IMG/VR virus record: IMGVR_UViG_3300025132_007963 | Coordinates: 1 to 64,000 of that record | DNA from: a virus | DNA: 64,000 bases | Reading direction: 5' to 3' (one strand) | Part shown: positions 1 through 64,000 of the stretch, piece by piece | How positions within the stretch are numbered: position 1 is the stretch's first letter | Layout of the letters: each line of letters opens with the position of its first letter | The notes under the pieces: generated by a model | Told to the model about the DNA's origin: nothing | The model's database searches: none | Seen by the model: the letters and a program-made list of their open reading frames with translations, nothing else | Made by a program: the position numbers and the translations under genes

Positions 1-327
1 TTCTTGTTTGATTATGTTCGTTATGTTCTTTTCGACCGAAATTTTTTTTTGTTCTAGCTTTTCTTGCTTTTCGCTTAGTTTGACTTTAAGCATTGATCTA
101 AATGATTCAAAGTCATCCTTATTCCAACCACCTTCCGGAGGTTTTATGTTTTGTGGCTCAGAAGGTCGAGTTTCCTTACTACGCGGGTCTTCCGGCTCAG
201 ATCCTTCCGGTGGAACGTTCTTGTCAGGTTCAAGGCGCCCAGCGGGCGGCTTCGCGGCGTCAGGGTCTGTCATACGGACTTCTTTGATCAATGATATGAT
301 ATATTGTTTAAGCTCAGATTTATTCAT
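1..327 (-). CDS. hypothetical protein, 3' end beyond window
   Basis: The frame from the ATG at 325-327 is still open at base 1, so only the first 109 residues are seen. A GGAG box precedes the start. The protein opens with a short amphipathic helix (MNKSELKQYIISLIKEV), followed by a Pro/Glu/Lys-rich, probably disordered stretch (about residues 20-75) and a charged helical part. The opening resembles that of the gene at 527-931 (KIKESELRDMILEALIEE), so the two may share an N-terminal signal; this is inference. A CTATTTA motif shared with several virion-type genes lies 21 bases upstream. Function unknown. Confidence 0.75.
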   Translation of the reverse strand, partial: MNKSELKQYIISLIKEVRMTDPDAAKPPAGRLEPDKNVPPEGSEPEDPRSKETRPSEPQNIKPPEGGWNKDDFESFRSMLKVKLSEKQEKLEQKKISVEKNITNIIKQE

Positions 328-347
328 GGTGGGTGTCTCCTACAAAG

Positions 348-354
348 TAAATAG
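348..354 (-). promoter_or_regulatory. CTATTTA motif, candidate late promoter element
   Basis: The minus strand reads CTATTTAC here, about 21 bases upstream of the ATG at 327. The same heptamer precedes six other genes in this window, several of them probable virion genes. Assignment as a late promoter is inference. Confidence 0.35.
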
Positions 355-377
355 AAGTAAATTGTAGTATATGAAAA

Positions 378-521
378 TTATTTTTGGGGTTTTTTTGGTG
401 GATGGGAATAACAGGCAGCAATTGTTTTTCTGAGAATTGTACTCCATGACCGGTTCGCAATCTTTTCCGGCGATAGAGCGCCATCTAATATGCGATCCAG
501 GTCACCAGGTCCTAATCTCAT
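378..521 (-). CDS. small hypothetical protein (47 aa)
   Basis: A 47-residue frame begins five bases after the stop of the 527-931 gene, starting MRLGPGDLDRILDGALSPEK and ending in a basic, proline-rich tail (HPPKKPQK). No clear Shine-Dalgarno box is visible, so it would depend on coupling to the gene upstream. The composition looks protein-like, but no family is recognised. Confidence 0.5.
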   Translation of the reverse strand: MRLGPGDLDRILDGALSPEKIANRSWSTILRKTIAACYSHPPKKPQK

Positions 522-526
522 GATGG

Positions 527-931
527 TTAGTTGCGGCCTAACTTTGTAGCGTAAAGTGAATCCTTGGCTAGCGATTTAAGTATACGCTCTAGGTTCCCGA
601 AAGCAACCTGGATTTCATACCGGTTGCTGTCATCTATCCCTAATGCTTCCATATCTAGATTTAAATCGCGGTCTAATTTATCCAATGTTTTTAGAGCGCC
701 TTTTAATCGGCTAGCTAATCGCGCAGCCATCTTAAGGTCTTTGGGATCTTCACCTTGATAAGCAACGTCTTGTCCGGACAAACGCGATGCAGCTTTGGCT
801 GCGCCCTTAGCTACTGTAGCTGTACCGGACTTTGCTAGGCCGGCTAGCTTTGCCCGTGCACGATCTAAAAAGCCCTCTTCGATTAGCGCTTCTAGGATCA
901 TATCTCTTAATTCTGATTCTTTTATTTTCAT
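527..931 (-). CDS. hypothetical helical protein (134 aa)
   Basis: ATG at 929-931; a GGGAGA box lies somewhat far upstream. Residues 1-20 form a charged amphipathic helix (KIKESELRDMILEALIEE), residues 25-50 are Ala/Gly/Lys-rich, and the rest is predicted helical with many Leu, Lys and Asp. The N-terminus resembles that of the gene at 1-327. Such short leaders occur on internal virion or prohead proteins of T4-like phages, but nothing here proves that role. Confidence 0.75.
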   Translation of the reverse strand: MKIKESELRDMILEALIEEGFLDRARAKLAGLAKSGTATVAKGAAKAASRLSGQDVAYQGEDPKDLKMAARLASRLKGALKTLDKLDRDLNLDMEALGIDDSNRYEIQVAFGNLERILKSLAKDSLYATKLGRN

Positions 932-1198
932 AATTTTTGGGGTCTCCCTTTTCTACACTTAATTAGTACCCTGTCTAATCTTAAATCTCTAAAAATTTCA
1001 TCGGGATTAAACATGTACTTAGCGCACCCCGTAGGACCCTAATGATTACAGGGACTTACATTGCCGGCCCGGGGGGAGGGGGGGTACCTATAAGCCACTG
1101 AAATCATTAAGGAAAAAAGAGTGCTTTTGTTAACGCTTCTCTAACTGTTTGATATTATAATCTTTTTAACCCTCGCGAACTTTCCACGCCCTCGACCG
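932..1198. other. gene-poor stretch with GC-rich tract
   Basis: No convincing gene. A 28-codon frame (928-1014, MFNPDEIFRDLRLDRVL...) ends in an ATGA overlap with the gene at 527-931 and could be a tiny leader peptide, but it lacks a ribosome-binding site. Bases 1063-1086 hold an isolated run of about 24 almost pure G/C bases, unlike the AT-rich surroundings. Confidence 0.4.
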
Positions 1199-1381
1199 TC
1201 AATCCTTTGGCGTCGACGGGTCGCGATCGGAGGCGTTAAGATATGCACGCCGGGAATTGTTGAGTGGTTGCGGCGGGTTACGATAGCATGCGCCGTTAAA
1301 CTTCTTACGTTCCCTTTGAAGCGTTAATAAATAATCGTTGACAAATGCGTCGTGATAGTGTATAAAGTCCCAAGCGTTCAT
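1199..1381 (-). CDS. hypothetical protein (60 aa)
   Basis: ATG at 1379-1381, weak Shine-Dalgarno. The protein begins MNAWDFIHYHDAFVNDYLLT and becomes basic and polar towards its C-terminus. The region is less AT-rich than the rest of the window. No family recognised; it could be a chance frame. Confidence 0.45.
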   Translation of the reverse strand: MNAWDFIHYHDAFVNDYLLTLQRERKKFNGACYRNPPQPLNNSRRAYLNASDRDPSTPKD

Positions 1382-1514
1382 AGAGTAACAATCCTAACCA
1401 TTAAAGGTAATTTAAAACTAACAATGCTAATGTGTTAAAAGGTTAACGACCTGTTAAACTTCTAACGCTTCTTCGTCTTGCTCCAAGCCTTTGATATCTT
1501 TCGGGTTTTCCTTC

Positions 1515-1700
1515 TCATGAGTAGTCGCCCTTTCTTAAGTTAGTGTCAAAGTCTTGGCGACCAACTAAGTCATTGGAATCACACCACTTTTGACGACCGT
1601 TGGCCCATTGCACAAGGATCTCGCGGCCTCCCCTTCTACGCTCCAGAATGATTCCGTTCTTCTCTTCTGCAAGTGTCGTGCTTTTACTAACTACGAACAT
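1515..1700 (-). CDS. small SH3-like protein, divergent KVGDLV family
   Basis: 61 residues. The core GIILERRRGG...VQWANGRQKWCDSNDLV matches the second half of the KVGDLV family described at 8528-8737: a GI(V/I) strand, a V.W strand, then W....(D/E)LV. The usual KVGDLV opening is missing. The ATG at 1698-1700 follows AGGGGT and sits four bases after the stop of the 1704-1895 gene, so the two are probably co-translated. Function unknown. Confidence 0.65.
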   Translation of the reverse strand: MFVVSKSTTLAEEKNGIILERRRGGREILVQWANGRQKWCDSNDLVGRQDFDTNLRKGDYS

Positions 1701-1703
1701 TTA

Positions 1704-1895
1704 TTAACCCCTTATGTCCATCAATTCTTGAGCGCTCAAAACAATGGTCCGCGCTGGTAACCTTTTTAAGTTTAGTTTCTTTCTGATAAGGTGTCGCGCT
1801 TGTGTGCTTGTCACCTTCTGACTAGTAGAGATAACACCCGACCACAAAAATGACGGGCTGTTATCGCTTCCTAGTCTATAGTAAAAATGATTCAA
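1704..1895 (-). CDS. hypothetical protein (63 aa), TTG start
   Basis: Start chosen at TTG 1893-1895, eight bases after a GAGGG box. Basic protein (MNHFYYRLGSDNSPSFLWSG at the start, then a Lys/Arg-rich middle with ARHLIRKKLNLKRL). First of a tight pair with 1515-1700. No family recognised. Confidence 0.6.
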   Translation of the reverse strand: MNHFYYRLGSDNSPSFLWSGVISTSQKVTSTQARHLIRKKLNLKRLPARTIVLSAQELMDIRG

Positions 1896-1913
1896 TTATA
1901 GTACCCTCACAAA

Positions 1914-2186
1914 TTACTTCCGCGCCAAGTCGGAATCATTGGTCGTGATAAACTCTTGAAGGGTTCCGGGCTCGATAAGCTCGGAAATGAGGCGCTCCCA
2001 CTGGTTGGCGTATAGGGTGAGAGGAAATCGGGAGTTTAGGCCGTAGACGCTCACGGCTCCCTTGTTTGAAACCTTAACCCGGAGCATCTTCTTCTGCTCG
2101 GCCTTGAGGCGCTTAAGCTCGTCTTGCATGCTCTCAAGCTCTGCGATACGGGCGGCTAGTTCTGTCTGTCGGTTCAATGCGCTCAT
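1914..2186 (-). CDS. coiled-coil hypothetical protein (90 aa)
   Basis: ATG 2184-2186 with GGAG eight bases upstream, directly downstream of the promoter at 2256-2284. Residues 5-37 form a short coiled coil (LAARIAELESMQDELKRLKA), followed by a beta-rich segment (VKVSNKGAVSVYGL). No family recognised. The coiled coil plus small domain suggests an oligomeric regulator or inhibitor, which is only inference. Confidence 0.75.
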   Translation of the reverse strand: MSALNRQTELAARIAELESMQDELKRLKAEQKKMLRVKVSNKGAVSVYGLNSRFPLTLYANQWERLISELIEPGTLQEFITTNDSDLARK

Positions 2187-2255
2187 GTGATGTACTCCAA
2201 AATTGAGCGTTTAAGTAGCGGGGGCGCCTTATTGCTTCCCTCACTTTCTTTATAC

Positions 2256-2284
2256 ATTATAGGGGAAAGTGTCCCCGATTGCAA
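2256..2284 (-). promoter_or_regulatory. sigma70-like promoter with upstream element
   Basis: On the minus strand TTGCAA (2279-2284) and TATAAT (2256-2261) are separated by 17 bases. Upstream, at 2311-2340, is a copy of the conserved element (CTTGAGATCATTAAGAAAG) shared by at least six more promoters. It drives the 1914-2186 gene. Confidence 0.8.
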
Positions 2285-2337
2285 GAAAAAAAAGCACAAA
2301 AAGTGAAAAATCGTACTTTCTTAATGATCTCAAGGAC

Positions 2338-2514
2338 TTAGAGCGTGTCATAATCCTCGAGGGCCGTCTCTCTGAGTAGTTCCGTTGATTCGTCATCATA
2401 ACAGGCAAACCCGCGACCTTCCAACCACTCTATAAGCTCATCGCGATTCATGCTCTCAATTCGTCCGCGCTCGGTATAGATGAATCGTCCGGTGTGTGTT
2501 TCTGCGTATGGCAT
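2338..2514 (-). CDS. hypothetical protein (58 aa)
   Basis: The start is taken at the ATG at 2512-2514, eight bases after GGGAG, rather than at the ATG five codons upstream, which overlaps that box. The protein has GRFIYTERGRIESMNRDELI, then an acidic C-terminus that carries its only Cys. 'MNRDELIEWLEGRGFACYDD' resembles short helix-turn segments in other phage proteins, but no family is recognised. Confidence 0.65.
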   Translation of the reverse strand: MPYAETHTGRFIYTERGRIESMNRDELIEWLEGRGFACYDDESTELLRETALEDYDTL

Positions 2515-2569
2515 TTGATGCGCTCCCATAAAATTATTAATTAATAGATTCTCGAATGATTACAAGGGT

Positions 2570-2842
2570 TTAGCCGTCAATGACGTCTGCGTGTTGCCTT
2601 GCGTAGCCTACATGTTTTGATGTGGTCATGGACTGGAAGCCATGGCGACCGCTGGCGCTATAGTCTCGTAATACCTTAACACCGCGTGCGGTTTTGGGGT
2701 CTTCTACGGTGTCACCGATTAACAGCGCGTAAGAGTACAAGCGCTGGCCGTCGGTCCAAAACTGGCCCCCGTGGTTGCTGGCGGCTTCATTGTGTCGCCA
2801 ATGCTCGGCAACGTTTCGGGTCTGGGTTTTCTTCAATCGCAT
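2570..2842 (-). CDS. hypothetical protein (90 aa)
   Basis: The frame is open for 55 more codons upstream, but that part lies over the promoter at 2876-2904 and translates to a hydrophobic string with no ribosome-binding site. ATG 2840-2842 with AGGA six bases upstream is the likely start. The protein (MRLKKTQTRNVAEHWRHNEA...) contains FWTDGQRLYSYALLIGDTVE and many His/Arg, like small phage proteins expressed early. Function unknown. Confidence 0.75.
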   Translation of the reverse strand: MRLKKTQTRNVAEHWRHNEAASNHGGQFWTDGQRLYSYALLIGDTVEDPKTARGVKVLRDYSASGRHGFQSMTTSKHVGYARQHADVIDG

Positions 2843-2875
2843 GGGGTGTCCTTTCGTTTCCTCGATTGTGTAAAC

Positions 2876-2904
2876 ATTATACGAAAACACCGGGGAAAAG
2901 TCAA
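2876..2904 (-). promoter_or_regulatory. strong sigma70-like promoter
   Basis: TTGACT (2899-2904), 17-base spacer, perfect TATAAT (2876-2881) on the minus strand. The conserved upstream element (CTTGAAATCATTAAC...ACG) lies at 2931-2960. It drives the 2570-2842 gene. Confidence 0.85.
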
Positions 2905-2957
2905 CAAAAAAAAGCAAAAAAAGTGAAAAAACGTAAAAAGTTAATGATTTCAAGGCG

Positions 2958-3191
2958 TTAGCCGTCAAAATCAACGTCGTGGATAGGGTTTCCCCATTGG
3001 CACACAAATTGATCGATTCGATCCTGGCTCAAAGCGTCGTGGTCATGGCGCCCTGCCTCGAAAAAAGGAATCAAGGACACGGGCACACCTAGAGATAGAG
3101 CGCTTCCAACTAGAGCGCCGGCACGGTGACACACACCAAGCTCCCATGCGTCGTCTTCATGCTCAACGTGAAATTTCATCCAATCGTTCAT
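2958..3191 (-). CDS. hypothetical protein (77 aa)
   Basis: ATG 3189-3191 with AAGGA upstream. Starts MNDWMKFHVEHEDDAWELGV; acidic, with a hydrophobic middle (GALVGSALSLGVPVSLIPFF). Transcribed from its own promoter at 3227-3255. No family recognised. Confidence 0.7.
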   Translation of the reverse strand: MNDWMKFHVEHEDDAWELGVCHRAGALVGSALSLGVPVSLIPFFEAGRHDHDALSQDRIDQFVCQWGNPIHDVDFDG

Positions 3192-3226
3192 GCTGTTTTA
3201 TCCTTTTCGTTCTTGGTTATGCATGC

Positions 3227-3255
3227 ATAATAGCATGCTTGGCCGTAGCCGTCAA
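3227..3255 (-). promoter_or_regulatory. sigma70-like promoter
   Basis: TTGACG (3250-3255), 17-base spacer, TATTAT (3227-3232) on the minus strand, just downstream of the terminator at 3275-3304. Confidence 0.8.
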
Positions 3256-3274
3256 GTACTTTTTAAAGAAAAAA

Positions 3275-3304
3275 GCAAAAAAAATTCGCGGCGAAAACCG
3301 CCGC
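3275..3304 (-). terminator. intrinsic terminator
   Basis: On the minus strand a perfect 6-bp GC stem (GCGGCG/CGCCGC, bases 3299-3304 with 3288-3293) with a 5-base loop is followed by GAA and eight T. It ends the operon that comes from the promoter at 3722-3750. Confidence 0.85.
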
Positions 3305-3403
3305 AATATCCGGAGGCTCCCAACTTCCCCCGGCTGAACATAGCCTTAACGCTTACGCAACCACAAGCGGATCCGCTTTCTGGCCTATGCTCCCCACTAG
3401 ATG

Positions 3404-3622
3404 TTAACCGTTCAATGCCTCGCGAGCATTCACACCGGTTAAAACGTGCTTTGCTCCATCATTCATAATGATATGAGAACAAACAAGGCCCGGTCTCCGC
3501 TGCTCAAGCCCAATGGCCTTGATGTGATGCGGTGCAATGCCATGTTCAATCTCGAATGCGATCTGTCTGCTCAATTGCTGGCTCAATTGCAACATCTCTT
3601 TTTTCTTCTCTTGGATTGTCAT
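3404..3622 (-). CDS. hypothetical protein (72 aa)
   Basis: Start at ATG 3620-3622 (MTIQEKKKEMLQLSQQLSRQ) with a GAGA box; a GTG four codons upstream is an alternative. The N-terminal half is a charged helix; the C-terminal half (GLVCSHIIMNDGAKHVLTGV) is predicted beta. No family recognised. About 100 bases of untranslated sequence follow before the terminator. Confidence 0.6.
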   Translation of the reverse strand: MTIQEKKKEMLQLSQQLSRQIAFEIEHGIAPHHIKAIGLEQRRPGLVCSHIIMNDGAKHVLTGVNAREALNG

Positions 3623-3695
3623 TTTTCTCTGCACTTTCTTTTTTTTCCGTGGATGTTTTTTTGTTCATCCGGATTATCGTTGCTAGGTCCCACAT
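3546..3695 (-). CDS. possible small protein (49 aa) overlapping the next gene
   Basis: The first ATG after the promoter at 3722-3750 that has a good Shine-Dalgarno box (AAGGA, eight bases) opens this frame: MWDLATIIRMNKKTSTEKKE..., a very charged peptide ending RIRD. Its last 77 bases overlap the 3404-3622 gene in another frame, so much of it could be shadow. It may serve as a leader that couples translation to that gene. Confidence 0.35.
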   Translation of the reverse strand: MWDLATIIRMNKKTSTEKKESAEKNDNPREEKRDVAIEPAIEQTDRIRD

Positions 3696-3721
3696 ATTTT
3701 TGTTTCCTTCATCGTGTATAT

Positions 3722-3750
3722 ACTATCGCACGATTTTTTGTTGGCGTCAA
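3722..3750 (-). promoter_or_regulatory. sigma70-like promoter
   Basis: TTGACG (3745-3750), 17-base spacer, weak -10 GATAGT (3722-3727) on the minus strand, preceded by long A/T tracts. Confidence 0.55.
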
Positions 3751-3781
3751 GAAAAAAAATGCTTTTTTTTAAAAAAAATGA

Positions 3782-3886
3782 TTAATCCAATAAATTCCTA
3801 GACTTAGCGATTTTATAAATCATAACAAGCTCGATAACCTTAAGCGCAATATATAGACTACTAAACACCAGAAAGAAAAACATCAT
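3782..3886 (-). CDS. tiny membrane protein (34 aa)
   Basis: Two ATGs in a row open MMFFFLVFSSLYIALKVIEL..., a single membrane helix with a basic C-terminal tail (YKIAKSRNLLD). Its start overlaps the stop of the 34-residue hydrophobic frame upstream (ATGA overlap), a sign of co-translation. It was too short for ordinary gene finding. Function unknown; a lysis or membrane-associated regulator is possible. Confidence 0.5.
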   Translation of the reverse strand: MMFFFLVFSSLYIALKVIELVMIYKIAKSRNLLD

Positions 3887-3987
3887 TTAAACAACCCCAC
3901 AATCTTATGACCAATACTCATGACACCCTCAACGCCGATGGCATCACCTAACAAAAAACAAAAAACACCTACAAACAAGTATTGCAT
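3883..3987 (-). CDS. tiny membrane protein (34 aa)
   Basis: ATG 3985-3987 after an AAGG box inside the last codons of the 3969-4205 gene. The peptide MQYLFVGVFCFLLGDAIGVE continues to GHKIVGLFK and holds one hydrophobic segment. It overlaps its neighbours at both ends. Function unknown. Confidence 0.5.
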   Translation of the reverse strand: MQYLFVGVFCFLLGDAIGVEGVMSIGHKIVGLFK

Positions 3988-4205
3988 TGCACCGCCTTCA
4001 TATTATCCTTATGCACTAAGATGCGCTCGCCATTAGTAGTTAGCACTTTGAATACCTCACCAAAATTAATCAACTTGTATCCAGACTGGCCACGTTTTGC
4101 TAAGCCAAGTACAAGCCCGTAACGCCCATGAAAAAAGATTCGCTCAGCTGGTTTAGCGCTGGACCAATCCCAGATCTGAATCATATCACCTTTTTTTACT
4201 TGCAC
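3969..4205 (-). CDS. KVGDLV-family SH3-like protein (78 aa)
   Basis: Starts at GTG 4203-4205 (MQVKKGDMIQIWDW). It has a GLVLGL strand and a C-terminal KVLTTNGERILVHKDNMKAV that matches the family pattern of strands ending in (D/E)-(L/N)-x-x-V. It overlaps the 4186-4404 gene by 20 bases; the overlap is the usual family junction with six extra A bases (two Lys codons) inserted. The Shine-Dalgarno (AAGGTG) lies in the upstream gene's codons. Confidence 0.8.
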   Translation of the reverse strand: MQVKKGDMIQIWDWSSAKPAERIFFHGRYGLVLGLAKRGQSGYKLINFGEVFKVLTTNGERILVHKDNMKAVQCNTCL

Positions 4206-4404
4206 TGAGCACCTTATCTACTGCAAATATCGAAACCTTGCGACCCTCTGCAGTCATCCATGAGCATGCTGGTTTGCAGTCATGACGGAAATGCACAACC
4301 AGATTACGCACCGTTGATTCGGGGTGACCTGGATGCATCATCTCACGTGCTAACACAATACCCTCATAGCCGCCGCGAACCTCTATTAAATCACCGACTT
4401 TCAT
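4186..4404 (-). CDS. KVGDLV-family SH3-like protein (72 aa)
   Basis: MKVGDLIEVRGGYEGIVLAR at the start, a longer insert in the middle (including RHDCKPACSW), then VSIFAVDKVLSASKKR. The ATG lies inside the 14-base junction shared with the upstream gene at 4391-4591; the family junction normally has GTG here. Function unknown; the fold is predicted to be a small beta barrel. Confidence 0.85.
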   Translation of the reverse strand: MKVGDLIEVRGGYEGIVLAREMMHPGHPESTVRNLVVHFRHDCKPACSWMTAEGRKVSIFAVDKVLSASKKR

Positions 4405-4591
4405 TGATCACCTCTAAGTCATAATTCCAGACATTATGCCCTATTGTACCATCTTGCCATGAAATGTCAAACACTTTATTACTAGATGTGACACCGCATA
4501 GTGGATCAAACACTTCTCGGAGAATCACACCAAGCCTCTCTTCAGCTTTGCGGTTTGGATAGATATCCTTAATCATATCACCGATTTTCAT
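4391..4591 (-). CDS. KVGDLV-family SH3-like protein (66 aa)
   Basis: MKIGDMIKDIYPNR..., then LGVILREVFD, a FDISWQDG strand, and the signature C-terminus WNYDLEVINESR. Its ATG (4589-4591, AGGGGA upstream) also overlaps the stop of the basic 42-residue gene at 4578-4706. Its own last codons carry the GAGG box and start codon of the next family member. Confidence 0.85.
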   Translation of the reverse strand: MKIGDMIKDIYPNRKAEERLGVILREVFDPLCGVTSSNKVFDISWQDGTIGHNVWNYDLEVINESR

Positions 4592-4706
4592 ATGTCCCCT
4601 TATGCTTTATTTTTCGAGTATACTTTTTTTTGTCACGATGAGCTTTAACGCCACCACCATGACGTAACACCAGCGCAACGGCATATGGATTTCTGATCTG
4701 TTTCAT
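4578..4706 (-). CDS. short basic phage protein (42 aa)
   Basis: MKQIRNPYAVALVLRHGGGV followed by KAHRDKKKYTRKIKHKG. Strongly basic, with an N-P-Y-A...GGG...H.DK..YTRK.KHK pattern that I recognise from short uncharacterised proteins of T4-like and marine phages. AGGAG lies upstream, and it is the first gene after the promoter at 4735-4763. Its stop overlaps the start of the 4391-4591 gene. It could bind nucleic acid; that is inference from charge alone. Confidence 0.7.
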   Translation of the reverse strand: MKQIRNPYAVALVLRHGGGVKAHRDKKKYTRKIKHKGTYENR

Positions 4707-4734
4707 TTCCGTTGCTCCTCTCGACTACTTTTAA

Positions 4735-4763
4735 AGTATCGCACAAAAAAAATTTTCGCGCAA
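4735..4763 (-). promoter_or_regulatory. sigma70-like promoter
   Basis: TTGCGC (4758-4763), 17-base spacer, GATACT (4735-4740) on the minus strand; a partial copy of the conserved upstream element (CTTGATATTATTCGGG) lies at about 4797-4816. Confidence 0.65.
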
Positions 4764-4808
4764 GAAAAAAATCGCGAAATCGACAAAAAAATGAAATCCC
4801 GAATAATA

Positions 4809-5051
4809 TCAAGTACTTGCGTCTTGTGCATCTTTTATATGATTTTGCTCATAAACTGATGATAACACAAAGACAATCGATGCTTCTTCTAGTGATAAGT
4901 TTTCATCTTCTAGCTTTTGGTGTATCTTTTCCTCATCATCGACGTTTAAGATATACCATGCTAACCTTTTCAACTTAGGCTTGTTTTTATGATAGTCCTC
5001 TCTAGTCACTTGATAGTGTCTCTGCAAACTCATACACATAGGACATTGCAT
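4809..5051 (-). CDS. hypothetical protein (up to 80 aa)
   Basis: Soluble, charged helical protein (...NKPKLKRLAWYILNVDDEEK..., LEEASIVFVLSSVYEQN). The start is uncertain: ATGs at codons 1, 5 and 7 and a GTG at codon 15 all lie inside the overlapping membrane-protein frame at 5002-5127, and none has a clear Shine-Dalgarno box. The GTG overlaps that gene's stop and would suit coupling. No family recognised. Confidence 0.6.
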   Translation of the reverse strand: MQCPMCMSLQRHYQVTREDYHKNKPKLKRLAWYILNVDDEEKIHQKLEDENLSLEEASIVFVLSSVYEQNHIKDAQDAST

Positions 5052-5127
5052 ATATACTGGTTACAAATACTAAACCAATTGTAGCGCAACTAATATCGAT
5101 TAATTTATTTTTAACGTATCTCTTCAT
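5002..5127 (-). CDS. small membrane protein (41 aa)
   Basis: MKRYVKNKLIDISCATIGLV continuing FVTSIYAMSYVYEFAETLSSD: basic N-terminus, one membrane helix (about residues 12-32), acidic tail. No Shine-Dalgarno box in the A/T-rich leader. Overlaps the 4809-5051 frame. Function unknown. Confidence 0.45.
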   Translation of the reverse strand: MKRYVKNKLIDISCATIGLVFVTSIYAMSYVYEFAETLSSD

Positions 5128-5157
5128 GTAATAATTATATTATGATTCTTTTTTTAT

Positions 5158-5421
5158 TTAATCGATCCGTCGCTTAAGTGGGTCATAACAAACGTGATCT
5201 TCAAAACAATCGCGAAGACGACGATAAACAATATCATCGGCATCTCTACAATAAGGCCTCTCATAATAGCCGGCTGGATCGCAGATTGTTAATGTAACAG
5301 TGCCGGTGGTAGTTTTATCACAGTAGTACTTTGTTTCTTTATATTCCATGTCCGTGGGGTCGCAAAAGCTAGCATCACAAGCAACCGATAAACACGCGAT
5401 GACAAAACAAATAATTTTCAT
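5158..5421 (-). CDS. secreted Cys-rich small protein, possible lipoprotein
   Basis: Start chosen at ATG 5419-5421 with AAGGA eight bases upstream; the open frame further upstream runs over the next gene. The N-terminus MKIICFVIACLSVACDASFC is a signal peptide. LSVAC could be a weak lipobox, or signal peptidase I could cut after CDA. The mature part of about 70 residues has seven or eight Cys, suited to disulfide bonds in the periplasm. Neighbours are membrane proteins. Possibly acts in the host envelope (entry exclusion or lysis); inference only. Confidence 0.75.
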   Translation of the reverse strand: MKIICFVIACLSVACDASFCDPTDMEYKETKYYCDKTTTGTVTLTICDPAGYYERPYCRDADDIVYRRLRDCFEDHVCYDPLKRRID

Positions 5422-5425
5422 GCTA

Positions 5426-5575
5426 TTATTCCTTAGTTTCCTCAAACTTATCTTTCTCAAGCTCAACAACATCAACATCAAACTGTGTGTTGGTGCGATA
5501 CATAGAATATTTTTGGCCCTTTGTAACCATACGACGCTTGAGTGATGGGCGCTCGAAACCACTATTCCATCTCAT
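5426..5575 (-). CDS. hypothetical protein (49 aa)
   Basis: ATG 5573-5575 preceded by AAAAGGAG. Basic N-terminal half (MRWNSGFERPSLKRRMVTKG) and acidic C-terminal half (VDVVELEKDKFEETKE). The longer frame upstream starts without a ribosome-binding site. Function unknown. Confidence 0.65.
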   Translation of the reverse strand: MRWNSGFERPSLKRRMVTKGQKYSMYRTNTQFDVDVVELEKDKFEETKE

Positions 5576-5641
5576 AATATAATACTCCTTTTGTTTAAGT
5601 GTCAGACATACTAACACAAAAAATGTTTTTTTAAAATAGAA

Positions 5642-5833
5642 TTATTTATTGTTGTAGAATTTTTCCCAGCTAGTCTCAAAAGTATAGTGCAATGCCGTCA
5701 TGATGACGACAAAGGTTGCAGTCATGACAAGAGATCTTTGTATCTCCCCTAGAAACATATATGTTATCCCTACGCCTACCGTCGTAGATAAAACACGCCA
5801 TGCTATAACCTTTCGCACTATATCTTTTTTCAT
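5642..5833 (-). CDS. DUF2061-like membrane protein (63 aa)
   Basis: MKKDIVRKVIAWRVLSTTVG, two membrane helices, then ALHYTFETSWEKFY. The pattern (K..aWR..sT.....).....(E/T)....Y..E..W is that of the small DUF2061 membrane family, of which a clearer member lies at 43660-43863. No function is known. It follows the membrane gene at 5837-6046 directly. Confidence 0.65.
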   Translation of the reverse strand: MKKDIVRKVIAWRVLSTTVGVGITYMFLGEIQRSLVMTATFVVIMTALHYTFETSWEKFYNNK

Positions 5834-5836
5834 ATG

Positions 5837-6046
5837 CTAGGTATTCTCGCCCTTTGGTGATGGGAATCTGCTATGGTCACCCATACCATCATAATCAGTT
5901 ATATCATTTGCACGCTCAATTCTTTTTACATCGCTATATTTTGATGTCGTAAGAGATTTAAACGTACTCCTTAACATAAGTATGATACTAGATGTGCCAA
6001 ACACCATGGTAAATACTTTTACAAACTCTAGTAAATTACTTGACAT
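5837..6046 (-). CDS. small membrane protein (69 aa)
   Basis: ATG 6044-6046 with AAGGAG upstream. One N-terminal membrane helix (VKVFTMVFGTSSIILML), then a charged cytoplasmic tail of about 40 residues. Part of a run of four membrane-protein genes (5642-6219). Function unknown. Confidence 0.7.
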   Translation of the reverse strand: MSSNLLEFVKVFTMVFGTSSIILMLRSTFKSLTTSKYSDVKRIERANDITDYDGMGDHSRFPSPKGENT

Positions 6047-6048
6047 AT

Positions 6049-6219
6049 CTACTCCTTGTAATGATTAGCCAGACCCATCAAAGTAGGCGCCCAAAGACCG
6101 ATAAAAATACCAAACCTTTCTGCATGTGCTGGGTCGCCGTCGCCAGCTGTTACCCATGCTCCAATTGAACACGCAACCGATGCCAATGAGGCAAAGAAAC
6201 AAAACTTAGACAAATTCAT
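6049..6219 (-). CDS. small membrane protein (56 aa)
   Basis: MNLSKFCFFASLASVACSIG, then HAERFGIFIGLWAPTLMGLA. Two hydrophobic segments separated by a polar loop with GDGDPAHAE. The AERFGIF.GLWAPT.M.LAN motif recurs in small uncharacterised phage membrane proteins. AAGGAAAG precedes the ATG. Function unknown. Confidence 0.7.
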   Translation of the reverse strand: MNLSKFCFFASLASVACSIGAWVTAGDGDPAHAERFGIFIGLWAPTLMGLANHYKE

Positions 6220-6251
6220 ATTAACTTTCCTTTCTTAATAAAATATGATTG

Positions 6252-6324
6252 TGGGCCACCCCGGACTCGAACCGGGAACCAGCGGATTAAAAGTCCGATG
6301 CGCTGCCAATTGCGCCAGTAGCCC
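6252..6324 (-). tRNA. tRNA-Lys (TTT)
   Basis: A complete cloverleaf on the minus strand: acceptor GGGCTAC pairs with GTGGCCC (one G-T), anticodon loop CTTTTAA with anticodon TTT, T-arm CCCGGTTCGAGTCCGGG. 73 bases, no encoded CCA. It reads AAA/AAG, the commonest lysine codons in this A-rich genome. Confidence 0.93.
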
Positions 6325-6374
6325 CCATGGTGGCCTTTTATCGTGACGTGCCAAGGTCACTTTTTTATTTGTAC

Positions 6375-6461
6375 CTACTTCTTTGAAGGAGGGTTGTTAT
6401 CTCTACCACCACCACTAGGGTTACCAGTAGTGGATGGCCATCCACCGTTATTGTTACTCAT
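6375..6461 (-). CDS. tiny Gly/Asn-rich protein (28 aa)
   Basis: MSNNNGGWPSTTGNPSGGGR then DNNPPSKK. The W-P-S-T-T-G-N-P-S-G-G-G-R core is a pattern I know from very short uncharacterised proteins in T4-like phages. The ATG overlaps the stop of the gene upstream (ATGA). Function unknown. Confidence 0.6.
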   Translation of the reverse strand: MSNNNGGWPSTTGNPSGGGRDNNPPSKK

Positions 6462-6553
6462 GGACTGTAATCCCAGTCTTCAAAATAACCAAAGTCTTCG
6501 TAATAATCTTCATCATCACTTCGACCGGGTACGCTACATACGAACTTATTCAT
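6458..6553 (-). CDS. tiny acidic protein (31 aa)
   Basis: ATG 6551-6553 preceded by a full GGAGG box. MNKFVCSVPGRSDDEDYYED then FGYFEDWDYSP: rich in Asp, Glu and Tyr. Its stop overlaps the ATG of the 28-residue gene. A DNA-mimic or inhibitor role is conceivable from composition but unsupported. Confidence 0.55.
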   Translation of the reverse strand: MNKFVCSVPGRSDDEDYYEDFGYFEDWDYSP

Positions 6554-6636
6554 ATTATAATCCTCCATGATTGTTAGAATAAGCGTGGTTTATTTAAAGA
6601 CAATTTCCACAAAATGTCTTGTCTATCTGCGAGTGA

Positions 6637-6759
6637 TCAGCTCCGGATAGGTTGACGAAACAGTGAGCAAATAGAACAAGGCTCTGCCCCAAACATATTT
6701 GCTATCAGTTCACCGCTTGCAAGAGCCGCTGGCTCCTGTAGGCATACGCGTTTTTCCAC
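6637..6759 (-). CDS. hypothetical protein (about 40 aa)
   Basis: The frame is open to 6825, but its upstream part lies across the promoter at 6796-6825. A GTG at 6757-6759 is the likeliest start (MEKRVCLQEPAALASGELIA), though the AGGGG box is far (13 bases). It ends with CSICSLFRQPIRS, so a small zinc site is possible. Function unknown. Confidence 0.4.
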   Translation of the reverse strand: MEKRVCLQEPAALASGELIANMFGAEPCSICSLFRQPIRS

Positions 6760-6795
6760 TTTTCTGACGGTTCCCCTTGCTATTTCGATTTGCTT

Positions 6796-6825
6796 ACTAT
6801 AGCACAAAATCCCCTTGTGCGTCAA
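6796..6825 (-). promoter_or_regulatory. sigma70-like promoter
   Basis: TTGACG (6820-6825), 18-base spacer, TATAGT (6796-6801) on the minus strand. Confidence 0.7.
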
Positions 6826-6833
6826 GTAATATT

Positions 6834-7028
6834 TTATTTAAATTCAATAATTTTTGCCTCCGTATTAAACTCTCCCCTAACGAGGAAAATCTCCGGATCA
6901 CCATCTGTAAATCTAGCCTTGACCACATGATTAATGTGTTGTGGCTGATATGTATCTGGCGCAGTCATGGTTTTGAACTCTACGACAATTCCAACTCTGC
7001 TTCCATGCTTTACCGTTTTTCCTACCAT
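6834..7028 (-). CDS. small SH3-like protein, divergent KVGDLV family
   Basis: MVGKTVKHGSRVGIVVEFKT...HVVKARFTDGDPEIFLVRGE. GIVVEF and KARFTDG align with the GIV and V.W strands of the KVGDLV proteins, but the overlap junction at the C-terminus is absent (ends AKIIEFK). The ATG overlaps the stop of 7022-7357 and has AAAGGA upstream. Confidence 0.65.
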   Translation of the reverse strand: MVGKTVKHGSRVGIVVEFKTMTAPDTYQPQHINHVVKARFTDGDPEIFLVRGEFNTEAKIIEFK

Positions 7029-7357
7029 GATATGTTCCTTTCTACATAAATATCATATTCGCAAGGATCGCCCTCACGTTGGACATCATCATCAGATTCG
7101 CCCACAATTACCATTCCAAACTCGCCGGTGTTGTCATTTAGCTGACTGAGAAAATTATTAAACAGCTCAATTTCTGGATAGCATTCATACCACTTGATGC
7201 TATCCCAGAATATCTTATTTGTATCTTTGTATTCGTTCACATCTGCATCTCTAAACAACTCCTTAAGATTTTCATTGCCAGAAAGCTCGACGTATGCCGC
7301 CAATGCTTCAAATACATTGTCATTCATACCAATACAGACTTGAGATCTATAACCCAT
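7022..7357 (-). CDS. conserved phage hypothetical protein (111 aa)
   Basis: MGYRSQVCIGMNDNVFEALA... a compact alpha/beta protein with FWDSIKWYECYPEIELFNNF and a C-terminal GMVIVGESDDD strand. I recognise this MGYRS(Q/E)V opening from uncharacterised phage proteins. AGGGG precedes the ATG, which overlaps the stop of the zinc-ribbon gene upstream. Function unknown. Confidence 0.75.
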   Translation of the reverse strand: MGYRSQVCIGMNDNVFEALAAYVELSGNENLKELFRDADVNEYKDTNKIFWDSIKWYECYPEIELFNNFLSQLNDNTGEFGMVIVGESDDDVQREGDPCEYDIYVERNISW

Positions 7358-7536
7358 TACTTACACCCCTTACACACATAACCGCCCCACTCTGGCTTTC
7401 TTGCATTAGGGAAGTATTCATTGCAATACAGGCAATCGATGCCATAGATGGTTTCACCATTATAATAACCTGTTTCTCTATCAAACTGTAGTCTATTTGA
7501 CCTTTGAATAAATCTAATTCTAGCCTTACCTGCCAT
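7357..7536 (-). CDS. zinc-ribbon protein (59 aa)
   Basis: MAGKARIRFIQRSNRLQFDR, then CLYC (about residues 36-39) and CKGC (55-58), two CxxC knuckles 15 residues apart that would bind one zinc. It overlaps both neighbours by TAATG-type junctions, so it is translated in a chain with 7022-7357 and 7536-7736. A nucleic-acid or protein adaptor role is plausible. Confidence 0.7.
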   Translation of the reverse strand: MAGKARIRFIQRSNRLQFDRETGYYNGETIYGIDCLYCNEYFPNARKPEWGGYVCKGCK

Positions 7537-7736
7537 TATCGACCTATACCCCGTGCCATACTGGTTGAACTAACATATTGATATGCACCTTTATTATAAG
7601 CTGGAGCTGTACACTTAGCCTTTCGAGCTGCTTCAATCCTAGCATTGGCAGCACCGCACTCCAAGCACGTCTTATAACCTAACGCTTTACGCTTTGGACT
7701 GTACTCTTCCCAACACTCAACACAAACGGCAACCAT
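7536..7736 (-). CDS. zinc-finger protein (66 aa)
   Basis: Two CxxC pairs, CVEC and CLEC, 16 residues apart, around SPKRKALGYKTC, then a basic helix (ARIEAARKAKC). This is a widespread but uncharacterised small phage zinc-finger type. AAAGGA precedes the ATG; the gene is coupled at both ends. Confidence 0.75.
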   Translation of the reverse strand: MVAVCVECWEEYSPKRKALGYKTCLECGAANARIEAARKAKCTAPAYNKGAYQYVSSTSMARGIGR

Positions 7737-7912
7737 TATCTATCCTTTCTTGACAGCGTGACGATATCAGTGACAATACGGTCACGTTCTTCCTTTGGAT
7801 ATGAAGACAGAATCGCTAACCTTTTGGCTTCTGGAAATTCTATTAGGTGCTCTGCTACCTTGCGTATATGTCTGGGGGTCCATTCCGATAGTCTGATATA
7901 GTTCTCCCTCAT
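7736..7912 (-). CDS. hypothetical protein (58 aa)
   Basis: MRENYIRLSEWTPRHIRKVA then HLIEFPEAKRLAIL and a charged C-terminus. AAGGAA lies upstream of the ATG, and the stop shares one base with the ATG of the next gene, as in the rest of this chain. It overlaps the 7782-7970 frame by 131 bases; by composition this frame is the more protein-like of the two in the overlap. Confidence 0.65.
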   Translation of the reverse strand: MRENYIRLSEWTPRHIRKVAEHLIEFPEAKRLAILSSYPKEERDRIVTDIVTLSRKDR

Positions 7913-7970
7913 TTAAATTTCCTTCCAATGCATTTTTAATATATTGCGCGAAGCGTTGTCTCGGGTTCAT
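7782..7970 (-). CDS. overlapping frame (62 aa) after promoter
   Basis: First ATG after the promoter at 7994-8022, with GAGGG upstream: MNPRQRFAQYIKNALEGNLN... The first 20 residues look real, but the rest overlaps 7736-7912 and has shadow-like composition. It may be a short genuine gene, or the front part of a protein joined to 7736-7912 by a frameshift. Confidence 0.4.
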   Translation of the reverse strand: MNPRQRFAQYIKNALEGNLNEGELYQTIGMDPQTYTQGSRAPNRISRSQKVSDSVFISKGRT

Positions 7971-7993
7971 GTTTTCCCTCACTTTCTTTATAC

Positions 7994-8022
7994 ATCATAC
8001 AAAATCTGGGCGATAAAATCAA
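7994..8022 (-). promoter_or_regulatory. sigma70-like promoter with upstream element
   Basis: TTGATT (8017-8022), 17-base spacer, TATGAT (7994-7999) on the minus strand. A conserved element (CTCGAAATTATTGAACTTTT) lies at about 8037-8066 and encodes the last residues and stop of the gene upstream. Confidence 0.85.
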
Positions 8023-8047
8023 GAAAAAAATGAAAAATCGTAAAAGT

Positions 8048-8236
8048 TCAATAATTTCGAGAGGTTACGAGTTCTAAACTAATTTTGTTGTGCCATAAAA
8101 CTGAACTATATCGAGTGTTCCACTTAACACAAACATCGTTATTATCGCATTTAATAATGAGACCAAAGAATTTTTTATGTACACGATCAGATATATACTT
8201 GCTTTCCCTATATCTTACAATATCACCGACTTTCAC
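8048..8236 (-). CDS. KVGDLV-family SH3-like protein (62 aa)
   Basis: GTG start at 8234-8236: MKVGDIVRYRESKYISDRVH, FFGLIIKCDNNDVCVKWNTR, ending LELVTSRNY. It overlaps the 8223-8378 gene by exactly 14 bases, and its Shine-Dalgarno (GAGG, six bases away) lies in that gene's codons. Last of a chain of four; its C-terminus runs into the conserved promoter element instead of another junction. Confidence 0.85.
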   Translation of the reverse strand: MKVGDIVRYRESKYISDRVHKKFFGLIIKCDNNDVCVKWNTRYSSVLWHNKISLELVTSRNY

Positions 8237-8378
8237 TGACTACCTCTGTATCATCCCTGTGAACTCGGTACTCTCCATCAGGGAAGAGAACATAAAACCC
8301 GAAAGGAATAATCCTAGTGATAATACCAAGGGTTAGCTGGGGTTGACTTACTTGTCTTACCAAATCACCGACGTTCAC
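8223..8378 (-). CDS. KVGDLV-family SH3-like protein (51 aa)
   Basis: Start set at GTG 8376-8378 (MNVGDLVRQVSQPQ) because GGAGG stands six bases before it inside the upstream gene. The longer frame upstream is shadow of that gene. LGIITRIIPFGFYVLFPDGE and the ending DDTEVVSESR follow the family pattern. 14-base overlaps at both ends. Confidence 0.85.
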   Translation of the reverse strand: MNVGDLVRQVSQPQLTLGIITRIIPFGFYVLFPDGEYRVHRDDTEVVSESR

Positions 8379-8541
8379 TGATAACCTCCAGTGAATCTGA
8401 ACAGTGGTTGAAATGTTCACCATTCATATCAAGCCAAGCAACTTGGCAATAGTCAATATCAACATACGTTCGGACCACAATGCCGATGGCGCGGTGCTCT
8501 TTTGGCATATCGTTGTGTGTTACCAAATCACCGACTTGCAC
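8365..8541 (-). CDS. KVGDLV-family SH3-like protein (58 aa)
   Basis: GTG 8539-8541, six bases after GGAGG: MQVGDLVTHNDMPKEHR, AIGIVVRTYVDIDYCQVAWL, ending SDSLEVISERR. The final codons hold the next ribosome-binding site and start. 14-base overlap with both neighbours. Confidence 0.85.
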   Translation of the reverse strand: MQVGDLVTHNDMPKEHRAIGIVVRTYVDIDYCQVAWLDMNGEHFNHCSDSLEVISERR

Positions 8542-8737
8542 TGATAACCTCCAGGTCATGATCCCATTCAGCTATGGTAGTACCAAGCCCATTCCACTTT
8601 ACATAGAGGACGTTACAATGATACTTACCATTGTCACCGGCTGGGCCGGTGACAATCCCTATCGTGCGGTGACGTAGATCGCCCATGGTTCGTTCGCCTA
8701 TCCACTTCACCAGACTGCCCATCTTTAGATGTTCCAT
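8528..8737 (-). CDS. KVGDLV-family SH3-like protein (69 aa), head of chain
   Basis: ATG 8735-8737 with AAGGAAG upstream; the only member of this four-gene chain with an independent start. Family layout: a charged lead-in, (K/V)(V/M)G(D/S)LV strand (MEHLKMGSLVKWIGE), a TIGIVTG strand, a VLYVKWNG strand, then WDHDLEVISASR. Predicted to be a 50-70 residue all-beta SH3/KOW-like barrel. No function is known. Such domains often bind nucleic acid or ribosomal partners, but no residue here proves it. About 21 related proteins occur in the first 19 kb. Confidence 0.85.
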   Translation of the reverse strand: MEHLKMGSLVKWIGERTMGDLRHRTIGIVTGPAGDNGKYHCNVLYVKWNGLGTTIAEWDHDLEVISASR

Positions 8738-8790
8738 CTTCTTCCTTTTCTTTAAAGAATGTTAAACCGCGTAACAACGCTGTCCAAAAA

Positions 8791-9720
8791 TCAACCACTA
8801 CTTATGATTCTCCTGTACTCAAAGAGTGCCAGTTCTTTCTTTTTACATTCTAGCATCATATCGTAATTATGTCCATAGTTTTCTACAGGATTATATATAT
8901 AATCTGAGTGTGCTTGCGGCCTAATCTTGTTATCTCGCTGTTCCTCTGCTCTAGATTCTGATAAATGCACAACAGGTACAACATCTTCTGGCCAGGTAGA
9001 CATGGCTAGAGTTAACGCTTGTTCCTCAGTCTGGCCACCTGTACAGAAACGATGGTGATGATAATCAAATACAATTGGCACACCAGTCTCTTGATGAATG
9101 TAATCGTGAAGATGCTTTGTGGACCACATGCTTGCTTTATCATCATTTTCTAGTGTCAGTCTCTTTTGGCAATTCTTATCCAGCCTCTTAAATGCTTTAC
9201 ACCAACGCTTGGCGGTGCCTTCAAAGTCTCCACCGTATGTACCACCGACATGAATATTAATCTTATTATAGTGACTGGCGTTAATAAAACCCATCATATC
9301 AAATATCTCAGAATGAGAGTTTAGCTCTTTAACTGCTTTATCAATAACACTTTGCTTTGGCGAGCCAAGTACATTAAATGGCCCAGGATGGAATGTAAGC
9401 CTTTGCCCTGTTTGGTACGCATACTCGCCCGCAATATCAAGATTGTATATAATATCATTGTAGTCGGGTAACTCCGAAAATTTGTATTCAGACATCCACG
9501 GGAAAATATCCGAAGACATGCGATAAAAATCAATACCGTTTTGATTATTCCACTTCAATATCTTTAATAGGTCTTTCACGTTTTGCAATGAAATCTCGGA
9601 TGCATATGCAATACCTTTGGATGCGAACGTTCTCTTTATCATAGACCTGTTGGTTGTAATGCGCCTAGATTTAGGAACATCAGATAGTGTCATGTTGATA
9701 CATGCATAGCCAAGTTTCAT
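8791..9720 (-). CDS. uvsE: UV DNA damage endonuclease (UvsE/UVDE)
   Basis: 309 residues, the normal bacterial UvsE length. It is a TIM-barrel enzyme that nicks DNA 5' of UV photoproducts and starts excision repair without UvrABC. Family marks visible: GYACINMTL near the N-terminus, then a TF..KG..YASE segment, WNNQNGIDFYRMSSDIFPWM (about 57-76), LTFHPGPFNVLGSP, INIHVGGTYGG, LTLENDD and FDYHHHRFCTGG, whose His, Glu and Asp residues are the expected metal ligands. ATG 9718-9720 with a weak ribosome-binding site; follows a small membrane gene. A phage-borne repair enzyme independent of light. Confidence 0.93.
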   Translation of the reverse strand: MKLGYACINMTLSDVPKSRRITTNRSMIKRTFASKGIAYASEISLQNVKDLLKILKWNNQNGIDFYRMSSDIFPWMSEYKFSELPDYNDIIYNLDIAGEYAYQTGQRLTFHPGPFNVLGSPKQSVIDKAVKELNSHSEIFDMMGFINASHYNKINIHVGGTYGGDFEGTAKRWCKAFKRLDKNCQKRLTLENDDKASMWSTKHLHDYIHQETGVPIVFDYHHHRFCTGGQTEEQALTLAMSTWPEDVVPVVHLSESRAEEQRDNKIRPQAHSDYIYNPVENYGHNYDMMLECKKKELALFEYRRIISSG

Positions 9721-9727
9721 AATTAGT

Positions 9728-9862
9728 TTATCTTTCTACGTGTTTTGTGTAAAGAAAATACAAACCTATGCCAAATGAAAAACATAGGAACGCTGCAACA
9801 AAGACTTCGATGGCACACTTAATCTCTGCTAACTGAAAATTTAATACGGATGCTTCACCCAT
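9728..9862 (-). CDS. small membrane protein (44 aa)
   Basis: MGEASVLNFQLAEIKCAIEV, then FVAAFLCFSFGIGLYFLYTKHVER: an acidic N-terminal helix and one membrane helix with a basic end. The ATG overlaps the stop of the 9855-10184 gene. Function unknown. Confidence 0.6.
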   Translation of the reverse strand: MGEASVLNFQLAEIKCAIEVFVAAFLCFSFGIGLYFLYTKHVER

Positions 9863-10184
9863 CTTGTGGCCATGGCCCTTTTATAATCTTACCAGAAGCA
9901 ATACCTTCTTCTAGGGTATCATCCTCTATCCTCTTGAGAACTTCCTTGTATTCATCAGTAATAGACCATACAACCTTTTCATCATCTTCCCCGTCGAACG
10001 AGCCTGCAACCTTGCCCTCGCATACACACGCCAGGAGAGCGCAATATGTTGTAGCTGCAGATGGATCATCTAACAGGCCCTTCTCATAAGCATTAACAAG
10101 ATCTTTTAAAATTTGTGACGCTTGTGAATCAACATTTTTTTCAATGTCTTCTCTATCTAGGCCCAATTCGTTGTCGAAAAACAT
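9855..10184 (-). CDS. acidic hypothetical protein (109 aa)
   Basis: Start set at ATG 10182-10184 (MFFDNELGLDREDIEKNVDS) after a GGAGG box. The 31 extra codons upstream cover the promoter at 10213-10240 and are rejected. Strongly acidic, helical, with YEKGLLDDPSAATTYCALLA. No family recognised. Confidence 0.7.
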   Translation of the reverse strand: MFFDNELGLDREDIEKNVDSQASQILKDLVNAYEKGLLDDPSAATTYCALLACVCEGKVAGSFDGEDDEKVVWSITDEYKEVLKRIEDDTLEEGIASGKIIKGPWPQDG

Positions 10185-10212
10185 ACTTGTAAAACCTCCA
10201 TTAGTTTTTATA

Positions 10213-10240
10213 TTATTACATTGAAACCCAAAAAAGTCAA
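10213..10240 (-). promoter_or_regulatory. sigma70-like promoter with upstream element
   Basis: TTGACT (10235-10240), 16-base spacer, TAATAA (10213-10218) on the minus strand. The conserved upstream element (CTTGAAATTATTGATTTT) lies at about 10262-10281. Confidence 0.65.
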
Positions 10241-10273
10241 TGAAAAAACACAAGATTTCAAAAATCAATAATT

Positions 10274-10450
10274 TCAAGAACTTACAGGCTTCTCTATATT
10301 ATCACAAAGCTCACTTATTGAGATCCAGATTGATTTTCTAGTTCCAAGTATTCTAACTAAGCACTTATCTTTCTTAACCATAAGAACTTTGCCATGGCCA
10401 CCTAAGTTTGGTAACCAGATCATGTTATCATTTTTATGTTTTATCTCCAT
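10274..10450 (-). CDS. small protein (58 aa), divergent KVGDLV family
   Basis: MEIKHKNDNMIWLPNLGGHG, KVLMVKKDKCLVRILGTRKS, ending CDNIEKPVSS. The order of short beta strands fits the KVGDLV family loosely. It starts inside the end of the 10434-10748 gene (17-base overlap) and stops inside the conserved promoter element. Too short for most gene finders. Confidence 0.6.
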   Translation of the reverse strand: MEIKHKNDNMIWLPNLGGHGKVLMVKKDKCLVRILGTRKSIWISISELCDNIEKPVSS

Positions 10451-10748
10451 GCAGCCTTCTTACGTTCTTTAAAAAATCTTTTGCTTTCTTTGGTACGTGA
10501 CCGGGTTTAACTCTCTCTATTATATCTAAACTTGGTTCGCAAAACTCACCGTTATCAGGCAAATATATTAATGGCTTACCAAAACCAACATCTACCCTAA
10601 CAACAATGCCCAAATTACCTTTTGCTTCATAATCAAAGACATCATAGCTCTCTGTAAACTTAACCATCTCTCCACGTACTAAAAATTCTTCTTGTTTAAT
10701 AGCTAGGTTTGACACTTTCGATAGTTTCCTTTTTGTAAAAGTCTCCAT
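10434..10748 (-). CDS. KVGDLV-family protein with N-terminal extension (104 aa)
   Basis: METFTKRKLSKVSNLAIKQE precedes the family core: VRGEMVKFTESYDV, LGIVVRVDVGFGKPLIYLPD, then LDIIERVKPGHVPKK and a basic tail. The ATG (10746-10748) overlaps the 10703-10912 gene by 46 bases. An ATG in the core is an alternative start but its GGAGAG box is too close. Confidence 0.7.
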   Translation of the reverse strand: METFTKRKLSKVSNLAIKQEEFLVRGEMVKFTESYDVFDYEAKGNLGIVVRVDVGFGKPLIYLPDNGEFCEPSLDIIERVKPGHVPKKAKDFLKNVRRLHGDKT

Positions 10749-10912
10749 CTTCTACCATTCCACCAATTGATTTGCCCTATCTTATTTAAGACCAAGACAT
10801 CTCCCAAATGAGGATTAACTCTTAATACAACACCGTGGTCTAAAAGCTCCTCATCGAAAGTAGAATTTTGTATCAGATAACAGACAACTAAATCACCTTT
10901 CTCTATATGCAC
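10703..10912 (-). CDS. KVGDLV-family SH3-like protein (69 aa)
   Basis: GTG 10910-10912: MHIEKGDLVVCYLIQN, HGVVLRVNPHLGDVLVLNKI, WWNGRRWRLLQKGN. Family pattern without the usual LEVISESR end. Ribosome-binding site weak; the gene follows the VWA gene by 21 bases. Confidence 0.7.
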   Translation of the reverse strand: MHIEKGDLVVCYLIQNSTFDEELLDHGVVLRVNPHLGDVLVLNKIGQINWWNGRRWRLLQKGNYRKCQT

Positions 10913-10933
10913 ATAACTAATTAGCTACCAGAG

Positions 10934-12121
10934 CTACTCAATAGCAATGATTCTCTCGTTGGTCGAGAAGTACGGACGGCTAGCATGTTCTGGTGTAGTC
11001 ATCCACATACGCTGACACTTACTAGCCTTTGGTTTTGGAGCGTACAGATCTGTTAGCACAATGTGGCCATCGAATTCGCGATCATTCACATAATCAGTCG
11101 GTGGATTAAAATCAGTACCACCACACATAACACGCTCCCAGCTGCGTCTTTCGCCCTTCTTCCAAGTGTAAACGAGACTTTCATCCACCTTGGTATCAAA
11201 AGGGATGACTGTGAATTCTGCCAGAGCTGAGAGCTTGTTTAGCTCAGCAAAAAACTTAGCTAGCATAACATCATCAACAGACCCAGACTGATCAATACTA
11301 ATTGCAACCTTAGCAACTCGATTAATCTTACGGCCAGGATGTACATATGCATAACGTCGATTAATTCTCTTGATTGAAGATGTCTTGTTGGACCTCTGAG
11401 ACGTCTTGATAAAGTAACGCAATACTTTTTTCCAGTCTACCTTTGTCTGTAGACTATCCATAATTTTACGTTTACACTCTGATGTAACACTGCCCCAGTT
11501 TCTATTCTTTGATGCTGTCTCGGCAGCAGACTTAACAATTTCCTTAAGTCGTTCCTTCGCTATCTCCTTTACCTGTGCATCAGTCTCACCCCAACCTGAG
11601 TGATCATCCAGTGGCTCCATACCGCTAGTAGGCTCTGAGCTATCATCCGGGTCACCATCACCAGAACCACCACTACTCTCAAAGTCTTCTGGCAGGTTTT
11701 CCATATACCATTCAGCAGACATGCCGGATGGTAAATCTTCAAATGGAGTGCCTTCTTTGCCTGGAATCAGGCCACCTTCTGGTAAATTGTTAAGGTGACT
11801 ATTGATTGCAAGATCTGTAGCGATATTCCATCGCTTAGTCATCTTGCCTTCTGGCATTCTCTCAGTCACATGCATGAAGATAATGTGGTAAAACTCATGC
11901 TTCAAAACATCTAGTCTCTCAAGGTCATTAAGACCGCCGAAGAACTCTGGATTATAGAACATCTCAAACTGAGCTGTATCAGGATTGACCCTAACACCGG
12001 CAGTAGGGATGCTCAATGAGACACGCTTATCGATACGACGCGAGATAGCTGCAAAGAAAGGCTCTTCCATTAAGAGCCTAGCGGTATGCATATTGAGATT
12101 GAAATCAGTATTAGCCTTCAT
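10934..12121 (-). CDS. VWA-like protein with metallopeptidase-type N-terminus
   Basis: 395 residues from ATG 12119-12121. An N-terminal domain has HEFYHIIFMH (HExxH zinc-peptidase motif, about residues 78-87) and WNIATDLAINSHL, as in the putative metallopeptidase domain of the DUF2201 family. A Ser/Asp/Gly-rich linker follows, then a VWA-like domain with VAISIDQSGSVDD (DxSGS metal site) and a CGGTDF motif. Such proteins pair with MoxR-type AAA ATPases, and the ATPase gene indeed overlaps the start by 11 bases. Known of the families: MoxR-VWA pairs remodel or insert metals into partner proteins. The phage substrate is unknown. Confidence 0.85.
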   Translation of the reverse strand: MKANTDFNLNMHTARLLMEEPFFAAISRRIDKRVSLSIPTAGVRVNPDTAQFEMFYNPEFFGGLNDLERLDVLKHEFYHIIFMHVTERMPEGKMTKRWNIATDLAINSHLNNLPEGGLIPGKEGTPFEDLPSGMSAEWYMENLPEDFESSGGSGDGDPDDSSEPTSGMEPLDDHSGWGETDAQVKEIAKERLKEIVKSAAETASKNRNWGSVTSECKRKIMDSLQTKVDWKKVLRYFIKTSQRSNKTSSIKRINRRYAYVHPGRKINRVAKVAISIDQSGSVDDVMLAKFFAELNKLSALAEFTVIPFDTKVDESLVYTWKKGERRSWERVMCGGTDFNPPTDYVNDREFDGHIVLTDLYAPKPKASKCQRMWMTTPEHASRPYFSTNERIIAIE

Positions 12122-13160
12122 TCTTTTCACCACCAAGAATTTCTACCAAAAAGTCTACAATACCTTCTGCGCCGTGCAGCTTGATTGTGTTCTTCATTTC
12201 ACCATTGCCAAGAACAGTCCACAGCTTCATTGCAACCTCAGATGGTAAAGAGGTAAAGTACTTTGCCAGGTTATCAATCTGCTCTTCAGGAAGTTCTTCC
12301 TGAAAAGAATCTGCAGCATCAAACTTCTCAATCAAAGCAGTGTGATCATTGATACCAAATGATTGAACTTTTGAAAAGTCACCCTTGATCAAGATATCCT
12401 CTGGCGTAACTTGCCTATCATAATTGGCAATAAAATCATTGAAGGCAACTGCAGCCTCTAAACCAACGAATGCAGCTGACAAATTAAACAACGTAGGGCT
12501 AGCCTCTTGCAATAGATCTGCGGACTGCAGACACGTGTTTAGGCGCTCCCATGACCGTCGAGAAGGGTAAACCTTGTTTGGTTCAAAGTCTTCATTGTGC
12601 TCAAGATGAGAACGATTATTGTTGATAAAATCCCACACTTCCTTACCAACATTATCCTTAGCCCATGACAACCAATCCTCGACCGATGGCTCAATATCAA
12701 ATACAGTCCAGCGATCAAGCTCGGCGGGATCCATCTCACCGACTTGATATTGCTCGCCATGTTCACCACCATTGACAGCAGCAAAGATTTGAGTGTCAGG
12801 ATGCAATACATGGCCATTGAGCTTGCGGCTATCTGTTAGCTCAAAGATACCCTGGCGAACCTCTAGCGTTGCACGGTCAATCTCATCAAGAAATAGAATG
12901 ACGGGGTTATCGCATGCATGCTTAAACCAATCTGGTGGGTTAAAGCGAGTGCTATTGCCCTCGATAACAGGAAGGCCAACCAAGTCACCCTCAGTCATCT
13001 GGGAAGCACGGCGCTCAATAACAGTCATGTTAACTATATCAGCGTACTGATACACAACCGTAGACTTACCGATACCGTGGCGCCCACGAAGCAAAACTGG
13101 TTTGCGGACATCAGTCACGAAACCGACAATATTTGTAAACGTCTTGAAGTCAACTGCCAT
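12111..13160 (-). CDS. MoxR-family AAA+ ATPase
   Basis: 349 residues. Walker A GRHGIGKST (about residues 26-34), Walker B VILFLDEIDRA, sensor segment FAAVNGG and an arginine-bearing ELDRW. The front 200 residues are the MoxR/CbbQ-type ATPase; the rest is a helical lid. AAGGAG precedes the ATG, and the promoter at 13212-13240 lies just upstream. It forms a two-gene operon with the VWA/HExxH protein, so it probably acts as a chaperone for one specific target. Confidence 0.9.
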   Translation of the reverse strand: MAVDFKTFTNIVGFVTDVRKPVLLRGRHGIGKSTVVYQYADIVNMTVIERRASQMTEGDLVGLPVIEGNSTRFNPPDWFKHACDNPVILFLDEIDRATLEVRQGIFELTDSRKLNGHVLHPDTQIFAAVNGGEHGEQYQVGEMDPAELDRWTVFDIEPSVEDWLSWAKDNVGKEVWDFINNNRSHLEHNEDFEPNKVYPSRRSWERLNTCLQSADLLQEASPTLFNLSAAFVGLEAAVAFNDFIANYDRQVTPEDILIKGDFSKVQSFGINDHTALIEKFDAADSFQEELPEEQIDNLAKYFTSLPSEVAMKLWTVLGNGEMKNTIKLHGAEGIVDFLVEILGGEKNEG

Positions 13161-13211
13161 GATGTTTCTCCTTTTTTGAATGGCTAAGTTTTTCGTTCAA
13201 CATCTAAAGTA

Positions 13212-13240
13212 AGTATCCCATAGACCGGGACAAAAATCAA
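13212..13240 (-). promoter_or_regulatory. sigma70-like promoter with upstream element
   Basis: TTGATT (13235-13240), 17-base spacer, GATACT (13212-13217) on the minus strand; conserved element (TTGAAATTATTGAGCTTTTA) at about 13256-13280. Confidence 0.8.
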
Positions 13241-13278
13241 TAACTTTTTTAAAAATCGTAAAAGCTCAATAATTTCAA

Positions 13279-13845
13279 TCACTTAGATCGTCTTAATTGA
13301 ACCAGCTTTTCAAATGCTTTCTTTTGAAGGGCAGGTATGCTTGTGGTGGACATAATCATTGCTAACTCTTCATTAACATTGGGGTGTTCTAATAGTCTTT
13401 GACACCAGTACTCAGGGCGCTGCCAACTGTTTGTATAGACTTCTCTAGGCCTATAGTAAGATAAGTATATATCTTTTAGTGTCTCGACTGGGGTATTTGG
13501 GACGCCATGAAGCGCCTGGTGATAGGATCCAGCAATAAAAGTTTGACCAACCCTCCATGGGATACGAAAAGAGTGTGTTGTCTGTTCCCATAGCTTAGAG
13601 ATAGTCTCTGGTTGATCGTTTAGATTGCAATACTGTATCATAAGCCATTTAATACTATTCGCCTTACTGTTGGTTAATATATCTATAGCAGATGGTTTCA
13701 ACTCAGGGTTCATGGCCAAGTACTTACGACACAATAGATACTTATGACTAGCTATAGCACATTGCGTCTCTTCATCGATAAATCGATTTTGAGCTAATCC
13801 GTTAAGTTCCTTGTTTGTCATTCTAGGGACAAATTTTGCAAACAT
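13279..13845 (-). CDS. hypothetical helical protein (188 aa)
   Basis: MFAKFVPRMTNKELNGLAQN... mostly alpha-helical with several Trp and Pro-anchored helix ends, which could be a HEAT-like solenoid. It starts six bases after the stop of the 13849-14064 gene without a strong ribosome-binding site. The conserved promoter element follows its stop. No family recognised. Confidence 0.75.
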   Translation of the reverse strand: MFAKFVPRMTNKELNGLAQNRFIDEETQCAIASHKYLLCRKYLAMNPELKPSAIDILTNSKANSIKWLMIQYCNLNDQPETISKLWEQTTHSFRIPWRVGQTFIAGSYHQALHGVPNTPVETLKDIYLSYYRPREVYTNSWQRPEYWCQRLLEHPNVNEELAMIMSTTSIPALQKKAFEKLVQLRRSK

Positions 13846-13848
13846 GAT

Positions 13849-14064
13849 TTAATTATCCAGTTTTTTGATTTCACCCTCAATGGTGCGAATATAACTAACA
13901 ACCGCAATCATTGCATCGGAAGATAGTATACCTTCATAATTCTCCAAGTGACAAGAATCAATATGAGATTTAAGAATAGCCAAAACCTTATTCAGTCTAA
14001 CTGTTTTTTTTGCTGGTGACCGTAAATCCATACCGGGATATAATTCAAATGGATCGAGTTTCAT
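13849..14064 (-). CDS. hypothetical protein (71 aa)
   Basis: ATG 14062-14064 with AAAGGAG. MKLDPFELYPGMDLRSPAKK, then a helical part ending EGEIKKLDN. First gene after the promoter at 14091-14119. Function unknown. Confidence 0.75.
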   Translation of the reverse strand: MKLDPFELYPGMDLRSPAKKTVRLNKVLAILKSHIDSCHLENYEGILSSDAMIAVVSYIRTIEGEIKKLDN

Positions 14065-14090
14065 GTTTACTCCTTTTCTGATCTTTTAAA

Positions 14091-14119
14091 ATCATAGCGT
14101 AGAAACTTAAATTTGTCAA
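14091..14119 (-). promoter_or_regulatory. strong sigma70-like promoter
   Basis: Consensus TTGACA (14114-14119), 17-base spacer, TATGAT (14091-14096) on the minus strand; the conserved upstream element lies at about 14128-14160. Confidence 0.88.
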
Positions 14120-14167
14120 ACGTTTTTTTAAAAAACGTAAAAATACAATAATTTCAATAACTTAAGT

Positions 14168-14350
14168 TTATCTCCCATAAAGAGAATCGACACGTTTTTT
14201 TCTATCTTCCTTCCTCTTTAAAGAAGATACTTCTTTTTTATTTTGCTCGACTAATGAGACAAACCTTGCAACCGAGTAGACCATTAAGATCATTATGAAT
14301 GCATCTAATAAGTTAATTTTAATACCTTCCGTTTGATTTCCACCAGTCAA
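14168..14350 (-). CDS. small membrane protein (about 60 aa), TTG start
   Basis: One membrane helix (LLDAFIMILMVYSVARFVSL) and a strongly basic tail (SSLKRKEDRKKRVDSLYGR). The TTG at 14348-14350 is the only start before the helix, but it has no clear ribosome-binding site and overlaps the 30-residue membrane gene by 32 bases. Function unknown. Confidence 0.55.
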   Translation of the reverse strand: MTGGNQTEGIKINLLDAFIMILMVYSVARFVSLVEQNKKEVSSLKRKEDRKKRVDSLYGR

Positions 14351-14411
14351 TTAACATTTGGCCTACCCATAAGCCAACTGCAATCGTAATCACACTACCT
14401 AAAAACTCCAT
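14319..14411 (-). CDS. tiny membrane protein (30 aa)
   Basis: ATG 14409-14411 preceded by AAAGGAGAT and overlapping the stop of the 14411-14635 gene (TAATG). MEFLGSVITIAVGLWVGQML then IDWWKSNGRY: one membrane helix ending in aromatic and basic residues. Function unknown. Confidence 0.6.
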   Translation of the reverse strand: MEFLGSVITIAVGLWVGQMLIDWWKSNGRY

Positions 14412-14635
14412 TATTTATCTCCTTTGCTCACCATTTTTAGCCACTTTGCCCTAACCACCGAAGGTGTATTATTTTTATTAAACAATACCACACATGAGTA
14501 CTCATCCTTGTGCAAGTTTCTATCTGGAGGTTGATCTACATAGGGATTTACTTCTAAAATAACCGCCAACTCTCCGCAGTTAGGGCTCATTCTATACACG
14601 CATTCTGCTAGGTCACCCTTGCTAAATTCAGTCAT
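14411..14635 (-). CDS. KVGDLV-family SH3-like protein (74 aa)
   Basis: ATG 14633-14635 (MTEFSKGDLAECVYRMSPNC) overlaps the stop of the upstream gene. Core ELAVILEVNPYV and SCVVLFNKNN, ending AKWLKMVSKGDK. A TTG nine codons upstream lacks a ribosome-binding site and is rejected. Confidence 0.75.
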   Translation of the reverse strand: MTEFSKGDLAECVYRMSPNCGELAVILEVNPYVDQPPDRNLHKDEYSCVVLFNKNNTPSVVRAKWLKMVSKGDK

Positions 14636-14963
14636 CTTCTTGCTGCTGCCTTTGTCGCTCAAAGTACTTCTTCTTAGAAAAGAATTTTAAATCTGATCTT
14701 AGAAAGTATTTATCCCACCTACGACGACCGGGAGGACCGTTTTTCTCTCCCTCTGGACCAAGCCATTTAACAACATATCCAGTTCGCTTGTGATCCTTGT
14801 AGTAATGGCCATCGCTATAGTACACATCTTTCACTCTTGTTATCATGCCCACCATGTTATCTACATCATGACCACAATGAAACCATATAAAGTTTCTTTT
14901 AAATGCAACACTGGACAAGGTTACTAAATCTCCAGCTTTCATCTCTTTCTTTTTTCTTGCCAT
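14628..14963 (-). CDS. KVGDLV-family protein, long form (111 aa)
   Basis: MARKKKEMKAGDLVTLSSVA begins the family fold; MVGMITRVKDVYY and GYVVKWLGPEGEKN follow, then RRRWDKYFLRSDLKF and a Gln/Lys-rich basic tail. Longer loops than other members. Strong positive charge (first six residues and tail) hints at nucleic-acid contact; inference. Confidence 0.75.
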   Translation of the reverse strand: MARKKKEMKAGDLVTLSSVAFKRNFIWFHCGHDVDNMVGMITRVKDVYYSDGHYYKDHKRTGYVVKWLGPEGEKNGPPGRRRWDKYFLRSDLKFFSKKKYFERQRQQQEDD

Positions 14964-14964
14964 T

Positions 14965-15669
14965 TTATTTTATCTTCTTTGCTCTTTTAAGGTCTCGCTC
15001 CTCTGCGTAAATAGGCTTTGGATATCCGACTGGTAATATTTTGTATGTCCTGCAGCCTTTTGCACACGTTATCGGCATTTTTGCATTGTCCTCAATAACA
15101 ATCGCATATTGCTCTCTCATGCTGTTTTTAAAGTAAGTATTATTTAGTTTAACTAAACTCATCAATCGATTGATTCTAATCTGTACTTTATCTCCTTTCT
15201 TGAAACGTGGCTCCCTCGTTAGTTCATCAATGATACGTTCTGAATACTTATTCTCACACAGGCTTTGGTATTCCTCGCACGTTAGGTTTTCGTCTGCGTC
15301 AACCTTTGTTCTGGTATTTTTGAAATAAGCACCGTGATCAATCTTAGAGTAAAACTCTGATGCAATCTTAGCGTTTTTCTTTCTCTCTTCACTGTAATCC
15401 CAACTTAAATTGGCATGGTAGCTATTTTGTGAATACTTCTTATTCATTGATAAAAGGTATTGTGACTGAGAGTGTGTGAGAGATTTTACTTTCCCGTATG
15501 CTTGCATGCTTTTAAGAATTTTCATAATATCATCGTGGCTCTTGTTATAGAAAGGGCATGGCAATGATGCACCCATCCATGTTTTAACCTTTTTTATGAC
15601 ATACTCTATTTTATCATCGCTAGACGAGTGATAAAAATATCTTTCATTCTCAAATAACTCAGAACTCAT
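14965..15669 (-). CDS. fusion: helical domain plus KVGDLV-like domain (234 aa)
   Basis: ATG 15667-15669 overlaps the end of the 15666-15875 gene. Residues 1-155 are a charged helical domain without a recognised family. From about 160 (PRFKKGDKVQIRINR) the protein shows the KVGDLV fold: YAIVIEDNAKMP, YKILPVGYPKPIYAEERDLK. It is the only member seen with a large extra domain, so the small domain may be a targeting module. Confidence 0.75.
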   Translation of the reverse strand: MSSELFENERYFYHSSSDDKIEYVIKKVKTWMGASLPCPFYNKSHDDIMKILKSMQAYGKVKSLTHSQSQYLLSMNKKYSQNSYHANLSWDYSEERKKNAKIASEFYSKIDHGAYFKNTRTKVDADENLTCEEYQSLCENKYSERIIDELTREPRFKKGDKVQIRINRLMSLVKLNNTYFKNSMREQYAIVIEDNAKMPITCAKGCRTYKILPVGYPKPIYAEERDLKRAKKIK

Positions 15670-15875
15670 TGACAATCACCTTCACTTACTACTTCAAACT
15701 CACGTGGACTGTGTAGTTCGGGCTTGCGACCTGGATAGACCACTTTTATTAACCTTCCTGTACCTAAAATGCCGCCTGAACATGCATTTGTGCTTAAACA
15801 AATTGCTACGGCCCTTTTCTGCTGGTGTAGCTGCAGCATACCCCATCGTTTTACAACCAAGTCACCGACTTTCAC
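15666..15875 (-). CDS. KVGDLV-family SH3-like protein (69 aa)
   Basis: GTG 15873-15875, six bases after GGAGG in the upstream gene: MKVGDLVVKRWGMLQLHQQK, AVAICLSTNACSGG, LIKVVYPGRK, ending EFEVVSEGDCQ. 14-base overlap with 15862-16062. The frame upstream of the GTG is shadow of that gene. Confidence 0.85.
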   Translation of the reverse strand: MKVGDLVVKRWGMLQLHQQKRAVAICLSTNACSGGILGTGRLIKVVYPGRKPELHSPREFEVVSEGDCQ

Positions 15876-16062
15876 TGATAACCTCCAAGTTTTCTCTAAG
15901 GGACCAAAATGTTCCATACTCGCCATAGTTTACCTTATATGTTTCTAGGCTTGGCTCATCTTCAGGGGCACATGCTACAACGATACCAATGATACCATCA
16001 ACATATGCAACGTTGTAGCGGTTCTTTTTCTTAACAAGAGTTCCAACTTTTATGCTTTTCAT
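15862..16062 (-). CDS. KVGDLV-family SH3-like protein (66 aa)
   Basis: MKSIKVGTLVKKKNRYNV, GIIGIVVACAPEDE, YKVNYGEYGTFW, ending RENLEVISESR. The last codons encode GGAGG and the next GTG. Its ATG follows the stop of 16063-16248 directly (TAAATG). Confidence 0.85.
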   Translation of the reverse strand: MKSIKVGTLVKKKNRYNVAYVDGIIGIVVACAPEDEPSLETYKVNYGEYGTFWSLRENLEVISESR

Positions 16063-16248
16063 TTAGGAGTTCATTTTCTTTAGTGCTGATACAACCATTG
16101 ATACTGGTTTGGATGCATCAGTGAACAATACTTGACATAATTGATCGGTGTCCTCAAAACATTTAGGTCCAATATTGTATAATAGACCAGGCTTATTACC
16201 ATAAACAACGAGGTCACCAACTTTAATATTTTCCATTTGTTTATCCAT
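16063..16248 (-). CDS. KVGDLV-family SH3-like protein (61 aa)
   Basis: MDKQMENIKVGDLVVYGNKP, YNIGPKCFEDTD, LCQVLFTDASKPVSMV. ATG 16246-16248 is preferred over a GTG eight codons upstream because a GAGG box lies between them, though 12 bases from the ATG. No LEVISESR end; the next gene follows at TAAATG. Confidence 0.7.
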   Translation of the reverse strand: MDKQMENIKVGDLVVYGNKPGLLYNIGPKCFEDTDQLCQVLFTDASKPVSMVVSALKKMNS

Positions 16249-16268
16249 TACAATCGTTATCCTCGGTG

Positions 16269-16520
16269 TCACAGTAAGTTTTGCTTAATCCAGTTAAAGA
16301 CTTCATTGGAAACGACAAGTCTATCATTTTCGTCATCCATACATCGATGCTCATTGGCCTCCAGAACCTTTCTGATACCAACAAATACCCTTTCATCCCT
16401 GTATGTTGGATCGTCAATAATAGAAGTATTGTGAGGTGTGAAGCCTCTAATTTCGGAGTGTACTGTATTTTGCACCCACTCTATACCTCTCTCCGTTACT
16501 TCGTTCTTTTCTTCAGTCAC
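16269..16520 (-). CDS. hypothetical protein (83 aa), GTG start
   Basis: GTG 16518-16520, six bases after AAAGGAG. MTEEKNEVTERGIEWVQNTV, a polar middle, then FVGIRKVLEANEHRCMDDEN and a hydrophobic end (NWIKQNLL). First gene after the promoter at 16562-16590. No family recognised. Confidence 0.7.
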   Translation of the reverse strand: MTEEKNEVTERGIEWVQNTVHSEIRGFTPHNTSIIDDPTYRDERVFVGIRKVLEANEHRCMDDENDRLVVSNEVFNWIKQNLL

Positions 16521-16561
16521 AAAAAACTCCTTTCTTTATGTTTCCTCGATGTGACTTATAT

Positions 16562-16590
16562 ATAATACAAAATCTCATGATCAAAATCAA
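16562..16590 (-). promoter_or_regulatory. sigma70-like promoter with upstream element
   Basis: TTGATT (16585-16590), 17-base spacer, TATTAT (16562-16567) on the minus strand; the conserved element (CTTGAAATTATTAAACTTTT) lies at about 16607-16632. Confidence 0.85.
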
Positions 16591-16624
16591 GAAAAAAATA
16601 AAAAATCGTAAAAGTTTAATAATT

Positions 16625-16810
16625 TCAAGGGTTTACAACTTCTGAAATAACAGACCACATAGTTTCCGTCAGTTCGCATGCGGAGCCCAAAGATAAGTCA
16701 TACCTCTGATCTCCTAAGACCAAAGTAATATCATTATCGCTCTCGTATATTTGTACAAGAATCATATCTCCGGATGTAGTTGTTATATATAGCTCTTCAG
16801 TTTCTTTCAT
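16625..16810 (-). CDS. small beta-rich protein (61 aa)
   Basis: ATG 16808-16810 with a GGAGAT box: MKETEELYITTTSGDMILVQ, DNDITLVLGDQRYDL, then MWSVISEVVNP. Acidic, alternating strands; a remote KVGDLV-like barrel is possible but the signatures are missing. Function unknown. Confidence 0.65.
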   Translation of the reverse strand: MKETEELYITTTSGDMILVQIYESDNDITLVLGDQRYDLSLGSACELTETMWSVISEVVNP

Positions 16811-16811
16811 C

Positions 16812-16997
16812 TTATCTCCTACAGTGTTCGTAAAGTATCTTATAAACCCTTGCATTTTCTTTTTCTAAAAGAGATGCATATTTATGCAATAATTTAACTT
16901 CATGAAGTATTGCACCCCTCTCTACCTTTTGACCCGCAGCAAAGCCGCAAACAAATATGACAACACTCAATATTATAATTGTAAGTTTATCTCTCAT
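16812..16997 (-). CDS. small membrane-anchored protein (61 aa)
   Basis: MRDKLTIIILSVVIFVCGFA forms an N-terminal membrane anchor; the remaining 40 residues are a charged helix (HEVKLLHKYASLLEKENARV). This type-II layout recalls inner-membrane spanins, but it is far shorter and no outer-membrane partner is seen. The start lies just downstream of the tRNA-Leu gene. Confidence 0.6.
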   Translation of the reverse strand: MRDKLTIIILSVVIFVCGFAAGQKVERGAILHEVKLLHKYASLLEKENARVYKILYEHCRR

Positions 16998-17007
16998 AAA
17001 TTTTTAG

Positions 17008-17090
17008 TAGGGATAGAGGGAATCGAACCCACAAGACCTATGGTCGGGAGATTTTAAGTCTCCTGCGTTTACCTATTTCGCCATATCCCC
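17008..17090 (-). tRNA. tRNA-Leu (TAA)
   Basis: Type II tRNA on the minus strand: acceptor GGGGATA with TATCCCT, anticodon loop CTTAAAA with anticodon TAA, a long variable arm (CGACCATAGGTCTTG) and T-arm GTGGGTTCGATTCCC. 83 bases, no encoded CCA. It serves TTA leucine codons. Its 5' 22 bases are also the end of the thymidine kinase frame. Confidence 0.93.
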
Positions 17091-17626
17091 ACAATTTTAT
17101 TGTAGTGCTCATAACAAAGTGGTTCATATTCTTCACTACCACCAACTTCAATCTGCCTCTGACTCTCTGACTTTCTTCTCGTATAGAACGCATCGGCCCC
17201 ACACTCACAGCAAACAGCAGGGCAAATCTCAATTTGCGTTGCATAAGGCAACAAATCTCTTATCTCTGGCAAGGGCTTTGGCTCAGAGGACAACTGCAAA
17301 CTAGAAACTAAAATTGTTTTTCCAGAAGCAAATAGCTTAAGCAAGGCCTTGGCAGCATATTCGATCATAAATACCTCATCAACTGCAATTACATCTGCAT
17401 CGCCGGCGTACTCTAAGATGTCTAAACCATTGTGAACAAGAGTGCAATCGTGGGTTTGTCCAGAATGAGTGACGACAGTTTTAGAGGAGTATCTATTATC
17501 AATTTTAGGCTTAAATAATTTTACTTTTTTATTTTGATACTTGTATCTTTCTAATGCCGCTAATAATTTTGTAGTTTTTCCACCAAACATTGGGCCAGTG
17601 AAGATTTTAAGCTCTGAGTTTTTCAA
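17069..17626 (-). CDS. tdk: thymidine kinase (TK1 type)
   Basis: 185 residues. Phosphorylates thymidine to dTMP with ATP. P-loop GPMFGGKTT (about 11-19), DEVFMI (Walker B), a lasso with the zinc ligands CPAVCCECGADAFYTRR and YEPLCYEHY. TTG start at 17624-17626 overlaps the stop of the 48-residue gene upstream. The last codons (GIWRNR) and the stop lie inside the tRNA-Leu gene, so the natural C-terminus seems to have been replaced or trimmed. It adds to the dTMP supply from ThyX and dUTPase. Confidence 0.92.
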   Translation of the reverse strand: MKNSELKIFTGPMFGGKTTKLLAALERYKYQNKKVKLFKPKIDNRYSSKTVVTHSGQTHDCTLVHNGLDILEYAGDADVIAVDEVFMIEYAAKALLKLFASGKTILVSSLQLSSEPKPLPEIRDLLPYATQIEICPAVCCECGADAFYTRRKSESQRQIEVGGSEEYEPLCYEHYNKIVGIWRNR

Positions 17627-17769
17627 TTTTTGTTCTTTTCAATTCCGTTAGTTTCTTTAATTATTGCATCAACAAGGTGTTTTGTCAACTTTTTTCTATC
17701 CTCCTCTATCAAAAAGGGGGCATAATTTTTCAAAACTCTTTCTACTGTAAATTTTAATTTTAATCTCAA
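17623..17769 (-). CDS. small basic protein (48 aa), TTG start
   Basis: TTG 17767-17769 preceded by GGAGGAG. MRLKLKFTVERVLKNYAPFL, IEEDRKKLTKHLVDAIIKET: a basic two-helix peptide. It ends in a two-base overlap with the TTG of thymidine kinase and is probably co-translated. Function unknown. Confidence 0.6.
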   Translation of the reverse strand: MRLKLKFTVERVLKNYAPFLIEEDRKKLTKHLVDAIIKETNGIEKNKN

Positions 17770-17784
17770 ATTAAACTCCTCCAA

Positions 17785-18249
17785 TCATGGTAATTTTGTC
17801 TTTTTTCCTTTTGGTTTTATCTTAAAATTTGGCTTATAAGAAGTCTTTTTTTGGGGCGTGCTAAAATTAAAAGAAAATAAACCATTATTCATATAATAAT
17901 CATCATCGTAGAAATCCCCGTCGTCATCAAAAATTGTTTTTTCTTCGCCAATAAAAGAATAATATTCGTCATGTATCTCTATCAATGATATTGCTTCAGA
18001 GAGCATATAGCTGGGGTCGCCAGATTGATAAACTCTTAATTTATATCCATCAGTGAATGTAAGTGTAGGATCTGAATTTTTAAATTTATCATCCATCACA
18101 AACTCCATGGCTGTTTTTGTTTTTTGTATTGTTCGCGCTCCTGATCTTCTTTTTTCTATGTCATAGAATTTAAATTTGCCATCTTCATCACACTCTTTAA
18201 AGATTCTCTCTCCCTCTGAAATAAAAGAGATTTTTTGAATTGTTTTCAT
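17785..18249 (-). CDS. hypothetical protein (154 aa)
   Basis: MKTIQKISFISEGERIFKEC... beta-rich first two thirds, an Asp/Tyr-rich acidic stretch (DDDGDFYDDDYYMNNG, about 108-123) and a basic tail (FKIKPKGKKTKLP). The opposite charges suggest a flexible scaffold or interaction tail. No family recognised. Confidence 0.75.
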   Translation of the reverse strand: MKTIQKISFISEGERIFKECDEDGKFKFYDIEKRRSGARTIQKTKTAMEFVMDDKFKNSDPTLTFTDGYKLRVYQSGDPSYMLSEAISLIEIHDEYYSFIGEEKTIFDDDGDFYDDDYYMNNGLFSFNFSTPQKKTSYKPNFKIKPKGKKTKLP

Positions 18250-18276
18250 TGCAAGCTCTCCAAAAATTATGTTGTT

Positions 18277-18495
18277 TCAACTAAATTTAACTATCTCTCT
18301 CTCAGAAACCCACCAATGATCATCTAGCGATTGAAAATAAACTTGATGAGTAAGTCCAGATGGCCATGGATTTTTATCAACTTTTACCAATAAACCTATT
18401 GAACCCTCTTCTAAATAGACAATTGGACTAAATGCAGTTGTAACATTTGTACTAGCGATTGATTGACAAACCTTTACCAAGTCTCCAATCTTCAA
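18277..18495 (-). CDS. KVGDLV-family SH3-like protein (72 aa)
   Basis: MKIGDLVKVCQSIASTNVTT, GSIGLLVKVDKNPW, HQVYFQSLDDHWWVSEREIV. Clear family pattern; overlaps the 18492-18680 gene by 4 bases (ATGA-type) rather than 14. Confidence 0.85.
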   Translation of the reverse strand: MKIGDLVKVCQSIASTNVTTAFSPIVYLEEGSIGLLVKVDKNPWPSGLTHQVYFQSLDDHWWVSEREIVKFS

Positions 18496-18680
18496 TTTAG
18501 TTTCACCAAATCCTTAAACTCTACTTTCTTTACATCGCTAGTATTATTAAATTTAAGAAACCATCGGACGGATGCTCTTCCCACTAGCGTGTGAATTTTT
18601 GTAATTATACCAATCATTTGATTGTGCGGTATATCCACATGCACCACAAGGTCTCCCAACTTAAAATTATCCTCTAACAT
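18492..18680 (-). CDS. KVGDLV-family SH3-like protein (62 aa)
   Basis: MLEDNFKLGDLVVHVDIPHN, MIGIITKIHTLVG, ASVRWFLKFN, then VEFKDLVKLN. It lies between the tRNA-Arg gene and 18277-18495. Function unknown. Confidence 0.85.
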   Translation of the reverse strand: MLEDNFKLGDLVVHVDIPHNQMIGIITKIHTLVGRASVRWFLKFNNTSDVKKVEFKDLVKLN

Positions 18681-18687
18681 TTAAAAG

Positions 18688-18761
18688 CGCCCTCGGCACG
18701 ATTCGAACGTGCGACCTGCGGTTTAGAAGACCGATGCTCTATCCAGCTGAGCTACGAGGGC
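18688..18761 (-). tRNA. tRNA-Arg (TCT)
   Basis: Minus-strand cloverleaf: acceptor GCCCTCG with CGAGGGC, D-arm GCTC...GAGC, anticodon loop CTTCTAA with anticodon TCT, T-arm GCACGTTCGAATCGTGC. 74 bases, no encoded CCA. It reads AGA, the arginine codon favoured by this genome. Confidence 0.95.
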
Positions 18762-18814
18762 TTATTTTTAAATTATGGCACAAACCTTATAAAAATGCAA
18801 GAGAATACTTAGGT

Positions 18815-19108
18815 TTAAACTAACAATATTCTCCTAACCCATCGGTGATATATCCAGCCGCGAGTATCTGAAACTCTGTCTCTCGGTATCCATTTTTTCT
18901 CAAAAAACTTTTCGTATCTGGTTCCTGGTATCATATGCACTAAGATTTTTCTGTCCTCTATTAGAACGTCCAAATCATTGTCTATCTTTAGTACTATGCC
19001 CATCCATTCTTTACCGTATAGCACGTGATTAATAAGCTCACCTATTTTCAGTAGGGACGTCTCCTTTGCCCAGGGATAAGTTACTTTTTTGCTTTTGTAT
19101 ATCTCCAT
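18815..19108 (-). CDS. KVGDLV-like protein (97 aa)
   Basis: ATG 19106-19108 with GGAG seven bases upstream. After a 20-residue lead, LLKIGELINHVLYG starts the family fold; WMGIVLKIDNDLDVLIEDRK follows, then a longer basic C-terminus (GTRYEKFFEKKWIPRDRVSD). The most distal recognisable member of the family in this window. Confidence 0.75.
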   Translation of the reverse strand: MEIYKSKKVTYPWAKETSLLKIGELINHVLYGKEWMGIVLKIDNDLDVLIEDRKILVHMIPGTRYEKFFEKKWIPRDRVSDTRGWIYHRWVRRILLV

Positions 19109-19190
19109 GGGCTATCTCCGCTACTATACCTAAAGTAACTAGGCATGCTGCCCACACAATCGCAACCCACATGAGAAATTTATTATTCAT
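19038..19190 (-). CDS. small membrane protein (50 aa)
   Basis: MNNKFLMWVAIVWAACLVTL with GIVAEIAHG, one membrane helix, then a polar tail. The tail overlaps the 18815-19108 gene by 71 bases. No ribosome-binding site; the ATG overlaps the end of the 44-residue membrane gene, so coupling is likely. Confidence 0.45.
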   Translation of the reverse strand: MNNKFLMWVAIVWAACLVTLGIVAEIAHGDIQKQKSNLSLGKGDVPTENR

Positions 19191-19317
19191 TTTTTATAAT
19201 TTTTTGACAATTTGCATCTTTCTTCTTTGTTTTGCTTTCTTCAAAAGTATTTTTTGCTAAAAATATAAACAGCGTTATCAGCCCAGCAAGCGCATATAGT
19301 CTTAGATTTTCCCTCAC
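19183..19317 (-). CDS. small membrane protein (44 aa), GTG start
   Basis: GTG 19315-19317 overlaps the stop of the 19314-19916 gene. MRENLRLYALAGLITLFIFL then AKNTFEESKTKKKDANCQK: one membrane helix and a basic tail. With 19038-19190 it forms an overlapping pair of membrane peptides; a lysis role is possible but unproved. Confidence 0.5.
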   Translation of the reverse strand: MRENLRLYALAGLITLFIFLAKNTFEESKTKKKDANCQKIIKNE

Positions 19318-19916
19318 TCGATACACTCGTATGATGTAACGGAAACCATTGTAGAAAGAAGATACTTATAGCGAGATGCTAAATCGCCTCGATGACGAGA
19401 TTCAGCATCTTTTAATAAGAGCTGTAATTTTTTAAATGAAAGTTCAGAATTGATATAAAACTCAACGGCATTGAATATAGCTTGCACCGCTGCTGAGACT
19501 ATTGATGGCTTCGAGCTTCTAAAGGATACTGATCTTTTTGAGCAATTAGAAAAGCTAATCTCCACCTCTATATTTGCATCGCTACCAGATTTATCTGCAC
19601 CTGTAAAGTCAGGCTTTACTTTAAAATTTTCAAAAACTATATTTTTTAAAGATGGATATTCTTCTTGGTATTTGTTTATCATACAATTGTAAACTGCATC
19701 GATAACACCTACTCCTCTGCACTCCAGGTTGTGTGTTGTGCTCTGTTCTTTTATAGCCTCTTTGAATTTGCAATAAACGCTTGTTGTTCCGCTAATAAAA
19801 TCCTCATTGAAGGTAACATTATCAATTGAAAACAATAATTGCTCTTCATTTAATATTTCTTTTATTACTTTTTTTGGCTTGAGCCTCTTAACTTCTTCAG
19901 TAGTTTTTAGAGACAT
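19314..19916 (-). CDS. LeuA-type dimerisation/regulatory domain protein (200 aa)
   Basis: Residues about 65-160 match the C-terminal allosteric domain of 2-isopropylmalate synthase: RGVGVIDAVYNCMINKY (compare GNGPVDAVY in E. coli LeuA), a FENFKVKPDFTG strand, DKSGSDANIEVEISFSN, and PSIVSAAVQAIFNAVEF for the closing helix. The TIM-barrel synthase domain is absent: the 60 residues before it are a charged helical lead. In LeuA this domain binds leucine and controls activity. A free-standing phage copy could bind an amino acid or pair with the host enzyme; both are inference. Confidence 0.65.
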   Translation of the reverse strand: MSLKTTEEVKRLKPKKVIKEILNEEQLLFSIDNVTFNEDFISGTTSVYCKFKEAIKEQSTTHNLECRGVGVIDAVYNCMINKYQEEYPSLKNIVFENFKVKPDFTGADKSGSDANIEVEISFSNCSKRSVSFRSSKPSIVSAAVQAIFNAVEFYINSELSFKKLQLLLKDAESRHRGDLASRYKYLLSTMVSVTSYECIE

Positions 19917-19922
19917 ATGATA

Positions 19923-22322
19923 TTATTCTATCCTTTCTAGTGATGTTGAAACTTTAAAAATTCTTTGCACGTTTCTAATTCTCTTAATAGATCTTAAAAT
20001 TTTGGCCTTCGCATCCTCTGGGTTTGAAAATGTCCCCGGATAACTTGGGATAAACTTTACGCTTAAGCCTGCAATGTAGGTTTGCTCTGCAACCTTTCTA
20101 TTAGAGATAGCGACGTTAACAATAGTAACCGTAGGCAATGCGCGTACTTCTGCCAAAATATCGTCAAGGCCTCGTTTCGCGTCTCCTACATCTATAGTAT
20201 ACCCCAGCATGCAATAAAATTTATATATTCCTCGTTGTCTTGGTCTATTTTTTTCCTCCGAGAGTAGGGTAAAGTATTTTTCTATCTCGTTATCAACACT
20301 CTCGCCTAATCCTGTTTGCTTGCTAAACTCTTCTCGGTTTATCAATTCTGTAGCGGTTTCTTTAACGGCTTTGGCAAACATATCTTCATTGTCTTGAATA
20401 AACTTTGCTATGCTGGCTATACCTTGAATGTTCTCGGCGCTTGGCTTTAAGGTCTGCCCTGAAATTTCTCTTCTAACAGGGTTGAGAATGTTAACATTAA
20501 CAAAGAAAGCTAATGCGTGTTCTCCAAGAGCACTTGTTTTTATCTTGATTGCTTTAACAAGCAATTTATATCTAGGAATTGACTTTCTTATAAATGCTTT
20601 AGACGGCAACTCAGGAAGCTCAGGGATTGGCAAGTCTTGTTGCTTTGCTAACTCATCAGCTATTTCTGTAGATACTTCTTCAAGATTACGAAGAGTTCTT
20701 CCAGTATAAGAATTGTTCATACCAGTGACAGCTGCTTTTATATAGTCATCTGATAATTTATCCGGAGCAGTCTCTATCCCGTCTGATATATCTATCAAGA
20801 CATAATCATCTCTATCTGGTAACTTATCAGGACCTATTATCTTTCCGTTATAAACAACGAACTTCTTTTTTAAGACTGCGAATATACCTTCGTGATCATT
20901 ATTGGCAATGGCATAGCCTCCAAGGTCAGATAACAAATGCTCTTCTTTATCTCTAATCTTTTGCTGAGTATCAGAAACAGCAGTGTGCTTCATATACCCC
21001 TCTTTCCTTAAATGGTCTGCTAATACTGACTCTATTTCTATAGCTCGCTCTCTGCTGATACCTAGATTGTAGAGCCAATTATCAAAGCCGTTTGGATTAG
21101 GTTCGTACTCTCTTGATTCTATTCTTAATAAGATACCATCTGATTGAACGTCAACTTCTTCGACGCCATAGTAACTGGCTTCTTGGTCTAAGACTTCTCT
21201 GATATCGTCCATAAACTGTTGCGAATCAGAGCCCCAACTATCTGGCATCTCTTCTTCACCTAATTGGTCATCGTCTATTCTAAAGAAATAATCGCCACCA
21301 AACGAAAGATAGTCACCACCACTGCCGTCGTCCATCACCTCATAGTAAGCGCTAAAACTATCTGGCGGTCTGTTATTCTGTGTCCACTCTTTTAGAATAT
21401 TTTCAGCTTTTATTTCAAAATTGCTTTCTGGTGGTTCTTCTTCTATTATATCTCTTCCATTTTGGATTATATCTGAGTATGCTTCTGCTGCGTCGGGCTG
21501 GTCGATACCTGCTTCAATCATTGCAGTGTATAAGATATCTGGATCGTGTCTATCATCTGATGCGTCGTATGCTTCTTCTACGTCGTATTCAGTATCAATT
21601 GCCGAGGAGTTGCCACCACGCGCAAACACAAGCGCTATTTTATGATAAACATGGTCTTCAGGTAGTTTGTCAATCCTAACCATAACAAAAGCTCTGCCCT
21701 CTTCAGTATATTGTTGGAAGTAGTTTTTTGCTCGCGTTGCTGATATGCACCACCTTGTGTTCCTTCCGAAATAGCAAGATGCCTCTGTGGTATTCGGTCT
21801 AACTGCGAAGACGCCATGATCTTCGTAAACAAAAGTAGAGCCAGCTTTAGCTGCAGCTTTTTCTTTCTCCCTCTTTTCCCGTTCCGTATCTTGCTTTTCA
21901 TATTTGTCAATAATCTCTCGCGCTTTTTTCATATCAAGTCTATAAATATCTTTTTCTTCCATCCTAGCACCGTGTCTTTCCAATGTACGCTGAAAACCGA
22001 AAATAACATTTAATACTTCTTCTGCCTGTGTTATGTTGTTATTATCCGGACTAGGATCTTGAGCATTAACAGGTCCCAGAGTAGCAGCCCTAACAGGACC
22101 CTCTGGGTATATCTTTTCCCACGCTTGCATTGCCCAAAGTAAATACTTAGATACACCCTTTGGACCTAGATTAGTCTCAAGGGTCTGACGGAACAAATCT
22201 AGCCAGCCCAACTCTGTGAGTTGAGGGTATTGTTTCTTTATATCTTTTACTCTTGCTTCTACTAATAATGATAAGTCATCGTACTTGTTTAGATAATCAA
22301 TCCACTTTCTCTGAAATTTCAT
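19923..22322 (-). CDS. large hypothetical protein with TRWC motif (799 aa)
   Basis: Start at ATG 22320-22322; a GTG four codons upstream is weaker. Residues 15-70 hold LLVEARVKDIKKQYPQLTEL and a KYLLWAMQAWE segment. About residues 170-215 have FAVRPNTTEASCYFGRNTRW then CISATRAKNYFQQYTEEGRA, a (T/S)RWC.s......Y...G.a motif I know from large uncharacterised phage proteins. A very acidic middle (250-420) and a C-terminal alpha/beta part (TIVNVAISNRKV..., IRNVQRI) follow. A promoter-like or late motif lies directly upstream. Probably a virion-internal or host-takeover protein; not proved. Confidence 0.8.
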   Translation of the reverse strand: MKFQRKWIDYLNKYDDLSLLVEARVKDIKKQYPQLTELGWLDLFRQTLETNLGPKGVSKYLLWAMQAWEKIYPEGPVRAATLGPVNAQDPSPDNNNITQAEEVLNVIFGFQRTLERHGARMEEKDIYRLDMKKAREIIDKYEKQDTEREKREKEKAAAKAGSTFVYEDHGVFAVRPNTTEASCYFGRNTRWCISATRAKNYFQQYTEEGRAFVMVRIDKLPEDHVYHKIALVFARGGNSSAIDTEYDVEEAYDASDDRHDPDILYTAMIEAGIDQPDAAEAYSDIIQNGRDIIEEEPPESNFEIKAENILKEWTQNNRPPDSFSAYYEVMDDGSGGDYLSFGGDYFFRIDDDQLGEEEMPDSWGSDSQQFMDDIREVLDQEASYYGVEEVDVQSDGILLRIESREYEPNPNGFDNWLYNLGISRERAIEIESVLADHLRKEGYMKHTAVSDTQQKIRDKEEHLLSDLGGYAIANNDHEGIFAVLKKKFVVYNGKIIGPDKLPDRDDYVLIDISDGIETAPDKLSDDYIKAAVTGMNNSYTGRTLRNLEEVSTEIADELAKQQDLPIPELPELPSKAFIRKSIPRYKLLVKAIKIKTSALGEHALAFFVNVNILNPVRREISGQTLKPSAENIQGIASIAKFIQDNEDMFAKAVKETATELINREEFSKQTGLGESVDNEIEKYFTLLSEEKNRPRQRGIYKFYCMLGYTIDVGDAKRGLDDILAEVRALPTVTIVNVAISNRKVAEQTYIAGLSVKFIPSYPGTFSNPEDAKAKILRSIKRIRNVQRIFKVSTSLERIE

Positions 22323-22337
22323 AGATAATGACACCTT

Positions 22338-22366
22338 TTTATAGTAAATAGTAAAGGGGATAGCAA
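22338..22366 (-). promoter_or_regulatory. promoter-like site with CTATTTA motif
   Basis: TTGCTA (22361-22366), 17-base spacer, TATAAA (22338-22343) on the minus strand. The spacer contains CTATTTAC (22345-22351), the motif shared with other virion-type genes. Either reading would serve the 19923-22322 gene. Confidence 0.5.
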
Positions 22367-22389
22367 AGTTTCCTTTACTTTTTTAAGAT

Positions 22390-22758
22390 TTATTGACTTT
22401 CTATGGTTAATCCATTTTGACTTAATTGATTTTTTATATCTTTGATTATAAGAAGTGTTTTACCTAACACAACTACATGCTGTCGGTTAACTTTAAAAGC
22501 TAATTTTTCCGGAGACTTTGCATCTGGAGGGACTACGAAAGTTCTATCTAAATAATCTTTTAGTGTTATGTTAGTTGCATACAACTCACAGAACAAAGAG
22601 AACACTTCATCCCCAAAGTTTATTATCCCTTTGAAATAATCTGAAAAGAAACTTTTGATTCTAGATAGATCTCTTTCTGCATTTTCTCTAAAGCTGTCTA
22701 CTTCATCTGGCCTAAGATATATATAATTTGGATTTTCATCGTTTTGATCTGACGACAT
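22390..22758 (-). CDS. hypothetical protein (122 aa)
   Basis: ATG 22756-22758 with AAAGGGG. MSSDQNDENPNYIYLRPDEV, then a long helical part and HVVVLGKTLLIIKDIKNQL. Follows the 22736-23161 gene with a 23-base overlap. No family recognised. Confidence 0.8.
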   Translation of the reverse strand: MSSDQNDENPNYIYLRPDEVDSFRENAERDLSRIKSFFSDYFKGIINFGDEVFSLFCELYATNITLKDYLDRTFVVPPDAKSPEKLAFKVNRQHVVVLGKTLLIIKDIKNQLSQNGLTIESQ

Positions 22759-23161
22759 TTTGCCCCTTTCCCCAGAAAAGTTTATTAGTTCTTTTGTCTG
22801 TTATCAGTAAAGCTGATACATACTTTTCACCGCCTCTTTCAACGATGTTCGCTTTATAGAGATCCAAACGACCATACTTTGGAGTGTGTATTCTCCTGGC
22901 ATATTTTTTTCTAGGTGGGGGTTGGTTTAAAGTTTTGATACATGCATCAATAATTTGTTCTTCCTCTTCTAAATTCATGTTAGTCGCTTGGTCAAAATCA
23001 ACATTTATATGCACCCCAACAACCCACTTCTTAGATCCGAATTCTGGAATATCCCAAAAATTTGAATTATGATACCTACCATATCTGCTCTGGGTCTCGT
23101 CAGCAGTTGGCTCTGTCGTATATCTTGGCATTGGCTTTAGGTCACATGAAAGTCTCATCAT
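22736..23161 (-). CDS. hypothetical protein (141 aa)
   Basis: ATG 23159-23161 with AAGGTG. A polar N-terminus (MPRYTTEPTADETQSRYGRY), WVVGVHINVDFDQATN, LEEEEQIIDACIKTL, then a basic beta-rich end (ALLITDKRTNKLFWGKGQNV). The ATG overlaps the glutaredoxin stop. Function unknown. Confidence 0.8.
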   Translation of the reverse strand: MMRLSCDLKPMPRYTTEPTADETQSRYGRYHNSNFWDIPEFGSKKWVVGVHINVDFDQATNMNLEEEEQIIDACIKTLNQPPPRKKYARRIHTPKYGRLDLYKANIVERGGEKYVSALLITDKRTNKLFWGKGQNVVRSKR

Positions 23162-23415
23162 TTGTTCACCTTGATTATATTTGATAAGTCACTAAAGCCG
23201 CCTATCAAACTACATTGACCTGTATTCTTATCATTTCTAATAATTATGGGTACAGTAGGGTGATCATAAAATTGTTTTGTATAGTTCAAAAATTGATTAT
23301 CATCGCTTAAATTAAAAAAGACGTACTCTTTGTTTAGAGAATCTAAAGCCTCAGTTGCTAGAGAACAATATGGGCAAGTGCGTGTCCCATAAATAAAGTA
23401 TCTTTCATTAGCCAT
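23158..23415 (-). CDS. grx: glutaredoxin
   Basis: 85 residues from ATG 23413-23415 with AGGGG upstream; 24 extra codons upstream overlap the next gene and are rejected. TCPYCSLATEAL carries the CPYC active site (about residues 14-17); PTVPIIIRN holds the cis-proline and GGFSDLSNII the glutathione-binding end. Glutaredoxins reduce disulfides with glutathione and feed electrons to ribonucleotide reductase, so it may support the class II RNR encoded at 43872-45734. Confidence 0.9.
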   Translation of the reverse strand: MANERYFIYGTRTCPYCSLATEALDSLNKEYVFFNLSDDNQFLNYTKQFYDHPTVPIIIRNDKNTGQCSLIGGFSDLSNIIKVNK

Positions 23416-23707
23416 GCAATAAGCCCCTGTCTTTTTTCTGCAAAAGGGTAATTTCCTCTTGTAACTCTGAAGCGTTGCCGACCACAACTATATCAAGGCC
23501 GGCGTTACCTTTATTTAAAGATATCGTACAAAAGCTACTATTAGCCAAGACACCATCTATCTTTCCTTCATACAAACTACTTTGATTTGGCCTAATACAG
23601 ATTATGTGTTTCGGATTTATTAAAACATCTCTAGTTTTAAAATTCATTTTTGCTTGGGATGTTTTAGAAAAATTAGTTTCTCTAAAAATCTCTTTAACTT
23701 TTAACAT
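23408..23707 (-). CDS. hypothetical protein (99 aa)
   Basis: ATG 23705-23707 with GAGGAG. Begins MLKVKEIFRETNFSKTSQAK, then ISLNKGNAGLDIVVVGNASE and a helical end. The beta-rich middle (VLINPKHIICIRPN) recalls single-domain adaptors of unknown role. Overlaps glutaredoxin by 8 bases. Confidence 0.75.
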   Translation of the reverse strand: MLKVKEIFRETNFSKTSQAKMNFKTRDVLINPKHIICIRPNQSSLYEGKIDGVLANSSFCTISLNKGNAGLDIVVVGNASELQEEITLLQKKDRGLLHG

Positions 23708-23919
23708 GCTGTCTCCTCTACTAAATAAGTTTTTCTTCTTAAGACATAACAATCACTACCCTCATATAATATTTTGTAATAGCTTTCATTAAGATCTTTA
23801 TCCGGAAGCATTAAGAACACGCTTGGCTTCTCAAGCATATGAAAACCACTCCAGCTCCCTTGGTCTTCCCCATATAAAACCTGACACTCTGTGGGCACAT
23901 AAACTAGCTTATTTGGCAT
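23701..23919 (-). CDS. hypothetical protein (72 aa)
   Basis: MPNKLVYVPTECQVLYGEDQ, SVFLMLPDKDLNESYYKILY, then CYVLRRKTYLVEETAC. Small beta protein, overlapping both neighbours. Ribosome-binding site GGAGG lies a little far. Function unknown. Confidence 0.75.
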   Translation of the reverse strand: MPNKLVYVPTECQVLYGEDQGSWSGFHMLEKPSVFLMLPDKDLNESYYKILYEGSDCYVLRRKTYLVEETAC

Positions 23920-24211
23920 CTAATGGAGCCTCCTGTGGGGGATCCTGGCCCTCATCTGAGCTAGTGATTGCTCTAAGGTATCCTGAAGCGATTGCTGAAC
24001 AATCTTCTAAAATTATGTCTGATTCCATCATGTGAAACCTGACATCTTCCATCCTCTTGAGGGCTTTCTCCATGGATCGATCTTTAATTTCTTTAAGATT
24101 AGAACATATGCTTAGTGCTGTCTCTAAGTTTTTTTCCGCTCTCAAGATTAATTGATCCATTTCCGCTGGGACGTTTTCTAAGTCCGTAGTGTATGATATC
24201 TTTACTTTCAT
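23909..24211 (-). CDS. hypothetical coiled-coil protein (100 aa)
   Basis: ATG 24209-24211 with GGAG; starts MKVKISYTTDLENVPAEMDQ, then helices (LRAEKNLETALSICSNLKEI, KALKRMEDVRFHMMESD). Acidic C-terminal tail (SSDEGQDPPQEAPLDAK). No family recognised. Confidence 0.75.
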   Translation of the reverse strand: MKVKISYTTDLENVPAEMDQLILRAEKNLETALSICSNLKEIKDRSMEKALKRMEDVRFHMMESDIILEDCSAIASGYLRAITSSDEGQDPPQEAPLDAK

Positions 24212-24636
24212 TAAAACCACTCCATATAAGATATTAAAGCATTCTGTCTATGTTTATTCCATCTGTCCTCATCTATTTTTATGGAAAAACACTCTGCTAA
24301 TTTTTTACCGTATTCCCACGCCAACACTTCTTCTCTAATGATATCAGCTCTATGGTTTTTATTGCCTCTAGCCTCTCTGCTATCTTTTATCATGTATGGG
24401 AACTGTGCGCGAAATGAATTATAATCACTTTCATCACATCTTAATATAACATGCCCAGCTTCGTGCAGGAGGGTATGTAAGCGAGAAATATAATTTTGTC
24501 TGGAATTTATTTCTATTCTTTTAGAATCGTAGTAGAAAGCATCGGAATAATCGACGTCATAATGGACCTCGACGCCATACTGTTGCAACACAAAACTTTC
24601 TACAATTTTAAGCTGCTCTTCAATTAACTTCTTCAA
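24211..24636 (-). CDS. HExxH metallopeptidase-like protein (141 aa)
   Basis: LHTLLHEAGHVIL (about residues 54-66) is a zinc-peptidase helix of the ImmA/IrrE type; a downstream acidic EEVLAWEYGKKLAE supplies the likely third ligand. TTG start 24634-24636 with GGAG five bases upstream. ImmA-like peptidases cleave repressors in mobile elements. Here no repressor gene is seen, so a host or virion target is possible. First gene after the promoter at 24656-24684. Confidence 0.75.
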   Translation of the reverse strand: MKKLIEEQLKIVESFVLQQYGVEVHYDVDYSDAFYYDSKRIEINSRQNYISRLHTLLHEAGHVILRCDESDYNSFRAQFPYMIKDSREARGNKNHRADIIREEVLAWEYGKKLAECFSIKIDEDRWNKHRQNALISYMEWF

Positions 24637-24655
24637 TTTAACTCCACTTTCTTAT

Positions 24656-24684
24656 ACTGTAACAGAAAAAATGCGCTAAGTCAA
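24656..24684 (-). promoter_or_regulatory. sigma70-like promoter
   Basis: TTGACT (24679-24684), 17-base spacer, TACAGT (24656-24661) on the minus strand; the -35 overlaps the end of the 24681-24956 gene. Confidence 0.7.
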
Positions 24685-24956
24685 GTTATAAATTTTATAA
24701 TCATGGCACCCATCAGGCCCAGGGTAGATGTAAAAAGCGTCCATATCAACTTCGAAGATAAAGCTTTCCAAGCTTCAAGTGCTCTGATCCTTGCGTAAAG
24801 GCCTTCATCCGGATTATATACAGCCTCTTTTATTTTGGCTACATCATCTGCTATTTCTTCTTGTTTAATTTTTAATTGTTCAAATTCAATATCAACAACA
24901 GTTAATAATTTATCAACTTTAACTTCCAACTTATTTATCATTTGACCATCAGACAT
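24681..24956 (-). CDS. coiled-coil protein with C-terminal membrane anchor (91 aa)
   Basis: ATG 24954-24956 with GAGGTG. A 45-residue coiled coil (KVDKLLTVVDIEFEQLKIKQ), a conserved AVYNPDEGLYARIRALE segment, and one membrane helix (LIWTLFTSTLGLMGAMIIKF). This layout is like XhlA/holin-associated proteins and small uncharacterised proteins of T4-like marine phages. A role at the inner membrane is likely; lysis is possible. Confidence 0.8.
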   Translation of the reverse strand: MSDGQMINKLEVKVDKLLTVVDIEFEQLKIKQEEIADDVAKIKEAVYNPDEGLYARIRALEAWKALSSKLIWTLFTSTLGLMGAMIIKFIT

Positions 24957-24991
24957 ATAATACACCTCTTATTTATGGAAGGACGCTAAGC

Positions 24992-24998
24992 TAAATAG
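24992..24998 (-). promoter_or_regulatory. CTATTTA motif, candidate late promoter element
   Basis: Minus strand CTATTTAG between groEL and the 24681-24956 gene, 36 bases upstream of that ATG. Confidence 0.3.
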
Positions 24999-25009
24999 GC
25001 CAAACAATC

Positions 25010-26593
25010 CTAATCGGCTTCAATTATTGCGTGATCTGTTGTAATTAAAATGCCTGCAACTGATGCTGCATTTTGTAACGCGCACCTTGTAACCTTCGCA
25101 GGATCAATTATACCTAATTCAAAAAGGTCGACCAATTCACCAGAATTAAAATTGATTCCGGATTTCAAATCCGATGTACTAGACAGCTTTGCAACGATCT
25201 CTTCAAAATCATAGCCTGAATTTCTAGACATCATCCTTATGGGAGAGGCTAAAGCCTCTTTGATAATCAAAAGTCCTAACTCTTGCTCTTTGTTTTCCAG
25301 TGTATCTGGCGGTAGAGATAAGTCTTGAGATATACGAAACAGTATGGTTCCACCACCCGGGACAATGCCCTCCATCTGTGCTGACCTTACTGCCTCTAAT
25401 GCGTCTTCTATTCTGTGTTTCTTTTCAAGCATTTCAACTTGAGTAGCAGCACCAACTTTGATAATAGCAACCCCTGACGCGAGCCTTGTAATCCTCTCTT
25501 GAATAATCTCGCACTCACGTAACGATTCTGTGATCTCTATTTCATTTTTAAGTGTTCCAATTCTATCATCTAATAATACAGGATCTGCGTCTCCGCCAAC
25601 AATGGTGGTTGAATTTTTAGAAATCTCAATGCTCTTTGCGGATCCAAAGTCATTTAGCTTAACCTCCTTTACATCGTCGCCAAGTTCTCTCTTGAAGAAC
25701 CTGGAGCCAGTTGCAATAGCCAAATCGTTCATGATGTTTCTTCGTTCCTCGCCGTACCTTGGTGCTTTGATAGCCACAACCTTCATCGAGCCTCTAACTG
25801 TATTCATGATTAAGGCAGCTAACGCTTGGCCTTCAATATCATCTGCCACAATAACAAAAGGTCTACTTTCTCTAGCTGCAATTTCCAAAGCAGGTAGAAT
25901 TTGCTCTACTCTCTCTAGTTTGTTATCTGTGATGAGAAACAAAGGTCGGTCATGACGGGCAACATTTCTTCTTTGATCCGTGACAAAAGCTGCGGCTGCA
26001 TAACCAGAATCAAACCTAAATCCTTCAACAAGCTCTAGAGTTGTGTCAACCGATCTAGCCTCCTCGATGGTAATTGAGCCATCTTTACCGACTTTATCCA
26101 CTGCCATGGCAATGATATCGCCAATGCCCCCATCATTATTAGCAGATATTGAAGCAACATGAGCAACATCCTCTGCACTAGAAACTGGCCTTGCTGCGTC
26201 TTCAATACGGTTGCAAACTTCTTTAACAGTTTTATCAATGCCTCTTTTAATCTCAACTGGACTTATACCGTCTTCGATATGTTTGAGTGCTTCATTGTAG
26301 ATAGCTCTTGTAAGAACAGTAGAAGTTGTTGTGCCGTCACCAGCATCGACATTTGTCTTAGCTGATGCCTGTTTAACTAATTGTGCTCCAGCGTTCATAA
26401 CCGGATCTTTAAGATCTACAAATTTTGCAACAGTCACGCCATCTTTTGTAATGATAGGCATAGCATTCTTTTGCTGCAGGATGACATTTCGACCTCTTGG
26501 GCCAAGCGTCGATGCTACGTTATCTGCTAAGATATTTACACCCTCTGTGATTTTTTCACGCAGAGTGTCTTTGGAAGAAAAATGTTTGGACAT
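25010..26593 (-). CDS. groEL: GroEL-type chaperonin (Hsp60)
   Basis: 527 residues, slightly shorter than bacterial GroEL (about 545). Hallmarks: TLGPRGRNVILQ, ITKDGVTVAK, DAGDGTTTSTVLTRAI (ATP site), ISANNDGGIGDIIA, LELVEGFRFDSGYAAAAFVT, and VPGGGTILFR near the C-terminus. The C-terminal Gly-Gly-Met tail of bacterial GroEL is missing (ends HAIIEAD). It would assemble as a double ring and fold proteins with the GroES-like protein at 43028-43342. Driven by its own consensus promoter at 26625-26653. Confidence 0.97.
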   Translation of the reverse strand: MSKHFSSKDTLREKITEGVNILADNVASTLGPRGRNVILQQKNAMPIITKDGVTVAKFVDLKDPVMNAGAQLVKQASAKTNVDAGDGTTTSTVLTRAIYNEALKHIEDGISPVEIKRGIDKTVKEVCNRIEDAARPVSSAEDVAHVASISANNDGGIGDIIAMAVDKVGKDGSITIEEARSVDTTLELVEGFRFDSGYAAAAFVTDQRRNVARHDRPLFLITDNKLERVEQILPALEIAARESRPFVIVADDIEGQALAALIMNTVRGSMKVVAIKAPRYGEERRNIMNDLAIATGSRFFKRELGDDVKEVKLNDFGSAKSIEISKNSTTIVGGDADPVLLDDRIGTLKNEIEITESLRECEIIQERITRLASGVAIIKVGAATQVEMLEKKHRIEDALEAVRSAQMEGIVPGGGTILFRISQDLSLPPDTLENKEQELGLLIIKEALASPIRMMSRNSGYDFEEIVAKLSSTSDLKSGINFNSGELVDLFELGIIDPAKVTRCALQNAASVAGILITTDHAIIEAD

Positions 26594-26624
26594 TAAATAC
26601 TCACTTTCGTTTTATACATTATAT

Positions 26625-26653
26625 ATTATAAGCACAGACTTTATAAATGTCAA
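26625..26653 (-). promoter_or_regulatory. consensus sigma70 promoter of groEL
   Basis: Perfect TTGACA (26648-26653), 17-base spacer, perfect TATAAT (26625-26630) on the minus strand. The best promoter in the window; no CIRCE-type inverted repeat was seen beside it. Confidence 0.92.
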
Positions 26654-26657
26654 GGAT

Positions 26658-28160
26658 TTATTTATCAATATCTATGGCTGCGTTTTCAGTTGCAGTCTTA
26701 AGTTTGTCGACATCGGCTGACGCCTTCAACATGTAGGTTTTTCTATCTTCGTCGCCACCAGTCATATAAAGACTAAGATTATCGCTGAAATTTTCCAGAG
26801 CTTGATATATAGGCGCGATTGTTGATTCTAAAAGAGTTGCATACCTCTCCCAAGATGCTTTAAGAGTTTCCTCTCCCAGTGACAGTTCTGCAATTGTCTG
26901 AAACCCTCTTATGCTCTCAGCCTGATCTCTTGTAAATTCAAACTGTTGTTTCTCCGTGTATCCTGGTGTTTTCATTAAGGAGGCAAACACCGGTTCTGAA
27001 TTACCAGTATCCTTAAAAACATTAATAGCTCTTTCTAGCTGTTGTACGATGGCATAGGATCCAAAAATAACTGAAGCTTTTGTTTGTTCAAACTTTTCTT
27101 CTGTGTATTTTATTTCAAATGGCCCATACTTTTGTAAGGTATCTGTGTCCATATTTATAAGAGAGCTTACGAACTTAGACATACTGCTTGGCGCAAGTCT
27201 GAGTTGGGCCTCATTTAATTCTTGTCCTTTTTTATCACTGAACGTGAATATATGCGCGGACGGTTGTGATGGCACTATTCCACTTAAACCTCTTTTCTTT
27301 AAAGTTTGAGGGTTGGCCGTCTTTATTAGTTTTATGGCCATGCCGGCATCAACTAATTGTTTTAGTTTTTGCTGTAGTTTAGATGCACTTTCCATATCAT
27401 CCTCTGCGAATTTTTCAGGATCTTTAATTGTTACTTGCTTAAGAAGAGGCTTAACAAATACATCCAAAAAGTTTTCCAGTGTTATCCTAAATTCTCCAAA
27501 TTCTAATGCTTCAGTTGATCCACCCTCGCCCCTCTTTCTTCTAGCATCCAAATAGACAATGTGATCTCTACTCTTAAAATGCTCTACCATGTTTTTAAAT
27601 GAACCCTTAACGCCAGTTGTCTGACCCAACAGTTTAAGAGAGTATTCTACGCCACCTAAAACAACATCGGTTATTGGTTTGCCTGCGACGTCTTTCTCCT
27701 CAGAACCTGTAATTTGTTCAGCATCAAGGCCCATTAGGCCTGCGAGAAAACCTTCGAATATAAATCCGCCTGCAGATTCAGTGAAGTCATCAAGTATCGT
27801 ACTTAAGACCTCTAAGATAACAAGAGTTGATAGGACTTCTCTCACATTGGTGAGTTGCAATTCACCACTTACCACACCCGTAAGAAACTGTAACTTTTCT
27901 GGTAATGTATCGCCAGGTATGTTTCTACTGTATCTTTCAATAATTTGTCTATCTTTTGACCCAGGGACACCCCAAGCCTCAGTAATTCTAAGTTTAGGTA
28001 TTGGTATCCTAACTTCTTGTTCAACACCCCTTGCACTTTCTTGCTCTTCTTGAATCAAAGGCAAGTCACCCAATAGATTTTCTATTAATGATATAAAGTC
28101 TTCAGCGTTACCTTTTTTCTTACCATAAATTTCAAATAACTGTTTATCTAAATCTGACAT
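26658..28160 (-). CDS. putative virion protein (500 aa)
   Basis: ATG 28158-28160 with GAGG eight bases upstream. Residues about 95-185 contain GFIFEGFLAGLMG, then ITDVVLGGVEYSLKLL: the order Glu, Asp, Ser-x-Lys resembles the PD-(D/E)XK nuclease core, though the last acidic residue is Ser. A long helical C-terminal half follows. I recall similar proteins from large marine phages without a proven role. It lies between groEL and clpP, with a CTATTTA motif upstream, which favours a virion or assembly role. Confidence 0.75.
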   Translation of the reverse strand: MSDLDKQLFEIYGKKKGNAEDFISLIENLLGDLPLIQEEQESARGVEQEVRIPIPKLRITEAWGVPGSKDRQIIERYSRNIPGDTLPEKLQFLTGVVSGELQLTNVREVLSTLVILEVLSTILDDFTESAGGFIFEGFLAGLMGLDAEQITGSEEKDVAGKPITDVVLGGVEYSLKLLGQTTGVKGSFKNMVEHFKSRDHIVYLDARRKRGEGGSTEALEFGEFRITLENFLDVFVKPLLKQVTIKDPEKFAEDDMESASKLQQKLKQLVDAGMAIKLIKTANPQTLKKRGLSGIVPSQPSAHIFTFSDKKGQELNEAQLRLAPSSMSKFVSSLINMDTDTLQKYGPFEIKYTEEKFEQTKASVIFGSYAIVQQLERAINVFKDTGNSEPVFASLMKTPGYTEKQQFEFTRDQAESIRGFQTIAELSLGEETLKASWERYATLLESTIAPIYQALENFSDNLSLYMTGGDEDRKTYMLKASADVDKLKTATENAAIDIDK

Positions 28161-28178
28161 TACTAACACCTCTCCTAG

Positions 28179-28185
28179 TAAATAG
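28179..28185 (-). promoter_or_regulatory. CTATTTA motif, candidate late promoter element
   Basis: Minus strand CTATTTAC, 19 bases upstream of the 26658-28160 ATG and just after the clpP stop. Confidence 0.4.
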
Positions 28186-28187
28186 TT

Positions 28188-28835
28188 TTAAACTATCTCA
28201 TCAGCAATGCCAAATTTAACAGCCTCTTCTGCTGATAAATAAACATCCACTTGTTTTCTTAACATCTTTTTTATTTGCTTTTGAGACATTGCAGTCTCAT
28301 TTGCTAGGCACTTGACATATCTATCTTGAACCCATCGTATCTCAGCTATTTCGTTTTCCATGTTTGTTAGCGAACCATGATACCCACCGATGACACTATG
28401 TATCATAACCCTACAATTTGCACCAATCTTTCTTTTACCCTTGGTACCAGCTGCCAATAGTGGTACACCTGCAGACATGACCTTCCCTAGCGCTATAGTT
28501 TCTATATCGCAATTTTCTCTAACAACTCTCATGGTGTCGTAAATGCTGAACATATCAGCTGCAGATCCACCATGAGATGATATAACCATCTTTATCGGTT
28601 TAGTAATTTCTATTAATTCACTCTCTGGGTCTTCTGGGTTTTTATATTCTAGACCCTTTGCTGTATCTGAAAAATACATCAGAAGACTGACAATATCTGA
28701 ACTTATCTTTTCTTCGATATCCCCATACAAGGATATCCTTCTAAAGTCATCATCTTTACGGCCAGAATCAATATTGTTTATTATAACAATTCTATCATCC
28801 TTTTCTTCTTCTTGTTTATTATTTTCTTCTTCCAT
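28188..28835 (-). CDS. clpP: ClpP-like serine protease (S14)
   Basis: 215 residues. Fold marks: SLYGDIEEKISSDI, ISSHGGSAADMFSIYD, ALGKVMSAGVPLLAAGTKGK with the nucleophile Ser121, VMIHSVIGG with His146, and VDVYLSAEEAVKFGIADEIV with Asp197, so the triad is complete. The first 30 residues are an acidic extension. In many phages ClpP-like proteases mature the prohead. A cellular-type ClpP working with a host Clp ATPase is equally possible: no capsid protein is recognised next to it. Confidence 0.92.
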   Translation of the reverse strand: MEEENNKQEEEKDDRIVIINNIDSGRKDDDFRRISLYGDIEEKISSDIVSLLMYFSDTAKGLEYKNPEDPESELIEITKPIKMVISSHGGSAADMFSIYDTMRVVRENCDIETIALGKVMSAGVPLLAAGTKGKRKIGANCRVMIHSVIGGYHGSLTNMENEIAEIRWVQDRYVKCLANETAMSQKQIKKMLRKQVDVYLSAEEAVKFGIADEIV

Positions 28836-29103
28836 TAATTACCTTTTTTTTTCCGTTTCTAGCCAACTCACAGACTTCAAACGATAGAGTTTTTGCAAAT
28901 TTTAACCATGAGCTTTTACTTTCAAACTTCTTTTTAAGTAAAATAATTGTCTTTCCACTATTTGGATCATACCCTGCACCGGAATGGGACCAATCTTTTG
29001 CTTCTTTTGTTAACTTATTGATCTCGGATTTACCTTTTGCTTTAGCTTGCATGGTATAAATACCAGTTTCTTTATCACACCACGCAACAACTTCTATAGT
29101 CAT
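28819..29103 (-). CDS. hypothetical protein (94 aa)
   Basis: ATG 29101-29103 with GGAGGAAAAGG. MTIEVVAWCDKETGIYTMQA, WSHSGAGYDPNSGKTIILLK, basic C-terminus. Beta-alpha protein without recognised family; overlaps clpP by 17 bases and the upstream membrane gene by 4. Confidence 0.8.
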   Translation of the reverse strand: MTIEVVAWCDKETGIYTMQAKAKGKSEINKLTKEAKDWSHSGAGYDPNSGKTIILLKKKFESKSSWLKFAKTLSFEVCELARNGKKKVINGRRK

Positions 29104-29492
29104 TTACCTTTTCCTCCTTTGGATTTTTTCAGCTTTAGTTGTGCTATCCTCTGCCTAGCCTGGTACCAGTTAGTATAAGAAAAAAACCTATGATAACGCT
29201 TTGGCAAAGAAAACAGCATTTTAATAACTATGACATTACGCCATTCTGATAATGCTCTTCTGTCATTTTTTATTATTTTTTCGACTTCATCTTTAAAGCC
29301 TTCCGCGCCTAGTAAATTTAACCTTTTGATCTCAATAGCCTTTTCAATATCATTGTTAATTGCATCTAACAATAAAAGGATTGAATCAGTAGTTTCATCA
29401 AAAAGTCTTTTTGAATGACCTAAAGCTAATAGGTAAGAGAAAATTCCGTAGGCCATGGCCCCGGAGAAAAACCACAATGCATTTTCAAACAT
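29100..29492 (-). CDS. membrane-anchored hypothetical protein (130 aa)
   Basis: One N-terminal membrane helix (ALWFFSGAMAYGIFSYLLAL), a helical region with acidic and basic heptads, then a very basic tail (LKLKKSKGGKGK). First gene after the promoter at 29499-29527. Function unknown. Confidence 0.8.
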   Translation of the reverse strand: MFENALWFFSGAMAYGIFSYLLALGHSKRLFDETTDSILLLLDAINNDIEKAIEIKRLNLLGAEGFKDEVEKIIKNDRRALSEWRNVIVIKMLFSLPKRYHRFFSYTNWYQARQRIAQLKLKKSKGGKGK

Positions 29493-29498
29493 AATACA

Positions 29499-29527
29499 AT
29501 TCTAAAATAGATTGACTAAAAAGTCAA
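29499..29527 (-). promoter_or_regulatory. sigma70-like promoter
   Basis: TTGACT (29522-29527), 17-base spacer, TAGAAT (29499-29504) on the minus strand, directly after the acidic repeat gene. Confidence 0.78.
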
Positions 29528-29535
29528 GAGATATT

Positions 29536-30210
29536 TTACTTCTCTGATTTTTTAGCCATAGCTTCACGAACAAGTCTCTTGGTAACCTTTGCAGCGATAG
29601 CCTCAACGATTTCATCGATCTGCTCTTCTTCAAGATCAACTTCCATCATATCTTCTTCCTCTGGCTCTTCAGCGTCCATTGGATCACCTGGCTCATCGCC
29701 CATAAGATCATCTGCAGGACCATCATCATCAGGACCGCTGGCATCTAGAATAGTTTGAAGGACTTCTACTGCCTTTCTGAGTGCGTCGACCTCAGAATCA
29801 GAGACGGTAACTTCTGCTTCGGCGCCGGCATCATCGTCCATGTCCATGCCCATGTCATCCATAGGCTCATCATCCATAGGCTCATCATCCATAGGCTCAT
29901 CATCGCGAGCGGCATCATGCGTGCCTTCTTCGACTTCATCATCTCGACCGCCTTTGTACATGCCCTCTTCAACCTCGTCATCGCGAGCGGGTTTATGCAT
30001 GCCCTCTTCAACCTCTTCGTCCTTTTTAGCGTACATGCCTTCATCAACATCTTCTTTGTCAGCGTGCTCGCCCTCTTTCATTTCTTTAGGGTCTTCTTCC
30101 TCTTCAATCTGATGAGGAAACATTTCATTTATGGCTCCGATGTTGGCAAGAGCCTGAAATCTACGTATGGTAGCTTCCTTCAAAAGCTTCTTTTTATCTT
30201 TGTTCTGCAT
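29536..30210 (-). CDS. acidic repeat protein (224 aa)
   Basis: MQNKDKKKLLKEATIRRFQA forms a basic helix; then comes a very acidic, low-complexity middle with repeats of the type DEVEEGMYKGGRD (about residues 55-100) and three tandem DDEPM units. A helical C-terminus (LEEEQIDEIVEAIAAKVTKR) closes it. The nucleotide repeats are almost exact (18-base unit, 3 copies). Acidic, helical proteins near a ClpP-like protease would suit a scaffold or prohead core, but the capsid gene is not in view. AGGAG precedes the ATG. Confidence 0.8.
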   Translation of the reverse strand: MQNKDKKKLLKEATIRRFQALANIGAINEMFPHQIEEEEDPKEMKEGEHADKEDVDEGMYAKKDEEVEEGMHKPARDDEVEEGMYKGGRDDEVEEGTHDAARDDEPMDDEPMDDEPMDDMGMDMDDDAGAEAEVTVSDSEVDALRKAVEVLQTILDASGPDDDGPADDLMGDEPGDPMDAEEPEEEDMMEVDLEEEQIDEIVEAIAAKVTKRLVREAMAKKSEK

Positions 30211-30266
30211 TGTGGTTCTCCTAGCTTAGAATAATAGATATATGTGTAGTATTAATCCTACAGTAA

Positions 30267-30273
30267 TAAATAG
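30267..30273 (-). promoter_or_regulatory. CTATTTA motif, candidate late promoter element
   Basis: Minus strand CTATTTAT, 56 bases upstream of the acidic repeat gene. Confidence 0.35.
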
Positions 30274-30293
30274 TACCTATTTTTCTTTAAAGT

Positions 30294-30533
30294 TTAAAAT
30301 AATTTTGATATTTTCTTTAACGCTGCTTGTTCGATCTGCCTAATCCTTACAAAGCTTAAGTCTAGTCTTTTGGCAACTTCGTGCAGTGTTAAAGGCAAGT
30401 CATCATTTTTCTCTATAGATATTAGACAACAGTTGTAGTCTTCTTCGTAATCAATCCATTTTCTACAGCTTGTTTTACAGCACATAGTTCGCTTCTTTAT
30501 ACATGTTTTTGAACACTCTGGCAAGTAACTCAT
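30294..30533 (-). CDS. lone sigma-factor region 4 protein (79 aa)
   Basis: The C-terminal 35 residues, LTLHEVAKRLDLSFVRIRQI then EQAALKKISK, match the helix-turn-helix of sigma70 region 4, which reads the -35 box. The first 40 residues carry seven Cys (C, C, CC, C and CC groups), a likely zinc-binding head, in place of sigma regions 1-3. Too short to be a full sigma factor. It could act as a late-transcription adaptor or promoter blocker. Start overlaps the previous stop (TAATG). Confidence 0.8.
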   Translation of the reverse strand: MSYLPECSKTCIKKRTMCCKTSCRKWIDYEEDYNCCLISIEKNDDLPLTLHEVAKRLDLSFVRIRQIEQAALKKISKLF

Positions 30534-30871
30534 TAATCTTTATATTCCTTTGCAATTATATCAAATATGTTTTCTCTTTCCTCATCCGTAAAGGCAAAGG
30601 ATTTTTTAATCTCTTCGCCTTTGTCAATTAATTTCTTTGAATCTTTAATTCTTGTTTTACCTTGCTTTGCAATTTCAAATTTTAAATCAGTTATAAATTC
30701 AATAATTCTCATATCGCCCGCAATATAACCAGAAACTAGACCCTGAAAGAACTGAGACTGTGTTAGTCCATCATGTCTCAGTCTTATTCTTAGATCAGCA
30801 TGACGCTTATCAGTATCATGAAATACAATTTTCTTTCCCTCAGATCCATAATCATATGTTTTATCTGACAT
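30533..30871 (-). CDS. conserved phage hypothetical protein (112 aa)
   Basis: Start at ATG 30869-30871; 25 extra codons upstream run inside the IMPDH-like gene. [60 protein letters not shown]. The middle (R.RLR.DGL.Q..FF...V.GYI) recalls small DNA-binding or regulatory phage proteins. Precedes the sigma region-4 gene with shared TAATG. Confidence 0.75.
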   Translation of the reverse strand: MSDKTYDYGSEGKKIVFHDTDKRHADLRIRLRHDGLTQSQFFQGLVSGYIAGDMRIIEFITDLKFEIAKQGKTRIKDSKKLIDKGEEIKKSFAFTDEERENIFDIIAKEYKD

Positions 30872-31880
30872 TAAGAATGTGTGTCCTGCTTTCAGTCTGG
30901 CCTGCACCAGTTTGTACAATAAAATTAGCTTTACTTCGCAATTCACTTATATTTTTAGCGCCACTATAGGATAAGCCACTACGGATATTCTGCGCTAATT
31001 CCGTCAATATATCGTCTACAGATCCCTTGTATGGTATGGTGGTAGAGATGCCCTCTAGAGAGCTTGTACTGCCCCTCCAGGCGGTCTGTGCCTCTTTACT
31101 AGCCATACCCCTATAGACCTTATACTTCTTGCTGTCAGAGGCCTCAAATACCTGTCCTGGTGCTTCATCTGTGCCGGCCAACATAGAGCCTAGCATCACA
31201 AAGTCTGCGCCTGCTGCTAGTGATTTAACAACATCTCCAGCACTTTTGATACCACCATCTGCAATAATAGGTGTATCGATATCAACATGACTACACGCCA
31301 ATACAGATTGAAACGTCGGGACGCCATGGCCAGTCTGAATACGTGTTGAACAAATAGAACCGCCACCTATACCAACTCTTACAGCATCTGCGCCCCATTG
31401 AGATAAATCATAGTATCCTTCTGGCGTCGCGACGTTACCGGCGATGATGCATATATCACCAAACCTATCTTTAAGTGATTTAAGAGCCCTTTCCATTAAG
31501 GAATGGTGACCATGGGCTATGTCAACACAAACCACAGACACCCCAGCTGATATGCTTTCCGATGCTCTTTCGATATAATCTCCGGACACTCCCACTGCTA
31601 CGCCAATTTTACGTGACCCATCTGTTAGCAATGCCTCATTTACTTTCATTACCTGCTGATGAATAGTATTGTAGCGATGGATAATACCCAAACCACCATG
31701 TTCTGACATGGACTTTGCCATGGACGCCTCTGTTACTGTATCCATTGGGCTGGAGACAATCGGTAATTTAAAATTTATATCTTTGATATTATTACCAATA
31801 TCAATCTCGGTCCTAGATTCAATATCGCTTTTCAGCGGAGACAACAGTACATCATCAAAACTATAGCATTGCTTAAACAT
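30861..31880 (-). CDS. IMP dehydrogenase / GMP reductase family enzyme
   Basis: 339 residues, the size of GMP reductase: no CBS domains interrupt the barrel. [61 protein letters not shown] with the catalytic Cys loop, and YRGMASKEA are visible. The C-terminal part ([20 protein letters not shown], then [16 protein letters not shown] and a GAG.TESR.H segment) follows IMPDH rather than GMP reductase. IMPDH would raise GTP synthesis; GMP reductase would recycle GMP to IMP. ATG 31878-31880 with GGAGG. Confidence 0.88.
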
Positions 31881-32133
31881 TTGTATCCTCCATTTCCTTA
31901 ATAAGATTGACTGCTTTACCCCAGCAGTCTGGGCAGTAAAGGCGAACTATACCTTCTTTTTTACGGACTACAACATTCCATGTAGTCACCATCTCTTTGT
32001 CTTTCTTGTCGAAAGGCTTCACACACGCACTGCACTCTACTGGAAGTCTATCAAACATAGACATCTTTTCTTGTAGTTCTTTTTCTGCAGCTTTTTGCTT
32101 TTTTCTACGAAGTTTTCTACCAGCAGATGACAC
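31873..32133 (-). CDS. zinc-finger protein (86 aa), GTG start
   Basis: A basic N-terminus (GRKLRRKKQKAAEKELQEK), then CSACVKPFDKKDKEMVTTWN and VRLYCPDCW: CxxC and CxxC ligands around a single zinc ribbon. A conserved type in T4-like marine phages without known role. GTG 32131-32133 follows the dUTPase stop; a GGGGGA box lies upstream. Confidence 0.78.
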   Translation of the reverse strand: MSSAGRKLRRKKQKAAEKELQEKMSMFDRLPVECSACVKPFDKKDKEMVTTWNVVVRKKEGIVRLYCPDCWGKAVNLIKEMEDTNV

Positions 32134-32603
32134 TAAAAGTCCCCCGTGCTTCCGAACCCGCCGGTGCCTCTCTGTGTATTCTCGCCATACACATTGTCCT
32201 CATGGATCTCCTCAACCTCGCAGGCATTGATTGGCACCAAAACAGCCTGGGCCAGCTTTTGACCTGGCTCAATAACTGCAATGTCTTCACCAATATTATT
32301 TAAATTTACGAAGACCTCTCCGTCATAGCCGCTGTCAACTACGCAAGCACCGACAACCAGTCGCTTCTTTGTTGCAACACCAGACTTATTTTTGATTTCA
32401 AGCATAAAGCCAGGAGGCACACCTACCTTTAGCCCTGTTGGAATAAGGGCACCATGATGTGGGCCAATCCTAATTTGCTCGCAACCATCAAATGACTTAC
32501 TGCGCTCGTTTGGACAATAAAACAAGTCCATACCAGCATCAGTTGGATACGCCCTCACTGGAAGCTTCGCTCCCTCTCTCATTTTAAACACCTTTAGTCT
32601 CAT
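32133..32603 (-). CDS. dut: dUTPase (trimeric)
   Basis: 156 residues, typical length. All five motifs: AYPTDAGMDLFYC (I), KNKSGVATK (II), GACVVDSGYDGEVFVNLNN (III), EPGQKLAQAVLVP (IV) and RGTGGFGSTG (V). It hydrolyses dUTP to dUMP and pyrophosphate, keeps uracil out of phage DNA and supplies ThyX with dUMP. ATG 32601-32603; neighbouring genes overlap at one base. Confidence 0.96.
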   Translation of the reverse strand: MRLKVFKMREGAKLPVRAYPTDAGMDLFYCPNERSKSFDGCEQIRIGPHHGALIPTGLKVGVPPGFMLEIKNKSGVATKKRLVVGACVVDSGYDGEVFVNLNNIGEDIAVIEPGQKLAQAVLVPINACEVEEIHEDNVYGENTQRGTGGFGSTGDF

Positions 32604-32956
32604 TATTTTCCCCTTTTTAATTTTTTTAGTTTGTCAAAATCTAAGCCCATTACTCTCATAAGTTCTTGATATCGAGTTTTAAATTTTAAACCATGTGGGT
32701 GATTCTTTATTAAACTCGTATCAGTTTGTGGACTAAGAGCCCATTTTATTTGCTGAATCACTGCTTTTAACTTATCGTCGATAAACGATGATGGTAGATT
32801 ACGATGTGCAATGTAAGGCAAAAGGAAACACCTAGCTATGGTTTCATACTCTTTCTGTCTAAGATTGTAATGGTTTATATTATTAGTCTTATAAAAGTAA
32901 GTTATCTCTTGTGCCAGGGATTGTCTTTCTACAAAATTCCATTGTATCCTTTTCAC
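32603..32956 (-). CDS. hypothetical protein (117 aa), GTG start
   Basis: GTG 32954-32956 with AAGGAG. MKRIQWNFVERQSLAQEITY, then FLLPYIAHRNLPSSFIDDKL and a basic helical end (LDFDKLKKLKRGK). Lies directly after the methylase gene. No family recognised. Confidence 0.75.
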   Translation of the reverse strand: MKRIQWNFVERQSLAQEITYFYKTNNINHYNLRQKEYETIARCFLLPYIAHRNLPSSFIDDKLKAVIQQIKWALSPQTDTSLIKNHPHGLKFKTRYQELMRVMGLDFDKLKKLKRGK

Positions 32957-32964
32957 GTTTCTCC

Positions 32965-34053
32965 TTAATAGTTATTAGTTGCAACAAAGTGATTTGCATT
33001 TGAATCTTTATGTGTCATTCTATCTCTATACTGAATAGAATACCGATAATTATAATCTGCCACAATATAATCATCATACAGTTCTTCAGTCAACTCATCT
33101 CTATTGATGATGATCATTACTTTGGATTTAGTGTTCCGGAACCATTCAGCTAACTCTCGATGGTCCTGTTCGCGGAACTGGCCAGCTGGGTGGTAATCTG
33201 TGAACTGCCTAGTATATGGTGGATCGAGAAAAACAAAATCGTCTTTTGTTGCATTTTGTACACTGTACTTCCAATCACCATGTGTAATAATGCTATTATT
33301 TAATATGGCCTGGATGTCAGAAACAGACTGATCAATACCCTTGAAAGATTTATACCAACCATAAGGCACATTAAACTTGCCTTCATTAGAAAATCTAAGC
33401 ATACCAGAAAAGGATAGTTGTCTCATTAAATAAAAACTGACTGCCTTGTCAAAGTCGCTGGTAAAGTCCGTATCTCTATAGTAATAGAAGTATCTATCTG
33501 CGATATCGTTTATCTCTTTATTAACTTGATCCTTTAAGTCTTTTACAATGATTTTTTGATCATTAATCTCGTTACACCTCGAAGACAGCTTAGATATAGC
33601 ATCGTTCAAAGTATCTTCTTTGCAACTTGCAATCAGTGTTTCTTCGCTATCCTTTTTAATACCCTGCAAAATCTTTAGTGCAGCCTTAACGGTCGAATGA
33701 TTAGAGGAGTGAAGCTTAGACAACTTTAACTGCTGCTTAGTTAGTCGCTGTTCCGCTTTAGCATCTCTTTTGACACTTGCCATCTCTTTGTTATAGTTTG
33801 CACTCAGTCTATTAATTTCTTTAACAAGTCTAATGGTATCGTTCTTCATCACATGATAGAAGCTAATGACATCCTCATAATTATCATTAACTACATTGGT
33901 GTGATGAGCCAAATGTAACCATATAGCGCCGGCACCAACAAAAGGTTCATAGAAAGTATTAAAACTCTTTGGCTTTAGTTTTTCAACTGTTGGTATTTCT
34001 TTTCTTTTGCCACCACTATACTTAAAGAAGGGCTTTAAAGGTTTAATACTCAC
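32965..34053 (-). CDS. dam: Dam-like DNA adenine methyltransferase (D12 class)
   Basis: 362 residues. FFKYSGGKRKEIP opens the D12 class; FYEPFVGAGAIWLHL is the AdoMet motif I; VFLDPPYTRQFTDYHPAGQF has the DPPY catalytic motif IV. A helical insert of about 90 residues (roughly 90-185) carries the target-recognition region. It transfers a methyl group to adenine N6. GTG start 34051-34053 overlaps the stop of the nuclease-like gene, with GGAG nine bases upstream inside that gene. GATC and GATATC sites are common in the window, so recognition of either could shield phage DNA, but specificity is not readable. Confidence 0.93.
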   Translation of the reverse strand: MSIKPLKPFFKYSGGKRKEIPTVEKLKPKSFNTFYEPFVGAGAIWLHLAHHTNVVNDNYEDVISFYHVMKNDTIRLVKEINRLSANYNKEMASVKRDAKAEQRLTKQQLKLSKLHSSNHSTVKAALKILQGIKKDSEETLIASCKEDTLNDAISKLSSRCNEINDQKIIVKDLKDQVNKEINDIADRYFYYYRDTDFTSDFDKAVSFYLMRQLSFSGMLRFSNEGKFNVPYGWYKSFKGIDQSVSDIQAILNNSIITHGDWKYSVQNATKDDFVFLDPPYTRQFTDYHPAGQFREQDHRELAEWFRNTKSKVMIIINRDELTEELYDDYIVADYNYRYSIQYRDRMTHKDSNANHFVATNNY

Positions 34054-34667
34054 TAATTGTTCTCCATTAATTTTTTCCCAAAGCGTAGAAATATATCATA
34101 ATATTCTTTTCTCTCTATGTCAACACCTAAAAGATCAAAAAGGTCTCTTGGGAACATAACATTTACTTTAGAGTTTTTTGCAACCTGTAGTTTACTTTTA
34201 TGCGGGCAATCTTCTTCATCATAAACAGCCCAGTTAAATAAGCTAGCCTCAACTTGATAATCTGGATATTGACTCTTGCACCACTTTTCAATATGATTAA
34301 TTTTATTTAATGTTGCTGGTAATTTCTCGGTATCTAGATCGATATTTCCTTTTAGTTCAGAATAGTATATCTTCTTTTTAATGTCACTCTTGAAGAGAAA
34401 ATCAACATCCTTCTTCTTGCCTCCCTTTCCAATGCCGGCAATAAGACCACTGGGCATATTGCTAAAACCACTGGCACGGTCGACAAACAACATGAAAAAC
34501 TTTTCAGCAAATCTTCCCATTTTAATACACGTTGATTGCTTTGAGGGTTGGTTTCTCCATAACAACCACTTAACACTTCCAATTGATGTTTGTGTCACTC
34601 CATTGGCAACCATACTTTCTAACAAATTGTTTGCTTCCTGTTCAATGCTGCTGTCATATTGAATCAT
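34053..34667 (-). CDS. probable PD-(D/E)XK restriction endonuclease-like protein
   Basis: 204 residues. Candidate nuclease core: GRFAEKFF (Glu55), KKKDVDFLF (Asp87/Asp89), YYSELKGNID (Glu104-x-Lys106), the spacing expected for type II endonucleases. The first 35 residues hold a possible helix-turn-helix (NGVTQTSIGSVKWLLWRN). It directly precedes and overlaps a Dam-like methylase, the order of many type II restriction-modification operons. The ATG (34665-34667) has AAAGGA; the promoter and hairpin at 34693-34735 lie upstream. No sequence identity to a named enzyme is claimed. Confidence 0.65.
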   Translation of the reverse strand: MIQYDSSIEQEANNLLESMVANGVTQTSIGSVKWLLWRNQPSKQSTCIKMGRFAEKFFMLFVDRASGFSNMPSGLIAGIGKGGKKKDVDFLFKSDIKKKIYYSELKGNIDLDTEKLPATLNKINHIEKWCKSQYPDYQVEASLFNWAVYDEEDCPHKSKLQVAKNSKVNVMFPRDLFDLLGVDIERKEYYDIFLRFGKKLMENN

Positions 34668-34692
34668 TTTTTTCCTTTCTTTTTATGTTCTT

Positions 34693-34735
34693 AATATAAC
34701 AAAGCGGGAATGCTTTGTCAAGACATTCCCGCTTT
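34693..34735 (-). promoter_or_regulatory. promoter inside a perfect 12-bp inverted repeat
   Basis: TTG-ACA (34716-34721) and TATATT (34693-34698) on the minus strand are 17 bases apart. The -35 box lies in the loop of a perfect 12-bp inverted repeat (AAAGCGGGAATG at 34701-34712 with its complement at 34724-34735). The repeat could be an operator for a repressor or a processed RNA hairpin at the end of the dnaE transcript. It drives the nuclease-methylase pair. Confidence 0.8.
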
Positions 34736-34789
34736 AAAAATCAAAATAAAATTGCTTTTGCGATTTGTAAAGCTTTTTTTGAACTTTTT

Positions 34790-37700
34790 TTAGCCCAATA
34801 ATTTGAAGCCTGACGCGACCCTTCGACTGCTGAAACCCCACTGGGGAGAGTAGTCCAGCTTCGCCATGTAGGGTCTATTCAAGTGAATGACATCTTTGCC
34901 TGGCCTGACACCCCAACACTTAATCGTATTGATCTCGCTATTACTATCAATCACCCTGACAATGTAATAATCCTTGTTATTCTTTGTCTTCTTCTTGATG
35001 ATCTCGCGAGGGATAAACCAAGTCACTTGAAGCTGTTGATCAAACTCGCTAATAGGCGGTATATACAGCTCCTCAAGCCTTCTTAGGGTATTCTCATCCA
35101 TAACTAAGCTCATTGGAAACACGCCCGTTAAATCGACCAAATATTGAATTTTTTCTTCCTCTGTAAAGTCACCTTCAGGGCGATAAGTCTCAATATTCTC
35201 AACAAGATTCTTTTCCTTTCTTGGTCGATCAAGAGCCACCGCAGCATGAAAATGCTTAAGACCATCAAATCGATCATCCATTAGACAATTAAGTGTCTGG
35301 CTCCTGACGAGGGCATCGAGCGCTTTCTTATTGAGTTTGCTGTAAATAATTTCCTCATGAAATAAGAATTCTTCAATGGCATGGAAAGGTCGATGCAGCT
35401 TTATTTGTTCAATCGCCTTATCACCTAAGCCCTTGATAGATGTAAGTGGTTGAATTAGAGTTTTTCCATCATCAGATATCTCCCACACGGTGCCTGAAGT
35501 ATTGATATTTAAAGGTTCGATGTTAAAACCATAGCTCTTTGCAATATTAATTGCTCTCTCCTTGCGAGTATCAGGCTCCTTATCAAGGAAAGCAGCCATC
35601 CACTCAGCCGGATAATAGTTCAAGAGCCAGGCACACTGATAGGACAGGACACAATAAGAAACCGCATGAGATTTATTAAAGCCATATCCAGAAAAATATT
35701 CAAACTTTTCCCACAGCTCTTTGGCTTCGTGCTTTTTCATACCCTTCTCTAGACACCCAGCTTCAAACTTACACCATATCTTATCTTTTTGTTCTTGTAC
35801 CTCTCCAGTGCCCTTCTTTGTCAAGAGCTTTCGAAGTTTGTTGCCGTCATCCAGTGACAAGTCCTTACCCAACTTGTGTGCCAACATGGCGATCTGTTCT
35901 TGAAAAATAAGAAAGCCGTGAGTTTCTTGAGTTACTTCTCTGATTGTTTCGTTAGCATAGTCGACATCCATTGGATTGTGTTTGGCACTAACGTATATCT
36001 TATCCACTCCAGCGGAGAGAGGGCCAGGGCGGTATATACTAGTAATAGCAGCCAGATCAATGATATTATCTGGTTTAGCTCTTTTACAAAAGCTTTGAGC
36101 GCCTGCTTCTGTGAACTGAAAGATCCCTGCCCATTTTCCATTCTGAAATATATTCTCCCACACTTCTTTATTATCTAATTCCAAAACGTCTGGATGTAAG
36201 TTTTCATCGTAATACTTCTTAACATCCTCGAACGATGGCTCTTCAATATCGTGATGCCTTCGCAGCACATGCTTGATTGCATCCTCAAGCATACGTAGTG
36301 AGGCAAGACCAAGAATATCAAACTTAATAAAACCCATCGGCTCTAGATGTCGAACATTCTGTCCTTCTGACCATGGAGTTTGCCTAACACCACCGCTGTT
36401 AATTAATGGCATCCACTCATCCAAGTTCTCACCAACCACAACACCGCCAGCATGACGAGATGCTGACCTCGTTTGACCGTAGAGAGCATTAACGTGAGTT
36501 TTAATATCTGGATACTTTTGAAGGAAAGCCTTGAGGCTTTCTGAATATTTCATTAACTCTTCAAAGGTTGGACTATAAACACCAGCTGTAATTCCATGAT
36601 CCTTCTTAGCTAAGGGTGTTGCTTCATAGATCATTTTACCTGTTACATTGTTAACCTCTGTAAAAGGAATTTGATAAAACTTTGATATATCCTTTATCAG
36701 GGATCGCAGCTGCAGTGTATTCCAGTTTGTAATTGGGACGACCATGTTATCACCCCACTCATCAATTAGTTGTTCCTTCAAGGTCATGGGATCCGCAACG
36801 TCATAATCAATATCAGGATATCCGGAACCACCCTTTGTAAGAAACCTTTCAAACTGAAGGCCATACTTGATGGGATCAACTTGCGTTATACCTAGAGCAT
36901 ACGCCACTAATGACCCTGCAGCTGATCCTCGACCAGGACCAACAAGCTGTCGCTTAAGAGCTTTATCTGATATTGCTTTCATCGTTAGAAAGTATTTACT
37001 AAATCCACGAGAATCAATGATGCTGACCTCTCTTTCTAAACGTTTGACATACTCTTTATTGTTCGCGAAGCCCAATCTACGAGCACCCTCAATCGACAGT
37101 TTTGCCAGGGCAAGTCGGGGAGTTGTATCGGGCGGCACAACAAAATCAGGCAAGCGGACAGTGTTATCAGGCCAAAACTTTTCAATTCTTTCGCTGGCGA
37201 TTTGATGCGTCCTTTTAATAGATTCTAAAATCAAGTCATCATCATATTCAAAGTCAGTCATCTTCGAATACTTCTTATATGCCTCCCACATTTGATCGCC
37301 ATTCTTAGGGTATAACTCATAACCAACCTCTTCAACGTCAACGGGCAGCTCCTCTGACATCCACTCTGGGCGCTTGCCTAGCCAGCCTAGTCGCTTGTAC
37401 AGCTCCCTATCCTTCCAGGCGTCAGGACTGTAGTAGTGACTATCAGCAGTGGAAATTAGCTCTACACCAAACTCTCTATGCATCTCGATGATGTATTGAT
37501 TAAGTTCATTTTGCTCTGGGACGTTGTTCCATTGCAACTCACCATACCAACGATCACCGAAAATCTGCATCATCTTTGTGGTAACTTGCCTCATGGAGTT
37601 CAGAATGGCGTCTCTACCTTGGTCTCTGTTCTCCCAATAACAACCGGCATATACTCCCCCCAAGCATGCACTAGCCGCAATGATGCCTTCGTTGTGTTTA

Positions 37701-38245
37701 CGCAGCATGGCATAATCAACTCTTGGAAATCTATAAAAGTTTTCTTTCTTGTAACTTGAAGAAATCAATTTAAATATATTCTTGAGCCCTGTTGGGTTTT
37801 GAGCCAATAGTATTAAATGCCTTCTTCTATTTAGAAGATTTTTGATTTGCTTCTTTGATGCCTCATCTTCAACGGTTGCACCAGACTGAGCGCTCTCGCT
37901 TTTCTTCTTAGATTTCTCTTGCTTTTTTACATTATCGTACTCCTCTCTCCAATTTGCAATGGATGGTATAAAGTAAGCCTCAACACCATAAATTGGCTTA
38001 AAGTCCTTACCTTCTTTGTGCATCTTCTTAGCATGTAACACCTGGTGGGCTAGACCATTTGCATTGCCGTGATCAGTAAGAGCTAAAGCATCCATACCAT
38101 TTTTGAAAGCAAAATCCATGTGTTCTTCGGGGTACCCCAAAGCATCAAAGATACTTCCTGCAACTGAATGTGCATGAAGGCCCACAAAAGGGATCTCGGA
38201 AACGGTTCTATCTTTAAAGGTCTTCAATGATCCCCTCCAATTCAT
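34790..38245 (-). CDS. dnaE: DNA polymerase III alpha subunit (C family)
   Basis: 1151 residues, full bacterial length. N-terminal PHP domain: LHAHSVAGSIFDALGYPEEH, ALTDHGNANGL. Palm with GPGRGSAAGSLVAYAL and the catalytic pair in GYPDIDYDVADP; HAGGVVVGENLDEW; helix-hairpin-helix near QPLTSIKGLGDKAIEQI; a C-terminal OB-fold (VRVIDSNSEINTIKCWG). It copies DNA as the main replicase in bacteria. The ATG at 38243-38245 has a poor ribosome-binding site; a TTG at 38225-38227 with GGAGGGG six bases upstream may be the real start (1145 aa). A separate family-A polymerase lies at 51533-52732. Confidence 0.96.
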   Translation of the reverse strand: MNWRGSLKTFKDRTVSEIPFVGLHAHSVAGSIFDALGYPEEHMDFAFKNGMDALALTDHGNANGLAHQVLHAKKMHKEGKDFKPIYGVEAYFIPSIANWREEYDNVKKQEKSKKKSESAQSGATVEDEASKKQIKNLLNRRRHLILLAQNPTGLKNIFKLISSSYKKENFYRFPRVDYAMLRKHNEGIIAASACLGGVYAGCYWENRDQGRDAILNSMRQVTTKMMQIFGDRWYGELQWNNVPEQNELNQYIIEMHREFGVELISTADSHYYSPDAWKDRELYKRLGWLGKRPEWMSEELPVDVEEVGYELYPKNGDQMWEAYKKYSKMTDFEYDDDLILESIKRTHQIASERIEKFWPDNTVRLPDFVVPPDTTPRLALAKLSIEGARRLGFANNKEYVKRLEREVSIIDSRGFSKYFLTMKAISDKALKRQLVGPGRGSAAGSLVAYALGITQVDPIKYGLQFERFLTKGGSGYPDIDYDVADPMTLKEQLIDEWGDNMVVPITNWNTLQLRSLIKDISKFYQIPFTEVNNVTGKMIYEATPLAKKDHGITAGVYSPTFEELMKYSESLKAFLQKYPDIKTHVNALYGQTRSASRHAGGVVVGENLDEWMPLINSGGVRQTPWSEGQNVRHLEPMGFIKFDILGLASLRMLEDAIKHVLRRHHDIEEPSFEDVKKYYDENLHPDVLELDNKEVWENIFQNGKWAGIFQFTEAGAQSFCKRAKPDNIIDLAAITSIYRPGPLSAGVDKIYVSAKHNPMDVDYANETIREVTQETHGFLIFQEQIAMLAHKLGKDLSLDDGNKLRKLLTKKGTGEVQEQKDKIWCKFEAGCLEKGMKKHEAKELWEKFEYFSGYGFNKSHAVSYCVLSYQCAWLLNYYPAEWMAAFLDKEPDTRKERAINIAKSYGFNIEPLNINTSGTVWEISDDGKTLIQPLTSIKGLGDKAIEQIKLHRPFHAIEEFLFHEEIIYSKLNKKALDALVRSQTLNCLMDDRFDGLKHFHAAVALDRPRKEKNLVENIETYRPEGDFTEEEKIQYLVDLTGVFPMSLVMDENTLRRLEELYIPPISEFDQQLQVTWFIPREIIKKKTKNNKDYYIVRVIDSNSEINTIKCWGVRPGKDVIHLNRPYMAKLDYSPQWGFSSRRVASGFKLLG

Positions 38246-38420
38246 CCTTGAATTGATTCACGGAAGTCTTAACCTCTGATAATGTGTCTGTTAAAGTTTC
38301 AAACAATAGTCTATCAAGAAATATCTCTTGTTCCTTTGTTAAGCTCATAAAGTTAATTGGAAATCCAACATCCTCTTTGACTGAGCTTGGTAAGTTATTG
38401 TATATTTTATGCATTCTCAT
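38214..38420 (-). CDS. hypothetical helical protein (68 aa)
   Basis: MRMHKIYNNLPSSVKEDVGF, then helices (QEIFLDRLLFETLTDTLSEV, NQFKDELEGIIEDL). GGGGGTGG precedes the ATG. It ends inside the start of dnaE and provides the latter's ribosome-binding site, so both are co-translated. Possible replisome accessory; no family known. Confidence 0.75.
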   Translation of the reverse strand: MRMHKIYNNLPSSVKEDVGFPINFMSLTKEQEIFLDRLLFETLTDTLSEVKTSVNQFKDELEGIIEDL

Positions 38421-39283
38421 TTTGCCACCCCCAAGTATTCATTTTTTTTAAACATCTTATCACTCGGTCTCATTATTTGCACCCTTTCTTTTGAAGAAAT
38501 ATATTCTGCATAGCTTTCCCAAGAATCAATTTTGAAATACCAATTTAGGTTTGCCACATTCGATTTATCCACTATAGCATTTTTAAATATTTTGTCAAGA
38601 CTAAAATGCCTAGAGGACCATCTTTCAGAAATCGTCAAACTTTTGTCACCGCCAGTACAAGAATTCTTAACATAGTTAACATAAGACTTATATTCATTTC
38701 CATCCATTGAAAAACCTAAATATTCTCCATCCTTAACGGTCAAATTGTTGTGAGATAGAAAAAACGGTTTATTTGTAGATATTTCTTTTCTGTGTTTTTT
38801 TACAATCTCTGGTGGATAAACACCATATGGGAAAGATACATAGTACCTGTTTGGTATCATCCACTTACTAATTTTATAGCTAATAATATACGCTGTTAAG
38901 GCACCATGCATTATTGACCAACCATAACTATCTCTACGATCACGGTCGCGAGGATGGATTGGGGTGTAAAAAATTGGTATTTGACGACGATGTTCGCTGG
39001 GGTATTTAACAAATTTACTCTTTTCTAAGTGATACGGATCTTCAATGTAATCGCCCATCCTGTGCTTTATTAAGGGTTGCATATCATCATTGCAAACAAT
39101 CCATATCGTTTCACAGCCTGCATATGCACACTCAACTACAGATCTTTCTATAGCTAAATAATTTTTTGCAATTGGCTGCAGACAATCATGCCAAGGAAAC
39201 TGAAAATCTAATTCTTGACCTGCTACGGGAATAATACCTGCAAGGTGAAAGTTTCTTGTACTTTGTGGGGTTTCATTTACCAT
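38417..39283 (-). CDS. nucleotidyltransferase-like protein (288 aa)
   Basis: LAGIIPVAGQELDFQFPWHD, LQPIAKNYLAIERSVVECAY, AGCETIWIVCNDDMQPLIKH and GDYIEDP reproduce the opening of a GT-A nucleotidyltransferase fold (nucleotide-binding loop, then helix, strand with DD). A long second domain holds VSFPYGVYPPEIVKKHRKE. The usual GxGTRL loop of sugar-nucleotide synthases is not present, so the substrate is unclear. The start may be the ATG at 39281-39283 or a TTG four codons upstream. Confidence 0.7.
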   Translation of the reverse strand: MVNETPQSTRNFHLAGIIPVAGQELDFQFPWHDCLQPIAKNYLAIERSVVECAYAGCETIWIVCNDDMQPLIKHRMGDYIEDPYHLEKSKFVKYPSEHRRQIPIFYTPIHPRDRDRRDSYGWSIMHGALTAYIISYKISKWMIPNRYYVSFPYGVYPPEIVKKHRKEISTNKPFFLSHNNLTVKDGEYLGFSMDGNEYKSYVNYVKNSCTGGDKSLTISERWSSRHFSLDKIFKNAIVDKSNVANLNWYFKIDSWESYAEYISSKERVQIMRPSDKMFKKNEYLGVAK

Positions 39284-40061
39284 ATTTTGCAACAATTTCG
39301 CCAGCTGACATGTTAATAAATTTAATACTTTTAGAATTCTTGTAGTATACTTTACTGATAGACCTAACCTCTCTGAAATTTGCCTCGATCTTTATTGGAA
39401 AACGTTTTTGTTTCCCGTTACCATCAAAGCCGGATTTGGATCCCAATATTCCTTTTTCCCTCATTAATGATTCTATTTTGAACCTTGCCACTGTATCAGA
39501 GTAATCAAAATTATTTAATTGTTCATCATCCATGTATGAGATTGATACGAGGTCTTTTAGACCTCTATCACCATCAATTCTTACGGAATTGTAAAAATAT
39601 ACATCTTTTACGAAGTCATCCTCCGTATTGATTACCTCTACATCATGAGAAGCTCCAGATCGCACATTAAACCAGTCCAATACCATATACTTGGGTTCTT
39701 CTTTCTTTAGGATTATATTGTCACAAATCACTTTGTCATTGTCAAATATATAACACTTTTTGAAACTAATAATTACTTTATCAGTTTGTTTCAAAAAAAG
39801 CGATATTTTCTTTTCTTCAATTCTCAGCGATGTTGCATTTTTGCTAAATGGCGCGAGGCCTTTCATGCTAAGCTCAAAAAGCAACAAAGACCAAATCTCA
39901 TTTTTTTTTCGGCCAAAAAAATTTGGCAATTCGAAGTTTACGACTTCAAAAGGATACGGAGAATTTGTAGAGGTTACTACTATTGGATATTCATTCAAGT
40001 ATGAATACAGCACCGCTTCAATGCTGTGCCCAACAACAATGTTGTCGTAATGAAGCTCCAT
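39273..40061 (-). CDS. hypothetical protein, Rossmann-like N-terminus (262 aa)
   Basis: YDNIVVGHSIEAVLYSYLNE followed by YPIVVTSTNSPYPFEV resembles a dinucleotide-binding opening (VVGxSxxA), as in flavoproteins. The remaining 230 residues are beta-rich without a recognised domain. It overlaps the nucleotidyltransferase-like gene, so the two may act in one pathway. Function unknown. Confidence 0.7.
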   Translation of the reverse strand: MELHYDNIVVGHSIEAVLYSYLNEYPIVVTSTNSPYPFEVVNFELPNFFGRKKNEIWSLLLFELSMKGLAPFSKNATSLRIEEKKISLFLKQTDKVIISFKKCYIFDNDKVICDNIILKKEEPKYMVLDWFNVRSGASHDVEVINTEDDFVKDVYFYNSVRIDGDRGLKDLVSISYMDDEQLNNFDYSDTVARFKIESLMREKGILGSKSGFDGNGKQKRFPIKIEANFREVRSISKVYYKNSKSIKFINMSAGEIVAKYGK

Positions 40062-42317
40062 TTAAAAAATACAAATTTGTAATTCAAAATTATATTTTGC
40101 TGACACCGTTTGGTAAAACCGTAGTTGGTTTTCTAAGCGCATGGCTTGTTCATCGGGGGCGCCTAGACATGCTTCGTCAATTATAGACATCAGGTTTTCA
40201 TACATTTGGTTTTGATTCCATGTCAATTCAAACTCCCTACCTCCGGTTTGATTTGCCCAGTGTGCCCAATTACCACTATTGTACGACGTTATAAAAGTAT
40301 AAAGTTTAAATCTTGTTATTCCAGTTAAAGTATTAGTTATTACTTCTGGTTCAATTTCAGGACGCATCCATGATTGGTCTGGCTCATCAGTGAACACAAT
40401 TACTATCTTGTCTACATTTTCTCTCCAGTTTATTTTAAACTCATCCTTGCTAGGTGTTGAAGCTGTATTGCAGCACCAATCAGAATTATCAATATCGAAA
40501 TCATCACTCGAAGAAATATTTTTAATAGAAAGATACAGAGCATCTCTAAGCATTTCAGTGCTTGTGTCCATTCTATCTGAATTTAAACCAACGAAAGCTG
40601 CTAAAAAATCCTCAAAGGGTGCAATGTCTGAAATTAGATATAATCTCTCTCTTTCTAGGTCGTCTGATCTAGGGCCAACAACCAAACCCCACTGGAGCTT
40701 ACCCTCGTCTTGAAATTGAGATGCAAACCTATTTAAAGCTGAGCGAACAGCTGCTATTTCATCGTCCATAGAACCGGACCAATCAATAATAAATAAGATA
40801 TCTGTATCTTTAATTTCTTCACCGTAGTCTGTAACACCATCGCAATCATTGTCTGCCCCATCGCATACCTCTTGAGATGGAACAATCTCATCCTTACAGA
40901 AGTCTCTCTGAAACCTGTCCCACCTGTCCATGTTGCCCCATTGGCCCTGGTTGCAGATCATGTTTCCAGTCTTACAAACTCCAACATCTAAAGTTTCAGT
41001 CGGGCCGGTGTAACAAGCAACTAGTAATTCTTCATCAACAGTTTGATCACAATCTTCATCAAAATTATTACAGATTTCATTCTGCACCGTCATACCTGTA
41101 TATGGATCACATTCTTGATTTGCTAACGTAGGCAATTGAGCGCAAAGTGCAAGACATTCAGACATAGTTAAATTAGTGCATTCAGGTGGGTCATTACACT
41201 CGCAAGTTTTAAAACCCTGACCGCATCTTAGTGGTGGCTCAGAACAAGGTATTAAAACCCCCACGTCTTGCACCGTACATTCACAATTTAGGCCCTCATC
41301 AATAAGCCCATCACAATCTTGATCTAGGCCGTCGCATGGGGCGACCTCCTCTGCTGGTTGAGGAACTGTACAGGATATCCAGTTGCCAAAAGAGCAGGTC
41401 TCTAAGCCAACACCACAAGCTGTTTCGCACTCTCTAACCAGCTCTTCATCAATTTGACCATCGCAGTCATCATCGATGCCATTACATTCATCTGCTGGAA
41501 CTGCCCCACACTTATCACATTCATTTCGCTGACCTTCGTCTATTCTTGTGTCGCAGTCATTATCCTCATAGTCACAAACTTCTTCGCCAGGATGCGGAGC
41601 GTCACAGTCAATTATTTGAGCGTCGACACAGAAACCCCAGCCCATACCGCATTCATTTTCACAAAGAAACCTTCCCTCGTCTATTCTATCATCACAGTCG
41701 TTGTCTTCGCCATCGCAGGCCTCATCTCGACAAGGTTGGCAAGGGCCATGAATTAAGTTTCCTTTATTACAGACAACTCTCTGCATCCCAAAGCGACCAT
41801 CTGCCAATTCGCAATCAAACCATTGAGTTTGATTAATCTCTGTATTAGGCGGACACTCAAAGGCTAGTTCACATTGTTCTCTACGGATAATTTGGGGTGG
41901 AGGACAGTCTTCGTCTAGACCAAAATCACAGGGCTGGTATGCGGCATCACAAACAGAGACGGTTACTCTTGAACGATGAATCTGATTGTCTGGGCGTGGC
42001 GGGCAGTACCACTGCTGTTGTTCACAACACTGTGGGTTGCAGCGACAATATAACTCAAAATCTGCTGGATTTTCATCACCCTCGCATTCGCTAACAAAGC
42101 CAACTTCGGAGACCGGGGGCAAAGTTGCGCCGCCCTGATCAAAAGGAGTAAAAACATCAATTGGCACCGTGCCGCCCGTAATCTCCGAGGTTTGGCCACC
42201 AACAGCAGAGGTTACTAACGTTGGTTCTGGTTCTGGCTTTGATTTAGCGTATTCGCTTTCTGGTGTTTTATCATTACAAGAGAATAAAAAAATTAATAAA
42301 AATAATACATGCCTCAT
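40062..42317 (-). CDS. lipoprotein with six MopE-type repeats and a VWA domain (751 aa)
   Basis: MRHVLFLLIFLFSCNDKTPE is a lipoprotein signal peptide (LFSC lipobox), so the mature protein would be anchored in the host envelope. A Cys-rich region (80-190) leads to six copies of the MopE-type motif, CDGxDNDCDxxIDEG, such as ACDGEDNDCDDRIDEG and EVCDGADNDCDGVTDYG, between about residues 195 and 500. A VWA domain follows (DILFIIDWSGSMDDEI with the DxSGS metal site, then VIVFTDEPDQSW). Such architecture belongs to secreted proteins of Myxococcota and relatives, not phages. Possible roles: surface display, superinfection exclusion or adhesion. GGAG lies before the ATG. Confidence 0.93.
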   Translation of the reverse strand: MRHVLFLLIFLFSCNDKTPESEYAKSKPEPEPTLVTSAVGGQTSEITGGTVPIDVFTPFDQGGATLPPVSEVGFVSECEGDENPADFELYCRCNPQCCEQQQWYCPPRPDNQIHRSRVTVSVCDAAYQPCDFGLDEDCPPPQIIRREQCELAFECPPNTEINQTQWFDCELADGRFGMQRVVCNKGNLIHGPCQPCRDEACDGEDNDCDDRIDEGRFLCENECGMGWGFCVDAQIIDCDAPHPGEEVCDYEDNDCDTRIDEGQRNECDKCGAVPADECNGIDDDCDGQIDEELVRECETACGVGLETCSFGNWISCTVPQPAEEVAPCDGLDQDCDGLIDEGLNCECTVQDVGVLIPCSEPPLRCGQGFKTCECNDPPECTNLTMSECLALCAQLPTLANQECDPYTGMTVQNEICNNFDEDCDQTVDEELLVACYTGPTETLDVGVCKTGNMICNQGQWGNMDRWDRFQRDFCKDEIVPSQEVCDGADNDCDGVTDYGEEIKDTDILFIIDWSGSMDDEIAAVRSALNRFASQFQDEGKLQWGLVVGPRSDDLERERLYLISDIAPFEDFLAAFVGLNSDRMDTSTEMLRDALYLSIKNISSSDDFDIDNSDWCCNTASTPSKDEFKINWRENVDKIVIVFTDEPDQSWMRPEIEPEVITNTLTGITRFKLYTFITSYNSGNWAHWANQTGGREFELTWNQNQMYENLMSIIDEACLGAPDEQAMRLENQLRFYQTVSAKYNFELQICIF

Positions 42318-42319
42318 GA

Positions 42320-43027
42320 TTACTCCATGTGAGCTTTTTTGTATGCTTGTACAGAGTTAGGAAAATGTTTACTAGCAATAGAGAGACAAGCCTCTGCAAC
42401 CCTTTGTATCTCCCATTGTGCGCCACCATGAGATCTTAAAGATACGAATTTCAATAGATTATGCAAATTAACAGTTCCATAATATTCTGTATATAAGTTT
42501 TGAGGCAATATACCTCTAGCTTGCTCTCGGCATATGCCCGACTTAATCATAGATTCATACAGAGATAATGATATTGCATGGTGGTTTTTGACCATGTTGC
42601 TGGTAGGTCCATTCATTTCAAAAGAGTGGTCCTTACCTGTACAATTAACTATCGGATCAACTAAACTATCAGTGCTAGCTTGTCTATTCGATTGGTGTTG
42701 TCCTCTGAACATTTCGGGTTCATAGAATTTCATATCGACTGAAGTATACCTTCTGCTAATCTCGTTATAGGCCCAGGTTCTATGTCGATGATGTTGAGAT
42801 CTTATAAACAAAGGAACGACAAAACGCATAGTAATTGCACAGTGCTCAAAAGGACTGGTGTGATTATGAGACATGAGATAGTTAATTAGTTTAGTATCTT
42901 TTTCATCTAGTTCCTGTTTCTGTGCGCCAAAACTTACACGTGCAGCATTAACCACAGATAAATCACTACCCATGTGAGAGATATACTCCACGGAACCAAC
43001 TTTATCATCGTATAAATAAATCTTCAT
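42320..43027 (-). CDS. thyX: flavin-dependent thymidylate synthase
   Basis: 235 residues. RHRTWAYNEISRRYT carries the diagnostic RHRx7S motif (about residues 82-92); SHNHTSPFEHCAITMRFVVP is the flavin/substrate loop; ARGILPQNLYTEYYGTVNLH and LKFVSLRSHGGAQWEIQRVA complete the fold. It makes dTMP from dUMP with methylene-folate and FAD. Lies next to groES and upstream of the MopE lipoprotein; ribosome-binding site weak. Confidence 0.96.
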   Translation of the reverse strand: MKIYLYDDKVGSVEYISHMGSDLSVVNAARVSFGAQKQELDEKDTKLINYLMSHNHTSPFEHCAITMRFVVPLFIRSQHHRHRTWAYNEISRRYTSVDMKFYEPEMFRGQHQSNRQASTDSLVDPIVNCTGKDHSFEMNGPTSNMVKNHHAISLSLYESMIKSGICREQARGILPQNLYTEYYGTVNLHNLLKFVSLRSHGGAQWEIQRVAEACLSIASKHFPNSVQAYKKAHME

Positions 43028-43342
43028 TTAACCGTTGTTCTCTAAAATACCTAAAACGTGATTTTCTAAAACTAGAAAAAAAGTTTTATCACCATGTTTA
43101 ACTTCCTCAATCATCGCTCGATGAACTATGATGTCGGAACTTTTGCCAGTGAAGGCTAACTTAAGTTCTCTAAATGTCTTATTACAGTCATCAGCAATAT
43201 CCACAACAGTCGCTGGGATATACTTTTCTTCAACTGGTCGGTAATCCTCTGGTAGGAGAACCTGGCTATCTTCCTCTTTTCGAAAGTGTGGTACAACCAA
43301 TATGTGTCGGTTCGTTGGTTTAAGATTATTAAATCTAGACAT
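43028..43342 (-). CDS. groES: GroES-like co-chaperonin
   Basis: 104 residues, from ATG 43340-43342 with GGAGG. LKPTNRHILVVPHFRKEEDS, LLPEDYRPVEEKYIPATVVD, then DIIVHRAMIEEVKHGDKTFF and VLENHVLGILENN. The fold follows GroES and T4 gp31: a first strand with (K/R)P, a mobile loop, and a closing (V/I)L.G(I/V)L strand. It would cap the phage GroEL (25010-26593), although the two genes are 16 kb apart. Confidence 0.8.
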   Translation of the reverse strand: MSRFNNLKPTNRHILVVPHFRKEEDSQVLLPEDYRPVEEKYIPATVVDIADDCNKTFRELKLAFTGKSSDIIVHRAMIEEVKHGDKTFFLVLENHVLGILENNG

Positions 43343-43601
43343 CAATACCTCCTACACCTCGTTTGACTTGGTTAAAATAATCAGTTAGTTGCTCAATATC
43401 CGTATCAGATTTCATTAATCTGTATGCCCTAATAGCCAATCTCATTTCCTCTTTTGAAAGCCATGAATTTTCATTGTAGCTTTCCCTAAGATCTCTCTTT
43501 TGCTCCTTGAAAGGCTCAATTGCCTCTTCTAGGGCGACAAAAGATTTAATAAAATTTAAGATGTGTTGCTCCTTGGTTAGCAACTGATCGTCTTCTTGCA
43601 T
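43335..43601 (-). CDS. hypothetical helical protein (88 aa)
   Basis: MQEDDQLLTKEQHILNFIKS, then a long basic helix (EAIEPFKEQKRDLRESYNEN), then LSKEEMRLAIRAYRLMKSDT. The layout (long helix, then a small helical end with (K/R)(A/L)..(A/I)) is somewhat like GapR/DUF2312 DNA-binding proteins; this is a guess. AAGGAG precedes the ATG. It overlaps groES. Confidence 0.75.
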   Translation of the reverse strand: MQEDDQLLTKEQHILNFIKSFVALEEAIEPFKEQKRDLRESYNENSWLSKEEMRLAIRAYRLMKSDTDIEQLTDYFNQVKRGVGGIDV

Positions 43602-43629
43602 TATAACTCCTTTTTTGTTTTGTTTTTAT

Positions 43630-43658
43630 ATAGTAAAATATTTTTTTTGAAAAGTCAA
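43630..43658 (-). promoter_or_regulatory. sigma70-like promoter of the groES-thyX operon
   Basis: TTGACT (43653-43658), 17-base spacer, TACTAT (43630-43635) on the minus strand. Confidence 0.82.
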
Positions 43659-43659
43659 G

Positions 43660-43863
43660 CTATTTTTTAATGCCAAACTTAAATCTATACCAGGCTCTTT
43701 CATGCAAATAATAAAGCACTGTTTTTGTTACGATTTCTAGAGCACCCAGAGATGCACCAAGAGCCACATCACCCGTGAGCAGCCAACCTAGGCACATTGT
43801 GTCTATGGTGCCAACCACTCTCCAAGTAAAAGCTTTTGCAATATGTCTTTCGTGTCTTACCAT
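43660..43863 (-). CDS. DUF2061 membrane protein (67 aa)
   Basis: RHIAKAFTWRVVGTIDTMCL, GASLGALEIVTKTVLYYLHE, RAWYRFKFG. This is the clear DUF2061 pattern, (K.ltWR..gtiDT)...(EiitK..LYYlHER.W), with two membrane helices. No function is known. A weaker relative lies at 5642-5833. Confidence 0.85.
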   Translation of the reverse strand: MVRHERHIAKAFTWRVVGTIDTMCLGWLLTGDVALGASLGALEIVTKTVLYYLHERAWYRFKFGIKK

Positions 43864-43871
43864 TTAAAATC

Positions 43872-45734
43872 CTATACAAATTTTACTTCACAAGCACCAC
43901 CGGCACAGGCCAGCTCACCAGTTAAATCAGTGTTATCTTCTTCTTCGTTAACCATGGTTAAATCGATGTCACTCAAAAGATCAAACATGGCATCATATTT
44001 TTCTTTCGAGCAGTCTTCAAAAGGCGCTTGGACATAGCTCCCTCCATCGTAAGGCAATACCGATAAGCCATTGTAGCAACCTCTATTATCCCACATCCAT
44101 TCGCCTACGTCAAGCCATTCTGCATCTTTTATAGAAATTGTTGCAGAAACATTATGGGTATTTTGTCCCTTACTATGACCTGGCTTAACCCAATTATCCG
44201 TAATGTGTTTAACGCGTTTCAATAATTGCAGTGCGGATTCTGTTCTCAGCATTGCTCCAGCTGGGGCTTTTTGTGGCACGGATATCACAGCGGTGTCATG
44301 TGGTCTGAAGTATTCATCTTCTATTAAGTCTGGGCAGTTGTTTTTTAAATAACTGTAGATAGCTTCATTTTTTCCAACTCTTAAGCGTCGAATATAATAT
44401 TCAGAATGCCAAGCATGAATTCCAGAACTTGTCCCCAAAGTTAGTGAAGTTGTCCCGGCTGGCTTAACACATGTAGTTCTTGATGCTTTGTTTATACCTA
44501 ACATTTTTGCAACTCTTTCATTTTCAAGCTTAACTTGTTTTGCTGCAGCTTTCATATCAAGTTCTGTAACCAACCCAGAAGCAATGCCTGTCATTGATAC
44601 ACCAACAAGTGCATCTTTTTCTGTTGTTCTTCTCCAGATATCTCTTAGATAGTGAAAGTCAGTATAGCTAGCTTGTAAAGTACCAATGAAAGCTGCACAA
44701 CGAACACGATCTTCCAAATCTTCTTGACCCTCTACGTTAGAAACGTTAACCTCAGTAAGATTGCAAAATTGAAATGGCCGCAAAGCAATTTCGCAACATG
44801 GATTTGTACCCCAATCCTTATCGTTTGAAAAGTAAAAACCTGGCTCGCCGGCACCAGATGCTTTTACGCGATCCCATAAGCTCATAAAATATTCTTTGTT
44901 AATTTTATGTCTCAATAAGACAACAGAGTTATTTGCCCTGCCTCTTTGAGGATTTTTCTCGTACCAAGTACCCGATTTTGCAGAAATCATTTCTTGGTCA
45001 GACGCTGAAAATAGTGATATTAGAGCGGCTCGGCGGATACCTCCTGCTAAAACTGCATCTGCAATGTGACAAACAATATCATGTACCTCGATGGGTGATA
45101 GCTTGTCACCGTTGTCCTTCTCAGAAAGCATGCCTTCAAGTTTTACCAAGCATTCGCGAAGTGGTTGTGGCCCAGGAGCTTTACCGCCAGAAGTTATCAA
45201 CCTAGCACCCTTTGGTCTGATGTCTGAGTAGTCAAAGCGCAGTCTTGACCCACCATAAAAGTAAGTTCTCATCAACGCTTTCACTGCGTCGGCCCAGCCC
45301 TCAATTGAATCATTTACAAGAAATCTTCTAGTTCTTTTTGGGTTTGGCTTAAGTATTTCAGGCAACTTTTCAACATGATGTTTTTGCACACTATAGCCAA
45401 CTCCAGTTCCGCCAAGCAATAAGAACATCGCCTCTGAGAATGATCGCCAATCATCAATTGGCATGTACGCACAATTAAAAATTCTATTTGGAGCTACTTC
45501 TATCGGTTTACCGCCAAACTGCATTGATCTCATTGAAGGTAACACTTTCTTTTCTAAAACGAATTTATAATTTTTCCTAATTTGAAGCTCTAACTCTGGA
45601 AACTTCTTGATATGCATCGCCATATTACGATTTACTAATTCTTCCCAGTTTTCCCTTCTATTTTCGTCCTCTAAAAATCTAGCGTATTTCATGTGAACAG
45701 TTATATCTGACAGTATTTTACTTGATAGCTCCAT
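43872..45734 (-). CDS. nrdJ: adenosylcobalamin-dependent ribonucleotide reductase (class II)
   Basis: 620 residues, the length of monomeric class II enzymes. LPSMRSMQFGGKPIE, FLLLGGTGVGYSVQ, GWADAVKALMRTYFYGG, ARLITSGGKAPGPQPLREC, ALISLFSASDQEM, NPCCEIALRPFQFCNLTEVN (catalytic Cys), TTCVKPAGTTSLTLGTSSGI, and a C-terminal CAGGACEVKFV with the redox Cys pair. It reduces ribonucleotides to deoxyribonucleotides and needs vitamin B12 but no oxygen or small subunit. AAGGAG precedes the ATG inside the helicase's last codons. Confidence 0.95.
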   Translation of the reverse strand: MELSSKILSDITVHMKYARFLEDENRRENWEELVNRNMAMHIKKFPELELQIRKNYKFVLEKKVLPSMRSMQFGGKPIEVAPNRIFNCAYMPIDDWRSFSEAMFLLLGGTGVGYSVQKHHVEKLPEILKPNPKRTRRFLVNDSIEGWADAVKALMRTYFYGGSRLRFDYSDIRPKGARLITSGGKAPGPQPLRECLVKLEGMLSEKDNGDKLSPIEVHDIVCHIADAVLAGGIRRAALISLFSASDQEMISAKSGTWYEKNPQRGRANNSVVLLRHKINKEYFMSLWDRVKASGAGEPGFYFSNDKDWGTNPCCEIALRPFQFCNLTEVNVSNVEGQEDLEDRVRCAAFIGTLQASYTDFHYLRDIWRRTTEKDALVGVSMTGIASGLVTELDMKAAAKQVKLENERVAKMLGINKASRTTCVKPAGTTSLTLGTSSGIHAWHSEYYIRRLRVGKNEAIYSYLKNNCPDLIEDEYFRPHDTAVISVPQKAPAGAMLRTESALQLLKRVKHITDNWVKPGHSKGQNTHNVSATISIKDAEWLDVGEWMWDNRGCYNGLSVLPYDGGSYVQAPFEDCSKEKYDAMFDLLSDIDLTMVNEEEDNTDLTGELACAGGACEVKFV

Positions 45735-47106
45735 TGTTGTTCTCCTTCTTGTATGATTTATATTTTTCTTTCAAAGTCTGTAATTGTTCTTTAGCACTCT
45801 TCTCTACTATGTCCTCTACAGTGTCGCCGGTTGGTGGCAGCACTTTAATCTTAACACAACTAGTGTCCATGAAAATTGGATAGACTAATCCATCCGGCCC
45901 ATTGCGGTTTTTTGCAATGAACACACGACCACCATTCGTATTTTTATCTTTTACGGTTCGCGATACAGAAAAGATAAAGTCCGCAACGAAACATTTATTA
46001 AATGCTTCAGATATAGACTCCATTGTAATTACTTCGGCATTCAATCCAGATCGATTTGTTTGAGATGCAGTCCAAAGTGGACACTCATTTATCTGTGCAA
46101 TTCCTCGTAACTCCTCATAAATAGTCTCTAGTTGATGTCTTTTCTCCTCTTTTCTAGAAGAAAATGGTTTTATTAGATCTCCATAATCTACAATGATTAA
46201 GTCGGGTACAAAATCTCTTGTTTTCATTTTTTCTAAATGCGTTTTAATTGTCTGAATAGATGCGGATCTGGTTGGATATTCTTTTACAATAAGCCTACCT
46301 TTAACATCCTGCAGTTCTTCATATATCTTCTCTTTGAATACAGTAAGATTTTTTAATTCAACGCCTGTAATGGCACTGTCATACCTGCTAGCAACAACAG
46401 TATCTGCTAATTCTAGTGTATAATGTATAACATTCTTTCCCGCTAACAAGGCATGAGCCCCTAGGTGAACTAATACCATAGACTTTCCAGCACCGGTGGG
46501 AGCTATCACCACACCAAGTTCACCTTTTCCTAGGCCACCTTTGTTGATGTCATCTATTTGTTGCCAACCGGTTGTTACTGGGTTGCGTTCCTTAATTTGA
46601 AATCTTCTTTCAAAATCTTTAATATAATCGTAGCCAAAATTATTATCCGTACCCAACTTTATTGCATCATTAATAATCTTGCTAACTTCATCAAAAGAAG
46701 ATCTTTTAATCAAATCAACCGACTTAATTAAAGCTTCTTTTAGTTTTTGTTTTTTGCAAAAGTCAAGGGCAGTGTTCTTTATATATTCTGAACCCTCTGG
46801 TTCTAGTCGACTTGCAAGAACTCTAGCATAATAATCTCTTATTCTAATTTGAATAGATTCATTTTCATTCTGAAACTCTGTTCTGATAATAGATTTCATT
46901 ATTTTCTCTGTTGGGTGTACACCATACCTGTCGCGATAGTTTATAATCTTCTTGATAAAAACTCTTAAATACTTTAATTCCAAGAAGTTAATGTCTAATA
47001 CTTCAAACATTTGATCAGCGAATGGCCGATCAGTTAAAATTAATTGACAGAGATCCTCTTGAAAAGATTTTCCAAACTTAGAAAAATCTTCTCTATCTTG
47101 TTCCAT
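45718..47106 (-). CDS. replicative DNA helicase (DnaB / T4 gp41-like)
   Basis: 462 residues. Helical N-terminal domain, then a RecA-type motor with Walker A VVIAPTGAGKS (about 201-211), VIHYTLEL, Walker B LIIVDYGDLI, and WTASQTNRSG (motif with the Q sensor). It unwinds DNA 5'-3' ahead of the polymerase as a hexamer. No primase gene is seen beside it. Ribosome-binding site AAGGTGG. Last gene before the RNR in a replication operon. Confidence 0.92.
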   Translation of the reverse strand: MEQDREDFSKFGKSFQEDLCQLILTDRPFADQMFEVLDINFLELKYLRVFIKKIINYRDRYGVHPTEKIMKSIIRTEFQNENESIQIRIRDYYARVLASRLEPEGSEYIKNTALDFCKKQKLKEALIKSVDLIKRSSFDEVSKIINDAIKLGTDNNFGYDYIKDFERRFQIKERNPVTTGWQQIDDINKGGLGKGELGVVIAPTGAGKSMVLVHLGAHALLAGKNVIHYTLELADTVVASRYDSAITGVELKNLTVFKEKIYEELQDVKGRLIVKEYPTRSASIQTIKTHLEKMKTRDFVPDLIIVDYGDLIKPFSSRKEEKRHQLETIYEELRGIAQINECPLWTASQTNRSGLNAEVITMESISEAFNKCFVADFIFSVSRTVKDKNTNGGRVFIAKNRNGPDGLVYPIFMDTSCVKIKVLPPTGDTVEDIVEKSAKEQLQTLKEKYKSYKKENNNGAIK

Positions 47107-47146
47107 GGTTTACCACCTTACATTTAATTTAGAATAACACGTGTGC

Positions 47147-48124
47147 TTAGAAAACAGAAGTAAAAAATTTAGATACCATCTTATTAAAGCACTCATTAAG
47201 ATCATTTAAGGTGACCTCACCAGCACCATCTTTAATCATCAGGGCCTTTAGCCCTGTTTTATTGAACTCCGGAACATGGTTTTCCATGGTTGTTTCAATC
47301 AGGGTCTTTCTTTGTACTGATATACAAGGAGAATAAAGCTGCATAATTTTATAGTTTTCTTTAATCAATTCTCTTTGTTCGATAACCTTGTCATAAATTT
47401 TTAACTTGCCTTTGTTCTCTTCTGAGTGAGAAATCAAATCCTCCAAGAAACATTCTTTTTCTTCAACAAGAAAGGGGAATCTTTTGGATGCAGTCTGTAA
47501 TCCTACTCCTGGAACACCTGGTAGGTTATCGCTTTTGTCACCGGCCATTGCCCGGGCTATTGCAAAGTTTGTTGGATGTATACCAAACTTATCAATCACA
47601 ATTTTCTCAGTTAATATTTCATCTTGTGTGGGTCTGTATAGGATAGTCTTCTTGTTTAAGAGTTGAATAAAGTCCTTATCACTAGACACGATCACTTTTT
47701 GCCAATCTGAAAAACTGGTTAAATTACAGACATACGATATCACATCATCTGCTTCAACTTGAGGCTCCATGAATTGTATAATAGGAGTTTGGTTTAGGTA
47801 ATCTATTACTCTTAATTGCTGCCAAATCTTATTTTCTGCTTCTTCATCTTCAGACAAGTGTCTGATATCCCTGTTAAGCCTCAGTGGTTTTCGACCTGCT
47901 TTGTAATCTTTATTAATTGCACGTCTTTTGTTTGATCCACCCTCACCATCCCAGACAACCACAATCATGTCTGGCTTAATGTTTCTTGTCAGTTTATTAA
48001 GAATCTTCAAAAAACCTTTACAACCACCAATTGGTTGGCCATTTTGGGATAGGCTTGGATCAACTATATATGATCTTAAAAACTGGTTGTGAGCATCAAC
48101 AACCATTAATCTATTATTTGACAT
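47147..48124 (-). CDS. 5'-3' exonuclease / RNase H (FEN-like)
   Basis: 325 residues. MVVDAHNQFLRSYI, VVVWDGEGGSNKRRAINKDY, VEADDVISYVCNLT, VIVSSDKDFIQLL and GDKSDNLPGVPGVGLQTASK (H3TH helix) give the full acidic metal site of the T4 RNase H and Pol I 5'-nuclease family. It removes RNA primers and 5' flaps. It would complement the family-A polymerase that lacks such a domain. Confidence 0.93.
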   Translation of the reverse strand: MSNNRLMVVDAHNQFLRSYIVDPSLSQNGQPIGGCKGFLKILNKLTRNIKPDMIVVVWDGEGGSNKRRAINKDYKAGRKPLRLNRDIRHLSEDEEAENKIWQQLRVIDYLNQTPIIQFMEPQVEADDVISYVCNLTSFSDWQKVIVSSDKDFIQLLNKKTILYRPTQDEILTEKIVIDKFGIHPTNFAIARAMAGDKSDNLPGVPGVGLQTASKRFPFLVEEKECFLEDLISHSEENKGKLKIYDKVIEQRELIKENYKIMQLYSPCISVQRKTLIETTMENHVPEFNKTGLKALMIKDGAGEVTLNDLNECFNKMVSKFFTSVF

Positions 48125-48134
48125 CTTTTTCCTT

Positions 48135-48185
48135 TCATAAAAAAAGCGCTTTAAGTATTATAACCTAAAGCGCATTAGAGGTCAA
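48135..48185 (-). promoter_or_regulatory. promoter nested in an intrinsic terminator
   Basis: Promoter TTGACC (48180-48185), 17-base spacer, TATAAT (48157-48162) on the minus strand. A 10-bp stem (GCGCTTTAGG at 48164-48173 with CTTAAAGCGC at 48146-48155) and seven T form a terminator. The -10 box lies in its loop, so the same bases end the recA transcript and start the exonuclease-helicase-RNR transcript. Confidence 0.9.
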
Positions 48186-48200
48186 GAGTTTAGTTAGAAA

Positions 48201-49325
48201 CTAATCTTCTTCTGGTTTTTCAGATTCATAAAAATCTTCTGCTTTACCTTCACGATTTTTGAATTTTTTAATTACATCATCGTCAATAATAGACAGAACA
48301 CTTTCTCTGAAGTTTTCATTTTTGAGTTTTTGTGTCCAACCCTTTCTCTGAAATCTTTCTTCTGTGCCGTCATTCAAAACCAGGGTAAACCAAGCACCAG
48401 ACTGTTTAAGTCTTTCGGATATTTGAATTGCTTCAAACCAACTCTCTTCATCTTGAATACCAACAGTATCTGTGTTACCCCAAAGAATTTTGAAATTGCA
48501 ATGTCGACCAGCTGTTCCAAACCTAGACTTCTCTAGTTTTGCCTTAACTTCTGATCCTACCCTAAAGCCATTATCGTCCGTGACATAAGATGCCTTGGAC
48601 TTTCTACCAGTTAGCCATACTCGCAAAGAATATGCGTAATGCATGGCCTTGCCACCAGGAGTAACCCATGGCGTAACCATGGCTTCAGCTGGGGTTCTGG
48701 TAATGTTTGTCTTAAGCTGATTTAAGACAACAAATGTTGCTTGCTTGTTAGCAATGGGAACAGTTAGTTTTGACATGCCCTTTGATAAAATTCTTGGCTT
48801 AACTGCCATTGAAGATTGCGGATTGAAATCCCCTTCAATATCAGATATTGATGGTGTTAAGGCTAAAGAATCCCAGATAAACAGCCATTTGTTATCTGTG
48901 CTTAATAATTCTTCAATTGTTTCAAGCACAAACTCAACACTCTCAGCTTGTAGATAAATTAATTTACTTAAATCACAACCTGACTTTTGCAAAAAATCAG
49001 AATCAATAGCTGATTCGCTATCAAAATAAGCAACATCCATACCCATTTTTTGAGCATTAGCTGCTATTTGTGCCGCCATAAAAGATTTACCTGTAGCCTC
49101 AAGTCCTGCAATTTCTGTTACCTTTCCAACCGGTACACCGGCTAGCTTACCTTTGCATATAATGGAATCCAACCAGCGTGAACCAGTTGAAATCCATTCT
49201 TTTACATCGGTAGGGTTTTCTTCTTCTAGGCTGTGGGCAATTTCTCTGCCTGTTTTCTTATTAATCAGCTTTCGAATATCACCCAGCGATAATTTTCCGG
49301 TTCTTATTTTACTTACTTTTGCCAT
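48201..49325 (-). CDS. recA: RecA / UvsX-type recombinase
   Basis: 374 residues. PVGKVTEIAGLEATGKSFMA (Walker A GLEATGKS), AYFDSESAIDSDFLQKSG, WLFIWDSLALTPSISDIEGD (Walker B), VVLNQLKTNI and VTPGGKAMHYAYSLRVWLTG. It coats single strands and pairs them with homologous DNA for recombination and replication restart. Loop L2 is shorter than in bacteria; the C-terminus is acidic. The start has a weak ribosome-binding site. Confidence 0.94.
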   Translation of the reverse strand: MAKVSKIRTGKLSLGDIRKLINKKTGREIAHSLEEENPTDVKEWISTGSRWLDSIICKGKLAGVPVGKVTEIAGLEATGKSFMAAQIAANAQKMGMDVAYFDSESAIDSDFLQKSGCDLSKLIYLQAESVEFVLETIEELLSTDNKWLFIWDSLALTPSISDIEGDFNPQSSMAVKPRILSKGMSKLTVPIANKQATFVVLNQLKTNITRTPAEAMVTPWVTPGGKAMHYAYSLRVWLTGRKSKASYVTDDNGFRVGSEVKAKLEKSRFGTAGRHCNFKILWGNTDTVGIQDEESWFEAIQISERLKQSGAWFTLVLNDGTEERFQRKGWTQKLKNENFRESVLSIIDDDVIKKFKNREGKAEDFYESEKPEED

Positions 49326-49327
49326 GC

Positions 49328-49771
49328 TTACTCACTAATGTTCATAACTTCAATTTCAAAATTTAAGCTTTTACCAGCCATAGGGTGGTTCAAGTCTAGC
49401 TCAACATTTGAATCTGAAAAAGAATTGATAGTGGCAATAAATGGTCGACCCTCCATGTCCCTGCCCTGAATTACCTCACCGATTTGAAAATTAAAATCCG
49501 GTGGGAATGCATTTTGCGGCACTGTTTGCACAAGTTCTGGATTTAGATCTCCATAAGCCTGCTCCGGGGAGAGTTTAATATTTTTAACCTCACCCAACTT
49601 CATTCCAACAACTGCTGAGTCGAAACCAGAAATCATTTGTCCTGATCCAACCTCAAAAGTAATCGCCTCGTTACGTTCCCGGGAGCTATCAAACTGTGTA
49701 CCGTCATCCAGTGTCCCAACATAGTGAACATCAACTGTCCTTCCGCTCAATACTTTTCTCAACTTACCCAT
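49328..49771 (-). CDS. FKBP-type peptidyl-prolyl cis-trans isomerase
   Basis: 147 residues from ATG 49769-49771 with AGGAG; a GTG eleven codons upstream lacks a ribosome-binding site. VDVHYVGTLDDGTQFDSSRE, FEVGSGQMISGFDSAVVGMK, LSPEQAYGDLNPELVQTVPQ, then an IF insert and LDLNHPMAGKSLNFEIEVMN give a SlyD/SlpA-type FKBP. It speeds proline isomerisation and acts as a chaperone. Rare in phages; here between SSB and RecA. Confidence 0.92.
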   Translation of the reverse strand: MGKLRKVLSGRTVDVHYVGTLDDGTQFDSSRERNEAITFEVGSGQMISGFDSAVVGMKLGEVKNIKLSPEQAYGDLNPELVQTVPQNAFPPDFNFQIGEVIQGRDMEGRPFIATINSFSDSNVELDLNHPMAGKSLNFEIEVMNISE

Positions 49772-49786
49772 TATATTCTCTCCTTT

Positions 49787-49821
49787 ATAAAAAATTAGAG
49801 GCACCTGTAACCCCGTGCCTC
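49787..49821 (-). terminator. intrinsic terminator after ssb
   Basis: Minus strand: GAGGCAC (49815-49821) pairs with GTGCCTC (49798-49804), 10-base loop, then TAA and six T. Ends the SSB transcript; read-through would express FKBP and RecA, since no promoter was seen between them. Confidence 0.88.
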
Positions 49822-49837
49822 CCTGCGGTGTAAAAAA

Positions 49838-50599
49838 CTATGAACCTAAAAGGTCATTGAAAGCGGCCTCAACAGCGTCGTTTGACGCACCCGACGTTGC
49901 ATCGGTTGATCCCCCGTATTGCTCAACTTCTGACTGAGAAGTCTCAGCGTCTAGGAACGCATCAAGCATTGCCTGTGCTTCTTCTGGTGACTTTCTTTCA
50001 AACAATTCTTCAAAGTTGGGAATTGTTTCCAGAAGCTCAGCACATCGATCTTCGCCACCAACATTATCATCGCAAAGTACTGTCTTGCGTGGTCGGGGAC
50101 GAATATCGGTTCTAGGGAACCTTTCACCAGCTGGCTTACCATACATAACCTTGAGGTCATTACCCATGTCTGGGTCGGTAATGTCGCCGTAGTCCGGATC
50201 TAAGACAATGTTAAGGAGCTTCTCATAAGCCATCTTACCATAACCCCAAACTCTAATACCTTGATTTTCTTCACCTCTTACAAGAACAGGTGAAAAGAAC
50301 CTTTGTTTGGCGAACATGTCTTTAGCCATCCTCTTACTTTCTTCTGTACCCTCATTCCATAGTTTGTTACCAAAATCACAAACTGGACAACTGTCTCCAA
50401 AATTTCTCTTGGGACACAAGAAACCACCCGGCGCTACATTATAATGAAACCACTTCTCCTTAAAGGGATCACCATCAGCAGTTGGAACAATTCTTACATT
50501 ATTCTCGCCATCTTGGGGTTTCCAAAAATCTGTTTTTGAACTATCCTTGCCGGATAGTGTATTCAATTTTGATCGCATTCGATCTAGATCTAGAGCCAT
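49838..50599 (-). CDS. ssb: single-stranded DNA-binding protein (gp32-like)
   Basis: 253 residues from ATG 50597-50599 with AAGGAGG. N-terminal LAST-like KTDFWKPQDGENNVRIVPTA, then PFKEKWFHYNVAPGGFLCPK and CPVC as a zinc site, an OB-fold (KQRFFSPVLVRGEENQGIRV) and an acidic C-terminus for partner binding (NDAVEAAFNDLLGS). It protects single strands during replication with the RecA-like and helicase proteins. The 25-codon upstream extension overlaps the leader hairpin and is rejected. Confidence 0.93.
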   Translation of the reverse strand: MALDLDRMRSKLNTLSGKDSSKTDFWKPQDGENNVRIVPTADGDPFKEKWFHYNVAPGGFLCPKRNFGDSCPVCDFGNKLWNEGTEESKRMAKDMFAKQRFFSPVLVRGEENQGIRVWGYGKMAYEKLLNIVLDPDYGDITDPDMGNDLKVMYGKPAGERFPRTDIRPRPRKTVLCDDNVGGEDRCAELLETIPNFEELFERKSPEEAQAMLDAFLDAETSQSEVEQYGGSTDATSGASNDAVEAAFNDLLGS

Positions 50600-50642
50600 A
50601 ATAAACCTCCTTATTTTGTTTTTTTGCTCATTGGCTATAGCA

Positions 50643-50700
50643 GGTCGGCAAATTTCCCGACCAACTTTATACACTATAACATATCTGAAATTTAAATCAA
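50643..50700 (-). promoter_or_regulatory. ssb promoter and leader hairpin
   Basis: TTGATT (50695-50700), 16-base spacer, TATAGT (50673-50678) on the minus strand. The leader then forms a 6-bp hairpin (GGTCGG/CCGACC, 50643-50662) about 45 bases before the ssb start. T4 gp32 represses its own mRNA by binding a leader structure, so the hairpin may be an autoregulatory site. Confidence 0.7.
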
Positions 50701-51545
50701 GTCTTTTTTGAAGAATTTTGAATTTTTGTTGAATGAGCTAAAATATAACCACAATCTTCATCATAGTCTGTTGAATAAATACCATAACTAACTTTTGTGT
50801 CGCTTAAAGTCTTTTTCTTAACTTGATCAACTATTTTTTTATGCAAACCTTTTTCATTCCTCAATTTTTTTTCAGGTATGCCATAATAATACCGGGCATC
50901 TCGAATAAAGTCAAGAGGAAAAAATAATTTTTCTTGACCAGTTTTTGAATTTAAAATCCCAAAGGTTGAAATTTTTGCAAATTCTACTGGATCTGAAAAG
51001 GTATCTGAAACAGACTGGATATGATTGTAAACATTTATCATATGAAATGCTGAGACTATCGTTTCATTTATTCTTGGATAATAATCAAAAACAGAAGCAT
51101 CTTCAACCAGGCTACTTAAGCTGTCGTTTGAAGCAAGAAATATTCTATTAAAGACATTTGATCTTGCATATTCCTGGAAAATATTGAATGCGATTTTTTC
51201 TTGCAAAAATTTAGTTTCGCTTAACAATTCAACTTCTGGCTTTACATACAATATATTAATTTTACAATTTTTGTTTAGTTTTTCTAGAATGACCAAAGAG
51301 GCACCTGAAGTGATACTAGCTCCAGAGACGATAAACAAAATCCCTCCTTTTATATTCTTTAAAAAGTTAGCTATTTTTAAATCCTTGGTTTCATATTCTT
51401 CGGGATTAGAAAACTTTGGGATTTGTAAACAATCCTTATCTTTCTGAATTTCAGAATCTATTTTATATACTCTATATTGTGAGTATGCTTTAAATTTATC
51501 TGCTATTCGACATCCCACGCCACCTAACCCAATTACCGTTTCCAT
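50697..51545 (-). CDS. divergent FtsZ/tubulin-like protein (282 aa)
   Basis: METVIGLGGVGCRIADKFKA and VYKIDSE match the first FtsZ nucleotide loop and strand. GGILFIVSGASITSGASLVI stands where FtsZ has ...GGGTGTGAAPVI. INILYVKPEVELLSETKFLQ and IFLASNDSLSSL match the KPF.FEG and PNDKLL segments. The order and spacing fit the tubulin/FtsZ fold through about residue 190; the C-terminal part is shorter than in FtsZ (about 350). The GGGTG(S/T)G signature is lost, so GTP hydrolysis may be weak. Phage tubulins move or centre DNA; here the gene is beside SSB and polymerase. Confidence 0.65.
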   Translation of the reverse strand: METVIGLGGVGCRIADKFKAYSQYRVYKIDSEIQKDKDCLQIPKFSNPEEYETKDLKIANFLKNIKGGILFIVSGASITSGASLVILEKLNKNCKINILYVKPEVELLSETKFLQEKIAFNIFQEYARSNVFNRIFLASNDSLSSLVEDASVFDYYPRINETIVSAFHMINVYNHIQSVSDTFSDPVEFAKISTFGILNSKTGQEKLFFPLDFIRDARYYYGIPEKKLRNEKGLHKKIVDQVKKKTLSDTKVSYGIYSTDYDEDCGYILAHSTKIQNSSKKT

Positions 51546-52732
51546 GTAAAGTCCTTCATCTGTCCAAAATTATTTCCAACTTGCACGTTTGTTTTGAATT
51601 TACCAAACCTTGTATTTTCAAACAACGTTGCTATCTCATATATCTTATTAAAGTCCTGTCTCGCAAAATCTATAGTAATTGAATCGTGCATTAAAAATGC
51701 AACCTTGCTCTGCCAACCCTGCAACATTTTAAAAACTTTGTATGCTTGCTCTAAGAATATATCACTTGAAGTCGATTGCAAAATATAATTTACACTGTGA
51801 AATTCATCAGACAATATCTCTCTATGAAATGGTGTTGAGACTTTTTCACCATCCCAGAATTTCTCTCTCAGCGCGTCTCTATTATAAAATTTATCAATCA
51901 TGTGATCTTTTGAATTTGGATTGTAAAGCCATGCAAAAATTCTTTTCTTTGCCTCGGGCCTTGTTATAGATCCATTAAATATATTTTTAATATTCCAGTC
52001 ATGGATGTCAATGTCTGGTTGAGATTGATCGTTTAAAGCTAAAAATGTTCTTATCTCTGCTGCATTAAAATCTAGCTCCAAATAAACATCATTGGTGGGT
52101 TCTATATATTTTCTTAGATCTTTATCCAAAGTTAGTATTGGAAAAGATCTCTTTTGAGAACTTAATCTCCCTGTCTTTGTGCTGAACATTCTATATCTTA
52201 TAAAGTTATCAAACTTGTTTTTATTTTTTAGAAAGTTTCTAGCTTTTGGAGCAAAAGAATCTTTCTTGAGAGCTTTGTAATTAATTTTGATTTCTTGAGA
52301 TTTTATATCTTCAATCATTTTTGTAATCTTAAGCAGATGATCATAGTTTAGAGGCTTTTCGTGTGTATTAAAGACATGCTTGGTGATAGTGTTCTTTAAT
52401 TCAAGATATGTTTTCAGGTTATTGTGAGGTATCAAGTCAAAAATACAGTTTTCTTTCAAATCAACTTTTGCAATTTTGAGAGATTTAATAAATGCTTTGA
52501 TGTTATTTAATGTTTCAATATTATCTTGCTTTAAGCTTTCTGGGCACGCTTCGAATATTTCTTCACTTTGAGCATAAAGTTGTGCATATTCTATGGTTTC
52601 ATATTCTTTAAGTGGCTTAGAGTATTTCCACGTTTTAGAAAATTCATCTAAACTATATTCATGGAACTGTAAGTTTCCATTACAATAAACACCAACACAT
52701 TCTTGTTTGTCGTCAATACTCTGAAAATACAT
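51533..52732 (-). CDS. DNA polymerase I-like family A polymerase, short
   Basis: 399 residues, polymerase domain only. TKTGRLSSQ; motif A LELDFNAAEIRTFLAL; motif B RPEAKKRIFAWLY (Arg, Lys and Phe at the positions of E. coli R754, K758 and F762); NYILQSTSSDIFLEQA; motif C FLMHDSITIDF. The catalytic Asp of motif C is kept, but the following Glu (E883) is Ser. The first 130 residues lack exonuclease motifs. No 5' nuclease domain, but a separate one is at 47147-48124. A repair or primer-replacement role beside DnaE is likely; GAGG precedes the ATG. Confidence 0.9.
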   Translation of the reverse strand: MYFQSIDDKQECVGVYCNGNLQFHEYSLDEFSKTWKYSKPLKEYETIEYAQLYAQSEEIFEACPESLKQDNIETLNNIKAFIKSLKIAKVDLKENCIFDLIPHNNLKTYLELKNTITKHVFNTHEKPLNYDHLLKITKMIEDIKSQEIKINYKALKKDSFAPKARNFLKNKNKFDNFIRYRMFSTKTGRLSSQKRSFPILTLDKDLRKYIEPTNDVYLELDFNAAEIRTFLALNDQSQPDIDIHDWNIKNIFNGSITRPEAKKRIFAWLYNPNSKDHMIDKFYNRDALREKFWDGEKVSTPFHREILSDEFHSVNYILQSTSSDIFLEQAYKVFKMLQGWQSKVAFLMHDSITIDFARQDFNKIYEIATLFENTRFGKFKTNVQVGNNFGQMKDFTWKR

Positions 52733-52741
52733 TATACCTCT

Positions 52742-54160
52742 TTAGTATCCACCACCACCGCCACCTGAGCTGCCACCACCGCCAGAGGACATACCACCGC
52801 CGCCATATGACATAGAGGAAACAGAGGGGGAAGCGGGAGCAGCGGTAGTAAGAGAGCCCTGTAAATTTGCACCTGTAGAGCCAAGTATCTCACTCGCCAT
52901 TGCTAATCCGGCGCCGGGTCCGCCGGCTTCTAGGCCGTAAAGATCCGCTGCGGCCTCTGAAATAGAGGTTCCCAAAGATCCGCCTTCGGGGTCAAAATTA
53001 ATATTAAAATTTAGTTTTTTTAATAAATTTATATCGTAATTCATAACAAACAAGTTTACATAAAAATATAAATACGCTGTGGTTTTATAGTTCTTTAAAA
53101 GGTTTACTTTCTTTTTCAGATCGCGGATTTTATCTTTTGTAACTTTTGCTCCAATCTCTTTTAAGCGAATTTGTAAATAAATATCTAACAAGTTTAACTC
53201 ACTTATTTTAGAATTTAATTCATCTTTTGTCAATACTTTTCTGATGGAAGATTTCTTTTTTATAGTTTCACATATTTTCGTTTTTTGTCTGATTGGAAAA
53301 TTAGTCATAAAAGTAAAATATATATCATAGATAAAAGATCGCAGATACTCCCTATCAGCGAGATATGTTGGGTAGCAATAATCTGAAAAATAGTTATTTG
53401 GTTCAGTTAGGCCATACAACTTCATGTACTCTTTGAGTTGGGGTGAATTTAAATTTGCAACCAAAGTCCAAGGTGCGTTTTTGTTTATCATAAATCCAAA
53501 CTTATTAGCGATATTAACTAAAGAGTTAAAATTTTCAGATTCAACTATTGTGTTTTTAATTTCATCATCGCCATGATCGGCTTCTAGTAATTCTATAGAT
53601 AAGCCGCTTACTCTTCCCGGACAAAGAGGGGATGCTGTAAAGCCTGTCAAAGTTAATGGAAAATCACCGGCATGATTATTTACAAAAGTATTAAATTTTT
53701 TAAGTATATCATCTAATCCTGAAATTGCATCACTGTTTGGAGCCAAATAAGTATTGATAAAATAATCTCTCATTTGTTCTGAGTGTCTATCATAATAATC
53801 GAACATACTTTCCCAAGCTCTTTTTGGAACAAGGTCGGTAACATCACCTGTTATGGGTAAAATTCTTTCTTTTGCGGCCTGATGATTATAAAATCTAACC
53901 ATGTCCTGAAAAGCATCAACCACAAAATCAACAGCGAACATGTTTTGACCTTCGTTAAAGTAACCTAATCCAGATCTAGGTAATACAAAAACTGGATTTC
54001 CTAGTAAATCAACTCTACCATATAGTGGCTTTTTATACCAAAAATCTATTATTCTTTTTTTATCTCTAACCCTTTCAACAGAATTTATCTTATATTCTTC
54101 TCGGGAATAGAAAGCGTGCTTTCCATTGATATTATTTTTTGCTGGTTCGTAGAAAGCCAT
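52742..54160 (-). CDS. putative virion protein with Gly-rich tail (472 aa)
   Basis: Tyr/Asn/Lys-rich protein: MAFYEPAKNNINGKHAFYSR, VDFVVDAFQDMVRFYNHQAA. The last 60 residues turn to AAPASPSVSSMSYGGGGMSS and Gly-Ser repeats. It lies directly after the baseplate-type gene 54164-56530 with AAGGA before the ATG. The position and the low-complexity tail suit a structural or tail-associated protein, but no known fold is recognised. Confidence 0.75.
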   Translation of the reverse strand: MAFYEPAKNNINGKHAFYSREEYKINSVERVRDKKRIIDFWYKKPLYGRVDLLGNPVFVLPRSGLGYFNEGQNMFAVDFVVDAFQDMVRFYNHQAAKERILPITGDVTDLVPKRAWESMFDYYDRHSEQMRDYFINTYLAPNSDAISGLDDILKKFNTFVNNHAGDFPLTLTGFTASPLCPGRVSGLSIELLEADHGDDEIKNTIVESENFNSLVNIANKFGFMINKNAPWTLVANLNSPQLKEYMKLYGLTEPNNYFSDYCYPTYLADREYLRSFIYDIYFTFMTNFPIRQKTKICETIKKKSSIRKVLTKDELNSKISELNLLDIYLQIRLKEIGAKVTKDKIRDLKKKVNLLKNYKTTAYLYFYVNLFVMNYDINLLKKLNFNINFDPEGGSLGTSISEAAADLYGLEAGGPGAGLAMASEILGSTGANLQGSLTTAAPASPSVSSMSYGGGGMSSGGGGSSGGGGGGY

Positions 54161-54163
54161 GGC

Positions 54164-56530
54164 TTATGATTCCTTCTGTGGCGCTGCGTCGACACTCTCA
54201 ATACCTTCTCCACCCACGTTGGGTGATCTTCTTTTCTTTTTCTTGTTCTTTCGCACTGATGGTGAAGTTTGCCATAAACCACGAACTGTGGTTTCAAAAC
54301 CTGCTGGTGATACTGTAGAACTCATACCCTGAGTTAGATAGTAACCACCCAATCCTAGCTTCGAAGCTATAGCAGTTCCTCCACGTCCTGGCATTGTTGG
54401 CACCAAGTAGAAATACGTACCAGGTCTAAAGTAATTATTTCCTATCAAAGTTAAATCTACGTTATATGGTTCCCATGCTCTAGAAAAAGCATCTCCACTC
54501 TCTTTTACAATTCTAGATGCAACAAGATTAGGATCATTCATTTTGTTAAAAGATGCATTTTTTAATAGACCTCTATCCTGACCTAGCCGAAGATGTACAA
54601 TTCCTAAGTCTTTATCTTTGTTTAGCTTTCCATCAAAATCTGGACTAGGATCATTATTACTGGAGATTACTATGTAATTGAATTCTGTTTTTGCTAAATC
54701 ACCTGAAGCGTTTCTACTTCGAAGTTTGCCATCTATCGCTGAAACGCTTTTTATCCTACCAGTGGGTATCTTGTTACCACCCACCATGCTCAAAAACGAA
54801 ACTCTATTTGATGCGCCTTTAGATATCATGTCTAGTCCGTCAAAGCACTCTTTTCCAAAAGCGGGAGTTATCAATTCGGTCATCATTCTAGTTAAAAACC
54901 TACTAAATGTTATTTTGGTTGCAATTCTCTTAACAAAGTTTTCATGAAACCAGGCCGAGAATCTGCTCACGGATATTGGAATATCCGCCAAGCTGACAAT
55001 CTCTTCTTTTCCAGTTTGAAAATTTTCATAAATCATGGTGCCCAGTATAATTTTAATTTTATACTTTTTCAATTGATAGTCCAAAGCACCTAAAACCCCC
55101 TCCATTAAATCCCCTAAGAAGATAAAGGGTATATGGGTTTTTCCGCTTTCAGATGACGGTCTATCTACTCCTGTTTTTAAAGACCCTCCAGAACTCTTAC
55201 TTAATCCAAGAGCACCAAGAAGTGCCGCTGGACGTATGGGTGGCGCTTGTGGCAAAATACTTGGTTTTGATTTTCCTCCAGAAGGCGGTTTTTTTGATTT
55301 TGTTTTGTAGCTTCCATACGTTTCAAAATAATCCTCTAAATCATCCTGAGAAACAGCCAGATTATAAATTCTATCTAGTTTTTCTATGCTATTGAGAATT
55401 CTTTGATACCTCTCTGTCGTTCTGGACTTTATAAAAGAACTCCTATACAATCTAGCTGCTTTTTGTTTTGCCTGATCTGGATCAGATGCTAGTATATCTG
55501 AAATTTTTTCATCAGCTCCTGGAAATTCTTCGCCTAATGCAATTTGTAATTCAGAAAGACTGCCGTCAATTTCTGATATTCTATACGCGCTATCAGCATC
55601 TTCGTAAAAAGCGATATCGCTTACTTCTTGAGATTCGCCAAAAATAGTTGAAAAAGATTTTGGCTTGGTGGCCTGTTGTATGTCTTTTGCTTTTTGAAAA
55701 GCTAAATCTCCAGCAATTTCAGCACCTGTAACTAATCCTTTGTCGTCATCAACGTCTTGTCTTGCCTCTTTTTCAGAACCAGGGCCTGTTAAGTTTATTT
55801 TTTCTAAAGCACTATCTATTGCACCTATATAGGATAAGGTTAGTTTAAAACTTCCATCCTGATTAAATGAAAAATTATGCTTTGTTAATGTCATGACAAG
55901 AGTTAAGGTGTCGCTTTCAATCGCCCTTCTCAGCGCAGGGCTTATTATACCTGTCATATTAGACGATGGGACACTCCAGCCCACAATCACTTTTGTTTCT
56001 GACGCTATTCCTTTCACTGGAGAGCGTAACAATAACCGCTCATAATGTGGGTCTTCAAAAACTCTAAGGCTATCACCAAAAAGAGTTAAATCTGCTCCGA
56101 TTGTTTTACCGGCTGTAAAAGCATCTGTCCCTAGAAAATCAAAATCAAATTTTTTAATGCCAATGTTCCTACCTCTAGAGCCGGGATCTTCAAGTATTGA
56201 TTTCAAATTCATAAAACCACCTTGAAATTTATATTCTTTTTGTGTTCTCTCTCCCTTCTTGTCGACATCTATTGAGAAAACTCTTATCTTTGGCACAAGG
56301 GCAGCTATCTGTGCACTTGTAAGTTCTGTTAACTTGTCAAAATCTTTAAACTTCAACAAACGGTTAACTGTTTGACTGTTAGATATACCACCCAAAGCTG
56401 TAAATTTCTGATATTTAGTTTTTTGATTTTGTTTAACTAAATCTGGTAGTCTTGCTACAAGATAGCATTGCTCTCTAAAAGCGTGTCTAGACTGTAGTAA
56501 TTCATTTTCTTTTTTTTCTTTATTAGACAT
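54164..56530 (-). CDS. putative baseplate/tail protein (788 aa)
   Basis: Starts MSNKEKKENELLQSRHAFRE; large beta-rich N-terminal half (FKFQGG..., TLVMTLTKHNFSFNQDGSFK, LTLSYIGAIDSALEKINL), helical middle (390-440), then a second beta region with IKIILGTMIYENFQTGKEEI and YFRPGTYFYLVPTMPGRGGT. A Lys-rich C-terminus (RKNKKKKRRSP). Position between the LysM protein and the Gly-rich gene suggests a baseplate hub or wedge. No T4 counterpart is recognised. Confidence 0.75.
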   Translation of the reverse strand: MSNKEKKENELLQSRHAFREQCYLVARLPDLVKQNQKTKYQKFTALGGISNSQTVNRLLKFKDFDKLTELTSAQIAALVPKIRVFSIDVDKKGERTQKEYKFQGGFMNLKSILEDPGSRGRNIGIKKFDFDFLGTDAFTAGKTIGADLTLFGDSLRVFEDPHYERLLLRSPVKGIASETKVIVGWSVPSSNMTGIISPALRRAIESDTLTLVMTLTKHNFSFNQDGSFKLTLSYIGAIDSALEKINLTGPGSEKEARQDVDDDKGLVTGAEIAGDLAFQKAKDIQQATKPKSFSTIFGESQEVSDIAFYEDADSAYRISEIDGSLSELQIALGEEFPGADEKISDILASDPDQAKQKAARLYRSSFIKSRTTERYQRILNSIEKLDRIYNLAVSQDDLEDYFETYGSYKTKSKKPPSGGKSKPSILPQAPPIRPAALLGALGLSKSSGGSLKTGVDRPSSESGKTHIPFIFLGDLMEGVLGALDYQLKKYKIKIILGTMIYENFQTGKEEIVSLADIPISVSRFSAWFHENFVKRIATKITFSRFLTRMMTELITPAFGKECFDGLDMISKGASNRVSFLSMVGGNKIPTGRIKSVSAIDGKLRSRNASGDLAKTEFNYIVISSNNDPSPDFDGKLNKDKDLGIVHLRLGQDRGLLKNASFNKMNDPNLVASRIVKESGDAFSRAWEPYNVDLTLIGNNYFRPGTYFYLVPTMPGRGGTAIASKLGLGGYYLTQGMSSTVSPAGFETTVRGLWQTSPSVRKNKKKKRRSPNVGGEGIESVDAAPQKES

Positions 56531-56532
56531 TT

Positions 56533-56874
56533 TTACAACTCATAAAATGATATAATCTTTTCAAGAGGGAGAGGAACATAAATCATATCTCCAATCTCAA
56601 GGTGACCATCAGTGGGGGTCTTATTAAACCATGCAATAACCCACCATAATTCAGCATCACCGTAAAAATCGTGAGCTATTTTAAAAAATTTATCGCCTAA
56701 TTGCCACCTGACGGGCTCCAAAGTAAGTTGTGATATTTCCTCTGGCGTCGGGTGTCTAAACTCCGCTGTCTCGTACATTACAATTTCACTTACGTTTCTA
56801 TTCTTAAACAAAGTCTTTTTGTATCTTCCAAGACTGTTGCGTAGTTTTCTTCTTCTTAAATATCTATCAGACAT
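56533..56874 (-). CDS. LysM baseplate wedge protein (T4 gp53-like)
   Basis: 113 residues. Basic N-terminus (RYLRRRKLRNSLGRYKKTLF), a conserved VMYETAEFRHPTPEEISQLT, then a LysM-like fold: VRWQLGDKFFKIAHDFYGDA, ELWWVIAWFN, GDMIYVPLPL. LysM domains of this sort occur in T4 gp53 and similar baseplate proteins and stabilise the wedge. Gene order fits. Confidence 0.85.
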   Translation of the reverse strand: MSDRYLRRRKLRNSLGRYKKTLFKNRNVSEIVMYETAEFRHPTPEEISQLTLEPVRWQLGDKFFKIAHDFYGDAELWWVIAWFNKTPTDGHLEIGDMIYVPLPLEKIISFYEL

Positions 56875-56883
56875 AATTTATAT

Positions 56884-57717
56884 TTACCCGTCCATGAATG
56901 GCCTAAGTGCAATGATTGCCTGGGCATTACCTATGTTTCTATTTGTTTTAGATTTAGTTTTTCTGCCCTCCCTTTTAAACAAGCCCTGTTTGCAAGTCGA
57001 GTGTGGACCAGTTAATTTGTGCTGTCCATATGGAAATTTATCATTTTTTGCCATCCACGCATTACTACTCTCCTTCCAGCCTAATTCATGTGTGTGCAAA
57101 ACTGTGATTTGACAACTCACTGAATATTCTTTTGGTAAAAGGGTGCCTGGGCTTGGGCAAAAGAAGCCTTGATCTAAGTTTGGAGTTAGCGTAAACCCGT
57201 TTATCGCTCCCAGCAAGCCAGAATCAATAGCTGCAGGGCTGGGTGATCCAGCACTATTAGCATCTAATATTAAATTTGTAAATTTAACTCTCATAAGAGG
57301 CGATGCATTCATTGTTGGAGAACCAGCATTATTTTCTTTCTGTCTATCTTTATATGTTGGATAAAGCATGCTGGAGAGGTGTTCAAATTTGTGTAGATTT
57401 TTCTCTGCTTCGTGCTCGTCTGTAGATACCACAGTCCAACCAAGAGAAATTTTTCGTTGAGTGTTTTGGAAAGTCATTATTGGATCCATTCTACCATAAA
57501 CGCTTTCCTCGCTCCAGTTTGAAGTGAAAGAATCTGCAAATTCTGTGATAAAGGCGGCAAAATCAACACATTTGCCGGTTGCAACGTGAACAAAATCTAT
57601 CATCCAGAGTTGAGAATTAACAAAGAGGTTTTCAGCTGCGTCGACGTAGCCTGTTTTCTTGTTATCTCCGCCGTGACCAACTTCGTTTAGTGAACTGTTC
57701 GCGTTTTCTGATGCCAT
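56884..57717 (-). CDS. tail/baseplate protein (277 aa)
   Basis: LWMIDFVHVATGKCVDFAAF, ITEFADSFTSNWSEESVYGR, MDPIMTFQNTQRKISLGWTV. This VDF.AF...F.D.f..nW...sVYGR.DPi..y..T.R.Is..W pattern is common to phage tail proteins of the tube or hub group. AGGAG before the ATG. It lies between the tape measure and LysM genes. Exact role unknown. Confidence 0.8.
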   Translation of the reverse strand: MASENANSSLNEVGHGGDNKKTGYVDAAENLFVNSQLWMIDFVHVATGKCVDFAAFITEFADSFTSNWSEESVYGRMDPIMTFQNTQRKISLGWTVVSTDEHEAEKNLHKFEHLSSMLYPTYKDRQKENNAGSPTMNASPLMRVKFTNLILDANSAGSPSPAAIDSGLLGAINGFTLTPNLDQGFFCPSPGTLLPKEYSVSCQITVLHTHELGWKESSNAWMAKNDKFPYGQHKLTGPHSTCKQGLFKREGRKTKSKTNRNIGNAQAIIALRPFMDG

Positions 57718-57729
57718 TTTCTATTTCTC

Positions 57730-60690
57730 CTAAAAAGCATACGTGTCATTTATAGCCCGGGCTATCTCTCGACCGTTTATTTCAACAACTGTATCTCCAC
57801 TAGCATTCTTATTAACTAGCTCCGCCAATAATTCTACCATCTTTCCTAGTTTTTTATCTATTAAGCCACCTTCTTTTGCTCCAACTACTTGATCAGATGA
57901 GTTTGGCTTAATCACGGTAAAATCATCTGCTGTTATAGTTGTAGCTTTCACTTTCCCCATTCTTACCCCATATTCTCGGCGGGCTTTCGCCATTATGGAT
58001 GCTTTTCGAGGACCACTTGGCACTTTTCCAGTTGCTTCATACATGGCTCTTATCTTATCTTGCGCTGCTTTGTCTTCAGGTGAGCCCTTAAAATCCATGC
58101 CCACAGTGCCGTCAAATATGGTCCTGGTCGCAGGAGGTGATGGAGGCGTTATTGTCTGCTCTGCTACAGCAGGGGCCGCAGGTGCAGCAGGAGCCGCAGG
58201 TGCAGCAGGAACTGGAGCGGAAGCGGGTGGTGCTATTGTTTTCTTTACTGGCGCTGGAGGCTTTATAGCTTTTATCGTTTTTTTAACTGGAGCAGGAGCA
58301 GGAGCGGGTGCAGGAGCGGGTGCTGGTGCCGGTGCTGCTATTGTAGCTGGAGCTGCAGGTGGCGGTGCTGGAGCTGCTATTGTAGCTGGAGCTGGTGCTG
58401 GAGGTCCAACGGGAACACCCGCAGGGATAGGGTTCAATTGTACGGGACCTCTACCGCCCGCAAGAGAATCTTTTATCATGGAGAAGGTGTTTTTTAATCC
58501 TGATCCAATGTCATCAGTCAATCGATCAACATCTTCACCAATGATGGTGCCAGCATCATTCCATATCTCTGCAAGGTTGTTGAGGGTGCCGGTTGTGACC
58601 GCTTTCTGGTCTTCTTTGGCTTTTTCTACATCTTCTGGATTGTCAAAAAGACTTATACCTGTAAAGTCCTTTATAAAGTTATTAATTCCCTCTAACTTAT
58701 CGTAAAAGAATTGTACAGACGTTTCACCAATTTTAAAACTCGCAACAAAAAGGCCGACAGCAGCACTTAATTTTGTAAAGAGTGGCAACATAGGCGCTAG
58801 CGCAGATGTGATGGATCCAACAATACTCACGGCGCCTGTAAACAGTTTTGTAATGCCGGCCCACAAAAATTTAACTGAGGTGATTGGCTTCATTAGCGCA
58901 AAAGTTGCCGCTGTCAAAGAGGCAATACCTGCTCCAGCTGTTGTTATAGCTGCTGTAATTGTGCCAAAAGTATCATCCATAAAATCATACAAGTCTCTAA
59001 AGAAGCCTATAACAGCTGCAACGCCTCTACTTAACGTAAACATTGTCCCTATGATATCTGTTGCTATAGCCTTTATCTCTATCATTGCGCTTTGTGAATC
59101 ACCACCAAAGGCAGCTTTCATTGCCCGGGCAGCGATATCCTGCAATGCACGGGAGAACTGTTCCATAACACTTAGGTTACTCATTATCTGTTTATTTAAA
59201 TCTTGTTGCGTTTTTGCTGGGTCGTCTGCAGCTGCTTGGGCCATGGCTTCCTCAATACTACCAGCGGAAGTATTCATAATTTTGCCAAGTTGCTCAACAT
59301 CCATACCAATTGCACTTGCAATGCCTCTTCTTTGAAACTTGTCCATTTGATCAAACGTTAAGCCTTGAGCATCTAGTGTTGACTTTAACATTTCTAATCT
59401 TTCAGATTCTGTGGCTCCTAACAATTCCGTTGCATTTAAGAATGGCCCTCCTAACAAAGCATTTAGTTTACCAGCTGCAGTGGCAGATCCCTCAAAGCTA
59501 TCAAACTGTTCTCCTAGTGTAGAAGTTAGCTTACCAACGTCCATATCTAGCACCTTAGAAGCCGCTGCAAGGCGTTTAAACTCTACAACCATACCTCGAC
59601 CTAGGGATGCTAATTGCGTCCTTGCATTCGCGAATTCTCCGATGAATTCTGCTGGTGGTCGACCCATGTCCTGTGCCAGAGTTACTAGTTCGCGAGAGAC
59701 CTCTTCTGCTTGCTGTGGAAGCATTCCTAAACTACTTATTAAAAATCCCTGAGAAGTTGCAGCGTCCCGTGTACTGACCCCTAGTTGTTCAAACAGGGCG
59801 TTAGCCGAGACCAGAGTATTCCTATCTGCATCTGCTAAATCAGAAAAACCCTTGAAAGAGCCCTGTAAGGCAACAATTGATGATTCTAAGTTTTCAGAAC
59901 TTGCTATCAATGTTGTGAAGCCTGTTGAAAGATCAGCAGCCATAAAGCCCATATTTTCAAGACCAGTAGATTGAAACAATGCCGAGTTTAATTTATCTAC
60001 TCTAAAAGCAGTTTCGACAATTTGTGTTGTGAGTGCGCCAAAAAGGGACAAAGGGTTCAGGAGTGTTCTTGTCATCCCCTTTCCAAAGCCCATTGCTATT
60101 TTACTTAATCCCTCAAGGGCATCACCATTCTTCATTAAGCCCGTTAACATGCCTGAAAAGCCTTGGGACGATACGCCAAAAGCTCCAGCTAAATTATCTG
60201 CTAAACCCTTGCCATAATCGGCAGAAGATTCTAAAAGCTGATTTGCCTCCGTCAGAAGCTTGACTGTCTTTTGTAGTTGCTTGTTGTTTTTTTCAGTGCC
60301 TTGGATAAAGCTTGTTAAAAATTCAAAACGTTGTCGTTCTGCCTCAGTTATAACTTCACCAGTAGCCCGTCTTTGCAAAAGGACATCTAGCTCTTGCCTA
60401 GCTATCGATACTCTTCTTTCGCCTAGCCTTAAATCCTCTAACTTTGTTTGCAATTGCCTGTTTTCATCATCGACCATGGACTTGGCAAGTTCCGCTCTCT
60501 GTTCTTCAATTTGAAGTAATCTATTGGTTCGATTTTCTATCTCTGCGATGCCGTCTGTTGTGGTGGGGCTAGCTGCAACGGCGGCGGCTGCTTCGGATAA
60601 TAGGCGAGCTAGTTCTCTTAAGTCTGCATCACTAGCAGAGCCGGCTCTAAGGCTTCTTAAAAGTTCTTCTATTCTTCTTGCATCAGCCAT
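57730..60690 (-). CDS. tail tape measure protein (986 aa)
   Basis: Long helical N-terminal half (RIEELLRSLRAGSASDADLR and repeated Leu/Ala/Glu heptads), hydrophobic stretches (about 560-640, GVAAVIGFFRDLYDF..., AGIASLTAATFALMKPI), then a Pro/Ala-rich linker (about 740-850) and a short C-terminal domain ending INGREIARAINDTYAF. The protein sets tail length; at about 0.15 nm per residue a tail near 150 nm would follow. GGAG before the ATG is far (12 bases). Confidence 0.9.
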   Translation of the reverse strand: MADARRIEELLRSLRAGSASDADLRELARLLSEAAAAVAASPTTTDGIAEIENRTNRLLQIEEQRAELAKSMVDDENRQLQTKLEDLRLGERRVSIARQELDVLLQRRATGEVITEAERQRFEFLTSFIQGTEKNNKQLQKTVKLLTEANQLLESSADYGKGLADNLAGAFGVSSQGFSGMLTGLMKNGDALEGLSKIAMGFGKGMTRTLLNPLSLFGALTTQIVETAFRVDKLNSALFQSTGLENMGFMAADLSTGFTTLIASSENLESSIVALQGSFKGFSDLADADRNTLVSANALFEQLGVSTRDAATSQGFLISSLGMLPQQAEEVSRELVTLAQDMGRPPAEFIGEFANARTQLASLGRGMVVEFKRLAAASKVLDMDVGKLTSTLGEQFDSFEGSATAAGKLNALLGGPFLNATELLGATESERLEMLKSTLDAQGLTFDQMDKFQRRGIASAIGMDVEQLGKIMNTSAGSIEEAMAQAAADDPAKTQQDLNKQIMSNLSVMEQFSRALQDIAARAMKAAFGGDSQSAMIEIKAIATDIIGTMFTLSRGVAAVIGFFRDLYDFMDDTFGTITAAITTAGAGIASLTAATFALMKPITSVKFLWAGITKLFTGAVSIVGSITSALAPMLPLFTKLSAAVGLFVASFKIGETSVQFFYDKLEGINNFIKDFTGISLFDNPEDVEKAKEDQKAVTTGTLNNLAEIWNDAGTIIGEDVDRLTDDIGSGLKNTFSMIKDSLAGGRGPVQLNPIPAGVPVGPPAPAPATIAAPAPPPAAPATIAAPAPAPAPAPAPAPAPVKKTIKAIKPPAPVKKTIAPPASAPVPAAPAAPAAPAAPAVAEQTITPPSPPATRTIFDGTVGMDFKGSPEDKAAQDKIRAMYEATGKVPSGPRKASIMAKARREYGVRMGKVKATTITADDFTVIKPNSSDQVVGAKEGGLIDKKLGKMVELLAELVNKNASGDTVVEINGREIARAINDTYAF

Positions 60691-60705
60691 TCAGAATGTC
60701 AACTC

Positions 60706-61020
60706 CTATTTGAATGGCCAGATCATTCCAGTATCTTTTTCAAATTTACTGACCGCCTGGTCCAGGACGTGCTTGCTTCTATATGTAGCGGCATTATTTA
60801 AGCCGTTGTTGTTGAAAGAGGTTATATATCTTTTTTCAGCTGATAAAGCGCGCATAAAACTATCAAATTGCGATTTGGTGCCTTTAACTCTAACCGGTAA
60901 ATAACTACCCCTAAATAAAGCATTTAATAATAACTTTATTCCGGTGCCCATGGCTGTTAAATAGCTTTCATTTAAAGATTGAGTTAAATCGATAACAATT
61001 TCTTGTTCTTGATCAGACAA
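60706..61020 (-). CDS. tail-associated hypothetical protein (104 aa), TTG start
   Basis: TTG 61018-61020 with GGAG upstream. MSDQEQEIVIDLTQSLNESY, LKLLLNALF-like helix, PVRVKGTKSQFDSFMRALSA, EKRYITSFNNNGLNNA. Its place between the tape measure and the gp26-type gene suggests a tail assembly chaperone or adaptor. A CTATTTA motif lies 30 bases upstream. Confidence 0.75.
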   Translation of the reverse strand: MSDQEQEIVIDLTQSLNESYLTAMGTGIKLLLNALFRGSYLPVRVKGTKSQFDSFMRALSAEKRYITSFNNNGLNNAATYRSKHVLDQAVSKFEKDTGMIWPFK

Positions 61021-61049
61021 AGTTTGGTCTCCAAATACAATACTCTACG

Positions 61050-61056
61050 TAAATAG
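61050..61056 (-). promoter_or_regulatory. CTATTTA motif, candidate late promoter element
   Basis: Minus strand CTATTTAC, 30 bases upstream of the TTG at 61020, just after the hairpin at 61070-61099. Confidence 0.4.
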
Positions 61057-61069
61057 TCTCTACAAAGCA

Positions 61070-61099
61070 AAATAGGGCTGCGAAAACACAACCCTATTT
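61070..61099 (-). terminator. hairpin, possible weak terminator
   Basis: Perfect 8-bp stem AAATAGGG/CCCTATTT with a 14-base loop; TTGC follows on the minus strand rather than a long T run, so termination would be partial or the hairpin may be a processing site. Confidence 0.6.
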
Positions 61100-61103
61100 A
61101 AGT

Positions 61104-61301
61104 TCATTTTTTGCGATTTGCTTTTTCCATTGCTTGTCGCTCATCATCAAATTGTTTTACTAGTCTCCTAAGAAACCATCTTCTTATCTGGATGGGCAAA
61201 TTATAGGCCTCGTAAAAGCCCCATCCACCATGCTGTTTAAGTAAGAAAAACTCCTCATAAACAGTCTGAATATACGAGTTATCCAGGCCAAAAAAACTCA
61301 C
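61104..61301 (-). CDS. small tail-assembly protein (65 aa), GTG start
   Basis: MSFFGLDNSYIQTVYEEFFL, LKQHGGWGFYEAYNLPIQIR, RWFLRRLVKQFDDER. I recognise this YEEFF.LK.HGGW.F.EAYNLPI..R.WFl.RL pattern from the gene next to the gp26-type baseplate gene in T4-like phages. The start overlaps the gp26-like gene by 23 bases. Role unknown. Confidence 0.8.
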   Translation of the reverse strand: MSFFGLDNSYIQTVYEEFFLLKQHGGWGFYEAYNLPIQIRRWFLRRLVKQFDDERQAMEKANRKK

Positions 61302-62142
61302 CCGTTATAGGCACCTCCATTTCCGTTGTGTATCCACAATGTGGGCACTCCACGGCTTGGGACAGCTCCAAATTAGGAACTGCATCTTGGTATGCTAGTC
61401 TAAGAAATCTAGAATCTAGCGCGGGCATGTTATCTACAAATTCAGATATTTGGGATCGATCATCAACTCCATTGATACTAACAATCATCCTCTTAAACAT
61501 ATCAGTCAACTGAGAGCTTGGCAAATTATTTTTAACTTTCATCAATCTAGCTTTTGCCATTTGGTTTTCATCTCTACCATTTAAAGGTCGAAACTCAACC
61601 ATAAAACCTGTCTTTGGTAATTCGATTTGCAAGCTACCATTTTCTGTGATATTAAAAGAACCTTCTTCTGTTTCGTTCTTATAATACTGCTCATAGTCAC
61701 CTAGGTCAAATTCATTATCATGAGTTTCACCACAAGATGGACAAGTTACATTAACTTCATAAGCTCTGCCATAGCCTGTAACTCTGGCAGCGACTAGAAG
61801 TGCATTTCTGTCACCGATCAATAAATCAGTTGGATTGATCGTTTTGTCGAGGATAATGTTTTCTAGCATTCTATCGATTGCAACCCCTTTCTTCAACAAC
61901 GAAGGAGAAGTAAGAATATCTTCATCCTTAGCTGTCATAAACTTAATCTCAATTGATTCTCTACCACTCAAAGTGCTATTCTTGGGATAGAACATACCTT
62001 TTGATGGAAGATCCACGATTTCAGTGGGCATTGAGAAGTTTAGAAGAGAAGACTGTCCTGGCCCCTGAGTGGGGCCTGGGACGGGATTTTGCTCGGGAAT
62101 GGCAGAAACGTTTTTTCGACGCGTATCGTTTCTATTAGCCAA
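61279..62142 (-). CDS. baseplate hub assembly protein (T4 gp26-like, zinc-binding)
   Basis: 287 residues from TTG 62140-62142 with GAGG eight bases upstream. VDLPSKGMFYPKNSTLSGRE, FMTAKDEDILTSPSLLKKGV, LLIGDRNALLVAARVTGYGR, VTCPSCGETHDNEFDLGDYE, LPKTGFMVEFRPLNGRDENQ and CPHCGYTTEMEVPITGEFFW: the T4 baseplate (gp26) family pattern with two CxxC zinc knuckles. It helps to assemble the baseplate hub. Confidence 0.88.
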   Translation of the reverse strand: MANRNDTRRKNVSAIPEQNPVPGPTQGPGQSSLLNFSMPTEIVDLPSKGMFYPKNSTLSGRESIEIKFMTAKDEDILTSPSLLKKGVAIDRMLENIILDKTINPTDLLIGDRNALLVAARVTGYGRAYEVNVTCPSCGETHDNEFDLGDYEQYYKNETEEGSFNITENGSLQIELPKTGFMVEFRPLNGRDENQMAKARLMKVKNNLPSSQLTDMFKRMIVSINGVDDRSQISEFVDNMPALDSRFLRLAYQDAVPNLELSQAVECPHCGYTTEMEVPITGEFFWPG

Positions 62143-62226
62143 TTTTTAAACCTCACTTTCTTAAAATAAACTTAAACAAAACAACAATAACACGTTTCCG
62201 CATTAAATTAAAATTAACTTCTACCC

Positions 62227-62826
62227 TTATTCGTTCCGATTGCCGCGAAGGTCAAAGGTTCTATCAGCAGTTATATCAACTCGACCAGGTGCACCGCCGA
62301 CTCCAGTCAAAGCTGCCCAATCATACCTAAAGGTTACTTCTAGGTTATTAATCTCTTCACTCTCATAATCCAACTCATCAAAGCTAATACTTTTTATCCA
62401 TGGATTATAAAGCTTCCATTCCTCTAGGGGTTTACCATCAGCATCAATTTGCTGAATATAAATTGCGCCGCCCACTGCTTCAACTGCACGTTGTTTCGAG
62501 ATGGTTAACACGTTGCCAAGCGAGCGCTCATCGGTCAAAAAATTATGAGGAGAGACATATCCAGAATCTTTTAAAAGCTTCATCATGGTGGCTGAAGCGT
62601 CAGGATTTACAGGATCGGCCAAGGTCATGGTGATTTCATTCCACTCAACTCTACCTGGGTAGTAAAACTTATAATTAACAAAGGTGTGTTCTGCTTCCGT
62701 AATAGAAATCGCAGGCTTAGTAACCTTCTTCAATATCCACTGTGGAATGCCTCTAAAACTTAAAAGCCACCTAAACTTTCTCTTTGGTTCTACACTAAAG
62801 TCTGACCAAAATCCTTCTAAAGCCAT
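62227..62826 (-). CDS. tail tube protein (T4 gp19-like)
   Basis: 199 residues from ATG 62824-62826; GGAGG lies 13 bases upstream. FWSDFSVEPKRKFRWLLSFR, VTKPAISITEAEHTFVNYKF, YYPGRVEWNEITMTLADPVN, LYNPWIKSISFDELDYESEE, NNLEVTFRYDWAAL: the tube fold of contractile-tail phages. Polymerises into the inner tail tube under the sheath. Follows the sheath gene as in T4. Confidence 0.93.
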   Translation of the reverse strand: MALEGFWSDFSVEPKRKFRWLLSFRGIPQWILKKVTKPAISITEAEHTFVNYKFYYPGRVEWNEITMTLADPVNPDASATMMKLLKDSGYVSPHNFLTDERSLGNVLTISKQRAVEAVGGAIYIQQIDADGKPLEEWKLYNPWIKSISFDELDYESEEINNLEVTFRYDWAALTGVGGAPGRVDITADRTFDLRGNRNE

Positions 62827-62845
62827 TATCAAGATCCTCCTAAAT

Positions 62846-62882
62846 AAGCTACGTACAATATTAAATAGTTAATACGTAGCTT
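62846..62882 (-). other. sheath-tube intergenic hairpin
   Basis: A perfect 10-bp inverted repeat (AAGCTACGTA/TACGTAGCTT) with a 17-base loop that contains the CTATTTA motif (62862-62868). No T run follows. It may be a processing or regulatory site between sheath and tube, or a promoter operator. Confidence 0.65.
62862..62868 (-). promoter_or_regulatory. CTATTTA motif, candidate late promoter element
   Basis: Minus strand CTATTTAA in the loop of the sheath-tube hairpin, 36 bases upstream of the tube ATG. Confidence 0.4.
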
Positions 62883-62892
62883 TTATTATATT

Positions 62893-64000
62893 TTAATCCT
62901 CAAAAGATGCGCCAGTATTCGTGATTACAAAATCAATTGCAATAAATTCAATTGCTCTTGCTGGTTTCAGGAATATCTTTGCATACATAATATTTCTATC
63001 AACTAAATCAGGCGTTGTGGTGGTTTCATCCAATTTTACTTTAAAATCAGTTAAACCAAGTCTTGCCTTAACGCTATCTAGGAACGGCTCGACCTGTCCA
63101 CGGAACCTATTCCAAGTCGCCTGAACATTCTGATCAAACAACAATCTAGAAGCAATTCTAGATATTTCTTTCTTAACGAAAATCATAAGTCTTCTAACAT
63201 TGATACGATCAAGTGCTGAGCGTGTCTGTTGTAGTGTCTTCTGACCAAAGATCACGATACCCTCTGCAGGGAAAGTCGCGATTGGGTTGATGTTTTGCTC
63301 ATACAAATCATCTCTCTCTTTTGACGTTAGTCTTTGAGAAACACCAACAACTGGTAGGCCGGCAGAACCCTCACTCAAGCCACCTCTGGTAAAACCAGCT
63401 GGTGCGAACCAAAGCTCGGAGTTTCTTTCGACTGATCCAAAAGTTCCGATTGCGACAACAGATGGCGGCACCCAAACTTGGGCATCGTTAACTGAGTCGT
63501 AAATCTTAACCCATGGAAAATAAGCACAACCATAACTGTTATTAAGATTTCTAGCCTTTATAGCAGTGACCGCTTCGGCAACAGAGTTGTTAGCAATTCT
63601 AGTCTTAAAATTACTAGTTGTTTCTGATGACGGTTGATAGCCGCCCTTTTCAATATCAATAACACCTAGAGCATCTGCTCTGCTTTCACAAACTTCAAGC
63701 ACTCTGTTGGTGACAAGCGGCTGACGAACACCAGGAACAGAAAGCATATTTATTTCCACTGCCTCTGGATCTGATAGCGAATCTATACCTCTCTTGATTG
63801 AGTGAGCTGCATAGTTTGACTTAAATTTTGGTGAAGTGCCAAATACTTGATCGCCAAACGGGTCTTTTTGCTTAATGTTAATACCATCAAACCCACCAAA
63901 AAGTGGTGCGGTAAAACTAGCAAATCCAGTTTCTAAAAGATCCGAGAAAGAGTTTCTTTCTGCTGTGTAAGACCTACCAACTCTTCTTGATCCCGATGCG
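62893..64000 (-). CDS. tail sheath protein (C-terminal part, 5' end beyond window)
   Basis: Open from the window end to the stop at 62893, with no stop in 369 codons, so the start lies further right. Internal residues include FTAPLFGGFDGINIKQKDPF, EINMLSVPGVR, YFPWVKIYDSVN, VWVPPSVVAIGTFG, ELWFAPAGFTRGGL and INPIATFPAEGIVIFGQKTL, the standard conserved core of myovirus sheath proteins; FVKKEISRIASRLLFDQN and the C-terminal FIAIDFVITNTGASFED complete it. The sheath contracts to drive the tube through the host envelope. A GTG in this frame at 63759 is internal, not a start. Confidence 0.96.
   Translation of the reverse strand, partial: ASGSRRVGRSYTAERNSFSDLLETGFASFTAPLFGGFDGINIKQKDPFGDQVFGTSPKFKSNYAAHSIKRGIDSLSDPEAVEINMLSVPGVRQPLVTNRVLEVCESRADALGVIDIEKGGYQPSSETTSNFKTRIANNSVAEAVTAIKARNLNNSYGCAYFPWVKIYDSVNDAQVWVPPSVVAIGTFGSVERNSELWFAPAGFTRGGLSEGSAGLPVVGVSQRLTSKERDDLYEQNINPIATFPAEGIVIFGQKTLQQTRSALDRINVRRLMIFVKKEISRIASRLLFDQNVQATWNRFRGQVEPFLDSVKARLGLTDFKVKLDETTTTPDLVDRNIMYAKIFLKPARAIEFIAIDFVITNTGASFED

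Follow-up and report, generated by a model that had tools for sequence, protein, structure and literature searches.

The small genes clustered in the first 19 kb of the window, a 64,000-nt stretch of a 192.8-kb phage record, are best explained as a gene-cassette array whose dual-coding gene ends serve as sites of homologous recombination, an interpretation that we hold at a probability of about three in four. Each cassette would be one small gene, usually encoding an SH3/Tudor/KOW-like barrel of ~60 residues, with standard junction ends. By sequence comparison, the junction between neighboring genes codes in two frames and is conserved at the nucleotide level, homology between loci breaks off at junctions, near-identical cassettes occur in diverged phages, and cassette interiors are under purifying selection. 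Because gene ends overlap in a common stretch of stop codon, ribosome-binding site, and start codon, single genes seem exchangeable intact, and uncultured phages apparently gain them, lose them, and trade them with one another with nothing broken.

Extent and Fold of the Array

In terms of membership, an HMM built from the wider family detects 17 open reading frames (ORFs) of the window at E < 0.01, and 12 of these also pass E < 1e-4, with the qualification that the training set of the HMM already contained ~9 of the 17; the best match among reversed ORFs has E = 0.28. Another three to four weak members accompany these clear ones, so that the count in an initial annotation, at least 17 clear and about four divergent copies, was correct. 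All family members lie on the minus strand, confined to 1.5–19.1 kb of the record, and no ORF outside this interval in the 192.8-kb record matches the HMM at E < 1. Every cluster listed previously was found on this strand.

The first member, at 1515..1700 (E = 3.5e-4; this and all features below are on the minus strand), is divergent and lacks a KVGDLV start. It is followed by SH3-like mini-proteins at 3969..4205 (E = 0.0025), 4186..4404 (E = 1e-5), and 4391..4591 (E = 9e-12) and by a weak member at 6834..7028 (E = 0.06). The 8-kb chain, headed by a mini-protein at 8528..8737, continues through HMM-matched cassettes at 8365..8541, 8223..8378, and 8048..8236. Three divergent ORFs occupy 10274..10912, where 10703-10912 has E = 0.004, 10434-10748 has E = 0.17, and 10274-10450 gives no match to the family HMM. 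Two SH3-like ORFs at 14411..14942 (14411-14635, E = 9e-4; 14628-14942, E = 2e-7) precede a longer ORF with a weak SH3-like C terminus (14965..15675, E = 1.1), a cassette at 15666..15875 (E = 5e-8), and mini-proteins at 15862..16062 (E = 4e-12) and 16063..16236 (E = 1e-5; an internal ATG start is preferred). The interval 18277..18680 holds two HMM-matched ORFs with an ordinary 4-nt overlap, and a divergent member lies at 18815..19108 (E = 0.007). The program-listed ORFs 8223-8423, 8365-8559, and 15666-15926 are too long at the start; the true starts are GTG codons at 8378, 8541, and 15875, each within the preceding gene.

The AlphaFold2 model of the cassette at 8365..8541 (pLDDT 94) is a five-stranded SH3/Tudor/KOW-like barrel of ~60 residues, with strands at residues 6–9, 19–26, 31–36, 43–47, and 51–55. 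The nearest folds in the PDB are Tudor and KOW barrels with TM scores of 0.75–0.84, none at a Foldseek E value below 0.001. The PHF1 Tudor domain (4hcz), the archaeal Spt5 KOW domain (3p8b, 4zn3), DUF4926, DUF2158, and Phage_tudor resemble the family in fold together with a weak sequence trace. This model and its nearest neighbors support the earlier proposal of one SH3-like family. The divergent member at 18280-18495 is modeled at a pLDDT of just 68. Searches of ten window members against Pfam and PHROGs returned no convincing named family, and searches of 111 relatives against Pfam, PHROGs, and NCBIfam returned scattered weak matches in single members, none of them informative.

A Junction Read in Two Frames

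Neighboring gene ends have in common a 33-nt junction with the consensus (C/T)TGGAGGTNATCARTGAAAGTCGGTGAYYTNGT. One frame of the junction encodes the upstream tail LEVISESR-stop and the shifted frame encodes the downstream start (GTG/ATG)KVGDLV; the same DNA also carries the Shine-Dalgarno sequence for that start. Since the junction reads as a stop in one frame and a start in the other, neighbors overlap by exactly 14 nt, and each cassette consists of junction sequence for ~20 nt at its start and ~27 nt at its end.

The N- and C-terminal motifs are the same DNA in five neighbor pairs of the window, for which shuffled sequences predict 0 matches. At 15856..15888, TTGGAGGTTATCAGTGAAAGTCGGTGACTTGGT encodes LEVISESR-stop of the gene at 15862-16062 and (GTG)KVGDLV of the gene at 15666-15875. 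The other junctions read LEVISASR-stop/(GTG)QVGDLV at 8522..8554, LEVISERR-stop/(GTG)NVGDLV at 8359..8391, TEVVSESR-stop/(GTG)KVGDIV at 8217..8249, and LEVINESR-stop/(ATG)KVGDLI at 4385..4417, where the ATG start pairs with N in place of S in the tail. As the overlap dictates, the second downstream residue (K, Q, or N) covaries with the upstream tail (ESR, ASR, or ERR), and the start codon (GTG or ATG) covaries with S or N in that tail. A junction-like 14-nt overlap at 4572..4604 joins a non-SH3 tail, KHKGTYENR-stop, to (ATG)KIGDMI and carries AAGGGG without GGAGG. The upstream gene there (4578..4706) encodes a basic 42-residue protein, RNPYAVAL...KKKYTRK, whose C terminus is set by the overlap; its homologue in locus L085 has another C terminus and lacks the junction. 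Junction borders number five in the window, or six with the non-SH3 overlap, for ~20 members, a proportion that counts against the cassette-array explanation.

These observations revise the shared layout described in the initial annotation. The conserved ends are real and the SH3-like family is expanded as claimed, but the purely protein-level reading of the ends is not borne out as stated: as judged from the DNA, LEVISESR and (K/Q/N)VGDLV are mostly two readings of one junction and not independent protein motifs.

Conservation of the Junction across Viral Contigs

The junction is present in at least 119 contig stretches of IMG/VR, with 4–25 starts of the junction form in each of 15 records checked, and the barrels of the sampled arrays form 645 clusters at 55% identity. 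An overlap of exactly 14 nt with the next member occurs in 481 of 989 members, the runner-up being 4 nt (35 members); the loci were gathered by means of the junction, so the junction-using share of the family is overestimated here, and the codon counts alone were corrected. For those counts, one search-hook junction per locus was excluded, as the search pattern fixes some bases and would bias them. Information around the start codon is restricted to positions −12 to +19, with GGAGG at −11.

The strong conservation of the tail, with a terminal R in 88% of members, could suggest that SESR is functional itself, for example as a binding or degradation tag. However, a tail of the form [SN]xx[RG] is kept in 94% of members that overlap a downstream member versus 23% of those that do not, and its residues are dictated by the start of the next gene, which makes this possibility the most improbable of those weighed here. 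Conservation extends to the nucleotide level. At a doubly synonymous junction site, where Val GTC/GTA equals Arg CGG/AGG, the ratio is 285:55, versus ~1:1 for Val codons in cassette interiors; the junction Ile codon is ATC in 164 of 237 cases versus 33%, and the junction Glu codon is GAG in 313 of 325.

The GAG preference keeps the Shine-Dalgarno sequence and, together with GGAGG at −11, can be rationalized with a translation-coupling device in which the overlap, the internal Shine-Dalgarno sequence, and a hairpin balance expression along the chain, shuffling being a by-product. The preferred wobble bases also strengthen a small start-codon hairpin, lowering junction RNA energy by ~0.75 kcal/mol relative to background codons. 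The stem is tiny, however, single window junctions are unremarkable, no covariation is found across the proposed pairing (p = 0.69), and coupling alone leaves the breakpoints described below unexplained. The hairpin was accordingly dropped as an RNA element for want of covariation, and coupling as the whole explanation seems doubtful to us. It is compatible with a cassette array, in which overlap and internal Shine-Dalgarno sequence would couple translation down the chain, and may be the reason that the junction sequence was first fixed.

Probable Exchange of Single Cassettes between Phages

Homologous cassettes at 60–97% nucleotide identity have the same neighbor in 23 comparisons and a different one in 266; for ordinary nearby genes at 70–90% identity, the neighbor is the same in 86 and different in 77. 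Identity falls from ~0.9 to ~0.27 at +20 or −13, which are the junction edges (28 and 27 independent cases, respectively), a pattern that matches gene exchange with breakpoints within a common short sequence. The terminases of G003 and G015 are 71% identical in nucleotides, yet these genomes have one cassette in common at 96.7%, both flanking neighbors of which differ. In several locus pairs, a common cassette is at least 90% identical while <10% of the longer locus aligns. The evidence for reshuffling is comparative and comes from assembled metagenomic contigs, in which assemblers may err at repeats; we judge this error to be minor, given the short length of 33 nt and the agreement among many different junctions.

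The window cassette at 8223..8378 has homologues in L129 (92% identity in core nucleotides) and L112 (86%), the latter with different neighbors on both sides. In L045, the homologue of 8048..8236 adjoins the homologue of 15666..15875, which there begins outside junction sequence (MKKGDLVVKRW) and ends within it, opposite to the arrangement in the window. Some unrelated, non-SH3 genes have, from their sequences, gained junction ends, namely the 42-residue gene of the window and a DUF2061 gene that carries the junction at both ends in L038 and L062.

Tandem duplication and divergence by unequal crossing-over within one lineage, the junction being retained for needed protein ends, would also yield a family of this kind. 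Dual coding does constrain junction bases, and same-locus pairs with 63–86% core nucleotide identity occur. Only nine same-locus pairs exceed 60% amino acid identity, however, which makes local duplication a minor source, and this scenario is at odds with near-identical cassettes beside unrelated neighbors in diverged phages, with the conserved site that is synonymous in both frames, with the loss of the motif from tails without a downstream member, and with the DUF2061 gene. We consider it unlikely. The earlier claim that the family is expanded and divergent and not derived from recent duplication is supported. Over 90 pairs of orthologous cassettes, the pooled dN/dS of 0.18 indicates purifying selection on the interiors, which suggests that turnover proceeds chiefly by whole-cassette swaps and not by fast point diversification.

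Phage Lineage and Comparison with Known Systems

The large terminase of the record is of the T4 type, consistent with a T4-like tailed phage; it is 44% identical to annotated terminases of Flavobacterium and Microcystis phages and also matches those of Synechococcus, Escherichia, and many other phages. Neither the array nor the junction was found in 50,697 cultured phage records, and the one member searched has no protein relative in cultured phages. Salmonella and Escherichia phages show 19-nt matches to the junction, covering half of the query at E values of 0.4–4. Matches in MAGs amount to three contigs, which are treated as phage DNA since their genome bins also contain a terminase of this phage lineage. 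Literature text searches for the motifs or for descriptions of such arrays returned nothing relevant.

Promoter early stem-loops (PeSLs) are intergenic elements made up of an early promoter and a stem-loop terminator. In T4-like phages, PeSLs are repeated short gene-border sequences credited with gene shuffling (Arbiol et al. 2010 and Comeau et al. 2014, as cited in PMC4503421). The junction is likewise a repeated short border sequence tied to shuffling between related phages, but it is intragenic and dual-coding, includes a Shine-Dalgarno sequence and a start, and joins a paralogous family; the border lies in coding sequence and has no long stem, unlike an intergenic regulatory cassette. Homologous recombination at short conserved gene-end sequences has been described for lambdoid phages and for gene 68 of the mycobacteriophages Island3 and Brujita, and Island3 has an adjacent gene pair with closely related 18-residue C termini (PMC3029335). 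Those are isolated cases, whereas the junction is a repeated standard in dozens of genomes. The start-associated sequences (SAS) of Cluster K mycobacteriophages are short and conserved, lie at the starts of many small genes of various families, comprise 13 bp upstream of the start, and in about half of the cases are accompanied by 17-bp inverted repeats (PMC3203893). SAS are neither a stop/start overlap nor bound to one protein family, and no GGGATAGGAGCCC-like element precedes the start codons here, the junction consensus being unrelated.

The array resembles integron cassettes in its single-gene units, one-directional order, and apparent swapping of these units among genomes, with common boundaries as the probable recombination sites, and an integron-like recombinase recognizing the junction would account for these features. 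The boundary is protein-coding, however, and each cassette brings a ribosome-binding link of its own. No Pfam tyrosine- or serine-recombinase domain, and hence no integrase, was found in the 192.8-kb record, which is possibly incomplete; PF00589 is absent from it, controls being positive in 14 of 14 genomes. The junction has no attC-like long or imperfect palindrome, only a weak 7-pair hairpin without covariation. Site-specific recombination is therefore very improbable in our estimate. Under the cassette-array explanation, the phage's own RecA/UvsX-type system would swap cassettes through short homologous recombination or annealing at junctions, and a RecA-family recombinase at 48204..49325 (PF00154, E = 1.8e-35) is the candidate engine. 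With such junctions, any cassette can follow any other, as frame, stop, ribosome-binding site, and start stay intact. That this constitutes an integrase-free cassette system in uncultured T4-like phages, in which the dual-coding overlap is itself the recombination site and genes are traded singly, including unrelated folds refitted with standard ends, is a proposal to which we give even odds.

Possible Roles and Significance

The barrels may be accessory protein-binding factors that act on the host during infection, making the array a tool rack that would be quickly re-stocked. A more specific possibility, which we entertain tentatively, is that they are putative anti-defense factors in an arms race, each directed against a different host target. 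The genomic region around the array is variable and includes tRNA genes, barrels of the SH3/Tudor kind are general-purpose binding domains, and inter-strand loops vary from ~3 to 31 residues while the frame stays constant, all of which fit this proposal, whereas the dN/dS of 0.18 points to stable individual functions and the family searches name no such factor. Net charge is centered near zero and ranges from about −13 to above +10, which argues against a common nucleic-acid mimic; uniform charge with DNA mimicry was rejected on this range. For the ribosome link suggested in the initial annotation, nothing was found past a KOW/uL24-like fold resemblance.

How phages can quickly turn over small accessory genes and leave them undamaged is an old question. 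To our knowledge, boundary sequences have so far been found just sporadically. With many copies of one standard, dual-coding junction in each genome, it would be possible to measure breakpoints, rates of exchange, and barriers to it directly from sequence. The junction also urges caution, in that what look like separate conserved motifs at the N and C termini of such proteins may be two readings of a single DNA. With their hundreds of distinct small barrels of the binding type, the arrays would provide a ready library for host-interaction screens.

Array of Small Barrel Proteins

The window spans the first third of a virus record of 192.8 kb. The terminase of this record belongs to the T4-like group, and its closest cultured relatives, from Flavobacterium and Microcystis phages, are ~44% identical to it. 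The record also codes for a RecA-family recombinase, GroEL, and a bacterial-type DNA polymerase III alpha subunit. A single family accounts for about 20 small minus-strand ORFs between 1.5 and 19.1 kb; three tRNA genes and genes for a UV endonuclease and thymidine kinase are interspersed among them. The array of paralogous mini-proteins proposed in the initial annotation is borne out by a family HMM, which recovers 17 ORFs at E < 0.01 (best reversed-sequence control, 0.28) and no ORF at E < 1 outside this region. Within the same variable region, an AAA ATPase (AAA_5) sits beside a DUF2201 metallopeptidase/VWA protein as a two-gene unit (10934–13160, minus strand), and a 235-aa protein with an SH3-like C terminus (14965–15675, minus strand) is possibly an array gene, or cassette, fused to another domain.

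The SH3-like fold suggested earlier is upheld by structure prediction. The AlphaFold2 model of the protein at 8365–8541, built on an alignment of 111 relatives, is a closed small barrel of five strands (pLDDT 94, pTM 0.78); the divergent member at 18280–18495 yields four strands and a pLDDT of only 68. Among PDB folds, Tudor domains and Spt5 KOW domains come closest to the former model (TM 0.75–0.84, with E-values that are all weak), and a profile search agrees with this direction (NusG, uL24c, and Rv2302). None of the curated families covers the array proteins. Many of the top viral structure matches in BFVD carry near-consecutive accessions (A0A516M7xx and A0A516MBxx), which suggests that they come from a single deposited genome, or a small number of them, carrying similar barrels in multiple copies.

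A Dual-Coding Junction Between Neighboring Genes

The (K/Q/N)VGDLV and LEVISESR motifs of the initial annotation are both present; for the most part, however, they are not two separate protein features, as the tail of one gene and the start of the next are the same bases read in two frames. In TTGGAGGTTATCAGTGAAAGTCGGTGACTTGGT (15856–15888, minus strand), one frame reads L E V I S E S R stop and the next reads (GTG) K V G D L V. This junction is common to five neighbor pairs in the window, where none is expected by chance. Its variants show the overlap at work: LEVINESR is paired with an ATG start, LEVISASR with QVGDLV, and LEVISERR with NVGDLV. A GGAGG lies 11 bases 5′ of the start within the Leu-Glu-Val codons, such that the tail of each protein bears the ribosome-binding site of the next gene.

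Sequence information is limited to the interval from −12 to +19 relative to the start, with flanking columns near zero, and a tail of the form [SN]xx[RG] ends 94% of overlapped members versus 23% of members without a downstream member. The sole site that is silent in both frames (GTC/CGG versus GTA/AGG) has a ratio of 285:55, counted after dropping one search-hook junction per locus, whereas interior Val codons are ~1:1. Junction Ile codons are ATC in 164 of 237 cases (versus 33%), and junction Glu codons are GAG in 313 of 325 (versus 46%). These features indicate that the junction is conserved as DNA and not solely as protein; recombinational homogenization could be the cause, as could selection on translation, or the two together. 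There is slight favoring of a small hairpin at the start codon, and a search for covariation in it found none. The Gly codon is GGT in all 453 of 453 overlapped junctions. A decayed junction in another IMG/VR locus, L045 (~3150–3198, minus strand), has GGC instead; this abolishes the upstream stop and extends the upstream protein, which explains why GGT is fixed.

Reshuffling of Cassettes at the Junction Edges

Among cross-locus comparisons of homologous cassettes (60–97% core nucleotide identity), the neighbor is the same in 23 and different in 266, whereas ordinary genes of ≥100 aa at 70–90% identity in the same loci give 86 and 77, respectively. The region is thus variable, and the cassettes are far more so. 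Where the following gene differs (28 independent cases), identity falls from ~0.9 to ~0.27 at +20; where the preceding gene differs (27 cases), it rises at −12. These breakpoints coincide with the junction's two edges.

Two records with terminases 71% identical in nucleotides (G003 and G015) have a common cassette at 96.7% with both flanking genes different. The window cassette at 8223–8378 has homologues in loci L129 (92% identical) and L112 (86% identical); in L112, the neighbors on both sides differ. The cassettes at 8048–8236 and 15666–15875 are 7.4 kb apart in the window, and their homologues adjoin directly in L045. There, the homologue of 15666–15875 has an ordinary MKKGDLV start and a junction end; the window copy has a junction start and a non-junction end, so that the ends follow the neighbors. 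From these comparisons, cassettes appear to move singly.

Genes of other kinds also carry junction ends. In two near-identical records (L038 and L062), a DUF2061 membrane protein (Pfam E-value 9.5e-8) stands in the chain with a junction at both ends; in the window, a small DUF2061 membrane protein gene (5642–5833, minus strand) is free-standing and junction-free. A 42-aa basic non-SH3 gene at 4578–4706 overlaps the next barrel by 14 nt, as in junction pairs, and its homologue in L085 has neither the junction nor the overlap-set tail. Proteins of 152 aa (L059) and 73 aa (L052) likewise abut junctions. These few cases indicate that capture of unrelated genes occurs but is rare.

Distribution of the Junction

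Scanning viral contigs with a degenerate junction pattern gave hits in at least 119 stretches, and a looser pattern added further contigs. Fifteen records of 159–293 kb contain 4–25 junction-form starts each, almost all on one strand; the reversed-pattern control gave none. An exact 14-nt overlap with the next gene is found in 481 of 989 family members (runner-up 4 nt, 35 cases), a share inflated by fetching loci through the junction, which does not account for the sharpness of the peak. No junction was detected in cultured phages at the sensitivity of the searches used. Three MAG contigs contain it, and their bins also contain a terminase of the phage lineage. In a MAG “chromosome” of WOR-3 bacterium bin77 (G040 contig 1, ~2.142–2.148 Mb), the array lies close to a 67%-identical terminase and is an integrated or mis-assembled phage.

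Mechanism and Protein Role

Taken at the sequence level, the data show a standard dual-coding junction with reshuffling at that junction. An integron-like mechanism could also be considered for the movement of single cassettes; the genome's having no detectable tyrosine or serine recombinase speaks against it. Reshuffling at the junctions would instead be performed by a phage RecA/UvsX-like system, through short homologous recombination or strand annealing. No PeSL, boundary sequence, or start-associated sequence is known to be, like the junction, an overlap of coding sequences that terminates one gene and provides the ribosome-binding site and start of the next. The principle is nonetheless kindred to that of boundary sequences (PMC3029335), start-associated sequences (PMC3203893), and PeSLs (PMC4503421).

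Cassette interiors have a pooled dN/dS of 0.18 (90 cross-locus pairs), as befits genuine proteins, each type of which is maintained. Their net charges scatter about zero, and the conserved strands are joined by loops of widely differing length, a variation that would fit a binding scaffold with many targets.
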